A stretch of 64,000 bases of DNA from Ferrovibrio sp. MS7. Its GTDB lineage: Bacteria > Pseudomonadota > Alphaproteobacteria > Ferrovibrionales > Ferrovibrionaceae. Numbering within the stretch: position 1 is the stretch's first letter; the number at the start of each line of letters is the position of its first letter. Below the pieces are notes generated by a model. The model did not search any database. It saw only the letters and a program-made list of their open reading frames with translations, and had not been told where the DNA came from. Below are positions 1 to 64,000 of this stretch, piece by piece. The stretch lies in the NCBI RefSeq assembly GCF_038404985.1, contig NZ_JBBKBA010000001.1, positions 586,001-650,000 on the forward strand, read 5' to 3'. Both the position numbers and the translations under genes were made by a program.

Positions 1-1
1 G

Positions 2-463
2 CCACAGCCGGTGCAGGAAATGTCAGCGCCAGCGCCAACACTGACGGAAGCCCCGCCGACCGCAGCTGTCACACCAGCAGCCCAGGCCGTAGCCCCGGCC
101 ACAGCCGAGCCGGTGCAAAATGCTCCCCCCGCTGCACCGCGTGACATCAAACCGCAAGAAGCGGCGCCGCCAGCTTCACCCTATAACGCCATCCTGCTGG
201 ATTGGCTGCGCCGCCACATGGAATACCCGCGCGCCGCAAGGCTGCGCCGGCAGCAGGGTGAGGTGCGCCTGAAGCTGGAACTGGATCGCGGCGGCAGGTT
301 GCTGGCGGCATCGCTCGCCACATCGAGCACCCACGCCATCCTGGATGAAGCGGCGCTGAGCATGGCGCAACGCGCTGCCCCCTATCCGCCGCCGCTCGAT
401 CTGCTGGGCCAACAGCGCAGCGTGGTGTTCATCGTGCCGTTGCGTTTCGAGCTGACACCTTAA
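2..463 (+). CDS. TonB-family energy transducer, C-terminal part (5' end outside window)
   Basis: The reading frame is open from the window edge, so the N-terminal membrane anchor is missing. What is visible is a long Pro/Ala-rich stretch of about 60 residues, as in the periplasm-spanning arm of TonB, followed by a TonB C-terminal domain of about 90 residues (YPRAARLRRQQGEVRLKLEL, then an AILDEAALSMAQ helix and a final beta strand). TonB proteins couple the inner-membrane proton gradient to outer-membrane receptors. A TonB-dependent receptor with a cobalamin riboswitch lies just to the right on the opposite strand, so a dedicated B12-uptake TonB is likely. The 3' end overlaps the convergent membrane-protein gene by about 35 bases. 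Confidence 0.8.
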   Translation, partial: PQPVQEMSAPAPTLTEAPPTAAVTPAAQAVAPATAEPVQNAPPAAPRDIKPQEAAPPASPYNAILLDWLRRHMEYPRAARLRRQQGEVRLKLELDRGGRLLAASLATSSTHAILDEAALSMAQRAAPYPPPLDLLGQQRSVVFIVPLRFELTP

Positions 464-956
464 CTGCCACCGCATCGGCAATGCCGAGCACGACGAGCAG
501 GACAGAGAAGCCAAGCACATTCGAGCGCAACACCTCGGCAATGATCGACCAGGTGAAAGCACCCTCGCCGCCCGGCAAGCCTAAGCCGAGCAAATACAAT
601 ATTGCCTGGTTGGCAATGAAAGCGGCGGTGAAACCCATCGCCAGCGCGAACCAGCGATCCGGGATGCGCCGCATCATTGCCCACGCCGCAAACAGCGCGG
701 CGAAAGCGGCAAGGCCGAGCGCGATGCCCCAGCCGATGCTTGTGGCATCGACCGGGTAATCGAGCAGGCCATAGCCGATGGCCTGGTTTGCCAACCAGGC
801 CAGCAGCAGGGTGAGCAGCGCCTCACGCGGTGCCAACCGCTGCGCCGCCACTACGGCCAGGGCCGCGAAAGGTGCGGCACAGGCCAGGGCCAGACTGAAC
901 AGCGTGGCGATGGTGGCGAAGCATGCGGCTTGCACGACGTTCTGGCGCTGCGTCAT
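429..956 (-). CDS. Small polytopic membrane protein linked to the B12 receptor
   Basis: This 175-residue protein has five or six hydrophobic segments and almost no soluble part. The ATG at 956 was chosen because it lies five bases after the stop codon of the TonB-dependent receptor; upstream codons in this frame only shadow the receptor. The two genes are probably co-transcribed under the cobalamin riboswitch. By size and topology it could be a substrate-binding S-component-like or BtuM-like inner-membrane cobalamin carrier. I do not recognise the family from sequence, and the only cysteines lie in the first third, so the BtuM comparison is weak. Confidence 0.65.
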   Translation of the reverse strand: MTQRQNVVQAACFATIATLFSLALACAAPFAALAVVAAQRLAPREALLTLLLAWLANQAIGYGLLDYPVDATSIGWGIALGLAAFAALFAAWAMMRRIPDRWFALAMGFTAAFIANQAILYLLGLGLPGGEGAFTWSIIAEVLRSNVLGFSVLLVVLGIADAVAVKVSARNATAR

Positions 957-960
957 AGCG

Positions 961-3090
961 TCAGAAGTCCAGGCTGACGCGGGCCATCGCGGTACGGCCC
1001 GGCTGCGGATAGGCATTGTAGGTACCGAACGTGGTCGCCGAGGCAATCGAGTAATCGTAGTACTCGCGATCCAGCAGATTCTGCACCGAGATTGCCCAGC
1101 GGGCACGGTCATAGAGCGTGCCGCCGAGCGTGACATCGACCAGGGCATAGGCCGGAATCTGCGGCTGGAAATTGGCGCGATCATTATCCATGCGGCGCGC
1201 ATCCACCAGCCGGCCGTCGATATCGAACCGCAGCCATTTCGGAATGATCTCCCAGCTCAGGCCGGCACTGCCGGTCCAGGGCGAAACCAGCGGCACGCGA
1301 TTGCCGGCAAAGCGGCCTTCACGGAATTCGGCATGAATATAGGACAGGCTGCCGCGCAGCTTCAGGTCCGGCAGGACGCGCCAGCCGCCCTGCAGTTCGA
1401 CGCCGCGCCGCCGCGTCGGGTCCAGGTTGATATTGGTGAAGCTGTTGCCATCGAAATAGATTTCGTCGTTCAACTCCATCCAATAGGCACTGACCCGGTA
1501 GTTCGCCGTGCCAATATCGCCATGCAGGCCAGCTTCGATATCATGCGAGGTCTGGGTTTTGAGATTGAACTGACCCGGCACGCCGAAAGCCGTGGTGACG
1601 ATACGTTCATCCAGCGTCGGATAGCGGAAGGATCGACCGATACGGGCAAACGGCACCACTTCCTTCGACAGGCGATGCTCGATACCAAGATGGTAGCTGT
1701 AATTGGTATCCGAACCATCGAACGGATTGGCCGCGGCTTCACCACCATAACCCGGCGCACCGGCATCCATGGCATCGCTGGCTGAGACCTTGGCACGCTG
1801 CACACGCATACCGGCGGCCAGATCGGTGTCGCGGGTCAGCGCAAAGGTTGCCTGACCATAAGCGGCATAGGTCTGCTGCTCGGCATTGTAGCGATGGATC
1901 GGGCGGTCGAAATCGTGGTTCTTGCGGTCGGAATTGTAGTCCGCGCTGTAGATATCCAGACCGCCGATCAGCGCCAGCTTGTGCCCCCAGATTTCCGGCT
2001 GCGCGGTGAGGCGCGGCGTGAATGAGAAGGTGGTCAGTTCGGTATCGACATAGGTATCGAAGGCGGTGCCGAAGGGGCTGATCTGGCTGGATTGCTGCGT
2101 CTTGCGCCGCACGCCGCCATCAATGATCAGTTCAGCGGTATCACCAAACTGCCGGGTGCCGCCCAGGGTCAGGTTGAGGCCCTGCTTGTTGGCGAAATCA
2201 TTCGGCGTGGTGGCGCCTTCGGGATCGCTGGCCATGAGATTGCTGGTCAGGGTGCGGCGCCGAGCGCCCGGCAGGCCAAGCTGCTGGTCGTCGGCGGCCA
2301 GGCTGACATAGGCGCCATAGCCATCGCCGTTGTAGCGTGCCTCACCCTGCAGGTTCTTCTGCAGCAGCTTGTTGTTGGCACGCCAGCCATCGGAATCGAT
2401 CCAGTTGCCATAGGCACTGAAGGCATAAGGCCCAATGCTCTGACGGCCATGTATCGCGGTTTCACGCTGCTGGAAGGAACCGATAGCGCCTTCGATGGTG
2501 AAAACATCGCGGCCCGGCAAGGCATCCCGGGTGACGATATTGATCACGCCACCGGACGCGCCATCGCCATAGAGCACACTGCCGCTGTTGCCACGGATCA
2601 CTTCAATACGCTCGATGCTGGCTTTCGGGATCGCCGTAAAGTCGATGCCGGCGAGATCGAGGTCATTCAGCCGGCGGCCATTGACCAATACCAGGGTGTT
2701 GGCCGAAGCGGTGGCACCAAAGCCGCGCATGTCGACCGTGTCGCGGGCACCGCGCACGCCACCAAACTGGCGCTGCACCTGAAGCCCGGCCTGGCGTTCC
2801 AGTACATCCTGCAGCGTATCGCCGGGGCTGCGCTGGATTTCGTCATACGGAATCACCGTGGTGGAAGCGCCGGTGATGCCATCGCCCAGGCGGCTGGCCG
2901 TCACCGTCACCGGCGGCAATTCGGTTGGTGCCACACTGGTGCTCGGCGCCTGCGCCAGCATAGTGGCCTGCGCCACCTCCTGTGCCAGCGCCAAGGACGG
3001 CGCCAGCAGGGCGGTTGCCAGTAGGGGAGTTGCCAGTAGGGGAGTTGATAGCGTGAGGACGAGAGAGAGAGAAGAGGCCTGATTCGGCAT
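961..3090 (-). CDS. TonB-dependent outer-membrane receptor, probable cobalamin receptor (BtuB-like)
   Basis: The protein has 709 residues: a signal peptide ending near ALAQ, a TonB-box-like stretch (PPVTVTASRL), a plug domain (DTLQDVLERQAGL, RGFG, IERIEVIRGNSGSVLYGDGA with GGVINIVT) and a beta-barrel ending in the classic C-terminal phenylalanine (VSLDF). The ATG at 3090 follows GGAG by six bases; a TTG four codons earlier is less likely. The 5' leader contains a cobalamin riboswitch, so the substrate is probably vitamin B12 or another corrinoid. The signal peptide carries a short tandem repeat (LLATPLLAT). The downstream neighbour is a small membrane protein five bases away. Confidence 0.88.
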   Translation of the reverse strand: MPNQASSLSLVLTLSTPLLATPLLATALLAPSLALAQEVAQATMLAQAPSTSVAPTELPPVTVTASRLGDGITGASTTVIPYDEIQRSPGDTLQDVLERQAGLQVQRQFGGVRGARDTVDMRGFGATASANTLVLVNGRRLNDLDLAGIDFTAIPKASIERIEVIRGNSGSVLYGDGASGGVINIVTRDALPGRDVFTIEGAIGSFQQRETAIHGRQSIGPYAFSAYGNWIDSDGWRANNKLLQKNLQGEARYNGDGYGAYVSLAADDQQLGLPGARRRTLTSNLMASDPEGATTPNDFANKQGLNLTLGGTRQFGDTAELIIDGGVRRKTQQSSQISPFGTAFDTYVDTELTTFSFTPRLTAQPEIWGHKLALIGGLDIYSADYNSDRKNHDFDRPIHRYNAEQQTYAAYGQATFALTRDTDLAAGMRVQRAKVSASDAMDAGAPGYGGEAAANPFDGSDTNYSYHLGIEHRLSKEVVPFARIGRSFRYPTLDERIVTTAFGVPGQFNLKTQTSHDIEAGLHGDIGTANYRVSAYWMELNDEIYFDGNSFTNINLDPTRRRGVELQGGWRVLPDLKLRGSLSYIHAEFREGRFAGNRVPLVSPWTGSAGLSWEIIPKWLRFDIDGRLVDARRMDNDRANFQPQIPAYALVDVTLGGTLYDRARWAISVQNLLDREYYDYSIASATTFGTYNAYPQPGRTAMARVSLDF

Positions 3091-3157
3091 CGCATGCTCC
3101 AAGGCAAGGCCCCAGGCTGATGCCCGGGACCCGAGGTGAGACCGATCCGGCCTGTCC

Positions 3158-3175
3158 CGCTTGAAATTTCAAGCG
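3158..3175. repeat. 18-bp perfect palindrome in the receptor leader
   Basis: The sequence cgcttgaaatttcaagcg reads the same on both strands. It lies between the riboswitch and the receptor start codon. It could be a regulator site, or a stem that takes part in riboswitch read-out. It has no T-run after it, so it is not a simple terminator. Confidence 0.45.
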
Positions 3176-3244
3176 AACTCAAGCCGGACTGACGATGTCA
3201 CCGCTGCGAAGCCGCTCCGTATGGTACTCCCGCCCATCGGTTGG

Positions 3245-3455
3245 GTGACGTTGCCGGCAGGTCTCCTGGCTCGCGACATCATCGCCCGTTGCGTCCGGCC
3301 TTCCCGGTTTCCCAGTGACCATAGTGGACGCGGACTCGTCGCTCACAGTTGCGGGAGCAGCCTCGGATCGGGTGGCTGGGTTAAGGCCCAGACGCCGTAC
3401 CGTGTTCCCTCTTGCCTCCATGGCGGATGCCATGGAACCGACACAGGCGGCGATC
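3245..3455 (-). promoter_or_regulatory. Cobalamin (AdoCbl) riboswitch
   Basis: Read on the minus strand, the leader of the receptor gene contains AGCCAGGAGACCTGCC at 3271-3256, which is the B12 box. Upstream of it are other expected parts in the right order: GGGAACACGGT, then a stem carrying CCCGCAACTGTGAGCG, then CACTGGGAAACCGGGAAGG and GATGATG just before the B12 box. Such riboswitches shut off uptake genes when adenosylcobalamin is abundant. The element ends about 155 bases before the receptor start. Outer borders are approximate. Confidence 0.93.
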
Positions 3456-3542
3456 ATACCCGGGAATGTGATCCCGTCAATTGGCTGACGGGGTGGCTGT
3501 AACCCGCCATAGTGGCGCCATTCTCCCGTCTTTGAGGCCACC

Positions 3543-5270
3543 ATGCGCAATGTCAAAGCCTTCGCCCATGATTTCTGGGCGCTTGCCAAGCCCTACTGGA
3601 CCCATTCCGACGAAAAGCTGATCGCCTATGGCCTGCTGGCAGCGGTGGTGGTGCTGAACCTGGCCTCCGTCGGCCTCAATGTCTGGTTCAATTTCTGGTA
3701 CAACAGCTTCTACAATTCGATCCAGGAGAAGGACTTCGAGTCCTTCAAGACGCTGCTGTTGCAATTCAGCCTGGTGGCGGTGGCGTTCATCGTCGTCGCC
3801 GTGTACCAGCTCTATCTCGGCCAGATGCTGCAAGTCCGCTGGCGCCGCTGGCTCACCGAGAAATGGCTGGGGCAATGGCTGGATGGCCCGCGCTTCTACC
3901 ATATGCAGCTTTTTGGCCTCGGCACCGACAACCCCGACCAGCGGCTGGCCGAAGACCTCAAGCTGTTCACCAGCTATTCGCTGAACCTGACGCTGGGCCT
4001 GCTCTCCGCCGTCGTCACGCTGTTCTCCTTCCTGCATATCCTGTGGCAGCTTTCGGGCGAGTTCTCGTTCCAGCTCGGCGACAGCGAGATCCAGATTCCG
4101 GGCTACATGGTGTGGGTGGCTTTGGTCTATGCCATTGCCGGCACCTGGGCCACCGACAAGATCGGCCGGCCACTGGTGAAGATGAATTTCACCCAGCAAC
4201 GCTATGAAGCGGATTTCCGCTTCCACCTGATCCGCCTGCGCGAGAATGCCGAAGGCGTGGCGCTGCAGCGCGGCGCCGCTGTGGAGAAGCGCGACCTGCT
4301 CGGCCGCTTCGGCCTGGTGGTGGAGAATTTCCTCGCCATCATGCGCAAGCAGAAGCAGCTCACCTGGTTCACCGCCGGCTATGCCCAGGCGGCGGTGGTG
4401 TTTCCCTTCATCGTCGGGGCGCCGAAATATTTCCAGGGCAGCCTGGCGCTCGGCGGCCTGATGCAGACCGTCTCGGCTTTCGGCCAGGTGCAGACGGCGC
4501 TGAGCTACATCATCTCCTCCTATACCGAGATCGCCGAATGGCGCGCGGTGATCAGTCGCCTCACTGGCTTCCGCGATGGCGTCGAGGAAGCCGCCAGGAT
4601 GGAGGCCGAGAGCGGCATCGTGTTGCAGCCGGCAAATAGCCTTGCGGTGGCGCGGCTGAGCGTCAACAAGCCCGATGGCAGCGTGCTGGCGCGGGTGGAA
4701 AACCTGGATGTCGCGCCGGGCGAAAGCCTGCTGTTGCAAGGCAAGTCGGGCAGCGGCAAGAGCACCTTGCTGCGCGCGCTGGCCGGGCTGTGGCCGTTCG
4801 GACTTGGCGAGATCAAACGCGCCCCTGATGACGACTGCCTGTTCCTGCCGCAGAAGCCGTATCTGCCGGTCGCGTCGTTGCGCGCCGCCTTGGCCTATCC
4901 GAAACCGGCCGAGACTTTCAGCGATGCGGAATTGCGTGCCGCCTTGCAGGCGCTGGACCTTGAGGCTTTAAGCGATCAGCTCGACCGCGAAGCGAACTGG
5001 GCGCAGCATCTTTCGGGCGGCGAGCAGCAACGCGTGCAGTTGGCCCGTGCCCTGCTGCACAAGCCGAAATGGCTGTTCCTCGATGAAGCCACCGCAGCAC
5101 TTGATCCGGCCAGCGAGGCCAGGGCGCTGGAGGCGCTGCGCCAGGCCCTGCCCGGCACCGCGATTGTCAGCATTGGCCACCGCGAGGCTTTGGCCGCCTT
5201 CCATCGCCGCCGCCTGGCACTGGAACGCAGCGAGCCGCAGGAACCGGCTAGGCTGATCGCCGTGACTTGA
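3543..5270 (+). CDS. SbmA/BacA-like ABC transporter (fused permease and ATPase)
   Basis: A 575-residue fusion. The N-terminal half has about six membrane helices of the SbmA/BacA type (VWFNFWYNSFYNSIQEKD near residues 47-64). The C-terminal half is an ATPase: Walker A GKSGSGKST near residue 400, signature LSGGEQQR, Walker B WLFLDEATAALD. The family (YddA, BacA, Mycobacterium Rv1819c) imports hydrophilic solutes; Rv1819c is known to take up cobalamin. The gene is divergent from the cobalamin riboswitch and receptor, so inner-membrane B12 import is a good guess, though peptide or other uptake is possible. The riboswitch itself lies on the other strand and does not control this gene. Confidence 0.88.
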   Translation: MRNVKAFAHDFWALAKPYWTHSDEKLIAYGLLAAVVVLNLASVGLNVWFNFWYNSFYNSIQEKDFESFKTLLLQFSLVAVAFIVVAVYQLYLGQMLQVRWRRWLTEKWLGQWLDGPRFYHMQLFGLGTDNPDQRLAEDLKLFTSYSLNLTLGLLSAVVTLFSFLHILWQLSGEFSFQLGDSEIQIPGYMVWVALVYAIAGTWATDKIGRPLVKMNFTQQRYEADFRFHLIRLRENAEGVALQRGAAVEKRDLLGRFGLVVENFLAIMRKQKQLTWFTAGYAQAAVVFPFIVGAPKYFQGSLALGGLMQTVSAFGQVQTALSYIISSYTEIAEWRAVISRLTGFRDGVEEAARMEAESGIVLQPANSLAVARLSVNKPDGSVLARVENLDVAPGESLLLQGKSGSGKSTLLRALAGLWPFGLGEIKRAPDDDCLFLPQKPYLPVASLRAALAYPKPAETFSDAELRAALQALDLEALSDQLDREANWAQHLSGGEQQRVQLARALLHKPKWLFLDEATAALDPASEARALEALRQALPGTAIVSIGHREALAAFHRRRLALERSEPQEPARLIAVT

Positions 5271-5284
5271 GGCATGATGGCGCC

Positions 5285-6142
5285 ATGCAGATGGTGGCGC
5301 ATGAATCCGAACTCGGCTCCTGGTGCATGGCATTCGCCGCACCGGCACCGGCACTTGCCGGCGTCGTCGAGCAGTATGTCGGCTACAGCGAAAGCGGCAC
5401 GGCTTTCCTCTCTCGCCGCGAGATGCCCGGCACCAGCCTGGTGCTGATCATCAATCTCGGCGCACCGCTGCAGATCGTCGACACGCTGGGGCAGCGTTTC
5501 CGCTTCGGCAGCGGTGAGGGCTTCGGCGCGGGTTTAAGCGACTCCTACGCCACGTCCGAAACCGGCGGTGCGCAGCAGGGCGTGCAGGTCTTGTTCACGC
5601 CGCTGGGTGCACGGCGGCTGTTCGGTCTGCCGCTGGGCGCTTTGTTCAACCGTGTGGTGCGGCTGGAAGACCTGTTCGGCCATGCTGCCGGCGAACTGGC
5701 GGAAAGGTTGCTGGAAACGAATGACTGGACGGCGCGTTTCGCCCTGCTGGATGCGGCGCTGCTGCAACGCCTGGCGCCGCAGCGGCGCGAGGCCCTGCTC
5801 GCCGCCCATGCCTGGCAGCGGCTCGGCGCCAGCCAGGGCCGTATCGCGATCCACGATCTTGCTTCGGCACTCGATTGCAGCCGCAAGCATCTGGCCCAGG
5901 TCTTCCACGAACAGATCGGCCTGACGCCAAAAACCAGCGCGCGGCTGTTCCGCTTCCGCCATGCCCTGAGCCTGCTCGATGCCGCCTCTGCGACAATCGA
6001 CTGGAGCGGCATTGCCCTGGATGCCGGCTATTACGACCAGGCGCATCTGATCCGCGATTTCCGCGCCTTCAGCGGCAGCGCGCCGACCGAGTTCCTGACC
6101 CGCCGGCTGCCCGACAATGGTGGCTATAGCGGCGAGCGGTAA
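5285..6142 (+). CDS. AraC-family transcriptional regulator
   Basis: A 285-residue protein with an N-terminal sensing region of about 170 residues and a C-terminal double helix-turn-helix (IHDLASALDCSRKHLAQVF and IALDAGYYDQAHLIRDFRAF). The second motif is the AraC signature. The ATG at 5285 was chosen; an in-frame TTG at 5267 would overlap the stop of the preceding ABC gene. A VOC-family gene follows after 66 bases. AraC regulator and glyoxalase-like protein pairs are common, so it probably controls that gene. The inducer is unknown. Confidence 0.88.
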   Translation: MQMVAHESELGSWCMAFAAPAPALAGVVEQYVGYSESGTAFLSRREMPGTSLVLIINLGAPLQIVDTLGQRFRFGSGEGFGAGLSDSYATSETGGAQQGVQVLFTPLGARRLFGLPLGALFNRVVRLEDLFGHAAGELAERLLETNDWTARFALLDAALLQRLAPQRREALLAAHAWQRLGASQGRIAIHDLASALDCSRKHLAQVFHEQIGLTPKTSARLFRFRHALSLLDAASATIDWSGIALDAGYYDQAHLIRDFRAFSGSAPTEFLTRRLPDNGGYSGER

Positions 6143-6208
6143 CATTTATCCAAGACGCCGGACCGCCTGGCGGCTAGCGTGGCTCCATCATCCTCACGGA
6201 GACCATTG

Positions 6209-6616
6209 ATGACCACGCCCCCTTCGATCTTCCCCTATCTGCGCTACCGCGATGCCAAGGCCGCCATCGCCTGGCTGCAGGCGGCTTTCGGCTTCCGCGT
6301 GGCGCTGGAAGTGCCGGGCGGCAATGGCGGCATCGCTCATGCCGAATTGCAGCTCGGCAACGGCATGGTGATGCTGGGCGACCAGCCGAGCGCGGGACTC
6401 GACATGCAGCCTGCAGGCCCGGGCGGCAACAGCCAGGGCGTCTATATCGTGGTGGCGGATGTGGACGCGGTATATGCCAAGGCCAAGGCGGCCGGGGCGC
6501 GCATGGTGATCGAACTGCATGACACCGATTACGGCTCGCGCGACTTTTCCTGCCGCGACCCGGAAGGCCAGCTGTGGAGCATCGGCAGCTACCAGCCGCC
6601 GATGCTCGCAGATTAG
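6209..6616 (+). CDS. VOC-family (glyoxalase/bleomycin resistance-like, PhnB-type) protein
   Basis: A 135-residue protein with the paired beta-alpha-beta-beta-beta units of the VOC fold: YLRYRDAKAAIAWLQAAFGF at the start and the closing DYGSRDFSCRDPEGQLWSIG. Members bind a metal and act as glyoxalases, dioxygenases or drug-binding proteins; the substrate here cannot be read from the sequence. The start at 6209 follows a CGGAGACC stretch. It is likely co-regulated with the AraC gene upstream. Its 3' end faces htpX, with only three bases between the two stop codons. Confidence 0.85.
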   Translation: MTTPPSIFPYLRYRDAKAAIAWLQAAFGFRVALEVPGGNGGIAHAELQLGNGMVMLGDQPSAGLDMQPAGPGGNSQGVYIVVADVDAVYAKAKAAGARMVIELHDTDYGSRDFSCRDPEGQLWSIGSYQPPMLAD

Positions 6617-6619
6617 GAT

Positions 6620-7654
6620 TTATTGACCCCAGGGATTACGGCGGCGCCCGCCGCTGGAGGGCACCGAACCTCCAGATGACGCCATGCCGCCCGAGGCGGT
6701 GGGACGGCTGCTGCTGCCACCCTGCTTCGGCACGCCACCCCAGCCGGCGGGCTGGGTGCGCGCTGCCGGCGCTGCGCTGCGCGCCATCGACACCTGGCGG
6801 CTGAAGCCACCATTCATGCCAAGTTCACGCAAGGCGGCAACGCGGTTCTCGGTGCTCGGATGGGTCGAGAACAGGTTGTCCATGCGCTGTCCGCTCAGCG
6901 GGTTGACGATGAACAGATGCGCCGTCGCCGGGTTGCCCTCGGCCTGGTGGTTCTCGATCCGCTCGGCGCCATGGGTGATGCGCACCAGCGCGGAAGCCAG
7001 ACCTTCCGGGTTGCCGGAAATCTGCGCGCCCATGCGGTCGGCGGCATATTCGCGGCTGCGGCTGATCGCCATCTGCACCAGGGTGGCAGCCAAAGGCGCC
7101 AGGATCATCACCAGCAGGCTGCCGATGATGCCCATGCCGCGGTTTTCGCCATCGCGGTTGCCGCCGAAGAACATGGCGAAATTCGCCAGCATGCCGACAG
7201 CGCCGGCCAGCGTCGCGGTGATGGTCATGATCAGCGTGTCGCGGTTCTTCACATGCGCCAGTTCATGCGCCATCACGCCGGCGATTTCCTCGCGGCTCAG
7301 CATGTTGAGCAGGCCGGTGGTGGCGGCCACGGCGGCATTTTCCGGGTTGCGGCCAGTGGCAAAGGCGTTCGGCTGCTCGCTGTCGATAATGTAGACGCGC
7401 GGCATCGGCAGCTCGGCACGCTGCGCCAGTTCGGCCACCAGATGGTAGAAATTCGGCGCCTCATGTGGCCCGACCTCGCGGGCGCCATACATGGACAGCA
7501 CCATCTTGTCGCTGTTCCAGTAGGCGAACAGGTTCATGGCACAGGCGAGGCCGAAAGCGATCAGCATGCCGATCTCGCCACCCACCAGGAAGCCGACACC
7601 GACGAACAGGCCGGTCATCGCCGCCAGCAGGATCGCCGTCTTGAGGTAATTCAT
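6620..7654 (-). CDS. htpX: HtpX-family membrane zinc metalloprotease
   Basis: A 344-residue protein with two N-terminal membrane helices, the zinc motif HELAH near residue 130, two further hydrophobic segments, and the downstream [18 protein letters not shown] helix that supplies the third zinc ligand. The last 60 residues are Gly/Ser/Pro-rich and end in RRRNPWGQ, a low-complexity tail seen in alphaproteobacterial HtpX. HtpX degrades damaged inner-membrane proteins together with FtsH. The ATG at 7654 is preceded by GGAGGAGAAAG. It is divergent from the SDHAF4-like gene. Confidence 0.94.
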
Positions 7655-7743
7655 CTTTCTCCTCCGCAGCGGCCGGCCGCTTGGCAGCCCGGCTCGCAGC
7701 GATATATGTAGGGTGTGCCACCGCCGCCGCAAGGGACAAGCCG

Positions 7744-7953
7744 ATGACTGCCGATCACTCTGGAAACCAGCCCAAGACCCCTACCGGCAAACCGACCAAT
7801 ATTGCCGCCCTGCCCGCCTCGGCACGGCCGAAAATGCCGGAAAAGCCCGCCATCGTGCAGAGCCAGCCGCCCGGCGAAGTGGATGGCCCCAAGGGCCCGG
7901 AACCGACCCGCTATGGCGACTGGGAACGCAAGGGCATCGCCAGCGACTTCTGA
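7744..7953 (+). CDS. DUF1674 / SDHAF4-type succinate dehydrogenase assembly factor
   Basis: A 69-residue protein whose C-terminus ([19 protein letters not shown]) is the hallmark of the DUF1674/SDHAF4 family. In mitochondria SDHAF4 binds flavinylated SdhA and helps it join the iron-sulfur subunit. The N-terminal 40 residues are Pro/Lys-rich and probably disordered. The ATG at 7744 gives the usual short length; the frame stays open further upstream but codes only low-complexity sequence. No sdh genes are in the window. Confidence 0.85.
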
Positions 7954-8024
7954 ATGGCAGACAGGTGAGCGGCAGACAGGATTTCTAGTCTTGTTCTCCT
8001 TTTTCGACCTGATAGACTTTTGCC

Positions 8025-8279
8025 ATGAGCGAGCAGCCTGACAATCTTGTGGTGGTCTACCTCCGCCGGATGGACGAGAAACTCGACCGTCTGTCTGATT
8101 CCGTGGGCGAATTGCGTGACCGCGTCGGGCAGCTAGAAGTCAAGTTCAGCCATCTGGATGTGCGCTTCGGGCATACGGAAGTAGCTGTTGCGGGCCTTTC
8201 GGTACGTATGGATCGCATCGAAGATCGCCTCGAGCGTATCGAGCGCCGCCTGGACCTGGCCGAGGCGCCAGCCCTCTGA
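8025..8279 (+). CDS. Small coiled-coil protein
   Basis: An 84-residue protein that is nearly all heptad repeat: [20 protein letters not shown] through [19 protein letters not shown]. No catalytic motif or membrane segment is seen. Similar short coiled-coil proteins are common in Alphaproteobacteria, sometimes beside toxin or regulator genes, but nothing here points to such a partner. It lies 97 bases upstream of argG on the same strand. The function is unknown. Confidence 0.65.
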
Positions 8280-8376
8280 TCCCCCTGCCGCCGAGCTTTC
8301 ATCCCACCCTTGCAAGGCTGGGCGCGATGCCTATACTCGCGCCGATTTTTCGGCCTTTTCCTGGGAGTTTGGTGCG

Positions 8377-9591
<1,215 letters not shown>

Positions 9592-9610
9592 TACCGATAC
9601 CTATATAGCC

Positions 9611-9638
9611 GTCATACCCCGCGCAGGCGGGGTATGAC
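9611..9638. repeat. REP-like hairpin downstream of argG
   Basis: Perfect 12-bp arms (gtcataccccgc and its complement) surround a four-base loop. It belongs to the same palindrome family as the elements at 11091, 56136 and 59554. It sits between argG and the queG remnant and may act as a bidirectional transcription stop. A related copy follows intact queG. Confidence 0.75.
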
Positions 9639-9644
9639 GAAAAC

Positions 9645-9760
9645 TCATTCGAGTTCGCTTAGCACCGCCGCGCCCCGTTCGAGGGCGCGGCGTTTTGCTG
9701 TGTAGCCCCTGAAATCCACCGCCGGCATCAGTTGCCTCAACGCCCAGATAGCAAGCATCA
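9645..9760 (-). pseudogene. Remnant of the 3' end of queG (duplicated fragment)
   Basis: On the minus strand this stretch translates, in one frame and without a stop, as a C-terminal QueG tail: it includes IWALRQLMPAVDFRGYTAKR and ends in VLSELE plus stop, matching the real QueG end (AWALKQLMPAAEFSAYAAKR ... VLSELE) at 11126-11240. Similarity continues past the stop codon into the downstream hairpin. No start or upstream part of queG is present, so it cannot make a working enzyme. The two copies differ at many positions, so the duplication is old, or the left copy came from a relative. Confidence 0.85.
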
Positions 9761-9844
9761 GGCGACTACGCCAAACTCTCTATTCAACGAATGTATATCT
9801 GACATACTTGAAACCGGAGCATATGCTTCAGGATAGGAAATAAC

Positions 9845-11074
9845 ATGCATCATGTTTTGATCCCAATCGCACTATGGGCGTTATGCATAGCCAGTCCCAT
9901 TGCAGCTTATGTGCATTACGAATCATTCAATATATGGGTCTTAGCATTTATCTTGTTATTATTGATATTAGCTCTTTTTGGACTGTTCACGACAAAAAAC
10001 CCATTATTCATTCGAGTCCGGAATCTTCGCTTTGAACCCGAAAGACTTGCCGATTTTTATAAATGGCGTGCAGATGCAAATTTCGATAATGGCAGAGTAG
10101 TTAACATAAATAAATTCCGCGCCGAACATCCGCGATGGGAAGCTTCACACATTCGTCCTGCTTTCGCAGAGTGGCGAGATAAAGTCTTCTCTGAAAGCAC
10201 CCCGGTGCAAATTACAGTAACTGATGCTGCAGATATAAACTCACTGAACATTCGTCCAGATATCAATGAACTAAATATTCAGGGCGGCACCTCTCACTTC
10301 AGCGCCGCTGGTAAGAAATTTGGCACAATCCTAATAGCATCCGCGGGTTCGTTATCATTGTCAGACTGCTTCGTTCACGTGTTAATCGTCAACAGGAAGC
10401 ACTCCCTGTCTCTTCATAACTGCTATGTAGGCGAACTTCGGATTCACGATAAATTTGGCTTTTTTAATATGACCGGGGGAGGACTTCTTGGCCTATTCTG
10501 CCGCGAAGGAGAGAATCCATTCGAAAGCAGTGTTCTTTTCAAGAATGTTTATATGCCCCGCAATAGCGATTGCGGGATTGAAACACAGAGCTTGAGGAAT
10601 ATTCGAAAGCATCTTACTTCTATGAACAATGCTCTTTCTGCCGGGATTTTTCATAGCACGGAGCTTGCACTGGATAGAGAACATGAACCTGCGCCAAGCC
10701 GATTCTTTAGTTGGGTGTATGAGATAATTTCCGACTACGGCAACAGCACAGTTAGACCGCTATGTTGGTTATTAGTCTTCTTATCACTAACTTTTATGAC
10801 GATCTTTATTTTTGATGGTGTTCAATTAGAGAAGAGCGAGGGTTTAGTTGGGTGGTGGAGCGCATTGAGTGGTAATGATTTGGAAGCTCAGCTCTTACGC
10901 GCGGCAACATATCCATTTACTTCGCTTTTGAATCCGCTATCTATTTTTGCGAAGCCTGTTCTAATAGCCAAAACAGCATGTATGGCAATGATGCTTACTC
11001 TCCTCAGTTTTCTATCAACCACTTCATTGTTCTTCCTGGTGCTGGCTATTAGACGGCGATTCAAAATCGAATGA
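9845..11074 (+). CDS. AT-rich membrane protein of unknown function, foreign-looking insert
   Basis: A 409-residue protein. Two membrane helices lie in the first 50 residues. A central region of about 150 residues has short regular strand repeats (SLSLSDCFVHVL, HSLSLHNCYVGELRI), suggesting a beta-helix like pentapeptide-type proteins. After SDYGNSTVRPLCWLLVF there are two to three more helices. The phrase YG.S..RPL before a helix is seen in membrane pentapeptide-repeat proteins with channel-like tails, so a membrane sensor or channel is possible. The gene is strikingly AT-rich, roughly 40% G+C by eye, against well over 60% around it. It sits between direct repeats derived from queG, which points to horizontal transfer. 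Confidence 0.75.
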   Translation: MHHVLIPIALWALCIASPIAAYVHYESFNIWVLAFILLLLILALFGLFTTKNPLFIRVRNLRFEPERLADFYKWRADANFDNGRVVNINKFRAEHPRWEASHIRPAFAEWRDKVFSESTPVQITVTDAADINSLNIRPDINELNIQGGTSHFSAAGKKFGTILIASAGSLSLSDCFVHVLIVNRKHSLSLHNCYVGELRIHDKFGFFNMTGGGLLGLFCREGENPFESSVLFKNVYMPRNSDCGIETQSLRNIRKHLTSMNNALSAGIFHSTELALDREHEPAPSRFFSWVYEIISDYGNSTVRPLCWLLVFLSLTFMTIFIFDGVQLEKSEGLVGWWSALSGNDLEAQLLRAATYPFTSLLNPLSIFAKPVLIAKTACMAMMLTLLSFLSTTSLFFLVLAIRRRFKIE

Positions 11075-11090
11075 TCTTTAAAACAACTCA

Positions 11091-11117
11091 TGGATACCCC
11101 GCCTGCGCGGGGCTTGA
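11091..11117. repeat. REP-like hairpin downstream of queG
   Basis: The core arms ccccgc and gcgggg surround the loop ctgc, with weaker outer pairing. It is the right-hand partner of the hairpin at 9611-9638 and lies at the same distance from the QueG stop codon, so hairpin and queG end were duplicated as one block. Confidence 0.7.
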
Positions 11118-11125
11118 CGAAAAGG

Positions 11126-12253
11126 TCATTCAAGTTCGCTTAGCACCGTCGCGTCCTGTTCCAGGGCGCGGCGTTTTGCTGCGTAGGCCGAAAATTCCGC
11201 CGCCGGCATGAGCTGTTTCAGCGCCCAGGCGGCCATGGCGCGCACTGGCATTGCCGGGTCTTCGCTCAGGCGCAGCAGATCGGGAATGGCGGCGGCATCG
11301 CCGCTGTTACCGAGCGCAATGCAGACATTGCGGATGAAACGGTCGCGGCCGATGCGCTTCACGGCATTGCGCGCGAACATCTCGCGGAAGCCGGTATCAT
11401 CGAGCTTGGCCAGATCCAACAAGGACGGCGCCTTCAATTCGGCACGGGCCTGGATTTCTGCGTCTCGGGCGGCTTGGGCGAATTTGTTCCACGGACAGGC
11501 GGCGAGGCAATCGTCGCAGCCATAGATGCGGTTGCCCATGGGTTTGCGGAATTCCGGGGCGATCACGCCATCGAATTCGATGGTGAGATACGAAATGCAG
11601 CGCCGCGCATCGAGTTCGTAGGGCGCCGGAAACGCCCTGGTCGGGCAGATATCGAGGCAGGCCTGGCAGGAGCCGCAATGGTCCTGCTCCGGCGCGTCCG
11701 ACTCGAGATCGGCTGCGGTGAGGATGGCGCCGAGGAACAGCCAGGAGCCGAATTGCCGCGAGACCAGATTGGTATGCTTGCCCTGCCAGCCAATGCCGGA
11801 CGCCTGCGCCAGCGGCTTTTCCATCAGCGGCGCGGTATCGACGAAAACTTTCAGCGGCCGGCCGGTTTCGCGCTCGAGCCAAGCGCCCAGGCTCTTGAGC
11901 TTCTTCTTCACCACCAGATGATAATCACGGCCATGGGCATAGACCGAGATGGCGGCGCGGTCACGCTGCGTCAGAATCTCGAGCGGGTCATGCTCAGGGC
12001 CATAATTCAGACCCAGCGCAATGATGCTTCTGGCTTCAGGCCAGAGTGCCGCAGGATGGCGGCGGCGCGGCGCGCGTTCGCCTTCCGCCAGCCATAGCAT
12101 CTCACCATGGCGGCCCAGTTCAACGAAGCGGTCGAGCCGGGCGCCATGTTCGGGACCAATCGACGCAACATCCGCAATGCCGACCGCGTCGAAGCCCTCG
12201 GCTTCAGCGCGCGCCCTAATCGCCTGGGCCCGGATGCGGCCCGCGAGAGTCAC
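11126..12253 (-). CDS. queG: Epoxyqueuosine reductase QueG
   Basis: A 375-residue protein that performs the last step of queuosine synthesis in tRNA, reducing epoxyqueuosine with a cobalamin and two [4Fe-4S] clusters. Cluster motifs are visible as CGSCQACLDICPTRAF and CDDCLAACPWN; the C-terminal 100 residues form HEAT-like helices. The start is GTG at 12253, eight bases after the RidA stop. QueG needs cobalamin, which fits the B12 uptake genes in this window. The last 115 bases are duplicated at 9645-9760. Confidence 0.94.
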   Translation of the reverse strand: MTLAGRIRAQAIRARAEAEGFDAVGIADVASIGPEHGARLDRFVELGRHGEMLWLAEGERAPRRRHPAALWPEARSIIALGLNYGPEHDPLEILTQRDRAAISVYAHGRDYHLVVKKKLKSLGAWLERETGRPLKVFVDTAPLMEKPLAQASGIGWQGKHTNLVSRQFGSWLFLGAILTAADLESDAPEQDHCGSCQACLDICPTRAFPAPYELDARRCISYLTIEFDGVIAPEFRKPMGNRIYGCDDCLAACPWNKFAQAARDAEIQARAELKAPSLLDLAKLDDTGFREMFARNAVKRIGRDRFIRNVCIALGNSGDAAAIPDLLRLSEDPAMPVRAMAAWALKQLMPAAEFSAYAAKRRALEQDATVLSELE

Positions 12254-12261
12254 ATCCGGCT

Positions 12262-12612
12262 TTAGGCGATGGCCGCGATGACGGCGATCTCGACCTTGTA
12301 GGCCGGCGCCGCCAGCTTGGCTTCCACAGTGGCGCGGGCCGGGGTGTGGCCCTGCGGCACCCAGGCATCCCAGGCGGCATTCATCGCGGCGAAATCGGCG
12401 ATGTCCGGCAGGTAGATGGTGGCCGAGAGGATCTTGGTCTTGTCGGTGCCGGCAGCGGCCAAGAGCTTGTCGATCTGGCCCAGGATCACCTTGGTCTGCG
12501 CCGTGGTGTCGCCGCTGGTGTCAGACGCCACCTGGCCGGCGAGATAGACGGTGTTGCCATGCACCACGGCCTGGGACATGCGCGGGCCGACTTCGATGCG
12601 ACGGATGCTCAT
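12262..12612 (-). CDS. RidA-family (YjgF/YER057c) protein
   Basis: A 116-residue protein of the Rid family. RidA hydrolyses reactive enamine/imine intermediates released by PLP enzymes. The family pattern is visible: SQAVVHGNTVYLAGQVA near the start and the PARATVEAKLAAPAYKVEI end, which keeps the conserved arginine before the VE strand. It lies directly upstream of queG and is likely co-transcribed with it. Subfamily (true RidA against Rid1-7) cannot be settled by eye. Confidence 0.87.
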   Translation of the reverse strand: MSIRRIEVGPRMSQAVVHGNTVYLAGQVASDTSGDTTAQTKVILGQIDKLLAAAGTDKTKILSATIYLPDIADFAAMNAAWDAWVPQGHTPARATVEAKLAAPAYKVEIAVIAAIA

Positions 12613-12651
12613 GGATGTTGTTCCTTATTTCTTGTGTGGAGCGAGACTAAA

Positions 12652-13320
12652 TCAGAAATCGAGATCGGCATAATGCTTCGGCGGCGGCAGGCCAGGCAGG
12701 TGATCCGCCAGCAGGGGCCGGAAGCTGGGCCGCGACTTCACCCGCGCATACCAATCCTTGGCGGCAGGGTGATCGTCCCACGGCACATCGCCGAGATAAT
12801 CCAGGCAGCTTAAATGTGCGGCCGCCGTGATGTCGGCCAGGCTGAAATCGTCGCCAGCCAGCCATTTGCGCCGCTCGGCGAGATAGCCGATATAGCCGAG
12901 ATGGTGCTTCAGGTTCTGATGCGCGATGCGGATGCTGCCGCTGTCCGGCTGGCCGCCGCCCATGTAGCGCCGCAGCACCTTCTCGAAGATCAGCGCGTCC
13001 GAGGCTTCGCGGCTGAACTTGAGATCGAACCAGCTTACCAGCCGGCGCGTCTCGGCGCGGCCCGGCGGGTCGAAGCCGATCAGCATCTTGTTGGGATAAA
13101 CCTCGTCGAGGTATTCGCAGATGGCGAGGCTCTCGACCAGCACGCTGCCGTCATGCTCGATCAGCACCGGCACCAGGCCGGCCGGGTTGAGCGCCAGGAA
13201 CTCGTCGCGCCGCTCCCATACCTTCTCCACCACCAGTTCGCAATCGAGCCCCTTTTCCTTCAACAGGATGCGGACCTTGCGGCAGAACGGGGAGAGCCAG
13301 AAATGATACAGCTTGCGCAT
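12652..13320 (-). CDS. Glutathione S-transferase family protein
   Basis: A 222-residue protein with a thioredoxin-like N-terminal domain (MRKLYHFWLSPFCRKVRILL, then VPVLIEHDGSVLVESLAICEYLDE, which holds the cis-Pro and the glutathione-binding ES pair) and an all-helical C-terminal domain with DDFSLADITAAAHLSCLDY. Ser10 or Cys13 of SPFC is the probable catalytic residue. The start at 13320 is chosen because the thioredoxin strand begins there. Substrate unknown. It may be transcribed with ridA and queG, 39 bases downstream. Confidence 0.9.
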   Translation of the reverse strand: MRKLYHFWLSPFCRKVRILLKEKGLDCELVVEKVWERRDEFLALNPAGLVPVLIEHDGSVLVESLAICEYLDEVYPNKMLIGFDPPGRAETRRLVSWFDLKFSREASDALIFEKVLRRYMGGGQPDSGSIRIAHQNLKHHLGYIGYLAERRKWLAGDDFSLADITAAAHLSCLDYLGDVPWDDHPAAKDWYARVKSRPSFRPLLADHLPGLPPPKHYADLDF

Positions 13321-13373
13321 GGCGCCGGAGGGTAGCAAAAGCCGCCGCGGCGCAAAAGATTCGGGGGCGTAAA

Positions 13374-14120
13374 TTACGGATCAAATTCCGGCAAATTCCG
13401 CACTTCCCGATAGAGTGGCGCGAAGTCCGGTTCGGTCGCCCGCATCAATTGCTCGAACGAGGATATGACGAAATACGTCGTCTGGTAGCGGTCGATATGG
13501 TAGCGCGTGCGCAGGATCCGCTTGAGGTCGAAGGGGCGCCGGGTCGGCACTGGCGAGTCCAGGCTGTAGAGCACCTCGCCATGGGAGGAGAGTATCCCGG
13601 CGCCATGGATGCGCGGGCCGTCGCCGGCATCAATCAGGCCGAATTCCACCGTGTACCAGTAGAGCCGGGCGATCATGTCCAGCGCACCGAGCTTTTCCGC
13701 CTTCAGGCCGCCTTCGCCATAGGCCTGCATGTAATCGGCGAAAATCGGGTGGCTGAACAGCGGCACATGGCCGAACAGGTCATGGAACAGGTCCGGCTCC
13801 TGCAGGTAATCCAGCTTGTCGCGCGGCCTGAGCCACCAGGTGACCGGGAAACGCCGCGCCGCCAGGTGGCGGAAGAAAGTGGCGTCATCCAGAAAGCCAT
13901 CCACCGGGGCCAGGCGCCAGCCGGTGACGCGCTCCAGCCGGTCGGAAACCCGCTCCAGTTCCGGCACCGCATCCGGCGAGAGGCCGAGACTTTGCAGGCC
14001 GGCGAGGAATTCCGGGCAGGCGCGGCCTTGCACCAGCCGGCTCTGGCGCTCGAACAACAGCCGCCAGACGGCGCGGCTTTCGGCATCCTGCTGGGTGTGG
14101 TGGTCGAGTAGGGCGAGCAT
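13374..14120 (-). CDS. phhA: Phenylalanine 4-monooxygenase
   Basis: A 248-residue single-domain bacterial enzyme that hydroxylates phenylalanine to tyrosine with iron and a pterin cofactor. The iron site is clear: FHDLFGHVPLF gives the two histidines and YWYTVEFGL gives the glutamate. No regulatory ACT domain is present, as usual for bacterial forms. The ATG at 14120 follows AGGAGGCTGCC. It is divergent from an Lrp-type regulator, the usual arrangement for phenylalanine/tyrosine catabolism genes. Confidence 0.95.
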   Translation of the reverse strand: MLALLDHHTQQDAESRAVWRLLFERQSRLVQGRACPEFLAGLQSLGLSPDAVPELERVSDRLERVTGWRLAPVDGFLDDATFFRHLAARRFPVTWWLRPRDKLDYLQEPDLFHDLFGHVPLFSHPIFADYMQAYGEGGLKAEKLGALDMIARLYWYTVEFGLIDAGDGPRIHGAGILSSHGEVLYSLDSPVPTRRPFDLKRILRTRYHIDRYQTTYFVISSFEQLMRATEPDFAPLYREVRNLPEFDP

Positions 14121-14168
14121 GGCAGCCTCCTGATGCTGCCCGAGGATACGCCCGGATTGCCGCTATTT

Positions 14169-14239
14169 CCGTGCGACCTGCACGGATTAATTGCCATTAA
14201 TGCATGATACTTGCAGATAAATTACATTTTCTGCATGAT
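14169..14239. promoter_or_regulatory. Candidate Lrp-type operator region between phhA and its regulator
   Basis: The divergent intergenic region contains the inverted repeat ccgtgc-gacct-gcacgg (14169-14185) and two direct copies of tgcatgat, at 14201-14208 and 14232-14239. The copies are 31 bases apart, close to three helical turns, so they lie on the same DNA face. That is what an octameric Lrp/AsnC protein would use. No binding data can be seen here. Confidence 0.4.
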
Positions 14240-14245
14240 TACATC

Positions 14246-14713
14246 ATGACCGAGCTGGATGCCGCCGATCTCCGCCTGCTTGCCGCCCTGCAGCGCCAAG
14301 GCCGCGCCAGCAATATCGTGCTAGGCGAGGCCATCGGCGCCAGCGCCAGCCAGGTCAGCCGCCGGCTGGCCCGGCTGGAGGAAGCCGGGGTGATCGAGGG
14401 CTATGCCGCCTTGCTGAAACCCGAAGCCGTGGGGCTGACGGTGATGGCGGTGTCGCTGGTCTCGCTGGAGCGCCACGCCGAGGCGGTGGTGCATGATTTC
14501 GAGGCCTTCGTGGCGGCGGCGCCGGAAATCCTCGATTGCTATGCCATCACCGGGGAGGCCGATTTCGTGCTGCGCGTGGTGGTGGCCGACCTCGCCGCCC
14601 TTGCCGACCTGATCAGCCGGCGGCTGCTGCGGCTGGCCGGCATCCGCAGCGTCCGCTCCAGCATCGTGCTGCAGCGGATCAAGCAGACGCCCGTATTGCC
14701 GTTACGCGCTTAG
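14246..14713 (+). CDS. Lrp/AsnC-family transcriptional regulator
   Basis: A 155-residue protein with an N-terminal winged helix (LDAADLRLLAALQRQGRASN, then GASASQVSRRLARLEEAGVI as recognition helix) and a C-terminal RAM effector domain (CYAITGEADFVLRVVVADLA). RAM domains bind amino acids. The start at 14246 gives the usual N-terminus. It is divergent from phhA, so it probably controls phenylalanine hydroxylation in response to an aromatic amino acid, as the related PhhR/Lrp-type pairs do in other proteobacteria. The inducer is inferred. Confidence 0.9.
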   Translation: MTELDAADLRLLAALQRQGRASNIVLGEAIGASASQVSRRLARLEEAGVIEGYAALLKPEAVGLTVMAVSLVSLERHAEAVVHDFEAFVAAAPEILDCYAITGEADFVLRVVVADLAALADLISRRLLRLAGIRSVRSSIVLQRIKQTPVLPLRA

Positions 14714-14721
14714 GAATTCCC

Positions 14722-15627
14722 CTAACCGTTTAGGAAGGCTGGCGTCGCCGAGCCGGCGAGCAGTTCGATCAGCCCGGTCATCGCCGCGCGCACGCGCTCG
14801 AAACCGGCATTGCGCTCGATCTTCTGCTCATCCATGTAGAGATCACGGTTGATCTCGATCTGCAGCGTGTGAAAACCCGCCTCGCGCCGCGTGTAATGCT
14901 GGGTGATGAAACCACCGGCATAGGGCTTGTTGCGCGCCACGCCGAAACCGCGCTCGCGCAGGTAAGCCTCGACGCGGTCGACCAGGCGGCCGGGGCAGGA
15001 CACGCCATGGAAATCGCCCAGCACCATGTCGGCGCGGCGCTGGCCATGGTCCGGCATGTTGGCGCCGCCGACGCTCGGCATGGAATGGCAATCCAGCAGC
15101 AGGGCGGCACCGGCGGAGTCGTGCGCGGCATCAAGCAACTGCCGCAATGCGCCATGATACGGCCGCCACAGGGTCTCGACGCGGCGCTCGGCTTCGGAGA
15201 AGGGCAGCTTGTCGCGATAGATTTCCTGGCCGCCGGCCACCACCTTGGCAATGGTGCCAAGACCGGCGGAAATCTTGCTGGAGCGGGTGGTGACATGGCC
15301 CGGCAGCGGATCGGAGAACATCGCCGGGTCGAGTTCGTAGGGCTCGCGGTTGGGATCGCAATAGGCGCGCGGGAACAGGGCCTCCAGCAGCGGAGCACCG
15401 AGGCCTGGCGCCGCATTCACCAGTTCATGCACGAAGGCATCCTCGGATTTGCGCAAAGTGACCGGGTCCAGCCGGCTCATATCGCGGAAATCCGCCGGAT
15501 ATTCCGCACCGCTATGGGGCGAGGAGACCACCAGGCCGCTGCGCTTGCCCTGCGGCTGGGTCAGCCGGATCGGCGGGTCGACGGGGGCCGTGTAGGTGGC
15601 GGGGGCAAGCGGCGCGGCAGCGGACAT
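14722..15627 (-). CDS. N-formylglutamate amidohydrolase family protein
   Basis: A 301-residue protein of the FGase family (HutG-like), zinc enzymes that release formate from N-formylglutamate in histidine breakdown. The family start SSPHSGAEYPADF is present, as are LLLDCHSMPSVGG and the late HTLQIEINRDLYMDE segment. No other hut gene is nearby, so it may act on another N-acyl amino acid. It is convergent with the Lrp-type gene, eight bases away. Confidence 0.88.
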   Translation of the reverse strand: MSAAAPLAPATYTAPVDPPIRLTQPQGKRSGLVVSSPHSGAEYPADFRDMSRLDPVTLRKSEDAFVHELVNAAPGLGAPLLEALFPRAYCDPNREPYELDPAMFSDPLPGHVTTRSSKISAGLGTIAKVVAGGQEIYRDKLPFSEAERRVETLWRPYHGALRQLLDAAHDSAGAALLLDCHSMPSVGGANMPDHGQRRADMVLGDFHGVSCPGRLVDRVEAYLRERGFGVARNKPYAGGFITQHYTRREAGFHTLQIEINRDLYMDEQKIERNAGFERVRAAMTGLIELLAGSATPAFLNG

Positions 15628-15775
15628 ATGAAGCTTTCAAGCTCGGAAAACGGGGCGGCTGGCTTAAGTATATGAGCGGATTATGGTCAGGCGCGAGACG
15701 CTTGCCAACCGCCGCCGCAGCCGATAAAAGCAGCCACCCGCACGGCCCAGGCCGGCAGCGGCGGCAGCGTGGCAT

Positions 15776-15850
15776 GGGCGGTTAGCTCAGCGGTAGAGCA
15801 CTACCTTGACATGGTAGGGGTCACAAGTTCGATCCTTGTACCGCCCACCA
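15776..15850 (+). tRNA. tRNA-Val (GAC)
   Basis: A 75-base cloverleaf with acceptor arms GGGCGGT and ACCGCCC, D-arm GCTC/GAGC, anticodon stem CTACC/GGTAG with loop TTGACAT (anticodon GAC), T-arm around GTTCGATCC, discriminator A and an encoded CCA end. The methyltransferase and glycosyltransferase run begins about 200 bases downstream. Confidence 0.97.
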
Positions 15851-16046
15851 CGCAACCCCCTTTCCCGGTTCAGAAATTTCCTCGCAAGACGGCGCTTTCC
15901 GGCACCGGCGTTAACCAATTGCTTGCCATTTCCCGCCATCCTGCAGCGGGTACCCGGAGCAATTTCCGCGCGCAACACAGCGCCGTGGCCGGGCAGCCCA
16001 TATGGTGCGGCCAGGATGGTGCCGCCAGTTGGCGCAAGGCGGGGCG

Positions 16047-16793
16047 ATGGAATTCCGGAACTACATGAGCGGCAACTTCTTCGCCATCAACGATGCGCCG
16101 ACCTTCGGCATGCACATGAAGAAGGCGCTGAAGGAGGTGAAGTATGGCGGCATCTTCGCCAGCGACAACCTGGTCACCTTCTCGAAAAATCTGAGCTTCC
16201 TGGGCGATGCCAAATTCATGGCCGCCGTGGAGCGCCATGTGAATACCGATATCGAGCGCGCCATCATCTGGCGGCAATATATCGTGGCCTGGGCGGCACG
16301 CCAGGGCATGAAGCTGGAAGGCGATTTCGTCGAATGCGCCTGCTACAAGGGCACCACGGCGCGTATCGTCTGCGACTACCTGGATTTCGGCGCCTCGAAC
16401 AAGCATTACTATCTCTATGACTTGTTCGAGCATGATCCGAGCATGCCGCATCATTCGATGACCGAGCATAGCAAGGAACTCTACGCCAAGACCAAGGCAC
16501 GTTTCGCCGAGTTCAAGAATGTCACGGTAACGCAGGGCGCGGTGCCGGAGGTGCTGCACCAGGTGGCGCCGGAAAAGATCGCCTTCCTGCATATCGACCT
16601 CAACAATGCCGATGCCGAGATCGGTGCGCTGGAACTGTTGTTCGATCGCCTGGTGCCGGGCGGCATCATGATCCTGGATGACTATGGCTGGATCTTCTAT
16701 CACCCGCAGAAGACCGCCGAGGATCCCTGGCTTGAGAAACGCGGCTATCATGTGCTGGAGTTGCCGACCGGCCAGGGTCTGGTTATCAAGTAG
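16047..16793 (+). CDS. TylF/macrocin-O-methyltransferase-like protein, copy 1
   Basis: A 248-residue protein resembling class I SAM-dependent methyltransferases of the TylF/MycF type. Visible elements are EGDFVECACYKGTTARIVCDYL (SAM-binding loop region), LFEHDPSMPHHSMTEHS, EKIAFLHIDLNNADAEIGAL and PGGIMILDDYGW, the last two containing the metal-binding aspartates of the family. The ATG at 16047 was chosen by alignment with the neighbouring copy; an earlier start at 16002 has no counterpart there. It is tandemly duplicated with the next gene, 14 bases downstream. The acceptor is unknown; a sugar or polysaccharide is plausible next to a glycosyltransferase. Confidence 0.85.
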   Translation: MEFRNYMSGNFFAINDAPTFGMHMKKALKEVKYGGIFASDNLVTFSKNLSFLGDAKFMAAVERHVNTDIERAIIWRQYIVAWAARQGMKLEGDFVECACYKGTTARIVCDYLDFGASNKHYYLYDLFEHDPSMPHHSMTEHSKELYAKTKARFAEFKNVTVTQGAVPEVLHQVAPEKIAFLHIDLNNADAEIGALELLFDRLVPGGIMILDDYGWIFYHPQKTAEDPWLEKRGYHVLELPTGQGLVIK

Positions 16794-16807
16794 GGCATGG
16801 TGATCAA

Positions 16808-17563
16808 ATGATCGAAGCCGACTACCGCAACTTCCTTGGCACGATCTTCTTCGCCGTGAAGGACAAGGACGCCTTCTCGCGCGCGCTGCGCGACCTGCTG
16901 GCCGAGGTCAAGCTCGGCGGCATCTTCACCGGCGACAACCTGATCACGCTATCCAAGACCATGGGCTTTCTCGACGACGCTAAACTGATGGATGCGGTGA
17001 AGCGCCATGTCGACAACAACACCGAGCGCAGCATCCTGTGGCGCCAGGCAGTGGTCGCCTGGGCAGCCCATGAGGGCCTGCGACGCGAAGGCGATTTCGT
17101 CGAATGCGCCTGCTACAAGGGCACCACGGCGCGCATCGTCTGCGATTACCTCGATTTCGCCTCACTCGACCGGCATTACTATCTCTACGACCTGTTCGAG
17201 CATGATCCGAGCATGCCGCATCATTCGATGACCGAGCATAGCAAGGAACTCTACGCCAAGACCAAAGAGCGCTTCGCCGCGTTTCCCAATGTCACGGTGA
17301 CTCAAGGGGCGGTGCCGGAAATCCTGCACAAGGTGGCGCCCGAGAAGATCGCCTTCCTGCATATCGACCTCAACAACGCGGATGCCGAGATCGGTGCGCT
17401 GGAAATGCTGTTCGACCGCATGAGCCCCGGTGCCATCCTGATCCTGGATGATTTCGGCTGGATCTTCTATCAGGCGCAGCACAAGGCCGAGGTCGCCTGG
17501 ATGGAAAAGCGCGGCTACCGCATTCTGGAATTGCCCACCGGCCAGGGCATGGTTATCAAGTAG
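16808..17563 (+). CDS. TylF/macrocin-O-methyltransferase-like protein, copy 2
   Basis: A 251-residue paralogue of the preceding gene along its full length, with the same SAM and metal motifs (EGDFVECACYKGTTARIV, FLHIDLNNADAEIGALEML, ILDDFGW). Divergence is strongest in the first 60 residues. At DNA level a block of about 75 bases (17187-17265 against 16423-16501) is almost unchanged even at third positions, which suggests recent duplication or gene conversion. The two proteins may modify neighbouring positions of one product. Confidence 0.85.
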   Translation: MIEADYRNFLGTIFFAVKDKDAFSRALRDLLAEVKLGGIFTGDNLITLSKTMGFLDDAKLMDAVKRHVDNNTERSILWRQAVVAWAAHEGLRREGDFVECACYKGTTARIVCDYLDFASLDRHYYLYDLFEHDPSMPHHSMTEHSKELYAKTKERFAAFPNVTVTQGAVPEILHKVAPEKIAFLHIDLNNADAEIGALEMLFDRMSPGAILILDDFGWIFYQAQHKAEVAWMEKRGYRILELPTGQGMVIK

Positions 17564-17598
17564 GGCACGGCAATAAAGTAAGGTAGGGTGATCACGTA

Positions 17599-18753
17599 AT
17601 GGCCATTGCCGACCGTCAGCTCCGCGCCCTGCTCCGCAGTGGCTCTGCCCGCGTCTTCGATTTGCAAGGCATCACCCGCACCTTGCAGAAACGCCCCGGC
17701 CTGCCGCCGCCGAAGCCGTTCTTCAAGAATCGCAATGCCAATCGGCTGCTGATCCTGAAATACACCCCCTCGGCCGCCGAGCGGCAGGCATTGCGCAGCG
17801 AACGCGCGGTGCAGACGAAACTCTATCTGCCGTTCAACGACCAGAATATCGAGGAGGGTGGCAAGACCATCCTGCTCACCGACCTCAAGCTGGAACAGGC
17901 GCTGGAGGAACAGCTCGCGCTCTCGCCGCAGCATGATGCCGCCGCCTTCCGCCATGACCGCGCCCTGCTCGACATCCTCGATGGCCTGCCCTCGCTTGAT
18001 CCGTTCCTGATGCGCGACAAGTTCGAGATCGAACAGCAGGATGTCGACAGCGCCTATTTCATGTTCCCGGAAGGCGAGCTCGAGAAGATCAAGAGTTTCG
18101 TGCGCGACAAGATGGCCAAGGTGGCCGCCTTCGCTGCAGAACCGCCGGCCAAGCCGGGCATACCGCTGCCGCCCGGCAGCAAGGCGGAAACCCCGGGCAA
18201 GGAAAACGCCGTCGAGCGCCTGACCCAGAAACTCTGGGAAGCCAATGACGCATCGGCCCTGGCGCCGGTGATCCGTGCCTTCCGCATCAATCCGGCGACC
18301 GCGCCGGAGATCGTCTATTCCTGGAAGGGCACGATCTACTACGACCATGAATACAGCCGCCAGCGCACCGCCTGGCAAGGCATGCTGGAATGGCTGACCC
18401 ATGAGGCACGGCCGCGCGAGGGTGCGGTGGGCCAGGCGGCCAAGGACCTTGGCGAATTGCGTGTCGCCACCCGCGAAGTGGTGCTGAAGCATTGGCTGCG
18501 CGCCACCGAAAAGCTGAACCGCTACCGGCAATGCTTCGATGACCTGTTCCTGCACAAGAAGGACGCGGCGCCCTTCGTCGATTTCCTGCGCGGCTCGAAG
18601 GAAACCTTCTGGGATCTGGGCGACAGCCTGTCGCGCCTAAGCCACAGCCATGCGGTATGGGAGCGCGATACCGGCCGCTTCCCGCTGCGGCGGTTGCCGG
18701 CGGCACAGCTTGCCGAACTGCTCGACACGCTCTACCAGGTGAATGCCGGCTGA
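17599..18753 (+). CDS. Unrecognised protein between methyltransferases and TPR glycosyltransferase
   Basis: A 384-residue soluble protein with no signal peptide or membrane helix, and no family I recognise. It has a basic N-terminus, a charged middle (EGELEKIKSFVRDKMAKVAAF), a Pro/Gly linker near residues 180-205 and an aromatic-rich C-terminal half (PEIVYSWKGTIYYDHEYSR, HWLRATEKLNRYRQCFDD). Its stop codon overlaps the start of the TPR glycosyltransferase (TGATG), so translation is probably coupled and the two proteins likely work together, for example as substrate recruiter or co-factor. Confidence 0.75.
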   Translation: MAIADRQLRALLRSGSARVFDLQGITRTLQKRPGLPPPKPFFKNRNANRLLILKYTPSAAERQALRSERAVQTKLYLPFNDQNIEEGGKTILLTDLKLEQALEEQLALSPQHDAAAFRHDRALLDILDGLPSLDPFLMRDKFEIEQQDVDSAYFMFPEGELEKIKSFVRDKMAKVAAFAAEPPAKPGIPLPPGSKAETPGKENAVERLTQKLWEANDASALAPVIRAFRINPATAPEIVYSWKGTIYYDHEYSRQRTAWQGMLEWLTHEARPREGAVGQAAKDLGELRVATREVVLKHWLRATEKLNRYRQCFDDLFLHKKDAAPFVDFLRGSKETFWDLGDSLSRLSHSHAVWERDTGRFPLRRLPAAQLAELLDTLYQVNAG

Positions 18754-20789
18754 TGAACGACGCATCCCCGAACAATCAGCCTGGCGCTGATCCCGACCTG
18801 CAGGCCAAGAGCGCCGCCTTCATGGCGGCGCTGGGGCTGCACCAGGCCGGCAAGCTGGCGGAGGCCGAGGCTGCCTATCGCGACATCCTGAAGCGCTGGC
18901 CTGGCCATATCGAGAGTTTCCACCATGTGGCGATCATCGCGCTACAGCGCGGCGATCTGGCCCAGGCCGAGCAATTGCTGCGCCGGCTCACGCAAGCCGT
19001 GCCGCAGATGGCGGTGGCCTGGAGCAATCTCGGCGTCACTTTGCTGCGCCAGGGCCGGGCACAGGAAGCCGAAGCGGCACAACGCAAGGCGCTGGAGATC
19101 GATCCGAAATTCGCCGGCGCGATGAAGAATCTGGGCAATGCCCTGCGCGAGATGGGCGACAATGCCGGCGCCGAGGCGGAATTCCGCCGGGCCATCGCCA
19201 TTGCACCTGATGCCGATGCCTATAACAACCTGGCGCTGGCGCTGCAGCCGCGCGACAGCGAAGCGGCGATTGCCGCTTTCCGCCAGGCGGTGGAGCTGGA
19301 TCCGCGCCACATGAAGGCGCTGGCCAGCCTGGCCAATATGCTGCGCCTGCAGGGCCGCATCGACGAGGCGCGCGAATTCTGGGAACGCGCCATCGCCATC
19401 CGCCCGGATGTCGGGCTGCAACTGATGAACGGTCTTACCGTCAACCCGATCATCCGTTCACGCGAGAGCATCGAAGCCTCGCGCCAGCGCATCGCACAGC
19501 AGGTCGCCACGTTGCGCGAGAGGAAGCTGCGCCACCCGGCATTGGAAGAGGAAGTATTCTCCACCAACTTCTTCCTCGCCTATCACGGTCGCAACAATCG
19601 CGAACTGCACAGCGACATCGCCCGGCTTTACAGCGAAATCTGCCCCGAACTGAACTGGGTGGCGCCGCATTGCAAGAAGCCGCGCCGCGCCGGCGGCCGC
19701 ATCCGCGTCGGTTTCCTGTCGCAATTCCTGCGCCGCCACTCCATCGGCCGCACCACGCGCGGCCTGATCGCCGAACTGGATCCGCTGCGTTTCGAAAGCT
19801 ATGCCATCTTCGCGCCGCCGCTGATCGACGACGAGATTTCCCGCTTCATCCGCGAGGCCGCCGACCATACCCTGATCCTGCCGAAAAAACTGAGCGTCGC
19901 GCGCGAGCAGATCGCCGCACTGGAACTTGATGTGCTGTTCTTCCAGGATATCGGCATGGAGCCCTATACCTATTTCCTGGCTTTCTCGCGCCTGGCGCCG
20001 GTGCAATGCGTGTCCTTCGGCCATCCCGATACCACCGGCATTCCGACCATGGACTACTTCATCTCGAACGATCTGTTCGAGGTGCCGGAAGCCGCAGCGC
20101 ATTACAGCGAGAAGCTGTTCCTGCTGCACGACCTCGGCACGCTGGCCTATTACTACAAGCCGGAAACACCCGATCCGGTGAAGCCGCGCAGCGCCCTGCC
20201 GGTGCCGCAGGAAGGCCGCTTCTATCTCTGCCCGCAGCATCTGTTCAAGGTGCATCCGGATTTCGACGACCTGGTGGCCGGCATCCTGGAAAAGGACAAG
20301 CAGGCGCGGGTCGGCTTCATCACCCAGGGCTCCAGCCATTGGAGCGAATTGATCCTGGAGCGGATGCGCCAGCGCATCGGCGATAAGAACATGCGCCGCC
20401 TGCACCTGATCCCGCCGCAGGAAGGCCCGGATTTCCTCAGCCTGCTGCGCGCGGCCGACGTGGTGCTGGATACCGTGCATTTCAACGGCATGAATACATC
20501 GCTGGAGGCTTTGTCGCAGAATGCCGTGGTGGTTACGCTGCCCAGCGACCAGCAGCGCGGCCGGCATACCCAGGCGATGTATCGCAAGATGGGCATCACC
20601 GACACCATCGCGCGCGATGCCGAAGATTACATCAAGATCGCCGTGCGCGTAGCCAAGGATGCCGCCTGGCGTGCCGAGTTGCAGCAGCGCATCGCAGCCA
20701 ACAACCATGTGCTGTTCGAGGATGAGCGCGTGGTGCGCGAATTCGAGCGCTTCTACAGCACCGCCGTGGCGGCACTGCCGAAGAGCTAG
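18753..20789 (+). CDS. TPR protein with SPINDLY/OGT-type (GT41-like) glycosyltransferase domain
   Basis: A 678-residue protein. Residues about 20-210 are five to six TPR units (AEAEAAYRDILKRWPGHIES, AVAWSNLGVTLLRQGRAQEA, KNLGNALREMGDNAGAEAEF). After a helical linker the C-terminal 400 residues resemble O-GlcNAc transferase/SPINDLY enzymes: RIRVGFLSQFLRRHSIG, FGHPDTTGIPTMDYFISND, and the nucleotide-sugar-binding VLDTVHFNGMNTSLEALSQN with VTLPSDQQRGRHTQAMY. It starts at 18753 inside the previous stop codon. Likely a protein glycosyltransferase; bacterial relatives glycosylate flagellin, but no flagellar gene is in view. Confidence 0.87.
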   Translation: MNDASPNNQPGADPDLQAKSAAFMAALGLHQAGKLAEAEAAYRDILKRWPGHIESFHHVAIIALQRGDLAQAEQLLRRLTQAVPQMAVAWSNLGVTLLRQGRAQEAEAAQRKALEIDPKFAGAMKNLGNALREMGDNAGAEAEFRRAIAIAPDADAYNNLALALQPRDSEAAIAAFRQAVELDPRHMKALASLANMLRLQGRIDEAREFWERAIAIRPDVGLQLMNGLTVNPIIRSRESIEASRQRIAQQVATLRERKLRHPALEEEVFSTNFFLAYHGRNNRELHSDIARLYSEICPELNWVAPHCKKPRRAGGRIRVGFLSQFLRRHSIGRTTRGLIAELDPLRFESYAIFAPPLIDDEISRFIREAADHTLILPKKLSVAREQIAALELDVLFFQDIGMEPYTYFLAFSRLAPVQCVSFGHPDTTGIPTMDYFISNDLFEVPEAAAHYSEKLFLLHDLGTLAYYYKPETPDPVKPRSALPVPQEGRFYLCPQHLFKVHPDFDDLVAGILEKDKQARVGFITQGSSHWSELILERMRQRIGDKNMRRLHLIPPQEGPDFLSLLRAADVVLDTVHFNGMNTSLEALSQNAVVVTLPSDQQRGRHTQAMYRKMGITDTIARDAEDYIKIAVRVAKDAAWRAELQQRIAANNHVLFEDERVVREFERFYSTAVAALPKS

Positions 20790-21415
20790 GCTTTCAGCAC
20801 TTTGCGCATCTCGGCGGCCAGCGCGCGGTCGCCATGGCGGCTTGAGCCTTCAAGCGCTGCCAGCACATTGGCGCGATCCGCCGCCGGGCGGTTCTGGCTG
20901 AACTTGAACTTGCCGCGCAGTTCCGCGATCTCGATCTCGATGCCGACGATGCCGCGCGCCAGGCCGTCGATGAAGCGGTCCGGCTGGCCGGCCACCGACC
21001 ATTGTGCCGGATCCTCGTAGACCCGGCTCAGGCGATCGACCAAAGCCTTCAACTCGGCCGGCTCATGCACCAGCCGGGCCGGACCCTTGGCATGCACGGC
21101 GGCATAATTCCAGGTCGGCACCGCCGGCTGGGTTTCATACCAGCGCGGCGAGACATAGCCATGCTCGCCCTGGAACACCGCCAGCGCCGGCCGCGTCTCG
21201 AGCAGCTTCCAGATCGGGTTGGCGCGCGCCACATGCGCCAGCAGGGTGCCGTTTTCGCCGCGGGTGCGGTCGAGCATGAAGGGCAGGTGGCTGGCCTGCA
21301 TGTCGTCGCCATCGGCGACAAACAGAATGCCGAAATCATAGCTCTCGATCAGGGCCAGCATCGCCTCGCGGTCGGGCGCGGCGAAATGGGCGGGCGTGTA
21401 GAGCGAGCTGGTCAT
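20786..21415 (-). CDS. PaiB-family FMN-binding negative transcriptional regulator
   Basis: A 209-residue PaiB-like protein with a flavin-binding split-barrel fold. Family stretches are MYTPAHF-like SLYTPAHFAAPDREAMLALI at the start, ATHLPF-like QASHLPFML, YVSPRWYETQPAVPTWNYAAVHA in the middle and the C-terminal GKFKFSQNRPAADR. In Bacillus PaiB is linked to repression of sporulation and protease genes; function in Proteobacteria is unclear. Its stop codon and that of the convergent glycosyltransferase share the palindrome CTAG at 20786-20789. Confidence 0.88.
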   Translation of the reverse strand: MTSSLYTPAHFAAPDREAMLALIESYDFGILFVADGDDMQASHLPFMLDRTRGENGTLLAHVARANPIWKLLETRPALAVFQGEHGYVSPRWYETQPAVPTWNYAAVHAKGPARLVHEPAELKALVDRLSRVYEDPAQWSVAGQPDRFIDGLARGIVGIEIEIAELRGKFKFSQNRPAADRANVLAALEGSSRHGDRALAAEMRKVLKA

Positions 21416-21545
21416 GGCAGGAGTCTCGGCAGCATGGGCAAAAGGCGGGGGCAGGAGCGGGGCTAACCGCCGCGACTAAAGCCCGCGTTCGGCCTTGCGG
21501 CAAGCGGATAATTGCATCCCGACAATCAGTGCCTGGCGATGCCGC

Positions 21546-22061
21546 CTAGCGAACAATGACATCCAGGCTCTGTGCCTTGCCGGCACGGTCGATGGCGAAA
21601 TTCACCACCGGATCGCCGATCTGGGCGACATCTATGCTGAACATGAAGCCGTAGAGCTGGGTCGTCGCTGGCAATTGCAGGGCCTGCACCACATCGGGCC
21701 GCGCCTGGGTGGGGCGACCACGCGCGACAACCTTGCCCTTTGCGATGATGATCACTTCCGCCGCCGGTGCCTTTGCTTCGATATCGGCGGCCCAGCCGCG
21801 CACTTCCACCTTGTCGCCCTTGCGCTCGGCGCTCTCGAAATAGCCCCGGATGGCGGCTGACGTCGGCACCTGCTTGCCATCCTTGTCCAGCAGGCAATAG
21901 CCGCAGAAACCATAGGCGGTATCCGGTGCCGGCTGCGCCAGTTCGGCCAGCGGCGGCGGTCGGCTGTCGCGGGCGCCGAAGCCCAGCCGGGGCATCTTGC
22001 CACCGCAAGCGGTGAGCAGCAGCGGCAGCAGCAGAAACAGGGCAATACGGTCGAGACGCAT
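21546..22061 (-). CDS. Lipoprotein at the end of the synthase operon
   Basis: A 171-residue protein. A hydrophobic signal (RIALFLLLPLLLTACGGK) ends in the lipobox LTAC, so the mature protein is probably lipid-anchored. The rest is soluble, with a Pro-rich start, a CGYC pair and beta-strand-like VEVRGWAADIEA and AEVIIIAKGKVVARGRP segments. I do not recognise the family. The ATG at 22061 is used; a GTG at 22067 overlapping the ACP stop (GTGA) is possible. As the last gene of the synthase operon it may receive or hand on the lipid product at the membrane. Confidence 0.75.
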   Translation of the reverse strand: MRLDRIALFLLLPLLLTACGGKMPRLGFGARDSRPPPLAELAQPAPDTAYGFCGYCLLDKDGKQVPTSAAIRGYFESAERKGDKVEVRGWAADIEAKAPAAEVIIIAKGKVVARGRPTQARPDVVQALQLPATTQLYGFMFSIDVAQIGDPVVNFAIDRAGKAQSLDVIVR

Positions 22062-22063
22062 GA

Positions 22064-22348
22064 TCACATGGCTTTCACCGCCGGCGGTGCGGCGTCGAGG
22101 TTGGCTTCGATGAAGGCTGCCAATTCGCCAAGCGTGAGTTCCTGGCGCGGCTTGCCGCCGGGCAGCAGCAGGCTCTCATACATGATCTTGCGGCCCACGG
22201 ACTGGGTCATCAATGCCAGCAGGTTGAGCAGGTCGATGGAGGTGAGATCCAGCTCGGCGCGCATCCGGGTATCGGCGCTCATCCAGTCGGGGTCCAGGTC
22301 CTGCCGCACCTGGATGAGATTGTGCTTGATGATGTCCAGAACCGCCAT
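22064..22348 (-). CDS. Free-standing acyl carrier protein-like protein
   Basis: A 94-residue helical protein. AELDLTSIDLLNLLALM resembles the phosphopantetheine site of ACPs, with Ser37 as attachment residue; the usual Asp before the Ser is Thr. The C-terminal LTLGELAAFIEAN helix also matches ACPs. The ATG at 22348 follows GGAGACAGCC. It lies 23 bases behind a synthase that ends in a phosphopantetheinyl transferase, which is probably its activator. It may carry the starter, or a unit for the citrate-synthase-like or tailoring enzymes. Confidence 0.82.
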   Translation of the reverse strand: MAVLDIIKHNLIQVRQDLDPDWMSADTRMRAELDLTSIDLLNLLALMTQSVGRKIMYESLLLPGGKPRQELTLGELAAFIEANLDAAPPAVKAM

Positions 22349-22371
22349 GGCTGTCTCCACTGCTGATCATG

Positions 22372-25300
22372 CTATGCCGCGATGGCGGCGGCAAGCTTCT
22401 GCGCCAGCCGTTCGGCAACGGCGGCATCAAGGCGGCACAAGGCCGCGTAACAATCGGGATGGTCGAGCAGCCGCACGGTCACGGTCTCGCCGGCCACGCT
22501 GAGCGCCAGCAGGTCCGGTGCCGGCTGCTCGGGCAGGATTTCAAAGCGCGTCGGCGCACCCATCAGGCCGGTGCCGATGGCCTTGGCCGCCGCTTCCTTG
22601 GCGCACCACAGCAAAGCCTGCCCATGGCGTGCCACGGCCTGGGTTTCGGCTGGTGTGAAAGCCAGGCCGGAATCAAGCAGCCGCGTGGCACCGGCGGCAC
22701 GCGGCTCGATATCGATGCCGACCCGCCAGCCCGGCTCAGTAGCGGCGGCGGCGGCAAAGCCGGCGCAATGGCTGACCGAGCAAGGCCAGGCCGCCTCGCC
22801 CTGCAACAGCCGCGTGCCGCCGGATTCGTCGCCGGCGACTTCCAGATCGGCGACATCATGCTCGCCGCCAATCAGCGCAACACCGGCCTCTTTGGCCACC
22901 AGGCGGCCGAGCAGCCATTCGCGCTGGCGCGCGCCGATCCCCGGCAGGGCGCGGAAACCCGCCGCCTCATTCTGCCGCAGCGACACGGCTGCCAGCACGC
23001 GCAGCCAGATCTTGTGGCTCGCCTCGAGGAAGCCCGGCGCGAAATCACTCAAGATACAGGCCGCCAGTCCCGGCTCGGCATGGAGCGGTGCCGCCAGCGG
23101 CTCCGGCTTCTGGCCAGGGAAGAACAGCCGCTCCCAGCGCCGCGACCAATCGAAGAAATGCCCGCGCAGGCCCTCGATCCGTACCGCGACGCGGCCCGCC
23201 GCATCGAGGTAATCCAGCGCACCGATCATGCCGCCGGGCGCAGGTCGGTGGCGCGCAACACAGCCCATGGCACTGCCGGCGGCGGCCGGCGCGGCATGGA
23301 AGCTCAAGGAATCGATGCCATAGGGAAACAGGCCGAAGACGCGCTCGGTGGTGACTTTCTCATGCAGCGCCAGGATCTGCCCGGCGGAATCGAGCAGCGG
23401 CCCCGGCACGCAGAGACGCGGCTGCTTCTGCTCATTGAACAGGTGGTCCTGTGGCGGCACGGTGAGCGCCAGCGCGATGCCATCGGGTGCGATGCTGAGC
23501 ATACGCTCCAGCGACGAGAAGCCCGGGCCATGGAACAGCTTGTCGCGGAATTCGGCCGCCGTAAGCATGCCGGCGGGCGGTGGCGCGGCACCGGGCAGGG
23601 ATAGCGGCGCCGGCGCCGGCAGGTAGCCGGGGCCGAGATCGACGATACAGTCGAAGGCCAGCAAAGCGGCGCCGGGTTCGCCTTCGCTTAAAGCAACGGC
23701 GAAGCGCCGCTCCTGCCGCGCCTTGGCCGGCAATGGGCTGACGCGGAGCTGGATATCGATGGCGCCGTCATCGGCGGCCAGCCAGCGATGGCCGCGCACC
23801 TGTTCGATCCGCCGCACCACCAGGCCGGCGCCACCGCCACTTTCCGCTGCCACGCGGCTGGCGGCGGCAGCGGCAATCTCCAGCGACATGAACAGCGGCA
23901 GCACGGCCAGGCCGATATCCGCCGGCTGTTGCCGGCTGCGGCGCCAGCCGAACACATGGTCGCGCAGGAACGTCTGCTGCGCCGGCGTCAGGCGCAGCCG
24001 CGCCTGCCAGGCATCACCATGCCGCTCGATACCGAGCAGGCCATATTGCGCCAAAGCATCAATGCCGGGAAGCGCATCCACGCCCGGTGCGGCCTGCTGC
24101 GGCTGCGCCGCCACGCCAGATTCCTGTTGCAACTTCGCCGCCACAGCAGCGAATACCCGCGTTTCGCGCTGCAGGAAATCCTGCATCAGCCGCATATGCT
24201 GCTGCACGATGCGGGGATCGATGTGGCGCGCTGGTTGCTGCTGCGGCGCAGCCTGCTGCGCTACAGGCTGCGGCTGCGGTGCGGGCACGGGATAGAGCGC
24301 GGCGATGCTGTCGATGGCGCCAAGCACGAAAAGCTGTGCCAGGCTACGCAGGGGCGTGCTGACATCGGGGCGGCTATCCTGATCCAGCGCCAGGGCAACA
24401 TGATCGCGGTCGCGCAAGGTGTCGCGCACGAAACCGGCCAGCCGGCCGCCGGGGCCGACATCGACAAAGACCCGCAGGCCATCCTCATACATGCGCGCGA
24501 TGGCCTCGCCGAAACGCACCGGCGCCGACCATTGCCCGCTGGCGACCTGCACGATTTCCGGCTTGGTCTCGGGGAAACGCGACGTGGTGAGCCCGCTGTA
24601 GAGCGGGATGCGGCCAGGGCCCAGATCGAGCAAGCCGTAATCGCCGAGGAATTGTTCGGCAATCGGTGCGAAAAGCGGCGTGTGATAAGGCTGGGTGATC
24701 GGCAGCGGCAGGCATATCACGCCGGCATTGCGCAATCGCTGCAGGGCTGCTTCCAATGCCGCGCCGCGGCCCCAGATCACTTTCTGCTGCGGGCAGTTAT
24801 CCATGGTGACATGCAGTTCCGGCCCGAGCAGGGAGGCGAAACTCTCCGCATCCATGCCCTGCGGCAGCGCCAGGGCATGGCATTGCCCGGCGATGCGTTC
24901 GCCGGAACGGTCGGAACTGGAAAACAACACGCTCATATAGGCCAGGGTGTTGAACACGCCCTTGCGCGTGCTGGTGCGCAGCACGCCGGAAGCGACCAGC
25001 GCCGCATTCTCGCCATTGCTGTGGCCGAGCATGGCGGCGGGCTTGAGCCCGAGGCTTTGCAGGAAATCGGTGCCGGCCAGCGCCGCGATCAGCGCCGCGA
25101 GGCCGCCGCCGGAAAGCCCGTGCAGCGCCTTCTGCTCCGCCGAGCCTTCGTCATGCGGCTGGAACAGCAGCCGGCTCGGCAGGAAGGGCAGATGCGGCGG
25201 ATAGGCGCCATCGAGCATGTCGAACCAGCCGCGCAAGCCGGGCAGGCAGCGGATGGCATCGCGCAGCATGCCGGCATATTGCGTGCCCTGGCCGGGATAG

Positions 25301-26175
25301 AGCAAAGCCACCTGGTTGGCCGCTGCCTGGTTCTGGGCGAAATAGATGCCGGCGGGATGGCTGAAGCGCGGCTTGTCGCTGGATTTCAGCAGCTTCTCGG
25401 CCTGCGCCAGGCGGGTATCGAGTTCGGCGCGCGAGGCGGCGACGATGGCTAGCCGCGCCTTGCCGGAGAGCGGACGCAGGGCACAGCGTGCGGCGATTTC
25501 CGTCAGCGTATCGCCGCTCATCGCCTTCAGGGCGCCGAGCTGCTTCAGCAGACCCTCGCGGTCAGGCGCCGAGAGCACCACCAGTTCGGCCCGCCAGCCG
25601 CGCCGGAGCGGCAGCCGCTCGGCGGCGCCGTTGGCTTCTTCCAGATGCAGCACCTGCCGGCCGCCTTCGGCCTGCCAGCATAACGCAGCGCGGCGCGGCG
25701 CTTCGCCACCATGAATCCAGGGCAGCGGCTCGGCCTGGGCGGCATGGCGCGGCAGTGGGTAGCTGGCATCGCTCCGGCGCGGCGGCAATTCGCGGTCATG
25801 CAAGGCCAGCAGTAGGTCGCGACAGGCTTCGAGCGGCGACGCCTCGGCGGCGCGCTCCTCAACCAGCCAGCAGGCACTGCGCGGCGGCGGCACCTCGATT
25901 TGTGGCCAGCCAGCCCCAAGCCGCAGCAGCAGGCCGCATTGCGCCGCCGCCGGCATCTCGCCATCGAGCGACAGCCGCGCGATGCTGTCGGCTGCCTGGT
26001 CCGGATCGAGCCGCAGCTTTACTGCCGGTTCACCGGCCAGGATCAGCAGCGCCGGCGCAGTGTTGATTGCCTGGCGTAAGGCATCGGTGAAATCCGCTGC
26101 CGAACTGGCATGAAACACCGGCAGGGCCGGTGCCGCACCAGCCTGGATCAAGGCTATCCAGGCTTCCTGCTTCAT
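22372..26175 (-). CDS. Synthase subunit B: acyltransferase - dehydratase - phosphopantetheinyl transferase
   Basis: A 1267-residue protein. Residues 1-280 look like an eroded KS-to-AT linker, as in PfaB. Acyltransferase about 290-590: LLYPGQGTQY, GHSNGE with Ser386, QPYHTP with His498. A Gln/Pro linker lies at 630-700. Double-hotdog dehydratase about 710-1010: LRDHVFGW with His740, FHGPGF, LLDSAGQ with Asp929. Phosphopantetheinyl transferase about 1040-1250: VGIDIEP with Asp1155 and Glu1157, WCAKEAAAK with Lys1193 and Lys1198. DH plus PPTase at the C-terminus recalls enediyne-type synthases, whereas the AT is PfaB-like. In the DH motif HxxxG the final Gly is Trp. It overlaps the methyltransferase stop (ATGA). 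Confidence 0.88.
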   Translation of the reverse strand: MKQEAWIALIQAGAAPALPVFHASSAADFTDALRQAINTAPALLILAGEPAVKLRLDPDQAADSIARLSLDGEMPAAAQCGLLLRLGAGWPQIEVPPPRSACWLVEERAAEASPLEACRDLLLALHDRELPPRRSDASYPLPRHAAQAEPLPWIHGGEAPRRAALCWQAEGGRQVLHLEEANGAAERLPLRRGWRAELVVLSAPDREGLLKQLGALKAMSGDTLTEIAARCALRPLSGKARLAIVAASRAELDTRLAQAEKLLKSSDKPRFSHPAGIYFAQNQAAANQVALLYPGQGTQYAGMLRDAIRCLPGLRGWFDMLDGAYPPHLPFLPSRLLFQPHDEGSAEQKALHGLSGGGLAALIAALAGTDFLQSLGLKPAAMLGHSNGENAALVASGVLRTSTRKGVFNTLAYMSVLFSSSDRSGERIAGQCHALALPQGMDAESFASLLGPELHVTMDNCPQQKVIWGRGAALEAALQRLRNAGVICLPLPITQPYHTPLFAPIAEQFLGDYGLLDLGPGRIPLYSGLTTSRFPETKPEIVQVASGQWSAPVRFGEAIARMYEDGLRVFVDVGPGGRLAGFVRDTLRDRDHVALALDQDSRPDVSTPLRSLAQLFVLGAIDSIAALYPVPAPQPQPVAQQAAPQQQPARHIDPRIVQQHMRLMQDFLQRETRVFAAVAAKLQQESGVAAQPQQAAPGVDALPGIDALAQYGLLGIERHGDAWQARLRLTPAQQTFLRDHVFGWRRSRQQPADIGLAVLPLFMSLEIAAAAASRVAAESGGGAGLVVRRIEQVRGHRWLAADDGAIDIQLRVSPLPAKARQERRFAVALSEGEPGAALLAFDCIVDLGPGYLPAPAPLSLPGAAPPPAGMLTAAEFRDKLFHGPGFSSLERMLSIAPDGIALALTVPPQDHLFNEQKQPRLCVPGPLLDSAGQILALHEKVTTERVFGLFPYGIDSLSFHAAPAAAGSAMGCVARHRPAPGGMIGALDYLDAAGRVAVRIEGLRGHFFDWSRRWERLFFPGQKPEPLAAPLHAEPGLAACILSDFAPGFLEASHKIWLRVLAAVSLRQNEAAGFRALPGIGARQREWLLGRLVAKEAGVALIGGEHDVADLEVAGDESGGTRLLQGEAAWPCSVSHCAGFAAAAATEPGWRVGIDIEPRAAGATRLLDSGLAFTPAETQAVARHGQALLWCAKEAAAKAIGTGLMGAPTRFEILPEQPAPDLLALSVAGETVTVRLLDHPDCYAALCRLDAAVAERLAQKLAAAIAA

Positions 26176-26828
26176 GCCTTGCGGATCACCACTTCGAAGC
26201 CGATGGCGCCGACGCCTTCGCTTGTGGTGTGGATGGAACTTGTCTGGCCGAGGCCGGCGCGGTCGAGCAAGGCCGCCATCTCGGCTGGCGTCAGCTTCTC
26301 TTCCAGCGTCGTCGGGCCATAGCCGACGGCGGCCCGCATCTTGTTGAAGGCGGTGAGCACCTTTTCCGGCATGTCGCGGCGCACGTCATGGATCATGCCG
26401 ACGCCGCCGGGCTTGAGCACACGGTGCATTTCGCGCAAGGCCGCCACCTGGTCCGGCAGATGATGGATCGTGGCACGGCTCACCACCAGGTCGAGGCTGC
26501 CATCGGCATAGGGCAGCCGGGCGGCATCGCCGAGCTGCACCGTGATCCGTTGCGCCACTTTGCCCAGCCGCTCATTCGCCGCCTGCACCATGTCGTCGAA
26601 ATGCTCGATGCCGCTCAAATGCCAGGTGGCGAAGCCGGGATGCTGGCTCAGCTTTTCCAGCAGCACGCCGGTGCCGGCACCGACATCGGACAGGCTGCCG
26701 CCACTCTCGCGTGGCCTGAGCGCAGCGCAACGTTCGACGAACAGCGCGTCCCAGGGCTGGGTCGCGGTGGCGGTGTAGCGGTCGTAATCCTCTGCCGATT
26801 GCTTGTTGCGCAGGCCGGTATCCAGCAT
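26172..26828 (-). CDS. Class I SAM-dependent methyltransferase (UbiE-like)
   Basis: A 218-residue methyltransferase. SAM-binding motif I is LSDVGAGTGVLLEKL, the acidic strand-2 end is LSGIEHFDDMV, DAARLPYADGSLDLVVSRAT is motif II and LREMHRVLKPGGVGMIHDV is motif III. It resembles UbiE/COQ5-type enzymes acting on small molecules or lipids. The start at 26828 follows GAGGAGA. It lies inside the synthase operon, between the citrate-synthase-like gene and synthase B. Likely tailors the lipid product; O- against C-methylation cannot be told. Confidence 0.88.
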   Translation of the reverse strand: MLDTGLRNKQSAEDYDRYTATATQPWDALFVERCAALRPRESGGSLSDVGAGTGVLLEKLSQHPGFATWHLSGIEHFDDMVQAANERLGKVAQRITVQLGDAARLPYADGSLDLVVSRATIHHLPDQVAALREMHRVLKPGGVGMIHDVRRDMPEKVLTAFNKMRAAVGYGPTTLEEKLTPAEMAALLDRAGLGQTSSIHTTSEGVGAIGFEVVIRKA

Positions 26829-26839
26829 CGCCGTTCTCC

Positions 26840-27970
26840 TCAGAGCCAACCTTTAGGAACCATGTCGAGATACTTGCGCGCCGTGGCCGAGGTGACGCCG
26901 AAGGGCGGGCGGGCGCGGCGTTCGATGATATGCGCCAGCATGCCGATGGTGCGGCCCATCATGGCAATGCCGGCGGCAGCACCCGGATCGCGGATGCCGG
27001 CCATGGCGAAAGCCGTGCCGGTGGCGAAATCGACATTCGGCTTCAGCTTGTGTTCGGCCAGCATGACGGCACAGGCAGCCTCGAACAGCTCCAGGGCCGG
27101 ATGCGCCAGACCAAGCTCGGCGGCGCGCTGGCGCAGACGCGGCGGGCGCGGGTCTTCCAGGAACAGCGGATGGCCGAAACCGCCGATGCGCATGCCCTTG
27201 GCCAGCACGGCATCGATCACGCCCTTGATGCGCTGCTCCGGCGTGCCCTGGGGCAGCGCCAGCGCCGCCATGATCATGCCGGTGGCCTGCTCACATGCGC
27301 CGATATGCATCGGCCCTGCCGCACCAAAGCCAGCGGCGAGTGCATGATAGACCGGCACACCGGTGCCGATGGAAATGCGCGGGATCATGATGCTGGGCGG
27401 CACATAGCCGAAGCCACCAATCCAGGTGACCAGCGCATCATCGAAGAAGATGCGCGCGGCCGGCGAGGGCGGCGGCGCATCGGCCACTGCCGCCAGCGCA
27501 CGATCAACGAAACCGCCTGCCTGCGGCGGCTGCCAGTCTTTCGCCAGTTTCGTGCCGGGCTTATGCCGGCGCCAGGCAGCAAGCAGGGCCGGTATCGTCG
27601 CCGTCACCGCCAGGCCTTCCGCCGCATCGGCGGGCAGGAAATCCATGCCGGCAAAAGCCTGCTTGGCGGCGGCCTTGTCAAAGCCCATCAGGCCGGCGGT
27701 GACGGCCTGCGCCATGCCGGCGCCGCTTTCCGCCGCCAGGGCCGCCAGGCGAAAAGCCGGATGCTCTGCCGCGATGCTGCCGAGCCAGCCGGCAAGCGCC
27801 GCATCCAGCTTGGCAAGGGCTTCCACGCCGGCACGCTCGCCGGTAAGCGTGAAGGGAATGCTGCCGATGAAATCGATGCCGCCAATCAGATCGGTGAGCG
27901 AAGTGCCGCGAATCTCGAGCTTCTCCGGCTCCAGCGACACCCCATCAATATCTGTCCCGTGATAACGCAT
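26840..27970 (-). CDS. Citrate-synthase-like enzyme inside the synthase operon
   Basis: A 376-residue member of the citrate synthase fold. The three catalytic residues are kept: His222 in GPMHIGA, His267 in GGFGHPLF and Asp314 in PNVDFATG. It is shorter and much diverged from housekeeping citrate synthase, and the C-terminal RRARPPFGV replaces the usual RP.Y.G tail. Relatives include citryl-CoA lyases and 2-methylcitrate synthases. Its place between the RND pump and the methyltransferase suggests condensation or cleavage of an acyl-CoA/acyl chain with a keto acid such as oxaloacetate. Alkylcitrate synthases paired with fatty-acid-like synthases are known in fungi; the analogy is speculative. 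Confidence 0.83.
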   Translation of the reverse strand: MRYHGTDIDGVSLEPEKLEIRGTSLTDLIGGIDFIGSIPFTLTGERAGVEALAKLDAALAGWLGSIAAEHPAFRLAALAAESGAGMAQAVTAGLMGFDKAAAKQAFAGMDFLPADAAEGLAVTATIPALLAAWRRHKPGTKLAKDWQPPQAGGFVDRALAAVADAPPPSPAARIFFDDALVTWIGGFGYVPPSIMIPRISIGTGVPVYHALAAGFGAAGPMHIGACEQATGMIMAALALPQGTPEQRIKGVIDAVLAKGMRIGGFGHPLFLEDPRPPRLRQRAAELGLAHPALELFEAACAVMLAEHKLKPNVDFATGTAFAMAGIRDPGAAAGIAMMGRTIGMLAHIIERRARPPFGVTSATARKYLDMVPKGWL

Positions 27971-27979
27971 ACCCGCTCC

Positions 27980-30900
27980 CTAGACTGCTTCTGCCGGTTT
28001 GGCTTCTTCTTGCACGACTGGCGCCTTGGCGCCGAACAGCCGGTTGACCTTCTGCGACAGGGTTTCGAACAGCAGGAACAGCACCGGCGTGACATAGAGC
28101 GTCACCACCTGCGACACCAGCAGACCGCCGACCACGGCGAGGCCAAGCGGCTGGCGCAATTCGGCGCCGGCGCCGGTGCCCATGGCAATCGGCACCGCGC
28201 CGAGAATGGCGGCAAGCGTGGTCATCATGATCGGGCGGAAACGCAGCAGGCAGGCTTCGCGCACCGCTGCATGCGGATCGGTGACGCCTTCGGCTTTGCG
28301 CTGCAACGCGAAGTCGACGATCATGATGGCGTTCTTTTTGACAATGCCGATCAGCATGAGAATACCGATCATGCCGATCACATCCAGCGGGCGATGAAAC
28401 AGCGCCAGCGTGCCCACGGCACCCAGCGCTGCCGAAGGCAGGCCGGCCAGGATGGTCACCGGATGGATCAGGCTTTCATAGAGAATGCCGAGAATGACAT
28501 AGACCGCAAAAAGCGCGGCAAGCAGCAGCAGGCCCTCGCCGCTCATGCCGGCAGCAAAGGCCTTGGCATCGCCGCCAAGATCCAGCGTGATGCCGGCGGG
28601 GATGTCGATCTCGTTGCGCAGCCGCTCGATCTCCGACACCGCATGGCTTAAGGGCGTTGCATCGGAAAGGTTGAAGGACAGCGTGATCACCGGCAATTCG
28701 CCCAAGTGCGCCACCAAAGCGGCGCCGCCCGAGACCACGACGCGGCCGAAGCTTGAGAGCGGCACCTGCTTGCCATCCGACGAGCGCACGGTGAGATTCT
28801 CGATATCCTCCGGCCGCGTGCGGTATTCCGGCTTCAACTCCAGGATCACCTTGTAGCTGCTGGCCGAGGTGTAGATGCTGGCGGCCTGAGCACCGCCAAA
28901 CGCCGTGTAGAGCGTCTGGCGCAGCACATCGGCGGTGATGCCAAGATTGGTCATTCGCTGCACATTCGGCGTGAACACCAGGCGCGGCGTGTTCTGGTCG
29001 GAATCGGAGGACAGGTCGAGATAGATTTTCTCGGCCTTCATGCGGTCCTCAAGCTTGGTCGCCCATTGCTGCACCTCGTCGATATCGGTGCCTTGCAGGT
29101 TGACCTGATACTTCGCCTTGCTGGCCCGGGCGCTGGTCTGCAGCGACTGCACCGGCTGGAAATAGATCATCAGGCCCGGCACGGCCGCCGTGCTGGTGCG
29201 CAGATCGTCGATCACCTCCAGCACGGTCTTGTGGCGCGGCTCTGGCCGCTTGCGCAACTGCACGAACAAGCGTCCCGAGGAGAGCGAGGAATTGATCTCG
29301 TTGACGCCGATGATCGAGGTGACCTTGACCACATCTGGATGCTTGGAGATGATGGCGGCTGCTTCCTGCTGCATCTGCAGCATGGCGCCATAGGAAATAT
29401 CGCTGCGGCTTTCCGTGGTGGCGGAGATATAGCCGGTATCTTCCGTGGGGAAGAAGCCCTTCGGAATCTTTGCCATCATGTAGCCGGTGGCGACGAAGGA
29501 GCTGATCATCAGCAGCATTACCAGCGCCGGGTGGCGCAGGCCGAAATCCAGGGTGACGCGGTAACCGGCCAGCAGGCCATCGAAAAAGCCATCCATGATG
29601 CGGTCGAACAGCAGCGGCTTGGCACGCTGCTTTTCCGGCCGCAGCCAATAGGCGGCAAGGCAGGGCGTCAGGGTTACCGAGATGAGGCCAGAGAACAGGA
29701 TGGCGAGCGAAATGGTGACGCCGAATTCGTGAAACAGCTTGCCTACCGTGCCGCCCATGAACACCACCGGCACGAATACCATGATCAGCGACATGGTGAT
29801 CGAGATGATGGTGAAGCCGACCTCGCGGGCGCCCTCGATGGCGGCCTGCATTGGCTTCTTGCCTTCCTCGATATGGCGCATCACGTTCTCGACCATGACG
29901 ATGGCATCATCGACCACGAAGCCGATGGAGAGCGTGAGCGCCAGCAGCGAGATATTGTTCAGGCTGAAGCCCATCGCCCACATGGTCATGAAAGTGGCGA
30001 CCAGGGTTACCGGCAGGGCAACAGCCGGCACCAGGGTGGCCGTGAGGCGCTTGAGGAACAGAAAGATCACCAGCACCACCAGGCCGATGGTGAGCGCGAG
30101 CGTGAATTGCACATCGGCTACGCTGTCGCGCACCGAGGTGGTCTGGTCGAACAATTCCTCTATCTTCACGCCGGCGGGAACGCGGTTGCCCAGCGTCTTT
30201 ACCGCCTTGCGCACCTCGTCCACCACCGCCACGGCGTTGGATGTCGGCTGGCGCTGCACTGCCAGCAGAATCACCTTCTTGTCGCCGGCGAAGGAAGCGG
30301 ATTCCTGCACCTCGACGGAATCGAACAATGTCGCGACCTCGGACAACCGCACCGGCGGCTGCCCGGCGCGGTGCGCCACGATCACGTCGCGGTAGGACGA
30401 GGCATCACGCGGCTGGTTGCCGACATCGATGACAAATGATTGCGACGGGCTTTCGATGGTGCCGGCTGGCGTGGTGGAGGATGCCGCCGCCACGGCCTGC
30501 TTGAGCTGATCGAGGCCGATGCCACGCGCCGCCAGTTCATTGGGATCAACCTGAATCCGCACGGCGAAACGCTGCGAACCAAGAATCATGATCTGCGCCA
30601 CACCCGGCACCGCCGAAAGCCGTGGCACGATCACGTTCTCGGCAATGTCGTTCAACTGCACCAGACTCTGGGTTTCCGACGTCATGGCCATGAACAGGAT
30701 CGGACTCAGCGCCGGATTGAGCTTGAGATAGGTTGGCGGCGCCGGCATTTCCTTGGGCAATTGCCGCTGCGCCACCGAGAGCGCCGATTCCACATCCTGC
30801 GCGGCGGCATTGATATCGACATCGAGGCGGAACTGGATGGTAATGGAAGAACGGCCCAGGGCGGATTTAGACGAGATAGTGTCGATGCCCGGGATCGTGG

Positions 30901-31114
30901 CGAGCTGCCGCTCCAGCGGCGAGGTGACGGCCGATGCGATCACTTCCGCCGAGGCGCCGGGCAACCCGGCTGACACCGAGATTACCGGCAGGTCCATGCG
31001 CGGCAGGGCCGAGATCGGCAATGCGCGGTAGCCGACCCAGCCGAGGATGACCAGGGTGAGGGTCAGCAGGGCCGTCATCACCGGCCGCTCGATGAAAGGC
31101 TTGGAAATATTCAT
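27980..31114 (-). CDS. RND-family (HAE1/MdtBC-like) efflux pump inner-membrane subunit
   Basis: A 1044-residue protein of normal RND length with twelve predicted helices and two large periplasmic loops. It starts MNISKPFIERPVMTALLTLT, as MdtB/MdtC do. The proton-relay aspartates are in SIGFVVDDAIVMVEN. Other family stretches are GSQRFAVRIQVDPNELAARG and the late GIVKKNAIMIVDFAL. It drives export of amphipathic compounds in exchange for protons. Only one RND gene is present, so it is probably a homotrimer. With the adjacent adaptor and TolC genes it makes a full tripartite pump, most likely for the operon's product. Confidence 0.95.
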   Translation of the reverse strand: MNISKPFIERPVMTALLTLTLVILGWVGYRALPISALPRMDLPVISVSAGLPGASAEVIASAVTSPLERQLATIPGIDTISSKSALGRSSITIQFRLDVDINAAAQDVESALSVAQRQLPKEMPAPPTYLKLNPALSPILFMAMTSETQSLVQLNDIAENVIVPRLSAVPGVAQIMILGSQRFAVRIQVDPNELAARGIGLDQLKQAVAAASSTTPAGTIESPSQSFVIDVGNQPRDASSYRDVIVAHRAGQPPVRLSEVATLFDSVEVQESASFAGDKKVILLAVQRQPTSNAVAVVDEVRKAVKTLGNRVPAGVKIEELFDQTTSVRDSVADVQFTLALTIGLVVLVIFLFLKRLTATLVPAVALPVTLVATFMTMWAMGFSLNNISLLALTLSIGFVVDDAIVMVENVMRHIEEGKKPMQAAIEGAREVGFTIISITMSLIMVFVPVVFMGGTVGKLFHEFGVTISLAILFSGLISVTLTPCLAAYWLRPEKQRAKPLLFDRIMDGFFDGLLAGYRVTLDFGLRHPALVMLLMISSFVATGYMMAKIPKGFFPTEDTGYISATTESRSDISYGAMLQMQQEAAAIISKHPDVVKVTSIIGVNEINSSLSSGRLFVQLRKRPEPRHKTVLEVIDDLRTSTAAVPGLMIYFQPVQSLQTSARASKAKYQVNLQGTDIDEVQQWATKLEDRMKAEKIYLDLSSDSDQNTPRLVFTPNVQRMTNLGITADVLRQTLYTAFGGAQAASIYTSASSYKVILELKPEYRTRPEDIENLTVRSSDGKQVPLSSFGRVVVSGGAALVAHLGELPVITLSFNLSDATPLSHAVSEIERLRNEIDIPAGITLDLGGDAKAFAAGMSGEGLLLLAALFAVYVILGILYESLIHPVTILAGLPSAALGAVGTLALFHRPLDVIGMIGILMLIGIVKKNAIMIVDFALQRKAEGVTDPHAAVREACLLRFRPIMMTTLAAILGAVPIAMGTGAGAELRQPLGLAVVGGLLVSQVVTLYVTPVLFLLFETLSQKVNRLFGAKAPVVQEEAKPAEAV

Positions 31115-31118
31115 GGCG

Positions 31119-32270
31119 TCACTGGCGGATAATGATGGGCTGGCCGTCAGTCAGCCGCGACTGCCCTTCCACCACCACGCGCGCGCCCTTTTCCACGCCC
31201 TTGGCGATCAGCGCATGCGGGCCATCGACCCGCGTCACCGTCACCGGCTGCTGCCGCACCGTCTCGCCGCCATGCACCAGGTAGACATAGCGGCCATGCG
31301 GCCCGGTCTGTACTGCAACAGAGGGTACCAGCACCACACCCCGATCGATGCCGATGCGCAGGCTGCAATCCGTGGTCATGCCGGGCCAGAAGGTTTCATC
31401 CTCGTTGTCGAACTTTGCCGCCACCTGCACCGTGCCGGTGCTGGAATCGACGGCATTGTCGATCAGTTCGATCTGCCCCTGGATCAACCTGCCACTGCCA
31501 CTGTAACTAGAACAGTGCACAGTCGCGACATTGCTGGCGATGGCGGCGCGCAACGGCCCGATCTGGCGCTGCGGCAAGGCCATCTGCAGCTTCACCGGCT
31601 TGATCTGGTTGATCAGCACCAAGGGCTGCTGGTCTCCGGTGCGCACCAGGGCGCCGGGCGAGAGATTCATCACGCCGGTGCGGCCCGATATCGGTGCGCG
31701 CAACTGGGTGTAGGAACGCTGCACTCGCAAGGCATCAATCTGCGCCTGATCGGCGCGTACCGTGTCGATGGCAGCCTGGGCCTTGGACTTGATGTCCTCG
31801 TATTTCTCGCGGCTGACGTAATCATCGCGCAGCAGGCCGGCATAGCGCCTTTCCTGCTCCACGGCGGCATCGCGCTGTGCCTGATCGCGCTTCAAGTTGG
31901 CTTCCGCCTGGGCGATCTGGGCATCCAACTGGCGCGCATCGAGGCTGAACAAAAGCTGGTTCGCCTCCACCACGTCGCCGGGCTTGAAATGGATGCGCAT
32001 GATCTCGCCATCCACATGCGGGCGGATCATCACCGTGTGATAGGCATAGACCGTGCCGATCACCTCCAGCATCTGCGGCAGGTCGGCGACATTCGCCTCC
32101 GCCACCGCGACGCTGGTGCGCGAAACCTCGGCTGGCTTGGCTGGTGCAGCCGCCGCCGTTTCCGGCTTCGCCGCCGGCTTGTGCATGTGATGGGTGTAAT
32201 ACCAGTAGCCGCCGGCACCGATGCCAGCCAGCACGACAATCGCCGCGATTCCCCGCCAGGCCATGCTCAT
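31119..32270 (-). CDS. RND efflux periplasmic adaptor (MFP, HlyD-like)
   Basis: A 383-residue membrane fusion protein: an N-terminal anchor (GIAAIVVLAGIGAGGYWYY), lipoyl-like halves (VDGEIMRIHFKPGDVVEANQ and LRAPISGRTGVMNLSPGALV), a coiled-coil hairpin in between (QIAQAEANLKRDQAQRDAAV), then beta-barrel and membrane-proximal domains ending in GVEKGARVVVEGQSRLTDGQ. It links the RND pump to TolC. The start overlaps the TolC stop by four bases, and the stop is four bases from the RND start. Confidence 0.94.
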   Translation of the reverse strand: MSMAWRGIAAIVVLAGIGAGGYWYYTHHMHKPAAKPETAAAAPAKPAEVSRTSVAVAEANVADLPQMLEVIGTVYAYHTVMIRPHVDGEIMRIHFKPGDVVEANQLLFSLDARQLDAQIAQAEANLKRDQAQRDAAVEQERRYAGLLRDDYVSREKYEDIKSKAQAAIDTVRADQAQIDALRVQRSYTQLRAPISGRTGVMNLSPGALVRTGDQQPLVLINQIKPVKLQMALPQRQIGPLRAAIASNVATVHCSSYSGSGRLIQGQIELIDNAVDSSTGTVQVAAKFDNEDETFWPGMTTDCSLRIGIDRGVVLVPSVAVQTGPHGRYVYLVHGGETVRQQPVTVTRVDGPHALIAKGVEKGARVVVEGQSRLTDGQPIIIRQ

Positions 32271-33625
32271 TCCCCCTCGCCCCAGCCGATCCAGCGATTG
32301 CGGACAGCATCGTAATTCTGTGTCGGATCATGCAGTTCGACCGGCAGGTTCAGCGCCTTGGCGGTGAGATCTCCCGCCGCCGCCAGCACCTGATAGCTCG
32401 CCAGCACTTCGTCATGCCGCGCCTGCTGCACCTGGATGCGGGCCTGGGCCAGTTCGTCATCGGCATCCAAGAGGTCCAGCGTGGTGTTGCTGCCGGCGCG
32501 CAGGCCGGCTTCGACACCGCGCCGCGCCGCGGCCTGGGCCACCAGCTGGCGTTCCAGCGCCTCGCGCGAGGCCCGCGCCGAAGCGAAGATCGCCCAGGCC
32601 TGCGCCGCGCTGCTTTCCACGCCGCGCCGTGCCGTATCGGCGGCAAAGCGGCGCTGCAGCAGCAGCTTGGAGGCCTGGCGCTCCTTGGAGGAAATCATGC
32701 CGCCCTCATAGAGCGGCATCGTTACCTGCAGCTTCACCGAGCGGCTCCAGATGCGCTCGCCGAGCGTATCTTCCTCGTAGGTGCGGGCCAGCACGCCGAC
32801 CAGGTCGACCGAGGGCATCCGCGCGCCGCGCGCCACGTCGATATCCTTGCGCGCCGCGGCTTCGGCGCTGGTCGCGGCCAGCACATTAGGATTGTCACGC
32901 GCCGCCGTCACCAGTTCCTCCGGCGACTTGTAGGGCAGCATGGCAATCGGCGGCAATGCCGGATTAGCCGGGTATTCACCGATGACCTGCCGATAGACTT
33001 CCCGCGCCGCATTATGCTTGCCTTCATAGCTGATGCGGTTCGCCTGGGCCTGCGCCAGCCGCGCCTCGGCCTGGGCGACATCGGTTCCGGCGGCGGCACC
33101 CTGGCTGCGGCGGCCCTGCGCGGAAATCAATGTCTGGCGCAACACGCCCTCGTGCTCGCGGTAGACATCCACCACCGCCTTGGCGAGCGATACATCGATA
33201 TAAGCCTGCACCGCTGAGAGCAGCACATTCTGCTCCACAGCAATCAATTGATGCCGCCCGGCCTGCACCTGCAATTCGGCGGATTCAGTCTGCGCCTCCA
33301 GCCGGCCGCCGCGATAGAGCGGTTGCGTTGCTTGCAGGGCGACTTCGTTGGGATCGAGATTGGCACGGCCCTTGGTGACGCGGTTGTTGCTCTTGACCTT
33401 GACGCGCTCCTGCTCCTTGCCGTTCTCGCCATAGAGCGCGATGGTCGGGCGCCAGCCGGCCAGCGCCTGCGGCACCAGTTCGTCGGTCGCCTCCTGGCGG
33501 GCACGTTCGCCGAGCAATTGCGGGTTATGCCGATAGGCTTGCGCCAGTGCATCAGGCAGGCTTTGCGCCAATGCCGCCTGAGGCGCCAGCAGTATTGAGA
33601 GCAACAGCAGACTGGAACGCTTCAT
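32267..33625 (-). CDS. TolC-family outer-membrane efflux protein
   Basis: A 452-residue protein with signal peptide (SSLLLLSILLAPQAALAQ) and two TolC repeats of about 200 residues each: SLPDALAQAYRHNPQLLGER opens the first and RDNPNVLAATSAEAAARKDI the second, with QPLYRGG and MPLYEGG beta-strand turns at equivalent places. The C-terminal GSNTTLDLLDADDELAQAR is family-typical. It forms the outer-membrane exit duct of the tripartite pump. Four-base overlaps with both neighbours suggest coupled translation. Confidence 0.94.
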   Translation of the reverse strand: MKRSSLLLLSILLAPQAALAQSLPDALAQAYRHNPQLLGERARQEATDELVPQALAGWRPTIALYGENGKEQERVKVKSNNRVTKGRANLDPNEVALQATQPLYRGGRLEAQTESAELQVQAGRHQLIAVEQNVLLSAVQAYIDVSLAKAVVDVYREHEGVLRQTLISAQGRRSQGAAAGTDVAQAEARLAQAQANRISYEGKHNAAREVYRQVIGEYPANPALPPIAMLPYKSPEELVTAARDNPNVLAATSAEAAARKDIDVARGARMPSVDLVGVLARTYEEDTLGERIWSRSVKLQVTMPLYEGGMISSKERQASKLLLQRRFAADTARRGVESSAAQAWAIFASARASREALERQLVAQAAARRGVEAGLRAGSNTTLDLLDADDELAQARIQVQQARHDEVLASYQVLAAAGDLTAKALNLPVELHDPTQNYDAVRNRWIGWGEGE

Positions 33626-34371
33626 GCCGCTTCCGCCTCCCCGACGATCTGATACGTGTCTTCGAACACAAAGCCGACATTGTGGAAAAGCTTCACGCCG
33701 TAATCGAGCGTGACGCGCGGGTGGAAATCCGGGAACACGATCCGCAGCTTGCCTTGTTCCGATTCCGGCGCCGCCGGATGCGGCGCGGCGTCGCGCGCGG
33801 CGATGAAGAAATCGCGCACCAAGCCGCGTTCGCCGATCCAGGCGCCGCCATTGAGATGCTTGTATTCGGATTGCGCGGCACCGGGCAGGCCGAGTTCGAA
33901 GCCGGAAAGATCCGGTGCATTCGGCCAGCTCATCTGGCAGGCGCCGAACACCATGCCGGTGCCGGTGGGAAACTCGGCCAGCAGGCGATCGACCAGCAAT
34001 TCCGGGTCGCCGGCCAGAATGGCATCGCGGGAATCGGCGCAGAGTACATACTCGGTCTCGACCTGCTCCAGTGCCTCCAGGATCGCCAGCGGCTTATGCT
34101 CGGCATTGTTCCAGACCGGGAATTGCCGTCCGGCGACAATATAGGGAATGCCGAGCCGCTCGACGCTGCTCTCGAACAGGCCCATCGCCTCATGACCGTT
34201 ATTGCAGGTGATGATGGTGACGCGCGGGCGCGGCCCCAGTTGCTGCGGCGCTTGCGCGAACACCCAGTCGCGCAACTTGGGCCAGACCGGCTTGTAATCG
34301 TGATACCCTTGAGCATGGAAGATCAGCGGCTCGGAGCCGAATTTCATGTTGCGCAGCCGGCTTGCCTGCAT
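33622..34371 (-). CDS. PLOD/procollagen-type GT-A glycosyltransferase-like protein
   Basis: A 249-residue protein resembling the N-terminal glycosyltransferase domain of lysyl hydroxylases. Motifs: VTIITCNNGHEAMGLFESS near the start, YVLCADSRDAIL with the acidic DSRD at 113-116 as a DxD-like metal site, HLNGGAWIGE at 172-181 (compare the LNSGG.IG of PLOD proteins), and a C-terminal LDYGVKLFHNVGFVFED. The ATG at 34371 overlaps the dioxygenase stop (TGATG), so the true start is there and not in the longer upstream frame. It probably adds a sugar to the operon's product; donor unknown. Confidence 0.75.
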   Translation of the reverse strand: MQASRLRNMKFGSEPLIFHAQGYHDYKPVWPKLRDWVFAQAPQQLGPRPRVTIITCNNGHEAMGLFESSVERLGIPYIVAGRQFPVWNNAEHKPLAILEALEQVETEYVLCADSRDAILAGDPELLVDRLLAEFPTGTGMVFGACQMSWPNAPDLSGFELGLPGAAQSEYKHLNGGAWIGERGLVRDFFIAARDAAPHPAAPESEQGKLRIVFPDFHPRVTLDYGVKLFHNVGFVFEDTYQIVGEAEAA

Positions 34372-35363
34372 CACGCCGCCTCTTTCAATGCAAAGGAGGG
34401 TTCGCCGATCCGCACCAGGATGGAGCGCGGCCCGCCATCGGTGTCGCGCCGGCCATGCAGGATGCGGCGGTTGTCGATCATCGCGATATCGCCCTGCTGC
34501 CAGGCAATGCGCCGCGTCAGCCGTTCCGACACCGCCTGCACATCGGAAAGCACCTCGGGCGGCAGCGGCGAACCATCCTCGGCGCGCACCACGATGGGGC
34601 AATCGGGGCTGCGCAGGCCCGGCAGATTCTGCTTCGCCCAGCCATTCTTGAACACCAGCTCGGCGATATGGATGAACAGCAGGTTGTTGATGAACACCGT
34701 GCGGCCGCCGACTTCGCGCAAGGCCGAACAGGTGAATTCGGTGCGCAGCACCTTGGCCTCGGCATCGAAGCGCATCACCAGATCGGCCTCGGCGCAGAAG
34801 CGTTCGGCTTCCGCCAAGTCATCGGTCATGAAGGTGGCCTGCCAGTCACCATCCACCAGGGCGCGGACATACTTGATGCGATTGTGGCGGAAGAAATCCT
34901 GGCTCGCGGGTTTAAGCTGGGCGAAAACTTCAGCGCCATCGGCCAGCGTGGTTTCACCATCGCGCGCCGGCGGCAGATCGGCATAGAACCAGATCAGGCC
35001 CGGCGGCTGGCGCAGGTAATACATCTCGCCATGCAGCGGGATGCCGAATTTCTGCGTATGGCCGGTGGTGGTCATCAGCGTCGGCATGCCATCCACCGAT
35101 TGGCGGTCGAGCGCCGCGAAACGCAGGCCGCCGCCCCGGTAGTTGGAGAATTCAGCCGTCAGGCGGTCGGAGAAGCTGACGAAATCCTGTTTCGATTCCT
35201 CGCGGCCCTTCGCTGTGAACCCGCGCAGCAGCAGCACACCATGGCGCTCGAACAACGCCGCTACTTCCGCCGTGGCAAGATCACTCAAGCGCCGCCCGTT
35301 GCCTTCCAGCAGCAGGCCGATATTGCCATCGACCGGCCGCACCTCCGCTAAGTCGATCCGCAT
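34371..35363 (-). CDS. TauD/SyrP-like 2-oxoglutarate/Fe(II) dioxygenase
   Basis: A 330-residue protein of the TauD/clavaminate synthase superfamily. Iron ligands are His111 and Glu113 in PLHGEMYY (a glutamate variant of the HxD motif, as in clavaminate-synthase-like enzymes) and His303 in NRRILHGRR; Arg313 in GGPRSIL binds 2-oxoglutarate. Such enzymes hydroxylate amino acids or lipid chains in natural-product pathways. The ATG at 35363 follows GGGGAGTGAAATC, within which the synthase stop lies. Likely an oxidative tailoring step. Confidence 0.88.
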   Translation of the reverse strand: MRIDLAEVRPVDGNIGLLLEGNGRRLSDLATAEVAALFERHGVLLLRGFTAKGREESKQDFVSFSDRLTAEFSNYRGGGLRFAALDRQSVDGMPTLMTTTGHTQKFGIPLHGEMYYLRQPPGLIWFYADLPPARDGETTLADGAEVFAQLKPASQDFFRHNRIKYVRALVDGDWQATFMTDDLAEAERFCAEADLVMRFDAEAKVLRTEFTCSALREVGGRTVFINNLLFIHIAELVFKNGWAKQNLPGLRSPDCPIVVRAEDGSPLPPEVLSDVQAVSERLTRRIAWQQGDIAMIDNRRILHGRRDTDGGPRSILVRIGEPSFALKEAA

Positions 35364-35367
35364 GATT

Positions 35368-38300
35368 TCACTCCCCCTGCAACGTCCCGGCTTGCAACAT
35401 TGGGCTTTCCACCCTGTTCAATGCTGCCGACTCATCGGCGAGATCGCGGTTCCAGTCGCCTTCACCGGCGATAAGTTCCACCGGACCGCTCTCGCGCAAG
35501 GCATGGCAGGCCAGCGCCACGCCGCCGGCCAGCGGAATCGGCACAATGCCGCGCTGGCGGAATTGCTCATTCACTGCCGCCGAGGCCATGCCGGCGCCGG
35601 CCCAGGGTCCCCAGTTATAGGACACCACCTTCACCGCCGGGTGACGGGCGGCGAACCACAGGGCGGCGCGGTTCAGCAGTTCGTTGGCAGCGGCGTAATC
35701 GCCCTGGCCGCGATTGCCGAAACGGCCGGCAATCGAGCTGAACAGCACCAGCCGCTCCAGCTTGGCCAAGGCCGGATGCCCGAGCAGTATGGGCAAAGGC
35801 GCCACCTTGGTCTCGAACACGCGGTCGAAGGAGTCGGGCTGCTTGTCCTGGATCAGCTTGTCCTCGATCACCCCGGCGCCATGCACCAGGGTGCCGATGG
35901 CACCGAAACGCGTCTGCACGTCATCCAGCAATGCCGACAATGCTGCCGCATCGCGGGTATCGACACCGCGCACTTCCACGCGCAGGCCGGCCTGCTGCAA
36001 GGCAGCCAGCGCCTGCGCCGCCTCGCGGTCGCGCAGGATCGCTTCCGCCCGCGCAGCGATTTCAGCCGGCTTAACCGCCTGGCCTGACGCCAGGGCCTGT
36101 TCCGCCAGGCGCTTGCGCAGGGCATTGGCCTCGCGGCAATCGGGATGCGGATCGGCTTCCGGCAAGCCACGACGGCCCAAAGCGATCAGCGTGGTGCCGG
36201 GCGCAGCGCTTGCGGCCAGCATCGCGGCGGTAATCCCGCGCACGCCGCCGGTGGCAAGGATCACGCCACCCGGAATGGCCGCTGCGGTGGATGTGCCGGC
36301 ATAGGCAAAGGGCTGCGCCTCGAATACGGTGCGGCCAAGCGGGGCATAGCCGACCTCGACGCGGCCCGGCTCGAAGGCGAGTTCGGCAAGCAGGATGTCC
36401 GCAAGCCGCGCCGCCGCCATGTCTGGCGCGAAATCCAGCGCGCGGGCAGCGATGGCGGGATGTTCGATGGCCAGCGTATTGAGGAAGCCGAGCGCGGCGC
36501 CGGCGCTGCAGGCCGCCAGGCTTGCCGGCGCGGCGGCGCCGAAATCATTGCGGCCGAAACAGCCGCCCAGGCTGGAACAGGCGAAGACACGGCTTTTCAC
36601 CGGATGCGGCGCGGCGAGGTCTTCCAGCACAAGCTGCACCGCGCGGTAGAGTGCCTTCACGCCGCGCGCATTGGCCTCGCTCCATGCCATATCTTCGGGG
36701 ATGCTGAAGCCGGAAAGCTGCACCAGGCCGCGCACCGGGCCATGTTCGGCGCGGGCGGCGCGGATCGCTTCCGCCTGCGCCGCCGGCTCCTCGGGCAGCA
36801 CCGCCACCACCAGGCCACGCGAAGCCAGAGCGCGGGCGATTTCATGGGTAATCGCTTCTGGTCCCGGCAGCAGCAGGAACAGGCCCTTCAGCCGCCAGGG
36901 CATGTTTGCCGGTAGGGGCGCCAGGCGCGGTGCCATGGCGAAGGCCGGGCAGCTATCAATAGCGGGTGCCGTGGAGGAAGATTGAGCCGCGTCCGCCGGC
37001 ACCGGCACGGACGCGGCAACATCGGCGGCGACATCCTTGGCGCCGCCAGATTCATCCTCAAGCGCGGCCAGGATCGCCTCCACCCATTGCCGCAGCACCT
37101 TGACCCGCGCGGTGCGTTCGGCCCCGGCGCGGAAACGCTGCGAAGCCGCCGGCGGCAGGGCCGCCAGCACGCGCTCGATCATCTCCAGCCGCTTGATCGA
37201 GTCGACGCCCAGTTCGGCCTCGATATCCTGCTCCAGGTCGATCATCGCCAGCGGATAGCCGGTACGCTCGCTGACGATGTCGCGCAGCAAGGCCTCGGCG
37301 CCACTCTTATCCAGGCGCGGCGCGGCGGCAGCAACTGGGGCAGCAGCAACGGGAGCAGCGGCAACAGGCGCGGGCGCAGCCATCGCCACAGGGGCCGGCA
37401 CAGGAGCAGGCATCGCTGCCGGCAATACCGGCATCGGCGCAGGCGCAGCGTAAGGTATCGGTGCTGCCGGCTGGCCGCCGAGCATCAGGTTCATCACCTG
37501 CTCCTGGGTCTGCAGGAACTGGCGCATCGTCGCCTGGTATTCGGCATAGGCGGCAAGCAGCTCGCTGCCGCCCCCCATGCTGCCAGCGCCAATGCTGGGC
37601 GGTCTTTCTGCTGCCATGTTGTCACCATGGTTGGTCTGGGAGGGATTATTCTGGGAGGCAGGCGCGGCGGCCGGCGAATTGATATCGCGCAAAGCCGGGC
37701 GGTGCGACTTGAACGGCGAGTCACTGCGCGCCGGGCGCACCTGCATGGCATCAATGATCCAGGTAGTGATCGCCGCTTCGCGTGTCGCCAGTTCAGCCAG
37801 GGTTTCAAGCGGGCGTGATGCCGCCTGCGGCAGCAGCCGGGCCAGGTCGAGCGGCTGGCCCTCGGCCCACAGTACCGCCAGCACGCGCAGCAAACCGCGC
37901 AGGCCGCCGCCGTCATCGACATGCAGCACGCGGACGTCGCCGTCTTTCAAAATCTGCTTGGTCAGATGCGCCAGCACGCCGCCCGGGCCGAGTTCGACGA
38001 ACAGCCGCGCGCCGGCAGCAGCAAGGCCGCGCACCTGGGCCACAAAATCCACCGCATCGGTCATCTGCGCTGCCAACTGCGCTTTCAGCGCCGGCACGTC
38101 ATCGGGAAAGGGCCGGCCATCGCGGGTGGCATGCACCGCGAGGCGGGATGGCGGCTTGACCGTTGCCGCCGCGATGGCCGCGCCGAGCGGCGCCTGGGCG
38201 TCGCGCATCAGCGGCGAATGGAAGGCACCGCCAACATTGAGCAGGCGGCAGGGAATGCCCTCGCCTTCCAGCAGCGCCACCAGGCTTTCGATCTCGGTGC

Positions 38301-41300
38301 TGGCGCCCGACAGCACGATCTGCTTATCGGAATTGATATTGGCGATCACCACATTGGGGAAAGCGGCAAGACGCGGCTGCAATGCCTCGCGGCTGGCGGA
38401 AACGGCACACATGCGGCCGGCGGGTGCCGCCGCCATGGCACGGCCGCGCGCCAGCGACAGCTTGAACAAAGTGGCCCGGTCCATGGCGCCGCCGGCATAG
38501 AGCGCGGCATATTCGCCATAGGAATGGCCGGCGGCGAAAGCCGGGCGGGCGCCAAGCCGGTGCAACAGGTCGATAAGCCCGGCCTCCACCGCGCCGAGCG
38601 CGATCTGCGCCACCGCCGTGTTGGTGAGTTTCGCCGCCTGCGCCTCGCGCGCCGCACCATCGAACACCGCTGGCGGATAGATCAGGCGGCTCAGGCGGTC
38701 TGGCAGCATGTTGGCGGCCTGGGCCTCGGCGGCTTCGATGCTGGCGCGCAGTTCCGGCATGTAGACAGCGATATCGCGGCACATCTGCAGCCGCTGGCTG
38801 CCCTGGCCGGGGAACAGCAGGGCCAGCGGCATCGCGCCGGCCGCCTTGCGCGCGCCGGCCCAGGCATCCTGCGGCAGCGGCTGCGCGGCATCCTCGAGAT
38901 GACGCCGGATCGCGGCAAGGCCTTCAAGCAAGTGCTCCTTGCCGGTGGCAACCAAGGTGAAGCCCCAGGCTGCGGCAGGATCCATCCGCTCGGCCAAAGC
39001 GGCGGCGATCTCGAACAATTCGATGCTGGCGCCATCGGGCGTGTCATGCCGTGCGGCGCGTTCCAGCAAGGCGATCTCGCGCAGCAGGCCAGCTTTGTCA
39101 GCGGCAGAACCGGCAAACAGATAGGCCGGCCAGGCAGCGGCACCGGCAGTGGCTGTTCGACCGGGATCGTATTCCTCCAGCACCGCATGGGCATTGGTGC
39201 CGCCGAAGCCGAAAGCCGAGAGGCCGGCGCGGCGCGGCCGGTCGCCGCCAAACCAGGGCTGCGGGCCATCGCTGACATAGAGCGGTGAATCCGCTTGGCC
39301 GATCGGCTGCAACGGCCGCTCGATGCCGGGCTGCGGCGGAATGGTGCGGTGATGCAGCGCCAGCGCCACCTTGGCCAGGCCGACGGCGCCGGCTGCCGTC
39401 TTGGCATGGCCGATCAGCGCCTTCACCGAACCAAGCGCACAGCTCTGCGCCGCCGCGCCAGCATCTTTCAGCAGGCCGCCGACGGTTTCGAGTTCGGCGC
39501 GGTCGCCCACCGCCGTACCGGTGCCATGCGCTTCGTAGAAACCGAGGCCGGCAATCGAATGCCCGGCGGCTTCATAGGCACGGCGCAACGCGCGCTTCTG
39601 CCCGATCGGGCGCGGCGCGGTCATGCCCAGCCCCTTGCCGTCGCTGGAACTCGCCACCGCCTTGATCACGGCATAGATGCGGTCGCCATCGCGCTCGGCA
39701 TCAACGCGGCGCTTGAGGATGAAGGCGGCGACGCCCTCGCCCAGCACCGTGCCATCGGCGGCCTGATCGAAGGCGCGCAGCTTGCCGCTCGGCGACAGGG
39801 CCGAGACGGCGGAGAAGGCAATGTAGTGATACGGCGTCTGGGTGGTGTCGGTGCCGGCCAGCACCGCCACATTGGCACGGCCTGAGCTGAGTTCGCTCAC
39901 CGCCAGTGATAGCGCCGTGATGCTCGACGCGCAGGCGGAGTCGATGGTGAAATTGGCGCCGCCGAAATCGAAGCGGTTGGCGATACGCCCGGCAACCACG
40001 CTGGTGAGGATGCCGGGGAAGACTTCCTCGCTCCAGCCCTGCGTATGGGCGCGCACCTGCGCCACCGCAGCCGCGTCGCTGACCAATGGGGCGAGCGCGC
40101 GGGCGATCAGTTCATTGCCGAGATAGCCACCGGCATCCTCACCGGCCACGATCACGGCGGTATGCTCGCGGTCGAAGCTGCGCGTCTCATAGCCGGCATC
40201 GATCAGCGCGCGGCGCACCATTTCGAGCGTGAGCAACTGCCCCGGCGCGATATCGGGCACCGCCTTGGGCGGAATGCCATAGCGCAGCGGATCGAAGGCC
40301 AAGCCATCAATGAAGCCGCCCCAGCGGCTGGAGATATGGTCCGGCTTGTTGCGCTCCGCCGAGTAGTAGAGGCGCCAATCCCATCTGTCGGCGGGGATCT
40401 CGCGGATCGCCGCACTCTTATCCAGTACATTGCGCCAGAAGCCATGATGGCTTGTAGCGCCCGGCACATGCATCGCCATGCCGATGATGGCGATGTCGCA
40501 GGCGGCGCCGCTCGATGCCGGCGCCGCGTCCTGCCCGGCCAGCGCGCCAAGCCTTGCCGCCGCGCCATCGCAGACCTCCGCATGCAGCGCCGCGATGCTG
40601 CTGACCTGGCCGATCTGTGCCGCCGCCTCGCCGGCCATGAACATGCCTTCCGCCTGCTGGCGCATGGCATCCACCGCCACCAGATCCGCGCCCTGGCGCT
40701 CGACCCCCTTGGCGGCAACGCGCAGGCGGCCGAGCAGCAGATCGTCCAGCGCTTCGCGCAAGGCATCGCCGCTCAGGCCTTGGCGCAGCAGGCGGCGGCG
40801 TTCGGCCTGGAAGAAATCGGCGAACGGCGTGGCCAAGCAGCGATTGGCGTGGCCGCGCCCGCTTTCCAGATTGCTGGTGCCTTTGGCCGCCACCACGGCC
40901 TGCTGGAAGGCCGGCGTTATGGCGCCAGTGGCGGTGATTTCCTCGGTCGCCAGATAGGCGGTGCCCATCAGGCAACCGATTTTGGCGCCGGCGGCAACCA
41001 GCGGCGCCAGCGCGGCCGCGGCCATGGCGGCGGTGAGGCCATCATGCACGCCGCCAGCCAACAGCAGCGAGAGGTCGCCGGGCTGTTTGGTTTTGAGCAA
41101 TTCAGCGCCGATGCTTTCCCACAGCAGCAGCGAATGCAGCGGACCGACATGGCCGCCGCATTCGCGGCCTTCCAGCACCAGCCGCTTGACGCCGCGCTCC
41201 ACCAGCATGCGCGCCAGCGCCGGGGTCGGCGCATGCACATAGGTGACAATGCCCTCGGCTTCGAGATGCAGCGCCTGTTCGGCGCGGCCGCCGGCGATCA

Positions 41301-42732
41301 GCGCGAAAGGTGGCTTGGCCTTAAGCACTTCCGCCAGCTGGGCATCGAGCTGGTCCGGCGGCAGGAAGCCGAGCAGGCCGACGCCCCAGGATTGCTCGCC
41401 CAGCGCCGCCTTGGTTTCCTGCAGCACGCGGCGAACTTCGTCGGGCTTCAGCACCGCCAGCGCGATCATCGGCAAGCCGCCGCCCGCCGCCACGGCATGC
41501 GCGAAGCCCGGCACATCGCTCACCCGCGTCATCGGGCCTTGTACGAGCGGATAGCGGCTGCGATGCGCTTGTGCCAACGGCACCTGTTCGGCCGCGAATT
41601 GCGTTGCCAATATTGGGGCCTGCTGCGCCAGCGCGCCCGGCACGGCGCGCACGGCGGCGACCAGCCGGCCAAGCGAGCCATGGCTGTCGCGCATGATTTT
41701 CGCCAGACCGATGCCCTGGCCGAGCGGCCAGACCGCATCGGGCGTGGCAAGCGCAGTCTGCGCCGCCTCGATCCAGGCCCGGCGTGCCGCGTCCGGTTCG
41801 AGGCCGGCAGCCTCGATTTCCAGCGCGCGGGCTTCCAGCGCCCGCGACGCCGGGAAATGCGGATGCAGCAGGATGCGCAGCGGTGCGCCGAAGGCCTCGC
41901 CAAGCACGGCGGCTTCCTTGCCATCCAGGCTTTCCAGCAGGCGGCGGCGCTGGGCGCCAAGGCCGAATTCCGGCAGGGCGATTTCCGGCAGCAGCCAGAG
42001 GATATCGTCCAGCACCACCCCAGCAGCGCCAGCAACATGGGCTGCAGCGGCACCCTGCACACCGAGGCCGCCGCGCAGCAGCCAGGGCGGCATCGCTTCC
42101 AATTCATCGCCGAGCCGGGCCATGGCGCGGCCAAGCAGCAGGCTCGACATCTCGCCGCACCAGCCGCCGGCTTCCTCGCCCACCGCTACCAGGCCGGAGA
42201 CCCGGCTATCGGCGGCGGCCTGGCGCAGCACCGCCATATTGCCGCTTTCGATCCACAAATCCTGCGCCGCCGGCAGCGCGCAGGCAGCTTGCAGCGCCGC
42301 CGTATCGGCACAGGTGATCAACAGCAGGGCGCCGGGCCAATGGCGCGCCTGGGCTTCGGCAAGAGTGGCGAGGCCGGGCATCCCGGCCTCGACGCGAAAG
42401 GCCAACAAAGGCAACGGCGCGCCGACAGATCCCAGATTGGCGGGAGAGAGACTTGGCAGCAGCCGGTCGGTGAGCTTGGCGGCCCATTCGGCGAGATCGG
42501 CGGCGGTGAAACCGGCCGGCAGATCGAGCAGCGGCAGGCCACCAGCGCGCAGCACCGCGACAACAGCTTCAAGACAAGGGGCGGCGGAGAGAACAGATGG
42601 AACCGGCAGGCGGATAGCGCAGGTGAAGTCGAGCGCGGGAATAGCGGCTTCAGCCGAGGCCATAGCCTGGCCAGCCATGTTCATGCCAGCCTGGCGGCGC
42701 TGCCGGAACTCAGTATCCCCCGCGTGATTCAT
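35368..42732 (-). CDS. Synthase subunit A: PfaD-like FMN domain - KS - AT - ACP - KR
   Basis: A 2454-residue type I synthase. Residues 1-385: poorly conserved, perhaps a decayed barrel. About 391-690: nitronate monooxygenase/PfaD-like FMN barrel (RYPLVQGPMTRVSDVPGFAH, VLEGRECGGHVGPLHS), likely the enoyl reductase. KS 745-1190: DSACASS with Cys934, EAHGTGT with His1069, GHAKTAAG with His1109. AT 1300-1610: GHSYGEY with Ser1404, AFHSPL with His1505. Ala/Pro linker 1755-1805. One ACP about 1810-1890: ELGVDSIKRLEM with Ser1845, the PUFA-synthase style motif. KR 2155-2430: ATGGVRGITA, FSSIAG, YAAAN with Tyr2346. No CLF domain and no thioesterase. The ATG at 42732 follows GGAGGT by ten bases. Iterative lipid or polyketide synthesis is inferred. 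Confidence 0.9.
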   Translation of the reverse strand: MNHAGDTEFRQRRQAGMNMAGQAMASAEAAIPALDFTCAIRLPVPSVLSAAPCLEAVVAVLRAGGLPLLDLPAGFTAADLAEWAAKLTDRLLPSLSPANLGSVGAPLPLLAFRVEAGMPGLATLAEAQARHWPGALLLITCADTAALQAACALPAAQDLWIESGNMAVLRQAAADSRVSGLVAVGEEAGGWCGEMSSLLLGRAMARLGDELEAMPPWLLRGGLGVQGAAAAHVAGAAGVVLDDILWLLPEIALPEFGLGAQRRRLLESLDGKEAAVLGEAFGAPLRILLHPHFPASRALEARALEIEAAGLEPDAARRAWIEAAQTALATPDAVWPLGQGIGLAKIMRDSHGSLGRLVAAVRAVPGALAQQAPILATQFAAEQVPLAQAHRSRYPLVQGPMTRVSDVPGFAHAVAAGGGLPMIALAVLKPDEVRRVLQETKAALGEQSWGVGLLGFLPPDQLDAQLAEVLKAKPPFALIAGGRAEQALHLEAEGIVTYVHAPTPALARMLVERGVKRLVLEGRECGGHVGPLHSLLLWESIGAELLKTKQPGDLSLLLAGGVHDGLTAAMAAAALAPLVAAGAKIGCLMGTAYLATEEITATGAITPAFQQAVVAAKGTSNLESGRGHANRCLATPFADFFQAERRRLLRQGLSGDALREALDDLLLGRLRVAAKGVERQGADLVAVDAMRQQAEGMFMAGEAAAQIGQVSSIAALHAEVCDGAAARLGALAGQDAAPASSGAACDIAIIGMAMHVPGATSHHGFWRNVLDKSAAIREIPADRWDWRLYYSAERNKPDHISSRWGGFIDGLAFDPLRYGIPPKAVPDIAPGQLLTLEMVRRALIDAGYETRSFDREHTAVIVAGEDAGGYLGNELIARALAPLVSDAAAVAQVRAHTQGWSEEVFPGILTSVVAGRIANRFDFGGANFTIDSACASSITALSLAVSELSSGRANVAVLAGTDTTQTPYHYIAFSAVSALSPSGKLRAFDQAADGTVLGEGVAAFILKRRVDAERDGDRIYAVIKAVASSSDGKGLGMTAPRPIGQKRALRRAYEAAGHSIAGLGFYEAHGTGTAVGDRAELETVGGLLKDAGAAAQSCALGSVKALIGHAKTAAGAVGLAKVALALHHRTIPPQPGIERPLQPIGQADSPLYVSDGPQPWFGGDRPRRAGLSAFGFGGTNAHAVLEEYDPGRTATAGAAAWPAYLFAGSAADKAGLLREIALLERAARHDTPDGASIELFEIAAALAERMDPAAAWGFTLVATGKEHLLEGLAAIRRHLEDAAQPLPQDAWAGARKAAGAMPLALLFPGQGSQRLQMCRDIAVYMPELRASIEAAEAQAANMLPDRLSRLIYPPAVFDGAAREAQAAKLTNTAVAQIALGAVEAGLIDLLHRLGARPAFAAGHSYGEYAALYAGGAMDRATLFKLSLARGRAMAAAPAGRMCAVSASREALQPRLAAFPNVVIANINSDKQIVLSGASTEIESLVALLEGEGIPCRLLNVGGAFHSPLMRDAQAPLGAAIAAATVKPPSRLAVHATRDGRPFPDDVPALKAQLAAQMTDAVDFVAQVRGLAAAGARLFVELGPGGVLAHLTKQILKDGDVRVLHVDDGGGLRGLLRVLAVLWAEGQPLDLARLLPQAASRPLETLAELATREAAITTWIIDAMQVRPARSDSPFKSHRPALRDINSPAAAPASQNNPSQTNHGDNMAAERPPSIGAGSMGGGSELLAAYAEYQATMRQFLQTQEQVMNLMLGGQPAAPIPYAAPAPMPVLPAAMPAPVPAPVAMAAPAPVAAAPVAAAPVAAAAPRLDKSGAEALLRDIVSERTGYPLAMIDLEQDIEAELGVDSIKRLEMIERVLAALPPAASQRFRAGAERTARVKVLRQWVEAILAALEDESGGAKDVAADVAASVPVPADAAQSSSTAPAIDSCPAFAMAPRLAPLPANMPWRLKGLFLLLPGPEAITHEIARALASRGLVVAVLPEEPAAQAEAIRAARAEHGPVRGLVQLSGFSIPEDMAWSEANARGVKALYRAVQLVLEDLAAPHPVKSRVFACSSLGGCFGRNDFGAAAPASLAACSAGAALGFLNTLAIEHPAIAARALDFAPDMAAARLADILLAELAFEPGRVEVGYAPLGRTVFEAQPFAYAGTSTAAAIPGGVILATGGVRGITAAMLAASAAPGTTLIALGRRGLPEADPHPDCREANALRKRLAEQALASGQAVKPAEIAARAEAILRDREAAQALAALQQAGLRVEVRGVDTRDAAALSALLDDVQTRFGAIGTLVHGAGVIEDKLIQDKQPDSFDRVFETKVAPLPILLGHPALAKLERLVLFSSIAGRFGNRGQGDYAAANELLNRAALWFAARHPAVKVVSYNWGPWAGAGMASAAVNEQFRQRGIVPIPLAGGVALACHALRESGPVELIAGEGDWNRDLADESAALNRVESPMLQAGTLQGE

Positions 42733-43040
42733 GCCGCTCACCACCTCCGATGTCCGTTAGTGAAACCGGAGGCGAAATAGTTCCCCGGCCCGGGCGGAAA
42801 TCGATACTGCCCTGCAAAAAGTGACACAACATGACGAGGGGGAGAAAGATACTACCGGCGTTTCGCGCTAGACACTGCACCGCTTTGCGCCGGTGCGCCC
42901 CCTCATTCTTACAAACCCAACATATTCCATCGTTTAGGATTAGCTGGAATGAGTCAAACTGAAAATCGCTATGGTTGCACTTTAAACCTATAAGGGAATT
43001 AGGCACAGCGAAAAATTTGCTCGCATATGCAAAATGCAAC
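42733..43040. other. Intergenic leader of the synthase operon
   Basis: This 308-base gap separates the synthase operon from the ion-channel gene, both on the minus strand. The half near the channel gene (42900-43040) is distinctly AT-rich, fitting a promoter region. No reading frame with coding character was found, and no strong terminator for the channel gene is visible. Confidence 0.6.
42929..42957 (-). promoter_or_regulatory. Candidate sigma70-type promoter of the synthase operon
   Basis: On the minus strand TTGACT (42957-42952) and AACGAT (42934-42929) are separated by 17 bases. The -35 box is good; the -10 box is poor. It lies about 200 bases upstream of the synthase start. Low confidence, since alphaproteobacterial promoters are hard to see by eye. 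Confidence 0.3.
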
Positions 43041-43724
43041 TTATGATTTTTCCGAGGCGGAGGACACTTCCATGGAAACCAGCCGCGCCAGCAACACGGC
43101 CGGGAATAGCTGCCCCACCAGGGCCTCCGCCGTGGCCAGGGAACGGGCCACCGGATGCAATGGCAGGAAGTCGCCATAGCCCACCGTGGTGAGGGTGACG
43201 AAGGAGAAATAGAGCAGATTGGAGAAGGTGCGGTGGCCGCGCTCCGCCTCGCTGGGATAGACGAAGGCGCCGGGCGAAAGCAGTTCCAGGGTGACATAGA
43301 GCAGGCCCCAGATCAGCCCGAGCAGCAGGTAGACAGCCACGGCGCCCATTATGCAATGCAGGTTGACCCGGCGGCGGCTGAACACATCCATCAGGATGGC
43401 GGCCGAGATCAGCAGCAGGAAGCCGGCGCCAGACAGCAGCAGGGCTGTCGTGGTGACGGGTTCCGGGTGCAGCAGATGCAGCAATTGCAGGGCGCAGACC
43501 AGGCCGCCGCCGGCCAGCGTGGCATAGCCGATGGCGGTGCCGCTATAGGTGGCGATGAGGCCGGTAAGCACCAGCAGGGTGGCCAGCGTGCCGATCACCG
43601 GGCGGTTGAGCAGACCGAGATCGCTGATCGGCCCGAGCACGAAATGCACCACCAGCAGCGCCAGGACCATGCCGGACAAAGCCCAGTCGCGGGTTTCGGC
43701 ACTGAAATGGAACGGCCGGCGCAT
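43041..43724 (-). CDS. Potassium-channel-like protein (ion channel family)
   Basis: A 227-residue membrane protein with about six hydrophobic segments. The last two flank a pore loop with the selectivity filter TVGYGD (SFVTLTTVGYGDFLPLHPVA). This is the Ion_trans_2 type K+ channel pore without a C-terminal RCK domain or cyclic-nucleotide domain. The preceding four helices are not an obvious voltage sensor, since no Arg-rich S4 is visible. Four copies would form a channel. It is not clearly linked to the synthase operon downstream. Confidence 0.85.
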   Translation of the reverse strand: MRRPFHFSAETRDWALSGMVLALLVVHFVLGPISDLGLLNRPVIGTLATLLVLTGLIATYSGTAIGYATLAGGGLVCALQLLHLLHPEPVTTTALLLSGAGFLLLISAAILMDVFSRRRVNLHCIMGAVAVYLLLGLIWGLLYVTLELLSPGAFVYPSEAERGHRTFSNLLYFSFVTLTTVGYGDFLPLHPVARSLATAEALVGQLFPAVLLARLVSMEVSSASEKS

Positions 43725-43751
43725 CAGGCCCCTATCAAATCCTGGATCATC

Positions 43752-43928
43752 TCAGGCAGTGGACTTGGGCTTGCGCGGCGTCAGCGCGATCAACAGGAAG
43801 ATCATCAGCAGCGGCGTCAGCAGCAGCGACAGCATGAAGGTGCCGAAAAAACCGATGCGCGAGCCAGTGCCGACGACACCGACCAGCAGGGCCAGCAGGA
43901 AATAGATGAACCCGACAATGTAGATCAT
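43752..43928 (-). CDS. 58-residue two-helix membrane peptide
   Basis: A short frame on the minus strand starting MIYIVGFIYFLLALLVGVVG and containing a second hydrophobic stretch (FMLSLLLTPLLMIFLLIALT) before the basic tail PRKPKSTA. The two helices, separated by GTGSRIGFFG, form a plausible hairpin. It lies 27 bases upstream of the channel gene on the same strand and could be its partner. The translation is clean and strongly hydrophobic. No known family recognised. Confidence 0.6.
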   Translation of the reverse strand: MIYIVGFIYFLLALLVGVVGTGSRIGFFGTFMLSLLLTPLLMIFLLIALTPRKPKSTA

Positions 43929-44010
43929 GGCCCGATCAACTCTCCGCGTTGCAGGGGTTCCGCGCTGGCAGCAGTTTCAGGCGGCCCGGCCATAAAAGCA
44001 AGCCAGCATA

Positions 44011-44044
44011 AAAGCAAACGGCCCTGGAGGTCACTCCAGGGCCG
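44011..44044 (-). terminator. Rho-independent terminator of the DUF697 gene
   Basis: A perfect 11-bp stem (cggccctggag/ctccagggccg) with loop gtca at 44019-44044. On the minus strand it is followed by TTTGCTTTTATG, a fair T-run. It lies 47 bases after the stop of the DUF697 gene. Confidence 0.8.
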
Positions 44045-44090
44045 CTGCAATTCGCGCCAGTATTACGCCGCCCGGATCAGGCAGCCCGGA

Positions 44091-44822
44091 TTAGGCAGCT
44101 TGGGGCTGCGGCGCCGGGTCGGCGTCGATCACCACCTCGTCGGCGGATTTCGGCTTGCGCTTGAACAATTCGGTGGCGCAGGCCTTGCCGCGGGCATAGA
44201 GGTCACGGAAATAGGCGCCGTTGGATTTCGGGCTGAAATCCACCAGCGTGCCGCCCATTTCGAAATGGCCGATGAAGACCTTGCCGATGGCATAGGTCAT
44301 CGCCGCATTGGCCACCGGCAGCGCGATCAGACCTGCCGCCGTGCCGGCGCCGGGAATGAACTTGGCCACGCTGAGGCCGGCAACGAGGGCGATGCCGGTG
44401 GAGCTGAGCGAACCGGCGAGGCTCATCACCACGGCGCGCGCGGTGCTCTCCTTGAACGGCACCTCATAGACACCACAGAGGCGCTTGACCAGCATCACCT
44501 GCGAGGCCAGGCCGGCGGCGATATCGAGCAGCGGGAAGGGCAGCACACCGACGCCGATGGAGACCAGCATGTGGTCCTTCACCATAGTCTCGGCGCGCTC
44601 CTGGCGGCTCTTCGGCGCATCGGCGGCAAAGCCGGGGGCGTCGGTGCTGGCGGCTTCGGCGGCTACGGCCTCGGCCTGGGTCTGCTCGTTTGCATTATCC
44701 ATGATCTGGTCGTCTCCGCTGGAAAGGGATTTCTTGCGTGCCATGTCAGTTGCCTCGTCGGGGTTTCCGGAAAAACGCCGGCGAATGATCCGCTTCGCCA
44801 CCATTCGGTACAGAAACAGCAT
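44091..44822 (-). CDS. DUF697-family membrane protein (YcjF-like)
   Basis: A 243-residue protein. The N-terminal 80 residues are charged and Ala/Glu-rich. The core, RAETMVKDHMLVSIGVGVLP to AMTYAIGKVFIGHFEMGGT, carries Gly-rich hydrophobic helices typical of DUF697/YcjF-like proteins, whose role is unknown; the PFPLLDIAAGLASQVMLVKRL segment is characteristic. The start at 44822 is backed by AAGGAGAAGCGACG; internal ATGs at 44744 and 44702 also have purine-rich leaders, so the start is uncertain. Direct repeats lie in its upstream region. Confidence 0.8.
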   Translation of the reverse strand: MLFLYRMVAKRIIRRRFSGNPDEATDMARKKSLSSGDDQIMDNANEQTQAEAVAAEAASTDAPGFAADAPKSRQERAETMVKDHMLVSIGVGVLPFPLLDIAAGLASQVMLVKRLCGVYEVPFKESTARAVVMSLAGSLSSTGIALVAGLSVAKFIPGAGTAAGLIALPVANAAMTYAIGKVFIGHFEMGGTLVDFSPKSNGAYFRDLYARGKACATELFKRKPKSADEVVIDADPAPQPQAA

Positions 44823-44868
44823 CGTCGCTTCTCCTTCGGCGCTGCCATGCTGCCAGTATGTGCCTGTG

Positions 44869-44901
44869 ACTGTGCCGTTACTATAACTGTGCCGTAACTA
44901 T
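44869..44901. repeat. Two 16-bp direct repeats, period 17
   Basis: The unit actgtgccgttactat (44869-44884) is repeated at 44886-44901 with one change (t to a). It lies about 50 bases upstream of the DUF697 start and could be a regulator-binding array. Confidence 0.6.
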
Positions 44902-44969
44902 GATGGTGCGATGTCTATGATGACACCCCGGCACACAGACATACTGGGCATGTAATATGCGAATCGTCT

Positions 44970-44997
44970 TGCACAAGACCTGACTGCACAAGACCTG
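44970..44997. repeat. Two identical 13-bp direct repeats, period 15
   Basis: tgcacaagacctg occurs at 44970-44982 and 44985-44997, and a truncated tgcac follows at 45002. It lies between the SPFH gene and DUF697, in the same 250-base gap as the 17-period repeat. Confidence 0.6.
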
Positions 44998-45070
44998 GAA
45001 CTGCACGATCCGCCGCGATGCTTGTCGCGCGCAGTGTAGCCGATTCGCCGCGTGAATCCAGCGCAAAGCA

Positions 45071-46366
45071 TCAGCGGCGCGGCGGCGGCTGTTGCGGCTG
45101 CAACGGCGCGATCGGCTGAATACCAGGCGGTGCAGGCGGCGGCGCCGAGGTGATCGGCGGCACATAATTCTGCGACGTCGGCACCTGCGGCAGATAGGCT
45201 TGCGGATTCTGCGGCATTGGCGCCGGCATGGTTGCCTGCGGCGTGGGTGCGCCGGGATTGTAGCTGTTGCCCGAGAGCAGCGACGTGGCACCGCTGTTGC
45301 TGCCCGGCGGCATGCCCTGTTGCGGCATCGCCTGGGTCGGATCGGTCTGCGGCGGGAACAGGCGCGGCAGACTCATCTGACGGTCAAGCTGGTTCTGGTT
45401 GCTGTCCGGACTCACCGGCGGCACCGGCGGCGGCGGCTGCTGCGGCAATTGCCCGATCTCGCCGCCGAGGATGATGGGGAGCTGGTCCTTGCCGCTGCCC
45501 ACCACCACCACCTTGGAATTCGGCGCGCGCGCTATTTCCACCGTCGCCTCGATGCCGCGCCAGGTGAGCAGCGGCGGCGTCAATGCCGACGACACGATGG
45601 AATAGAAATTCTGAATGCCGATGGCCTCGATGCGCTTGCGCTCGGCCTCGGCGCGCTGGCTTTGCAGCACATATTCATAGGCCTTGGCGATCTGCTCTTG
45701 CTCCAGCTTGTACTCGATGGCGCGCAGCACCACTGGCGGCAAATCGAGGCGCGAGATCAGCACATCGGTGAATTCGATCATCTCCGAGATCGGATTGGCC
45801 TTCAGCTCCTTCTCGATTTCATTCTGCAGATAGTCGAAGCCGACGGTGTAGAGTTCGTGCGATCGGTGATGCGAGATCATTTCGCGCACGGTCGAGATCA
45901 CCAGCGGCGAAATCACGCGATTGATATATTGCGGGCCCAATTCCTTGTGCAGGCGGCCGGCGAGCTTCGGGCTGGCGCGGAAGAACACCGACAACTCGAC
46001 CTGTACCGACATGCCTTCCTGGCTTAGCGCATAGAGCGGCTGGCGCAACGCCTGCAGGCGCGTGTCATAGGTGAAGAAGCGGTTCCAGGGCAGCTTCACC
46101 ACCAGGCCTTCGCCATAGACCTTGAGCGTCTGCGTACCGCCGAAGAACAGCGAATAGAGCACGCCGACTTCGCCGGGCAGCACCAGTACGAAAATCGAGC
46201 GCGCCAGCGCCATGACGATGAAGCCGAACACCACCAGAATGGCGACCGGATAGACGAAGACGCTGCGCCGCACGAACGGGATGTCCGGGTTGCGGCGCCC
46301 ATCTTTGCGCCCGCCATTGCCGCTATCGCCGGCGGGCGGCGCCGGATTGGTGCCCTGGTCGCTCAT
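45071..46366 (-). CDS. SPFH/prohibitin-like membrane protein
   Basis: A 431-residue protein: one N-terminal membrane helix (SVFVYPVAILVVFGFIVMAL), then an SPFH/band-7 domain (PGEVGVLYSLFFGGTQTLKV, DTRLQALRQPLYALSQEGMS, LDLPPVVLRAIEYKLEQEQI with a helical extension) and a 130-residue Pro/Gln-rich tail that is probably disordered. Prohibitin-like proteins form large membrane rings that hold proteases or organise microdomains. Its start overlaps the stop of the ABC exporter gene (ATGA), so the two are translationally coupled and may form one complex. Confidence 0.88.
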   Translation of the reverse strand: MSDQGTNPAPPAGDSGNGGRKDGRRNPDIPFVRRSVFVYPVAILVVFGFIVMALARSIFVLVLPGEVGVLYSLFFGGTQTLKVYGEGLVVKLPWNRFFTYDTRLQALRQPLYALSQEGMSVQVELSVFFRASPKLAGRLHKELGPQYINRVISPLVISTVREMISHHRSHELYTVGFDYLQNEIEKELKANPISEMIEFTDVLISRLDLPPVVLRAIEYKLEQEQIAKAYEYVLQSQRAEAERKRIEAIGIQNFYSIVSSALTPPLLTWRGIEATVEIARAPNSKVVVVGSGKDQLPIILGGEIGQLPQQPPPPVPPVSPDSNQNQLDRQMSLPRLFPPQTDPTQAMPQQGMPPGSNSGATSLLSGNSYNPGAPTPQATMPAPMPQNPQAYLPQVPTSQNYVPPITSAPPPAPPGIQPIAPLQPQQPPPRR

Positions 46367-47982
46367 GTGCTCCTCCGCGATAGCTGCCCTTCATCCATGA
46401 AATAGATCGCATCGGCAGTGCCGAAATAGCGTTCGTCATGGGTGATGGCGAGCACAGCCTTGCCGCGCGCCTTCAACTCGGGGATGAATTCCTCGTAGAT
46501 GCGGCGGCGGAAATTCGGATCCTGGTCGGCGGCGATTTCGTCGAACAGGTAGATGTCGCGGTTCTCCAGCAGCGCCAGCGCCAATGCCAGGCGCTTGCGC
46601 TGGCCGGTGGAGAGATCCAGCGTGGTGAAGTGGCCATTGACGTAGCGCGTCTTGGCATTGAGCTGCACGCGCTCGAGCATCGCGGCGACGCGGGCGGGAT
46701 CGATGTCGCGGTTGCCGTAGATGCGGTCGAACAGGTGGAAGTCGGCGAACACCGCCGAGATGCGGCGGCGGTAATCGGCCACCGTCTCATCCGTCACCGG
46801 CACGCCGTTCCACAGCACGGCACCGGCCTGCGGCCGGTAGAGCAGGCAGAGATTGCGCAGCAGCGTGGTCTTGCCCGAGCCATTGCCGCCGACCAGGAAG
46901 GTGGCTTCGCCCGGCTTCAGCAGCAGGTCGCAGGGGCCGATGGCGAAGGGCTGGCCGTCCTCTTCCTGCGGCGGATAGGTATAGGCGATGCCGCGCAGTT
47001 CCAGGCTGCGCAGTTTCGGCAGCGGCAACTGCGTCTGCGGATCCGGCCGCTGCACCGCGCGCAGCTTTACTTCCAGCTTGCGCAATTCCGTGAAGGCGGC
47101 ATTGCCGCGCGCCACGGTGGGCATGATGCGCAGCAGGCTTTCGATCAGCAGCCACATCACCGACGAGGTGTAGACGATCTTCATCGCAATCGAGGCGGTC
47201 TCGACATATTGCGGCGTGATGAAGGTGACGGTGCCGAGCAGCAGGTAGAAGCTGCCGAACACCACGACGCCAAAGGCGATCATCGAGTCGAGTGCCTTGA
47301 GCCGCAATTCGCGGGCACGGTTGGCGCGCGCGGTGAGGAAATTCTCGAACAGGTCGTCGCCGCGGTCGGGATCCATGCGCGCTTCCTTCAGGCCATGCAG
47401 GTAATGGCTGAAGGTCTCGAAGAATTCCTGTTCCGCCTTCTGGCCGGCGGCGAGGTCGTCCTGGGTATGCTCCTTGCGGAACTGGCTGGCGAGGTAGACG
47501 ACGAAGATCAGCACCGCGATGGCCGCCGCCGCCAGCAGCGAGAGATAGGCGATATAGAGCGTCGCCAGGATGAAGGCGCCGACCGAGGCGACGCCCTGGG
47601 CCAGCACGGCCGGGCTTTCCGCCAGCACCTGGGCGTTGCGCGCCAGCGTGGTGTAGATGGTGTCCTTGCCGATGCGCTCGACCTCGGCGAAATCCGCCCG
47701 CCGCAGCAGCCGGGCATATTGCTGGCGCATGTGATGCGCCAGACCCTCGCCCACCGCGTTCATGATCCGGGTGGTTTCGCCGCGCGATACCACAGTGACG
47801 GCGCAGACCAGGATGAAGGCCACCAGCAGCTCGTAATCCGGCCCATGGGCCGGATCGTAGTCGGTCACCGAGTTGACCAGGACGGAGATCGCGAACGTGC
47901 CAAGGCTCGCCAATGTCAGGTAGACATAGGCGCGGCGGCCACTCGACAGAATGGCATCATGCACAACCTTGACGAATTCCAT
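46363..47982 (-). CDS. Cyclic-peptide-exporter-type ABC transporter (PvdE/SyrD/YojI-like)
   Basis: A 539-residue fusion of a six-helix membrane domain and an ATPase. Walker A is VGGNGSGKTT; the signature LSTGQRKRLALALALLE and Walker B IYLFDEIAADQDPNFRR are the particular forms of the PvdE/SyrD/YojI group, which exports siderophore precursors, lipopeptides or microcins. No peptide synthetase is in the window, so the substrate is unknown; the neighbouring SPFH protein suggests a membrane or stress role. The first gene of a two-gene unit, 204 bases from the divergent GntR start. Confidence 0.88.
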   Translation of the reverse strand: MEFVKVVHDAILSSGRRAYVYLTLASLGTFAISVLVNSVTDYDPAHGPDYELLVAFILVCAVTVVSRGETTRIMNAVGEGLAHHMRQQYARLLRRADFAEVERIGKDTIYTTLARNAQVLAESPAVLAQGVASVGAFILATLYIAYLSLLAAAAIAVLIFVVYLASQFRKEHTQDDLAAGQKAEQEFFETFSHYLHGLKEARMDPDRGDDLFENFLTARANRARELRLKALDSMIAFGVVVFGSFYLLLGTVTFITPQYVETASIAMKIVYTSSVMWLLIESLLRIMPTVARGNAAFTELRKLEVKLRAVQRPDPQTQLPLPKLRSLELRGIAYTYPPQEEDGQPFAIGPCDLLLKPGEATFLVGGNGSGKTTLLRNLCLLYRPQAGAVLWNGVPVTDETVADYRRRISAVFADFHLFDRIYGNRDIDPARVAAMLERVQLNAKTRYVNGHFTTLDLSTGQRKRLALALALLENRDIYLFDEIAADQDPNFRRRIYEEFIPELKARGKAVLAITHDERYFGTADAIYFMDEGQLSRRST

Positions 47983-48186
47983 TCATCCCCCTGGGCCCGC
48001 CATCCATTCAAACAGGACCCCACCGCCTCGAGTCAAGGCTTTATAATTGCTCTGAAATCAGCCCAATCACGGATTACGGACGTAGTCACCTGCTGGCAAC
48101 GCCAATCGGCATGCAGCCGGCATCCTGTGAGTGCCGCGCGGGCGGTTCCGGTTCCCGTCTGGTAGCATTTTTTAACCGGCTTGTCT

Positions 48187-48220
48187 GACATAGGATAATT
48201 GGATACAATTATCCTATGTC
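48187..48220. promoter_or_regulatory. Perfect palindromic operator over the GntR start codon
   Basis: Perfect 15-bp arms (gacataggataattg and its exact complement) flank the spacer gata. The centre ATTGGATACAAT looks like sites used by GntR/FCD regulators. The right arm includes the ATG of the regulator gene at 48216-48218, so binding would block initiation directly. Autoregulation is likely. Confidence 0.75.
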
Positions 48221-48890
48221 ACCCGCTACCCTGCCGACAGAACGCACCACTGCCCTGGCGCTCGCCGCCGCCTTGCGCGGACAGTTGAGCGCCGGCCGCT
48301 GGGCGCCGGGTGCGGCCTTGCGCCAGGCCGAGCTGGCCGCTGAATTCGGCGTCAGCCGCATCCCGGTGCGCGAGGCGCTGAACCAGTTGCAGGCGGAAGG
48401 CCTGGTGGTGATTGAACCCAATCGCGGCGCCTTCGTGCCACGCCATTCGCCAGAGGATGTGGACGAGATTTTCGACCTGCGCCTGGCCCTGGAAAGCGAT
48501 GCCCTGCGCCGCGCGGTGCCCAATCACGCGCCGGCGACGATCCGCCGGCTGGAGGCGATTCAACGCGAACTCGACCATGCCACCCTGCCGGCCGACTGGC
48601 TGCGCCATGACCGCGACTTCCACGAGGCGCTCTATGCCCCCTGCGGCCGGCGCCGCACGCTCGACCTGATCGCCGGCCTGCGCCGCGCGGTGGAGCGGGT
48701 CTATGCCGCCAGGCTTTCGCCGGACTCACGGCGCGGCGGCTGGAATGACGAGCATCAGGGCTTGATCGAGGCGTTGCGCAACGGCGATGCCGAACGCGCC
48801 GTGCAGTTGCTGCAGACGCATCTCGAACAGACCCGCCGCCTGGCGCTGAGCAGCTTGGCGGGCAATAGCCTGGAGAATACCGCACCATGA
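48216..48890 (+). CDS. GntR-family (FCD/FadR-type) transcriptional regulator
   Basis: A 224-residue protein: an N-terminal winged helix (PGAALRQAELAAEFGVSRIP, VREALNQLQAEGLVVIEPNR) followed by an all-helical FCD domain (VDEIFDLRLALESDALRRA, HDRDFHEALYAPCGRR, EHQGLIEALRNGDAERAVQL) with the Asp/His residues that bind a metal in this group. Such regulators sense carboxylic acids. Start at 48216 lies within a perfect palindrome. The stop overlaps the OsmC gene (ATGA), so that gene is the obvious target. Confidence 0.92.
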   Translation: MSPATLPTERTTALALAAALRGQLSAGRWAPGAALRQAELAAEFGVSRIPVREALNQLQAEGLVVIEPNRGAFVPRHSPEDVDEIFDLRLALESDALRRAVPNHAPATIRRLEAIQRELDHATLPADWLRHDRDFHEALYAPCGRRRTLDLIAGLRRAVERVYAARLSPDSRRGGWNDEHQGLIEALRNGDAERAVQLLQTHLEQTRRLALSSLAGNSLENTAP

Positions 48891-49396
48891 GCCGCTACAG
48901 CGCCCGCATCACCTGGCAGCAGCACGACGGCGACGACTTCACGGGCTTGCGCTACAGCCGCGTGCATCGCTGGGATTTCGATGGCGGCGCGGCAATCGCC
49001 GGCTCGCCCTCGCCGCAGAATGTGCGCGCGCCCTACAGCGATGCCGCCGCCGTCGATCCCGAGGAGGCGCTGCTGGCGGCGATTTCCTCCTGCCACATGC
49101 TGTGCTTCCTCTACCGCGCCGCCCGCGCCGGCTATGAAGTGGCGAGCTATGACGACGCGGCGGAAGCCGTGCTGGAAGCCACCGCACCGGGCGCCACGCC
49201 ATGGATGACCCGCGCCATCCTCAGGCCCAGCATCCGCTTCTCGGGCACGAAGATCCCCGACGACGCGGCGGTGGCCGCGCTGCACGAAGCGGCGCATGGC
49301 GACTGCTACATCGCCCATAGCGTCAAGACCGCCATTCAAGTGGCGGGAAGCTGGGAACACATATTGAGGGAAAATGGTGCCGGCGGAGGGAATTGA
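48887..49396 (+). CDS. OsmC-family protein
   Basis: A 169-residue OsmC/Ohr-fold protein. The two redox cysteines are visible in LLAAISSCHMLCFLY and in GDCYIAHSVKT. Such proteins reduce organic hydroperoxides, though this subgroup is less studied than Ohr. It is cotranscribed with the GntR regulator through a four-base overlap. The last residues (ENGAGGGN) are encoded inside the convergent tRNA-Thr gene, with which it overlaps by 22 bases, so the tail was probably acquired by read-in to the tRNA. Confidence 0.87.
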   Translation: MSRYSARITWQQHDGDDFTGLRYSRVHRWDFDGGAAIAGSPSPQNVRAPYSDAAAVDPEEALLAAISSCHMLCFLYRAARAGYEVASYDDAAEAVLEATAPGATPWMTRAILRPSIRFSGTKIPDDAAVAALHEAAHGDCYIAHSVKTAIQVAGSWEHILRENGAGGGN

Positions 49397-49449
49397 ACCC
49401 CCGACCTCGACTTTACGAAAGTCTTGCTCTACCCCTGAGCTACGCCGGC
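49375..49449 (-). tRNA. tRNA-Thr (CGT)
   Basis: On the minus strand a 75-base cloverleaf: acceptor GCCGGCG/CGCCGGC, D-arm GCTC/GAGC, anticodon loop TTCGTAA giving CGT, T-arm with GGTTCAATTCC, discriminator A and encoded CCA. The first anticodon-stem pair is an A-G mismatch. The 3' end overlaps the convergent OsmC reading frame. Confidence 0.95.
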
Positions 49450-49533
49450 ACGGCGCGAATGCGGGCGGAAAATACGGGGGCGCGGCGCGCTTGGCAAGCG
49501 TCGCCTAAGCCCTTGATTCACAGACCCGGAACA

Positions 49534-50853
49534 TCAGCCTTTCGGGCCATCCAGCAGGATCGGCGGGGCACCAGTGGGAGCCTGGCCGGGTTGCATCGGC
49601 GCCGGCTGGATACTGTCGAAGCCGCCACAGGCGGTGCAGCGCATCGCCCAGGCGGGATGGCCGGCGCCACAGGCTTCGCAGCGCCATGGCTCCATCTGGC
49701 GGGCGAGTTCGCGCCAGCGGTCAGCCGCCGCCGCATCGCCCTCGCTTTCCTCTGCCAGCCGGGCGCGCAGGCCGGCACTCCATGAGTCACTGGCCGGGAA
49801 CAGGCTGAGCGCCTGGCGCGCGGCGGCATAGTCGCGGGTATTCAGCGCCATTTCGGCCAGCAAAAGCTGGCTCGGCGGCGCATCGGGATTGGCATTGATG
49901 AAGGCTTCGGCGCGCTGGCGCGCAATCGTCGGCTCGCGCTTTGCAGCCGCTTCGAGATCGAGCCAGAGCCGCGCCAGCGCAACACTGGGCTGCTGCGGCC
50001 AGAGCCGGCGCAGCATATCCTGCGCCCGCTGCTGCAAGGCACCGGTATCGGCGGCGCGCGCCAGCACCGCCAGCCGGCCGGCATGATCGGGCAGCGCCTT
50101 GCCGAGCTTTTCCGCCTTGCGCCAGGCTTCGAGCGGCGCCCCACTGGCCGCCGCTTCCGCCGCATCGGCGAGATCGAGCTTGGCGCGCAGCAGGCCGGCG
50201 GCGGCCTTGCTTACCGCCTTGCGCGCCTGGGCGGCATCGAGCCGGGCGCCGGCGCCGGCCCAGTCGCCGCTTTCGAGCAGCAGGCGGATTTCGGCTTCGG
50301 CGGCCACCGGCGAGGTGGGGCGCAAGGCCGAGGCGCGTTTCGCTAATTGCAAGGCCTGTTCACGGTCGCCGCGCTGACGCGCATCGGCGAGCAGGCCGCG
50401 CACGCCAAGAAACGCCGTGGCCGGATCGGCGGCGAGCGCCGCGAAGGCGCGCTGGCTGGCGGGGCCATCATTTTTAAGCTGCGCCGCATGGGCTTCGAGC
50501 AAGCGGGCCAGCGTCTGATCTTCCAGGTAGCCCGCCGCCTTGCCGGCAAGCTTGGCGGCGCGATCGGCCTCGCCAGCCGCCACCGCCACCATGCCGGCAG
50601 CAAAAGCCGCCTGACCGCGCGCCTGACGCTTCAAGGCCCGCCGCTGCGGCAAGGCCGCCGCCCAGGCGATCATCCAGCTTAAGAGAAACACCGCGAAGCC
50701 GAGCAAGGCGATGGCGCCAACGATGAGGGGCGCCGGTGCCGCGATTTCATAGCCGAGCCAGGTGAGGCGCAGCGTGCCGGGCTGATCGGCGACCCAGGCG
50801 GCAAAAGCCGCCAGCGCCATCAGCGGCAATACGATGAGCAGCCAGCGCAACAT
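49534..50853 (-). CDS. HemY-like TPR membrane protein with zinc ribbon
   Basis: A 439-residue protein. The N-terminus has two membrane helices (LRWLLIVLPLMALAAFAAWV, PLIVGAIALLGFAVFLLSWM), followed by a HemY_N domain and TPR-like helices. The C-terminus has a four-cysteine zinc ribbon, WRCEACGAGHPAWAMRCTAC, like the rubredoxin-type tail of LapB/YciM. HemY proteins sit in heme operons but their exact role is unsettled. The ATG at 50853 is one base after the mitofilin stop. It is the last gene of the hemC-hemD-mitofilin operon. Confidence 0.88.
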   Translation of the reverse strand: MLRWLLIVLPLMALAAFAAWVADQPGTLRLTWLGYEIAAPAPLIVGAIALLGFAVFLLSWMIAWAAALPQRRALKRQARGQAAFAAGMVAVAAGEADRAAKLAGKAAGYLEDQTLARLLEAHAAQLKNDGPASQRAFAALAADPATAFLGVRGLLADARQRGDREQALQLAKRASALRPTSPVAAEAEIRLLLESGDWAGAGARLDAAQARKAVSKAAAGLLRAKLDLADAAEAAASGAPLEAWRKAEKLGKALPDHAGRLAVLARAADTGALQQRAQDMLRRLWPQQPSVALARLWLDLEAAAKREPTIARQRAEAFINANPDAPPSQLLLAEMALNTRDYAAARQALSLFPASDSWSAGLRARLAEESEGDAAAADRWRELARQMEPWRCEACGAGHPAWAMRCTACGGFDSIQPAPMQPGQAPTGAPPILLDGPKG

Positions 50854-50854
50854 G

Positions 50855-51958
50855 CTACGGCGCCGCGGCGAAATGGTCGCGCAACGCCGCCTGCATGCGC
50901 TCAAGCGCCGCGTCCAGTTTCAGCCGCGCCTCGGCGCCGCCGCGCCAAGCGGTCAATGCCGCGCCGGCATGCAGGCCCTCGAGTGCGGCTTGCGCACCGG
51001 CAAGGTCGCCGCGTTCCAGAAGGCCAGCGGCGGTGCTGAGTTTATCGCTGCCGCCATCCGCCGCATCGCCGCCGACGCGGCGAATGGTGACCAGATTGGA
51101 GAGTTTATTCAGCGCGCGCTGCCACCAGCTCTGCGCGGCATCATCGGCTGTCGCCGGCAGCGCTTCCTTCTGCTGCGCTTCCATCACGGAGGCGAAGCTG
51201 CCGGCCAGGGCCGTTTCGGTCGGCGCACCGGAGGCTGCGAAAGCCTGTACGGCGGTGAAAGCCTCACGCACCGCGGCCGGCGGCGTGGCGCCCAGCAAAG
51301 GCGCCACCGCATTGGCCTCGGCAACGAAGCCGCTGCCGCGCGCGGCGCGGTCGCGCAGGCTCTGCCAGGCCAGCAGCAACGCCACCGGCTGACGCAGATC
51401 GGCGGCGCGGGCACGAGTGAGATCGGCGAGTTTCTGATCGAACTGCGCCTGCCCGGTGATCGCGGCTTCAGCCAGCCGCAAAGCTTCCGCGCCGCTCTTG
51501 CGCGCTTCGGCGACGGCATCGGCAATCGCCTTGGTCTGGGCTTGCGCCTGCGCCTTCACGGCTTCTTCAAGCGCTGCGACACGATCGGCATCGGCGGCGC
51601 TGCCCGGCAATTGTTGCAGCCGCTCCAGGCTGGCGGAAAGGGCGCTGAGCCGGCGCTCCAGATCCTGCAATTTCGCGGTATCGGCAGCGGGTGCCTGAAC
51701 CGGCGGGGTGACGGGCGCGGGAAGCGTGACGACAGGGGGTGGCGCGCCAAGCGGGGTGGTGGCCGGCTTCACCGCGACAGGGGCAGACTGCGTGGTATAG
51801 AAATGATAGCCGGCGGCAACGGCGACGCAGAAGGCCACGGCGATCAGCCCGAGCAGCAGCCAGCGGCCGAGCTTGGCGAGAAAGCTCGGCTTCGGCGGCA
51901 ACGCCTCCACTTCGGCATCGATGATGGTGGCGCCGGACTTGTCCTGCTTCTCGCTCAT
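50855..51958 (-). CDS. Mitofilin (Mic60)-like inner-membrane protein
   Basis: A 367-residue protein: a short acidic cytoplasmic start, one membrane helix (WLLLGLIAVAFCVAVAAGYH), a Pro/Val/Thr-rich linker, a coiled coil (TAKLQDLERRLSALSASLER onward) and a C-terminal domain with the mitofilin-like end (AALEGLHAGAALTAWRGGAE). Alphaproteobacterial mitofilins are the relatives of mitochondrial Mic60 and shape inner-membrane invaginations. The location between hemD and HemY-like genes is conserved in the class. Start 51958 follows GAGGAGTCATG; an ATG three bases earlier overlaps the hemD stop. Confidence 0.88.
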   Translation of the reverse strand: MSEKQDKSGATIIDAEVEALPPKPSFLAKLGRWLLLGLIAVAFCVAVAAGYHFYTTQSAPVAVKPATTPLGAPPPVVTLPAPVTPPVQAPAADTAKLQDLERRLSALSASLERLQQLPGSAADADRVAALEEAVKAQAQAQTKAIADAVAEARKSGAEALRLAEAAITGQAQFDQKLADLTRARAADLRQPVALLLAWQSLRDRAARGSGFVAEANAVAPLLGATPPAAVREAFTAVQAFAASGAPTETALAGSFASVMEAQQKEALPATADDAAQSWWQRALNKLSNLVTIRRVGGDAADGGSDKLSTAAGLLERGDLAGAQAALEGLHAGAALTAWRGGAEARLKLDAALERMQAALRDHFAAAP

Positions 51959-52674
51959 CATGACTCCTCTTCGAGCAGGGCGAGCAAGGCCGCCTCGCTG
52001 GGCGAAGCCGCCACAGCCACACGCCGCCAGGGCAGATCGGCCAAGGCCTGGGCCACGGCGGCACTGAGACAATACGCCGTGATGCGCCCGGATGCCATAT
52101 TTTGGGCCAGCTTGGCAAAGGTGGCCGCCGTGCGCGGCGAGAAGAACAGCACGCCGTCATATTCGCCCCGCTGCAAGGCGTCAGACACGGCATCAGGGAG
52201 CGTGGTGGCGGCCTCGGCACGGTAGAGCGTGACCCGCGCGACCTGGAACCCGGCCGCCTCCAGCATGCCCTTGAGGTCGCCGGCCAGCGTTTCGCCCGCC
52301 ACATGCAGCAGACCGCCCTGCGCCGGATCGGCCTTTTCCCGCACCAGGGCGGCGAGGCTCGCCACATCGCCGCCGGCCGCCTGCACCTCGGCGAAGCCCG
52401 CCGCCGTTGCCGCCCGCGCGCTGGCCTCGCCGACGGCATAGACCGTAAGGTCGCGCCGCGCCGATTGCGCTGTGAAGGCCCGCAGGCCATTCGCCGAGGT
52501 GACGAGCAGGCCGGAAATGCCTTCGAGCGAAACGCCATTGAGTAGTGATGGGGCCGGCAGCGGCTGGATGCTGAGCAGCGGCGCGGTATCGATGGCGAAG
52601 CCGCGCGCCTCGAGATCGCGCCGCAGCCTTGTGGCATCTTCCTCCGGGCGCGTGAGCAGCAGCCGGGTGCGCAT
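51958..52674 (-). CDS. hemD: Uroporphyrinogen-III synthase
   Basis: A 238-residue HemD. It closes and inverts ring D of hydroxymethylbilane to give uroporphyrinogen III. HemD is poorly conserved, but the pattern LLLTRPEEDATRLRRDLEARG, GLLVTSANGLRAF, VYAVGEASARAATAAGF and FFSPRTAATFAKL is characteristic. Start and stop overlap neighbours: hemC stop at 52674 by one base and mitofilin start at the 3' end. Confidence 0.92.
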   Translation of the reverse strand: MRTRLLLTRPEEDATRLRRDLEARGFAIDTAPLLSIQPLPAPSLLNGVSLEGISGLLVTSANGLRAFTAQSARRDLTVYAVGEASARAATAAGFAEVQAAGGDVASLAALVREKADPAQGGLLHVAGETLAGDLKGMLEAAGFQVARVTLYRAEAATTLPDAVSDALQRGEYDGVLFFSPRTAATFAKLAQNMASGRITAYCLSAAVAQALADLPWRRVAVAASPSEAALLALLEEES

Positions 52675-53615
52675 CAGGGGAGGTTGAAAAAATCCGGGCC
52701 GGCCCGGCGCTTCAATTCATCGCCGGCATCCTGGCCCATTGCCACGCCATCCTGGCCCTGGCGTTCGGTTTCGAGCAGTTCGCTGCCATCGGGCCGCGCG
52801 ATGGCGGCGCGCAGGCGCATCGAGCCGTCATCCTGCAATTCCGCCAATGCCGCAATTGGCGTGCGGCAGGAACCATCGAGGATGGCGAGCAGGCTGCGCT
52901 CGGCCTCGACGCGGCGGCGCGTCGGCGCATCGTCGAGCGGTTTGAGCAACGTCAGCACGCGGGCATCATTCTCGCGGCATTCGATGCCAATGGCGCCCTG
53001 CGCCACCGCCGGCAGCATCACCGAGGGCGGCAGCACGGTCATGCCTCCGGGCAGGATATTCAGCCGCCGCAGGCCGGCCAGGGCGAGGAAGGTGGCGGCG
53101 ACGCGGCCTTCCGCCAGGCGACCCAAGCGTGTCTGCACATTGCCACGGAAATTCACCACCTCGAGATCGGGACGGCGGGCCAGCAGGAAAGCCTTGCGCC
53201 GCAGCGACGAGGTGCCGACCACCGCACCGCGCGGCAGATCATCGAAACTGGTGGGCGATGCCGCCAGCAGCACATCGCGCGGGTCTTCCCGTGGCAGATA
53301 GGCGGCCATGATCAGGCCGGCGGGCAACTGCGTCGGCATGTCCTTCATCGAATGCACGGCCAGATCGACGCTGCCATCCAGCAGCCCTTCCTCGATCTCC
53401 TTGGTGAACAGGCCCTTGCCGCCGGCTTCCGACAGTGCACGGTCCTGAATGCGGTCGCCGCTGGTCTTGATGATCGAGATGGCGATATCGGCTTCCGCCA
53501 GATCGGCATGGGCGCTGAGCAGGCGCTGGCGGGTTTCATGCGCCTGGGCCAGCGCCAGCGGCGAGCCGCGCGTGCCGATGGTGAGCAGGGCCTTGCCTTG
53601 ATGCGGGACCATCAT
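52674..53615 (-). CDS. hemC: Porphobilinogen deaminase (hydroxymethylbilane synthase)
   Basis: A 313-residue HemC that polymerises four porphobilinogens. Conserved parts: TIGTRGSPLALAQAHETRQR, the active-site HSMKDMPT with preceding DLAV, GTSSLRRKAFL, and the dipyrromethane-cofactor cysteine in LDGSCRTPIAA. Two adjacent ATGs (53615 and 53612) are possible starts. It is divergent from tsaD with only 17 bases between the start codons, so the two promoters must overlap each other's gene ends. Confidence 0.96.
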   Translation of the reverse strand: MMVPHQGKALLTIGTRGSPLALAQAHETRQRLLSAHADLAEADIAISIIKTSGDRIQDRALSEAGGKGLFTKEIEEGLLDGSVDLAVHSMKDMPTQLPAGLIMAAYLPREDPRDVLLAASPTSFDDLPRGAVVGTSSLRRKAFLLARRPDLEVVNFRGNVQTRLGRLAEGRVAATFLALAGLRRLNILPGGMTVLPPSVMLPAVAQGAIGIECRENDARVLTLLKPLDDAPTRRRVEAERSLLAILDGSCRTPIAALAELQDDGSMRLRAAIARPDGSELLETERQGQDGVAMGQDAGDELKRRAGPDFFNLP

Positions 53616-53632
53616 GATGCTAACTCAAATCC

Positions 53633-54703
53633 ATGCTTGTTCTGGGTATCGAGACCAGTTGCGACGAAACCGCCTGCGCCGTGGTGCGCGACAACGCGGC
53701 GCCGGCCGACCGTATCCTTTCCCATAGCCTGTTTTCGCAGGTGAGGGAACACGCGCCCTATGGCGGCGTGGTGCCGGAAATCGCCTCCCGCGCCCATATC
53801 GAGCATCTCGATTTCCTGGTGGACGAAGCGCTGAAATCCGCCGGAATCGAGCTGGATCAGGTGGATGCCATCGCCGCCACCGCCGGGCCGGGCCTGATCG
53901 GCGGCGTGATGGTGGGGCTGATGACCGCCAAGGCGCTGGCCTATGCAACCGGCAAGCCGCTGATCGCCGTGAACCACCTGGAGGGCCATGCGCTCTCCGC
54001 CCGGCTGTCGGATGACACGCCGTTCCCCTATCTGCTGCTGCTGGTTTCCGGCGGCCATTGCCAGTTCCTCGCCGTCGAGGAGGTCGGCCGCTACCAGCGG
54101 CTTGGCACCACCATCGACGATGCCGTGGGCGAGGCGTTCGACAAGACCGCCAAGCTGCTCGGCCTCGGCTATCCCGGCGGCCCGGCCATTGAGCGGCTGG
54201 CCCGCCAGGGCGATGCGCAGCGGTTTCCGCTGCCGCGCCCGCTCAAGGGCAAACCGGGCTGCGATTTCAGCTTTTCCGGCCTCAAGACCGCCGTGCGCCT
54301 GGTGCTGGAAAGCCTTGGCGATAGCCCTGCCGAACAGGACAAGGCCGATCTGGCGGCGAGCTTCCAGGCGGCGGTGCTGGATGTGATCATCGACCGCACG
54401 CGCCATGCCATCGCTGCCTTCGACAGCATCCACGGCTCGAAAGGCCGTCATCTGGTGGTGGCCGGCGGCGTGGCAGCCAACGCGGCGTTGCGCGACAGCC
54501 TGCGCCAGCTCGCGGAAAAAAGCGGCATGAGCCTGAGCGTGCCGCCGCCCCGGCTCTGCACCGATAATGGTGCCATGATCGCCTGGGTCGGCCTGGAACG
54601 CCTGCGCCGTGGCCTCACCGATGGCCTTGACGTCTCCGCCCGCGCCCGCTGGCCGCTGGATCCGGCAGCGGAAGCCAAGCCCTTCGCCGGCGCTAAAGCA
54701 TGA
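53633..54703 (+). CDS. tsaD: tRNA N6-adenosine threonylcarbamoyltransferase TsaD
   Basis: A 356-residue protein of the Kae1/TsaD ASKHA family. With TsaB and TsaE it installs t6A on tRNAs reading ANN codons. Motifs: [16 protein letters not shown] at the start, the metal-binding [21 protein letters not shown] and the phosphate-binding [13 protein letters not shown]. Length is typical. It overlaps gpsA by four bases (ATGA). The tsaD-gpsA-EVE order, facing hemC, is common in Alphaproteobacteria. Confidence 0.97.
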
Positions 54704-55701
54704 TGGACCAAGGCATGAAGCGCATCGGCCTCCACCGTATTGGCATCCTGGGTGCCGGCGCCTGGGGCACGGCGCTGGCGGCATTGGCGGCCGAGAAGGG
54801 CGAGGCGGTGCTCTGGGCGCGCGGTGCCGGGCTCGCCGCCGAGATCAATGCGACTAAGCGCAACGAACCCTATCTGCCCGGCATCGCCTTGCCGGATAGC
54901 CTCAAGGCCACGGCTTCGCTGGATGAGCTGAAAGCCTGCGACGCCATCCTGCTGGCGATGCCGTCGCAGACCGCGCGCCACTATGCCGGCCTGCTGGGCG
55001 CGGGCAAACCGCTGGTGCTGACCGCCAAGGGCATCGAGATCGAGAGCGGCAAGCTGCTGAGCCAGGTGATCGAGGAAGCCGCGCCGGGCGCGCCTTTGGC
55101 CGTGCTCACCGGACCGACCTTCGCCGCCGAGGTAGCGCGCGGCCTGCCAGCGGCGGCGACGCTGGCCTGTGCCAATACCGAGCTGGCGCAGGCCCTGTCC
55201 GAACGCCTGTCGCGGCCGACCTTCCGGCTCTATGCCGGCGATGACATCATCGGCGCGCAGATCGGCGGCGCGGTGAAGAATGTGCTGGCGATTGCCTGTG
55301 GCATCGTCATCGGCCGGCAACTGGGCGACAATGCCCGCGCCGCGCTGATCACGCGCGGCCTTGCCGAGATGGCGCGGCTTTGCCAGGCGCTCGGCGGCCG
55401 GCCCGATACCATGATGGGCCTCTCCGGTCTCGGCGACCTGGTGCTGACCTGCTCCGGGCCGCAATCGCGCAACCTGTCGCTCGGGCTGGCGCTTGGTCAA
55501 GACAAGACTCTCCAGGAATATCAGGCCGGCAAGCGCAGCATCGCCGAAGGCCAGTTCACTGCGCGCGCGCTGCATGGCCTCTGCGCCCGGCTTGGCCTCG
55601 ACATGCCGATCTCGGCCGCCGTGCATGCCATCCTGCATCAAGGCGCCGCAATTGACACAACAATCGCCGCGCTGCTGGCGCGCCCGCTCAAGACGGAGTG
55701 A
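54700..55701 (+). CDS. gpsA: NAD(P)H-dependent glycerol-3-phosphate dehydrogenase
   Basis: A 333-residue GpsA, which reduces dihydroxyacetone phosphate to sn-glycerol 3-phosphate for phospholipids. NAD(P)-binding [13 protein letters not shown], the lysine motifs VLTAKGIE and [12 protein letters not shown], and [12 protein letters not shown] are present. Possible starts are 54700 (ATG overlapping tsaD stop), 54703 and 54715; the glycine-rich strand begins well after all three. Confidence 0.95.
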
Positions 55702-55704
55702 AAA

Positions 55705-56118
55705 ATGAAATACTGGCTGATGAAATCGGAGCCGTCCGCCTGGGGCTGGGACGACCAGGTGAAGAAGGGCGTGGAAAGCTGGAATGGCGTGCGCAACTAC
55801 CAGGCCGCCAACAACATGAAGGCGATGAAGCTGGGCGACCGCTGCTTCTTCTATCACTCGGTGGAGGAAAAACAGATCGTCGGCATCGTGGAAGTGGCGA
55901 AGGAATACTATCCCGACCCGACCGACGAGAGCGGCCGCTTCGGCATGGTGGATGTGAAAACGCTGATGCCGGTGAAAAAGCCGGTGACGCTGGAGCAGAT
56001 TAAGCACGAGCCGAAACTGGCGCATCTGCCGCTGATCAAGCAGTCGCGCCTTTCGGTGATGCCGATTGACGCGCCAAGCTGGAAGCTGCTCTGCCAGATG
56101 GCCGGCGTGAAGGCGTAA
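55705..56118 (+). CDS. EVE-domain protein (DUF55, thymocyte-nuclear-protein-like)
   Basis: A 137-residue EVE-domain protein: it opens with YWLMKSEPSAWGWDDQVKKG and continues with GVRNYQAANNMKAMKLGDRCFFYHS, both family hallmarks of the PUA-like fold that binds modified bases in DNA or RNA. It follows gpsA by three bases with a GGAG leader, so it belongs to the tsaD operon. That fits a role near modified nucleic acids, though direct function is unproven. Confidence 0.92.
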   Translation: MKYWLMKSEPSAWGWDDQVKKGVESWNGVRNYQAANNMKAMKLGDRCFFYHSVEEKQIVGIVEVAKEYYPDPTDESGRFGMVDVKTLMPVKKPVTLEQIKHEPKLAHLPLIKQSRLSVMPIDAPSWKLLCQMAGVKA

Positions 56119-56135
56119 TGGGGATGAATAGTTCT

Positions 56136-56206
56136 GTCACTCTCGCGCAAGCGAGAGTCCCATTTCATGCAAGACGCAATGGGATTCCCGCTTGCGCGGG
56201 AATGAC
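56136..56206. repeat. Composite palindromic repeat (REP/BIME-like)
   Basis: Three nested hairpins: ctctcgc/gcgagag around gcaa, cccatt/aatggg in the middle, and attcccgc/gcgggaat around ttgc. The element begins gtca and ends tgac. It fills the gap between the EVE and Rieske genes and may serve as a transcription stop or mRNA stabiliser. Confidence 0.8.
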
Positions 56207-56223
56207 AAGCAGGGCTGCAAGCC

Positions 56224-56568
56224 ATGCGCCCTGAACCCGGCACGCGGCTGATCGAATTCAGTGTGCTGGAAGAGCCCGGCGCCAAGGAATTCAGCTTTGG
56301 CGAGGGCAAGCAGCGGTTCGAACTGTTCGTGCTGCGCTGGCAGGGACAGTTGCTGGCCTATGAGAATGTCTGCCCGCATGCGCGCACGCCGCTGAACTGG
56401 CGGCCCGGCGCCTTCTTCACCCGCGAAAAAAGCGCGCTGATGTGCGCCACCCATGGCGCGCAGTTCGATGCCCTGACCGGGCAATGCTTTCTGGGTCCGT
56501 GCAAGAACCGGTCGCTGACCCGTTTCCCGGTGCGGCTGGACGACGACGGCTGGGTGGTGGCTGCTTAG
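56224..56568 (+). CDS. Rieske [2Fe-2S] ferredoxin-like protein
   Basis: A 114-residue single Rieske domain. Cluster ligands are C-P-H in ENVCPHARTPLNW and C-x2-H in LMCATHGAQFD, followed by the closing LTGQCFLGPCKNRSLTRFPV. Small Rieske proteins pass electrons to oxygenases or regulate flavoproteins; no oxygenase is adjacent, so the partner is unknown. No strong ribosome site is seen before 56224. Its stop overlaps the stop of the convergent pentapeptide-repeat gene. Confidence 0.9.
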   Translation: MRPEPGTRLIEFSVLEEPGAKEFSFGEGKQRFELFVLRWQGQLLAYENVCPHARTPLNWRPGAFFTREKSALMCATHGAQFDALTGQCFLGPCKNRSLTRFPVRLDDDGWVVAA

Positions 56569-57806
56569 GAGGCGGCCTGTTCCGGCGCGCCGACGCAGTT
56601 GCGGTAGCTCACCGCATCGAGGATGGCGCCGCCGAAATCGACCTGGCTCAGATCGACGCCTTCGAATTCAGCGCCGGTGAGATCAGCCTGGCGGAACACC
56701 GCGCCAGCAAGCTGGGGATGCATGCGCCGCCCGGTCGGCTTGCCATCGACGCCATAGATATCGACGCCGAAGAATTGCGCACCGCGCAGCCGGGCACCGG
56801 AAAGATCGGTGCGTGACATATCGACGCCGTGCAGAGCGGCATGGTCGAACCGCGCGCCGCGCAGGCTGGCGCCGGTGAACACGGTGAACAGCAATTGCGC
56901 ATCGTCGAAGATCGCACCGGTGAGCTTGGCACCGGAGAGATCGGCGGCGCGCAGGTCGCAGGAGCCGAAATTCTGCCCCGTCAGATCCTCGCCGCGGAAC
57001 ACCGCGCGTTCGCCGGTGGCGCCCTGCGAGGCGATCCACTGGCTATGCGCCTCCAGCTTCACGGCAACATCGGCGGGCAGGTCGCTGCTCTTGCGGTAGA
57101 TGGCGCCTTCCAGCTTGGCATTGCCCATCTTCGCCTTGGTGAGATCGACATTGCGCAAATTGGCGCCGCGCAGGTCGGCGCCATCGAAATTGGCGCCGTC
57201 CACCTTGGCGCCCATCAGGTTGGCATCTTTCAGCCGCGCACCGGCGAAATTGGCGCCCGTGAGATCGGCGCCGGAGAAATTCGCCGCATATAGTTCGGCG
57301 GTGGCGAAATTCGCCTCCTTGGCCGAGGCAACGGCGAACTTGGCCTGATCGAGCTGCGCGCCCTTGAAGTCGGCGCCGTCGATCTTGGCGTCGGTCAGGT
57401 CGGTAGCGACGAGGCGGCTTTCGCTCTTGCCATCGGCGCTGGTGCGCATGAACTGGCCGGGCCGCATGTCGGCCTGGGCAAAGGACGCCTTGCGCATCTT
57501 GGCCGAGCCGAAATAGACGCCACGCAGGTCGGCGCGGTCGAATACAGCACCGGTCAGGTCGCAGCGGCCGAAATCGGCGCCGAACAGATCGGTGCGGCGG
57601 AATTCGGTTTCGCGCAGATCGGAATTGGTGAAAATGCAGCCGGGCAGCACCGCATCGGAAAAATTCAGCTTGGTGAGAACGAACCCGGCCAGCCGCTGGC
57701 CGCGCAATTGCAGCCGTGCGCCGTCGTTGCGGCGGCCCAAAAAGGCGGCGTGGCGCGAGAGCATGACCTGCACGTCGCGCGGCGGGTTAACAGGTGCGGC
57801 ACACAT
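56565..57806 (-). CDS. Pentapeptide-repeat protein
   Basis: A 413-residue protein made mostly of A(D/N)LXX-type pentapeptides, visible as ADLTGANFAGARLKDANLMG and GANFDGADLRGANLRNVDLT, in two blocks (about 50-230 and 270-370) split by a helical, charged segment. This folds as a right-handed quadrilateral beta-helix. The N-terminus RDVQVMLSRHAAFLGRRNDG matches bacterial relatives. The start at 57806 is tentative; 57764 is an alternative. Some relatives mimic DNA and bind gyrase, but most have no known role. Confidence 0.88.
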   Translation of the reverse strand: MCAAPVNPPRDVQVMLSRHAAFLGRRNDGARLQLRGQRLAGFVLTKLNFSDAVLPGCIFTNSDLRETEFRRTDLFGADFGRCDLTGAVFDRADLRGVYFGSAKMRKASFAQADMRPGQFMRTSADGKSESRLVATDLTDAKIDGADFKGAQLDQAKFAVASAKEANFATAELYAANFSGADLTGANFAGARLKDANLMGAKVDGANFDGADLRGANLRNVDLTKAKMGNAKLEGAIYRKSSDLPADVAVKLEAHSQWIASQGATGERAVFRGEDLTGQNFGSCDLRAADLSGAKLTGAIFDDAQLLFTVFTGASLRGARFDHAALHGVDMSRTDLSGARLRGAQFFGVDIYGVDGKPTGRRMHPQLAGAVFRQADLTGAEFEGVDLSQVDFGGAILDAVSYRNCVGAPEQAAS

Positions 57807-57905
57807 AGTAGGGTTGTTATGCCACGGCTTTGGCGCTGAACCAATGGTCACCAAGCTGGCGGCTGCCATGCGGATTTGCTATGGCTTTTGGGTCCGGACC
57901 CCAGC

Positions 57906-58754
57906 ATGACAGCCAAGAAAACCGTGCCGAGCAAGAAAACCGCCACCACGCCGCGCCAGCTCACCCTGGCGACCTGGAATATCAATTCGGTACGCGCCCG
58001 CCTGGCGCTGATGGATAGCTTCCTGCGGCAGTACAATCCCGACATTCTCTGCCTGCAGGAAACTAAAGTGCGGGATGATGAATTCCCGCATGATCTATTC
58101 GCCCAGCATGGCTACGCCCACCGGTTGATAAAAGGCCAGCCGGGCTATAACGGCGTGGCGATTTTCGGCCGCATGCCGCTGGAGTTGGCCGAGGCGAAGC
58201 AGCTCGTCGGACGCGATGACAAGCGCCATGTGGCAGCCCGGCTGGCCGACGGCACGGTGATACACAATTTCTATGTCCCGGCCGGCGGCGATATCCCAGA
58301 TGTGACGAAAAATGACAAATTCGCCCACAAGCTCGATGTGCTGGCGGAAATGACTGCCTGGTCGAAGGCGCTGAAGACCAAGGGCCGCCAGCATATCCTG
58401 GTAGGCGACCTGAACATCGCGCCGCTGGAAAGCGATGTATGGTCGCACAAGCAGTTGCTCGACGTGGTCAGCCACACGCCGGTCGAGACCGAGGGGCTGC
58501 TGAAACTCCAGGCCAGCCATGGCTGGGTTGACGCGGTGCGGCATTTCACGCCGGCCAGTGAGAAACTGTTTTCCTGGTGGAGCTACCGTTCGCCGGACTG
58601 GGAGAAGGCCGACAAGGGCCGCCGCCTCGATCATGTCTGGGTCAGCCAGGATCTCGCCCCGCGGCTGAAGGCGGCACAGGTGGCCAAGGCGATGCGCGGC
58701 CAGGAAAAGGCCTCCGACCATGCCCCGGTGCTGGTGACGCTGAATCTCGACTAG
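57906..58754 (+). CDS. xth: Exodeoxyribonuclease III family protein
   Basis: A 282-residue endonuclease/exonuclease/phosphatase-fold protein. ATWNINSVRARL, DILCLQETKVRDDEFP, the VGDLNIAP motif and the catalytic SDHAPVLVTL end are all present, as in ExoIII/AP endonucleases that repair abasic sites. The start at 57906 was chosen; the first 17 residues are Lys/Thr-rich and add nothing to the fold. It is divergent from the pentapeptide gene. Confidence 0.93.
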   Translation: MTAKKTVPSKKTATTPRQLTLATWNINSVRARLALMDSFLRQYNPDILCLQETKVRDDEFPHDLFAQHGYAHRLIKGQPGYNGVAIFGRMPLELAEAKQLVGRDDKRHVAARLADGTVIHNFYVPAGGDIPDVTKNDKFAHKLDVLAEMTAWSKALKTKGRQHILVGDLNIAPLESDVWSHKQLLDVVSHTPVETEGLLKLQASHGWVDAVRHFTPASEKLFSWWSYRSPDWEKADKGRRLDHVWVSQDLAPRLKAAQVAKAMRGQEKASDHAPVLVTLNLD

Positions 58755-58868
58755 GCGATCTCGGCTGAAGCTTCACCCTTCGGGCGCTTGGCTAGTTCCG
58801 GGCACGCTGCTAGGCTTCCCCCCGCGTCGTACACAAACACCACATAGAGTGGCACCGATGGGGGCAAT

Positions 58869-59483
58869 ATGAACTGGGCAAAACGGCGGCTGCTGGCCGC
58901 GAGCGCTGCAATGCTGCTGGGTCTCGGCCTGGCCGGCTGCGTCACCACCGAGAAGGAAGCCGTCTATAGCGGCCCGCCGCAGATCGCCGCGCCGCAGCCC
59001 AGCGCCGCGCAGCTCAGGCCCGGCCTCGCCACCACCTATTACAGCGGCACCTACGACCATATCGACAACATGCCGCAGGGCACGCGCGGCAAGGCCCAGG
59101 GCACGCCCGGCCCGGCGATCACGCAGCTTGAGGCCGTATCGTCGCGCGGCCGCGTCTTCGACGCCAAGACCGACATCTTCTACGGCATCCGCTTCGAGGG
59201 CTATGTGCTGCTCGACAAGCCCGGCCGTTACGGCTTTGCTTCACGCACCAACGACGGCGGCCGCTCCTGGGTCGGCAATGTGATGGTTTCCGATGACCCG
59301 GAACCACATCCGGAGCGCACCACGCCGATGAAGTTCATCGACATCGCCCAGCCGGGCTATTACCCGATCGTGATCATGTATTACCAGAAGCGCGACTCTG
59401 CGGCCTTCGCCTATTTCTGGCAGCCGCCGGGCGCCGCTGCGCCGAGCATCCTGCCGCCGAGCGCGATCTCGCACATGCCGTAA
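58869..59483 (+). CDS. Lipoprotein with PA14-like domain
   Basis: A 204-residue protein with a lipobox (LLGLGLAGCVTT, Cys24) and a beta-rich region FYGIRFEGYVLLDKPGRYGF ... SWVGNVMVSDDP ... GYYPIVIMYYQKRDSAAFAY that resembles the PA14 carbohydrate-binding fold. Lipid-anchored PA14 proteins often bind glycans at the cell surface. It stands alone and is followed by a strong terminator at 59507. Confidence 0.8.
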   Translation: MNWAKRRLLAASAAMLLGLGLAGCVTTEKEAVYSGPPQIAAPQPSAAQLRPGLATTYYSGTYDHIDNMPQGTRGKAQGTPGPAITQLEAVSSRGRVFDAKTDIFYGIRFEGYVLLDKPGRYGFASRTNDGGRSWVGNVMVSDDPEPHPERTTPMKFIDIAQPGYYPIVIMYYQKRDSAAFAYFWQPPGAAAPSILPPSAISHMP

Positions 59484-59506
59484 ATTTTCGGCCATCCGGC
59501 TAAAGC

Positions 59507-59539
59507 AAAACACCCCCGGCAAAACCGGGGGTGTTTTTT
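59507..59539 (+). terminator. Rho-independent terminator after the PA14-like lipoprotein
   Basis: Stem cacccccgg/ccgggggtg (extended by an A-run pairing with a T-run) around a caaaa loop, then tttttt. It lies 24 bases after the stop codon and should also stop transcripts from the other side. Confidence 0.93.
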
Positions 59540-59553
59540 GTTCATCTCCATTC

Positions 59554-59582
59554 GTCATGCCCGGATCAAGTACGGGCATGAC
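59554..59582. repeat. REP-like palindrome
   Basis: Perfect 10-bp arms gtcatgcccg/cgggcatgac around a nine-base loop. It is a dispersed element of a kind common in Alphaproteobacteria and lies between the terminator and the convergent CHAD gene. Confidence 0.75.
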
Positions 59583-59600
59583 AAGAGTAATTGAAAACCG

Positions 59601-61073
59601 TCACACCTGCGGCAGGGCGTCGCGCCAATAGGGCTTGAGCGCGGTATAGGCTTTCCAGGCCGGACCGAGCTGGCTGAGCTGCATGCTCTGGCGTGCCGCG
59701 AACCAGCCGGCGATGGCCGCCGCCGCCGCATCCTCGCCGGCAGCACCGAGGATGCCGCCGAGCAGTTCATCGCCCACCGCCGCATCGTTCAGCGCACCGA
59801 GCGTATCCTGCAGCCGGGCCAGTGCCATGGCGGAAAACTTCACCGGCTTCTTGGCGAAGAGATAGCGGAAGAATTCCGTGGCATAGCGCAGCTTCTTGGC
59901 GCGGATGCGCAGCCGGTGCAGTTCCGGCACGCTCAATTCGCCATGGCGTTCGCCGAGTTTCTTGAGCTTGCGGCGGCGCTGCCGCAGCGTGACGGCGGCA
60001 AAGGCGATGGCGGGCTGCAATGCCGCTTCATGCTGTGCCGGATCGAGCAGGGCGAGGGCTTCCGCCTCGCTCGCCGCCGCCAGCCGTTGCAGCCGCAGCA
60101 GCCATTGCGCGGCACGCGGCGAGGCCAGCGCGGAGAGCAACGCTTCCTGCGCCGCCTGACGGCGGGCATCAAGCAGGGTCTGGAGATGCTCCAGGCCCTT
60201 GATGCCGGGCTCGGCGGCGCGCAAAGGCTGCAACGTCTCCTCGATGAAAACATCGAGATCGCGGCGTTTGCCAAGCGGCGCGTTGAGCCAGCGCAGGTCG
60301 GCGATCAGTGTTTCGAGCCAGCTTGGCGGCAGGATCGGGCTGAAAATATCCAGCGCCGAACGCAGCCGGCGCAAGGCGACGCGCATCTGGTGCACGCCTT
60401 CGCTGTCGCGGCCCAGCAGCACGGCCTGGATGTTGGCTTCGAACTGCGCCAGGCAATGGCGCAGGATGGCACAGGCGGCGGCGATGGCGCTGTCGGTTTC
60501 CGGCAGCATGGGCGGGATTTCGCCGGCGCGCGCCGGCACCGGCGCGATCAGGCCGAGCCCACTGGCCAACGGCACCACAGCGGATGCGCCCAGCAGGCGC
60601 GGCTTGAAATCGCGACACAGCGACAGCGCCAGTTCGGCAGCCTTCGCCGCCGGCATGTCCTCGAAGCGCAGCACGGCAATCGCCTGGCGCTGGCGGCCGC
60701 GCGCCAGATCCAGGCGTTCGAGCAGCAGGCGGCCTTCAGCCAGCGGCAGCGTGATGCGCTCGACGCGGCCCTGGGCGAGAATTTCCAGCGCACCCAGCGC
60801 GGTGATATCGGGCAGTGGCGCGGCATTGGCCCGCCAGGGCAGCAGATGCGGCTCAGTGCCTTCATTGAGGCAGAGCCAGCCGGCCTGGATCAGTGCACGG
60901 CTGCCGTCTTCAGTGGGTGCCGTATCAACCAGGGCGATTTCGCGCCGCACCGTGGTGGCGCGGCCCTTGAGCAGGGTGGTGATCAGCGGATGCCGGCGCA
61001 GCCGCACCAGATCATCGGCAGCAATCCCCAGGCAGAGCGTGGTTTGGGGAACGGGTTCCTGGGTATCGGCCAT
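59601..61073 (-). CDS. CHAD-domain protein with CYTH-like N-terminus
   Basis: A 490-residue protein. The N-terminal half is a diverged CYTH/triphosphatase-like barrel, including TTVRREIALVDTAPTEDGSR, LALVD- and ERITLPLAEGRLLLERLD-like strands, but the signature EXEXK is not intact, so activity is doubtful. The C-terminal half is a clear CHAD domain with two histidine/basic helices: GVHQMRVALRRLRSALDIF and LHRLRIRAKKLRYATEFFRY, and LQDTLGALND. CHAD domains bind polyphosphate. Start 61073 gives a normal N-terminus. Confidence 0.87.
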   Translation of the reverse strand: MADTQEPVPQTTLCLGIAADDLVRLRRHPLITTLLKGRATTVRREIALVDTAPTEDGSRALIQAGWLCLNEGTEPHLLPWRANAAPLPDITALGALEILAQGRVERITLPLAEGRLLLERLDLARGRQRQAIAVLRFEDMPAAKAAELALSLCRDFKPRLLGASAVVPLASGLGLIAPVPARAGEIPPMLPETDSAIAAACAILRHCLAQFEANIQAVLLGRDSEGVHQMRVALRRLRSALDIFSPILPPSWLETLIADLRWLNAPLGKRRDLDVFIEETLQPLRAAEPGIKGLEHLQTLLDARRQAAQEALLSALASPRAAQWLLRLQRLAAASEAEALALLDPAQHEAALQPAIAFAAVTLRQRRRKLKKLGERHGELSVPELHRLRIRAKKLRYATEFFRYLFAKKPVKFSAMALARLQDTLGALNDAAVGDELLGGILGAAGEDAAAAAIAGWFAARQSMQLSQLGPAWKAYTALKPYWRDALPQV

Positions 61074-61227
61074 GGCGGCGGACTCTAGCGAGGCCAACGG
61101 CGAGTCTCAATCGCGTAGCGCAAAGGCTTATGCTGATTTAACATTTCTGCCCGCTACGGCATGGAACGCAGCGGGTAAATGTTTCCGTTTAATGACAATT
61201 CGGTGACACCGGGGCTGTCCTGCCCGG

Positions 61228-62724
61228 TCAGCTCCGGCGCAGCAACTTGGTCAGCAATTCGCCCAAGGCCTGCTTGCGGATCGGCTTGGCCAGCAGGGTG
61301 CAGCGGTCGCGGAACGAGCTACTGCGCAGGATATCGGCATCGGCGGTGCCGGAAATGAATACCAGCGGCAGCGACGGAAGCAGCCGCAGCGCGCGCTCGC
61401 CGAGTTCCAGCCCGGTCATGCCCGGCATCATCACGTCGCTAATCATCAGCGCGATACTGGTATCCGATTGCAGGATATCCAGCGCCGCAGCCCCCGATCC
61501 CACGGCACGCACGCGATAACCCATGCTTTCCAGCAGCAGGCTGACCGTGGCCCGCAAATCGGCATTATCGTCCACCAGCAGGATGGTCGGCCCGCCGGGA
61601 TCATTCTCGCTCTGCACCAAGGCTGAGGCCGGCGCGAGCGCCGGCAAATGCAGCGAAACCTCGGTGCCACGACCGATGGCGCTGTCGACATGTACATGGC
61701 CACCAGACTGGGTGATGAAGCCATGCACCATGCTCAAGCCCAGCCCACTGCCCTTGCCGATCTCCTTGGTGGTGAAGAATGGCTCGAAGACGCGGGCGCG
61801 CACTTCCTCGCTCATGCCGGTGCCGGTATCGGTCACGCTGATCACCACATAGCCATGCTCGCTGCTGCGTGCCATCTCGTCGCTGGGGCGCAAATAGGCC
61901 GTGCGGATGGTGAGGCTGCCGCCATTGGGCATGGCGTCGCGCGCATTGAGCGCCAGGTTGATCAGCGCATTCTCGAGCTGGCCAGGATCGACCTCCACTT
62001 CCGGCAGGCCGGGTGCCAGGCTGGTGCGCACCGAAACCGGATCACCCAGGGTATGGCGCAGCACGCTCGATATGCTGAGAATCAGTTCATTGGCATTCAG
62101 CCGCTTGGCGCGCAGATTCTGCTGCCGGCCGAAAGCCAGCAGGCGCTGGGTCAGTTCGGCGCCGCGCGTGGTGCTGTGCAGTGCCTGGTCGATCAGGCGG
62201 CGGCTGAAATCGTCGGACACCCGCATGTCCAGCAGTTCCAGATTGCCCATCACCACGGCCAGCAGATTGTTGAAGTCATGCGCGATGCCGCCGGTGAGCT
62301 GGCCGATCGCTTCCATCTTCTGCGACTGGCGCAGCTGCTCGCGCATTTCCTCGGCGCGGCGACGCTCGGTGATATCGTGGATCACGCCGATATAGAGCGG
62401 GCGGTCATCCAGGGTGGCTTCGGCCACCGCCAGCTCGAACGGGAATTCGCTGCCATCCTTGCGCCGGCCCAATACTTCGCGGCCGATGCCGATGATGCGC
62501 TTCACGCCGGTTTCGCGGTAGTTGCGCACATAGCCATCATGCTCCTCGCGGTAGGGCGTGGGCATCAGCATCTTGACGTTCTGGCCCAGCACCTCCTCGG
62601 GCGTATAACCGAACAGTTTCTGGCAGGCCTGGTTGTATAGCTGGATAATACCGCCATGATCGATCAGGATGACCCCGTCGATCATGGTGTCGATTACTGT
62701 GCGCAGGACTTGTTCTGTTTGCAT
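61228..62724 (-). CDS. Hybrid histidine kinase with FixL-like heme PAS domain and receiver
   Basis: A 498-residue protein without membrane helices. PAS about 1-120: MLMPTPYREEHDGYVRNYRE with His62 and IIGIGRE with Arg82; the spacing of 20 matches heme ligand His200 and Arg220 of Bradyrhizobium FixL, so an oxygen- or gas-sensing heme is likely. Kinase: HisKA TGGIAHDFNNLLAVV with His148, N box NALINLALNARDAM, G boxes DTGTGM and GKGSGLGLSM. Receiver about 378-498: LLVDDNADLR and phospho-acceptor Asp429 in ISDVMMPG. It is divergent from a CheY-like regulator, its probable partner. Confidence 0.9.
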   Translation of the reverse strand: MQTEQVLRTVIDTMIDGVILIDHGGIIQLYNQACQKLFGYTPEEVLGQNVKMLMPTPYREEHDGYVRNYRETGVKRIIGIGREVLGRRKDGSEFPFELAVAEATLDDRPLYIGVIHDITERRRAEEMREQLRQSQKMEAIGQLTGGIAHDFNNLLAVVMGNLELLDMRVSDDFSRRLIDQALHSTTRGAELTQRLLAFGRQQNLRAKRLNANELILSISSVLRHTLGDPVSVRTSLAPGLPEVEVDPGQLENALINLALNARDAMPNGGSLTIRTAYLRPSDEMARSSEHGYVVISVTDTGTGMSEEVRARVFEPFFTTKEIGKGSGLGLSMVHGFITQSGGHVHVDSAIGRGTEVSLHLPALAPASALVQSENDPGGPTILLVDDNADLRATVSLLLESMGYRVRAVGSGAAALDILQSDTSIALMISDVMMPGMTGLELGERALRLLPSLPLVFISGTADADILRSSSFRDRCTLLAKPIRKQALGELLTKLLRRS

Positions 62725-62835
62725 GGTTGGTAGCTTACAGCCTTTGCTAGGTGCAATTCTCCTAAAATTAGGCTAATATCACGACCATGAGTTGCACATA
62801 AAGCGCCGTATCTGCACTTTTCATGGTGGGTGACC

Positions 62836-63234
62836 ATGGCTCGGATACTCGTCGTCGACGATTACGCGGACTTTCGTCTGCTGTTGCGCCGCATGCTGGA
62901 GGCGGAAGGGCATAATGTGCGCGAAGCCAGTGACGGCCAAGCGGCGCTGGCTCTGCTGCAGCAGGAGCCCTTCGACCTGGTGATCACCGATGTGCTGATG
63001 CCGCAGAGCGACGGCATCGAGGTGCTGAACGCGCTGCGCCGCTCGGCCACGGGCATGCCGGTGATCGTCACGTCGGGCGGCGGCTCCACCATGAATGCCG
63101 AGATGGCGCTGGAATTGGGCGGCTTTCTCGGCGCCCATGCCATGCTGCGCAAGCCGGTGCGGCGGCAGGAATTGCTCACCGCCGTGGCCGCCGCGCTGGC
63201 GACAGCCAAGCCGGGCGCCGCCAAATCGGACTGA
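62836..63234 (+). CDS. CheY-like single-domain response regulator
   Basis: A 132-residue receiver only: ILVVDDYADF, phospho-acceptor Asp52 in LVITDVLMPQSDG, Thr/Ser switch VIVTSGGG and Lys in LRKPVRRQ. There is no output domain, so it works by protein contact. The ATG at 62836 follows GGTGGGTGACC. It is divergent from the hybrid kinase and probably accepts phosphate from it. The 3' end faces the GMC gene with seven bases between. Confidence 0.9.
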   Translation: MARILVVDDYADFRLLLRRMLEAEGHNVREASDGQAALALLQQEPFDLVITDVLMPQSDGIEVLNALRRSATGMPVIVTSGGGSTMNAEMALELGGFLGAHAMLRKPVRRQELLTAVAAALATAKPGAAKSD

Positions 63235-63241
63235 AAAGCCA

Positions 63242-64000
63242 TCAAGCTGCCTGGCGGATCGCCTCGGCGGCTTTCTCGGCGATCATGATGGTCGGCGCAT
63301 TGGTGTTGCCGCCGATCAGGCCGGGCATCACCGAGGCATCCGCCACATAGAGGCCATCCAGGCCGCGCAGCTTCAGCTGCGGATCCACCACCGCTTGGCG
63401 GTCCTCGGCCTTGCCCATGCGGCAGGTGCCGACCGGGTGATAGATCGTATCGGCGCGGGCGCGGATCGCAGTTTCCAGTTCGGCATCGCTTTCGGGCAGC
63501 GGATAGAGCGGGCGCGGGCCATGCGCCTTCAGGCTCGGCGCCTGCAGGATCCGCCGCATCATCCAGGCGCCGCGTTTCAAGGTCTCGGCATCGCGGCAAT
63601 CGGTGAGGAAACGCGGGTCGATGCGCGGCGCCGCGAAGGGATCGGCGGAGCTGAGCCCGACCTCGCCCCGGCTATAGGGTCGGAGCACGCAGACATGGCA
63701 GGAATAGCCATGGCCCCAATGCTGCTTGCGGGCATGGTCATCCACCATGGCAACGACGAAGTGAAGCTGCACATCCGGGCGCTCCAGCCCCGGCTCGGTT
63801 TTCAGGAAGGCACCGCTTTCGGCGAAATTCGAGGTCAGCATGCCGCTGCGTTCGCGCTGCCATTGCCGCCAGGCCTTCAGCATCACCGGCAACGATTTCA
63901 GCGAATGGCCAAACAATTCGGCGGAATCGACGCGGTAATGCTCGAGGTAATCGAGATGATCCTGCAGGTTCTGGCCAACGCCGGGCAACTCATGCTGCAC
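63242..64000 (-). CDS. GMC-family oxidoreductase (choline/alcohol dehydrogenase-like), C-terminal part
   Basis: The open frame runs off the right edge, so about half of a roughly 530-residue protein is present. Family sequence is clear: [24 protein letters not shown], which carries the active-site His, and [20 protein letters not shown] with [10 protein letters not shown] at the end. The FAD-binding N-terminus lies outside. Such flavoenzymes oxidise alcohols, choline or sugars; the substrate is unknown. Confidence 0.93.

Follow-up and report, generated by a model that had tools for sequence, protein, structure and literature searches.

The closest described chain-building systems are the Ars or Type P fatty acid synthases, represented by arsABCD of Azotobacter and by pBIND02 of Beijerinckia indica. 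In Beijerinckia, an ER-KS-AT-ACP-KR chain is combined with a DH-PPTase chain without an AT, two genes annotated as KAS III lie between the two chains, and two ACPs are present; a glycosyltransferase is annotated nearby in the 20.6-kb stretch, which contains no citrate synthase, methyltransferase or TauD gene. A fused pfaDA accompanied by a pfaBC without the KS-CLF pair has been published for Ottowia thiooxydans, where both are joined to PKS-NRPS genes in a cluster that also has a glycosyltransferase; fused pfaDA and pfaBC are likewise reported for Aquimarina and Flavobacterium, and Renibacterium as closely similar, while the accessible part of that report does not mention a citrate-synthase-like gene (PMC13291983). 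Citrate-derived, O-methylated fatty-acid ends are known from the AFC-BC11 (afc) and bolagladin (bol) pathways, in which they are built by AfcS and AfcT and their homologues BolR and BolS (PMC12186527). As far as the accessible text of the bolagladin study goes, deletion of bolR or bolS leads to loss of the citrate-derived or the O-methyl part, and BolR produces citrate in vitro (PMC7756342). Mutants in afcS and afcT follow the same logic, and inactivation of afcF yields the same products as that of afcS (PMC12186527), while BCAS0207, a citrate synthase of the afc cluster of B. cenocepacia, is described in the available portion of another study as dispensable for antifungal activity (PMC6301696). 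Both pathways are joined to NRPS-type peptides and take their chains from ordinary fatty-acid metabolism, and the accessible parts of the sources report no Pfa/Ars-type synthase for either.

The window analysed here, a stretch of 64,000 nucleotides from Ferrovibrio sp. MS7, contains eleven genes on the minus strand which run from 42732 (or from a GTG at 42744) down to 21546. The ten intergenic junctions are, in order, +4, -4, -4, -4, +4, +9, -10, -4, +11 and -4 bp, and this one-strand arrangement with junctions between -10 and +11 bp bears out the eleven-gene operon proposed in an earlier note on this DNA. Profile searches with Pfam and NCBIfam also confirmed the overall domain description given there, as well as the calls of a methyltransferase, a citrate-synthase-like enzyme, an Fe/2OG dioxygenase, a PLOD-like glycosyltransferase and an RND-MFP-TolC pump (PF00873, TIGR01730, PF02321). 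The operon genes, followed by the exporter genes discussed below, are:

35368..42732, minus strand: synthase chain 1, PfaD-type FMN enoyl reductase-KS-AT-ACP-KR (Pfam/NCBIfam and motifs; start ATG 42732, GTG 42744 possible)
34371..35363, minus strand: TauD-type Fe(II)/2-oxoglutarate oxygenase (PF02668, 120 bits)
33622..34374, minus strand: glycosyltransferase, relative of the collagen-lysine glycosyltransferase domain (PLOD/LH3), D-S-R-D kept
32267..33625, minus strand: TolC-type outer-membrane protein (PF02321, 166.6 bits)
31119..32270, minus strand: RND membrane-fusion protein (TIGR01730, 238.1 bits)
27980..31114, minus strand: RND (ACR_tran) efflux pump (PF00873, 935.1 bits)
26840..27970, minus strand: AfcS-type citrate-synthase-like enzyme (PF00285, 108.3 bits, and tree)
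26172..26849, minus strand: AfcT-type SAM methyltransferase (Pfam and ranking of homologues)
22372..26175, minus strand: synthase chain 2, KS stump/linker-AT-DH-PPTase (Pfam; DH and PPTase motifs)
22064..22360, minus strand: stand-alone acyl carrier protein (weak NCBIfam match; SC52 homologue)
21546..22067, minus strand: predicted lipoprotein (LTAC, which we take to be a lipobox)
46363..47982, minus strand: cyclic-peptide-export-type ABC exporter (TIGR01194; 65% to the SC52 counterpart)
45071..46366, minus strand: SPFH/Band 7 (prohibitin-like) protein (PF01145, 84.8 bits; 58% to the SC52 counterpart)
44091..44822, minus strand: DUF697-type protein (assigned via an SC52 protein matching PF05128, 55%)

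The predicted lipoprotein matches no Pfam or NCBIfam family and has no homologue across 16 relative stretches. As judged from gene content, the operon most likely encodes a pathway devoted to one long-chain lipid that is citrate-ended and O-methylated as well as hydroxylated and glycosylated, a reading to which we assign a probability of roughly 55%.

The order of synthase chain 1, TauD, glycosyltransferase, citrate-synthase-like enzyme, methyltransferase, chain 2 and ACP recurs identically, the pump excepted, on plasmid pSC52_2 of Rhodobacteraceae bacterium SC52 (CP049030.1). That cluster holds the seven core genes plus ABC, SPFH and DUF697 genes, but its stretch lacks an RND pump, and its exporter module lies downstream of the synthase instead of upstream as in the window. 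A bin of Bizionia (Bacteroidota) carries the same core set in rearranged order, together with a lipase-like gene. The tailoring genes, whose absence beside the synthase in relatives would have spoken against the earlier note, are thus present there in two relatives from two phyla, which supports its suggestion that an exported, methylated and glycosylated lipid may be made. It is this tailoring set (TauD, glycosyltransferase, citrate-synthase-like enzyme and methyltransferase) in company with a Pfa/Ars-type synthase that looks new, and literature searches, with subscription journals largely outside their coverage, returned no publication recognised as describing the gene set.

Only three members were found, namely those of the window, SC52 and Bizionia. 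A search for the glycosyltransferase over 72,556 plasmid records gave one matching record; it was found in one of 18 genomes of the window's order (the window genome itself; a conspecific genome of 72% completeness had no match), in one of 179 genomes of the family of G303 (G303 itself) and in none of the 229 genomes from the class to which G348 belongs, the last being an uncontrolled search in a class where no genome is known to hold it. The citrate-synthase-like enzyme (E <=1e-25) was matched in one of 289 genomes in the class, again that of the window. Chain 2 was matched in 24 of 61 relatives at E <=0.001, mostly over the AT alone, and in two of 289 genomes in the class at E <=1e-30, one of them partial. 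At E <=1e-25, 25 of 398 genomes in the phylum matched, and among these, six besides the window's genome (G348, G644, G558, G532, G561 and G385) gave matches extending past the AT; at the same threshold, the phylum to which G303 belongs had five matching genomes out of 395, with full length in G303 alone. Six exact peptide patterns scanned over the contigs of relatives found Bizionia alone (one relative out of 18 matching stretches), a result which therefore says little on rarity. A search of the window for exact copies, 16 to 30 bases long, of the tRNA-Thr at 49375 as a mark of an island gave none.

As in the afc and bol loci, an AfcS/BolR-type citrate synthase is combined with an AfcT/BolS-type methyltransferase. 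The citrate-synthase-like enzyme groups with AfcS with values of 99/99 in a tree of 19 rows and 99/98 in one of 17 rows that omits G348c and G198c, the branches being long. Its catalytic residues H, H and D are conserved (E replaces the D in Bizionia), and it lacks the His which the housekeeping enzyme carries in the H-x-x-x-x-S-T stretch, as does AfcS. Its grouping with AfcS and the retained catalytic residues are consistent with a citrate-derived fatty acid module, the comparison being with the AfcS sequence. The best 12 of 385 matches of the methyltransferase are headed by the SC52 protein, followed by two from afc-type loci (6e-52 and 5e-51), and the remaining nine are listed at 9e-8 or weaker. 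Outside SC52 and Bizionia, the two enzymes appear to be nearest to AfcS and AfcT, and their genes adjoin each other in all four loci compared (window, SC52, afc and Bizionia). The afc locus (L071) also has a TauD gene after the methyltransferase; neither its FAD-oxidase, presumably AfcF, nor its AMP-binding proteins gave a match when compared with the window and its 20-kb flanks, with SC52 and with Bizionia.

An unlikely alternative would be a citrate-synthase-like enzyme whose sole task is to provide acetyl units by citryl-CoA cleavage, the product being a plain long-chain glycolipid methylated elsewhere. The best NCBIfam models for this enzyme are indeed citryl-CoA lyases, though far under cut-off (92.7 versus 245 bits), and the lyases form the group nearest to the whole AfcS-type clade (98/99 in the 19-row tree). 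However, a grouping of the window and SC52 enzymes with the lyases to the exclusion of AfcS, chosen after tree inspection, was rejected (p-AU 0.0098), the lyase D-H-G motif is missing, and the AfcT-like neighbour in all four loci also argues against a lyase role, which appears as the weaker reading.

Domain searches demonstrate that the two chains are complementary and together carry the predicted catalytic domains of an Ars/Pfa-type iterative fatty-acid synthase (type I), its own PPTase included. Chain 1, with 2458 aa counted from the GTG, contains an FMN barrel (FabK model at 397-726, 77.6 bits; NMO 34.2 bits), KS motifs DSACASS and HGTGT and the AT motif GHSYG, and matches its SC52 homologue at 50%. 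In chain 2 (1267 aa), Pfam recognises AT, DH and PPTase, and the N-terminal part looks like a residual KS stump; the AT, earlier proposed to be PfaB-like, is not specifically recognisable as such (pfaB_fam 16.5 bits versus a cut-off of 144.3). The free ACP belongs to no Pfam family and reaches 25 bits in NCBIfam against a cut-off of 65, yet it shares 66% identity with the SC52 protein and retains the Ser; with the single ACP in chain 1, this corresponds to the predicted set of one internal and one separate ACP. The lack of a CLF domain and a thioesterase was also predicted correctly: a KS-CLF pair is absent because only one KS is present in the operon, and no thioesterase or acyl-activating family was matched there with Pfam.

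The pair of chains has the layout of Ars/Type P synthases, chain 2 containing an extra AT. The earlier note's proposal of a new architectural class fails because the fused chain 1 recurs in Beijerinckia indica (Type P, Ars), on a Streptomyces plasmid and in four further genomes, and because fused pfaDA and pfaBC are already on record in the accessible part of PMC13291983; a new synthase architecture is thereby ruled out, and the two chain-building enzymes belong to a type described before. The likeness to the Ottowia genes is drawn from their published description. In a KS tree of 45 rows, from which the duplicate L025 and later Persicobacter KS2, L030 and L036 were excluded and which holds no named enediyne, HglE or WcbR reference sequences, the window, SC52 and Bizionia synthases form one clade (100/99). 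They fall into a 10-row clade, with partly resolved branching inside, that includes the Beijerinckia Type P synthase (98/93), the Azotobacter KS being absent from the tree. The earlier note had named a KS well inside a characterised clade with a known product as evidence against its reading; the KS shares its clade with the Type P synthase but sits in a subclade of its own without a known product.

These similarities in domain order and KS grouping would also fit an Ars-like supply of long acyl chains to a partner enzyme encoded at another locus, with the tailoring genes serving another molecule, but this seems improbable, as those genes are part of the same tight operon and accompany the synthase in two phyla, and no type III PKS, which adjoins Ars/Type P synthases, was detected by Pfam among the operon proteins. 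That the synthase makes a polyunsaturated fatty acid destined for membrane lipids, like those of marine Pfa producers, is very doubtful: chain 1 scores 869.5 bits with the PfaA model TIGR02813, but this is under the cut-off of 1010.1, one ACP replaces the tandem ACPs typical of Pfa synthases, chain 2 has one DH and no KS-CLF pair where PfaC has that pair and two DH, the KS is placed outside the 11 Pfa-type rows (labelled by architecture alone), and exporters adjoin the synthase.

The TauD-type enzyme keeps H-x-E ... H in an alignment with its SC52, Bizionia and afc-locus counterparts, being only 28% identical to the last. The glycosyltransferase is 62% identical to that of SC52 and 41% to that of Bizionia; it scores 23.6 bits with the GT_PLOD-like model, under the cut-off of 27, and the Bizionia homologue 44.1.

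The RND-MFP-TolC pump was rejected as a defining part, since neither the SC52 nor the Bizionia stretch contains a match to any of its three components, contrary to the expectation that it would adjoin the synthase in relatives. The ABC, SPFH and DUF697 genes at 44091-47982, upstream of the synthase, had been overlooked; as SC52 has them next to its synthase too, the cluster probably exceeds eleven genes and includes them. The ABC exporter exceeds the cut-off of TIGR01194 (289.7 versus 286.2 bits), its top-scoring model being NF007813 with 296.5 bits, far below that model's cut-off of 604. In Azospirillum and Tistrella, the ABC-SPFH-DUF697 trio is found close to NRPS-type genes.

In the proposed pathway to a citrate-ended lipid, the PPTase would arm the ACPs, and the KS, AT, KR, DH and ER domains would elongate the chain with malonyl units. 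The AfcS-like enzyme would form a citryl unit from an acetyl thioester and oxaloacetate, whose hydroxyl the AfcT-like enzyme would methylate. This unit may serve as starter, in which case the free ACP and the second AT perhaps load it onto the synthase, or it may be attached to the finished chain. A precedent is offered by the megapolipeptins, for which the accessible part of the report describes a SEPHCHC synthase believed to contribute to the formation of a diacid moiety that is attached to a Pfa-type chain (PMC13291983). The TauD enzyme would hydroxylate the lipid, and the collagen-lysine-glycosyltransferase-like enzyme would attach a sugar, perhaps at the hydroxyl made by TauD. The ABC-SPFH-DUF697 unit could then carry the product over the inner membrane, and in the window genome, the RND-MFP-TolC pump, added within the operon, could take it outside.

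More tentatively, the three loci might make bola-type lipids of a new family: the product of a citrate synthase would prime an iterative Ars/Pfa-type synthase to give a long chain with an O-methyl-citrate start, TauD and the collagen-lysine-glycosyltransferase-like enzyme would hydroxylate and glycosylate it, and an SPFH-assisted ABC transporter would export it, the genes having spread horizontally between Pseudomonadota and Bacteroidota. Such a pathway would unite iterative Pfa/Ars-type chain building with citrate-derived fatty-acid ends, which are separate in the literature covered. The proposed structure is specific enough for a search by mass spectrometry, the marine plasmid of SC52 and the Bizionia bin offering points of comparison, and the recurrence of the ABC-SPFH-DUF697 genes near lipid and peptide synthases suggests that they may be a general export partner.

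The eleven genes of the operon are all encoded on the minus strand, the spacing between neighbours ranging from -10 to +11 bp, and their domains were confirmed with Pfam and NCBIfam, which bears out the single operon proposed in the earlier note. Its boundaries and the genes next to it are as follows.

42732 (ATG) or 42744 (GTG), minus strand: start of synthase 1, first operon gene
21546, minus strand: end of the lipoprotein gene, last operon gene
43041-43724: small ion-channel-like gene between the DUF697 gene and synthase 1
18657-20789, plus strand: TPR protein matching the O-GlcNAc-transferase type (GT41; 61.9 bits)

The ion-channel-like gene is separated from synthase 1 by a 308-bp gap, and no counterpart was seen in the stretch from plasmid pSC52_2 of Rhodobacteraceae bacterium SC52 (CP049030.1, Alphaproteobacteria). 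The GT41-type protein is located past the operon 3' end and an FMN_bind_2 gene.

Synthase 1 is composed of FMN enoyl reductase, KS, AT, ACP, and KR domains, and synthase 2 of AT, DH, and PPTase domains; the DH retains its His and Asp, and the PPTase its motifs. Profiles made from domains of the window itself were used to scan 38 stretches (of which L025 overlaps G303) and revealed the identical fused order of synthase 1 in SC52, four related genomes (G348, G644, G558, and G561), Beijerinckia indica pBIND02, and Streptomyces sp. NBC_01243. Two ACPs occur in G561 and Beijerinckia, G348, G644, and G558 show an additional weak terminal DH match, and the KR of an uncultured Bizionia (L068, L069) is a separate gene. 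Beijerinckia is listed as Type P, the Ars phenolic-lipid type, in Shulse and Allen 2011 (PMC3098273), the Ars operon roles in Azotobacter are covered in part of PMC4824345, and sections of PMC13291983 describe fused pfaDA and pfaBC without KS-CLF in Ottowia as well as pfaDA and pfaBC-PPTase in two Flavobacteriales. Because of this shared order and these published cases, the synthase is of a known kind, and the "new architectural class" claimed previously does not hold.

The synthase 2 homologues of G348, G644, and G558 start with a KS, while no KS core was found by the domain scan in those of the window, SC52, and Bizionia. Residue 123 of the window's synthase 2 aligns to residues 547, 794, and 575 of the respective reading frames, near the ends of their KS domains (159-612, 406-859, and 185-640), with E values of 1e-11 to 3e-10, and the Streptomyces chain did not match. 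As judged from the sequences, these features would most simply reflect loss of the KS from synthase 2 in the window, SC52, and Bizionia. The Streptomyces plasmid locus (L079, 12985-27959) encodes an ER-fused synthase, KS-AT-DH-PPTase, ACP, hydrolase, glycosyltransferase, and methyltransferase, representing a related glycolipid-like cluster; its stretch contains no match to the citrate-synthase-like enzyme.

A tree of 45 KS rows, rooted on three FabF-type rows as outgroup, groups the window with SC52 (branch supports 100/100), then with Bizionia (100/99), with G561, G348, G644, and G558 (100/99), and with Beijerinckia, Streptomyces, and L074 (98/93), the branching order within the latter two sets being resolved in part. 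Eleven rows given the Pfa-type label from their architecture only fall into a clade of their own (100/98), and a quicker 48-row tree is concordant (100, 99, 99, 91).

The tailoring genes were found beside the synthase in relatives, as the earlier note had expected. SC52 carries synthase 1, TauD, the PLOD/LH3-like glycosyltransferase (GT), the citrate-synthase-like enzyme (CS), methyltransferase (MT), synthase 2, and ACP in the same order as the window (50, 60, 62, 47, 54, 41, and 66% identity), followed by a 74-aa protein and ABC, SPFH, and DUF697 genes (65, 58, and 55%). The genes are rearranged in Bizionia, which has synthase 1 (39%), KR, a lipase-like gene, TauD (39%), GT (41%), MT (44%), CS (30%), and a second MT (38%), with synthase 2 (27%) and ACP (32%) on the opposite strand; two GT28 glycosyltransferases, a YdjC-like gene, an oxidoreductase, and a DegT aminotransferase point to an amino-sugar-bearing variant. 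TauD, GT, and CS gave no match in the fetched stretches of G348, G644, G558, and G561 (36 to 55 kb each), where one MT match of 48 residues occurs in G558. Since three members of one KS clade have the cassette and four relatives lack it in the stretches fetched, it tracks that clade. The RND, MFP, and TolC-type pump genes, also expected beside the synthase, matched nothing in the stretches from SC52 and Bizionia.

The CS of the window groups with those of SC52, Bizionia, and two AfcS-type proteins of Burkholderia (99/99 with 19 rows, 99/98 with 17; 100/98 without Bizionia), and Bizionia stays with AfcS (96/96) after removal of window and SC52; the program gave a long-branch warning here, above all for the branch of Bizionia. 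All five members share P-x-H-[ILV]-G-[AT] and G-F-G-x...P-[ST], the latter replacing a His-containing stretch of the housekeeping enzymes, and the catalytic residues, positioned by citrate synthase numbering, are H, H, and D, with E replacing D in Bizionia. The MT matched 385 of 72,556 plasmid records, the best 12 comprising SC52, two afc-type loci with E values of 6e-52 and 5e-51, and nine records no better than 9e-8. A TauD gene follows CS and MT in L071, an afc locus identified by gene content in a record without annotation. Within the AFC-BC11 pathway, afcS is described as citrate synthase, afcT as methyltransferase, and afcU among the oxidoreductases, and the citrate unit is coupled late (parts of PMC12186527); for bolagladin, passages of PMC7756342 have the unit enter as starter and show that BolR makes citrate and that deleting bolR or bolS abolishes the citrate-derived or O-methyl part. 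The citrate unit of the window may enter in either way. Speaking against a citrate module, an excerpt of PMC6301696 reports BCAS0207, a citrate synthase of the B. cenocepacia afc cluster, as dispensable for antifungal activity.

A two-sequence GT profile matched the solved structures of R699 (9dyt, 1e-6) and LH3 (6wfv, 5e-5), and its D-S-R-D residues, which we take to correspond to the LH3 metal site, are invariant in window, SC52, and Bizionia; the TauD H-x-E and distal H are retained in all four sequences compared. LH3 combines hydroxylase and GT in a single protein, whereas they are neighbouring genes in the window, and this analogy suggests that hydroxylation may come first and glycosylation after.

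The operon thus combines a known kind of synthase with a tailoring set of which no description was found in literature searches. The product would most likely be an exported long-chain lipid that is citrate-ended, O-methylated, hydroxylated, and glycosylated.

The ABC protein exceeds the threshold of a cyclic-peptide-export model; a tRNA-Trp called by ARAGORN antisense within its gene (46968-47060) is probably a false call. The trio of ABC, prohibitin-like SPFH, and DUF697 proteins occurs in the window (44091-47982), L070 (10024-13667), L111 (4162-9038), and L113 (21519-25079), and none of its members was found in the Bizionia stretch. SPFH matches occur in two of 18 genomes of the window's order, its own and G007 (37%), and Caballeronia NK8 has SPFH alone near an NRPS-like frame. 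The trio lies near lipid synthases in the window and SC52, and in Azospirillum argentinense it sits next to a TauD gene and a gene annotated as NRPS. In Tistrella mobilis pTM3, whose stretch also has an RND and an MFP homologue, the trio is about 5 kb from a frame in which NRPS-like motifs were recognised by simple patterns rather than profiles. It may represent a general export partner for amphiphilic metabolites.
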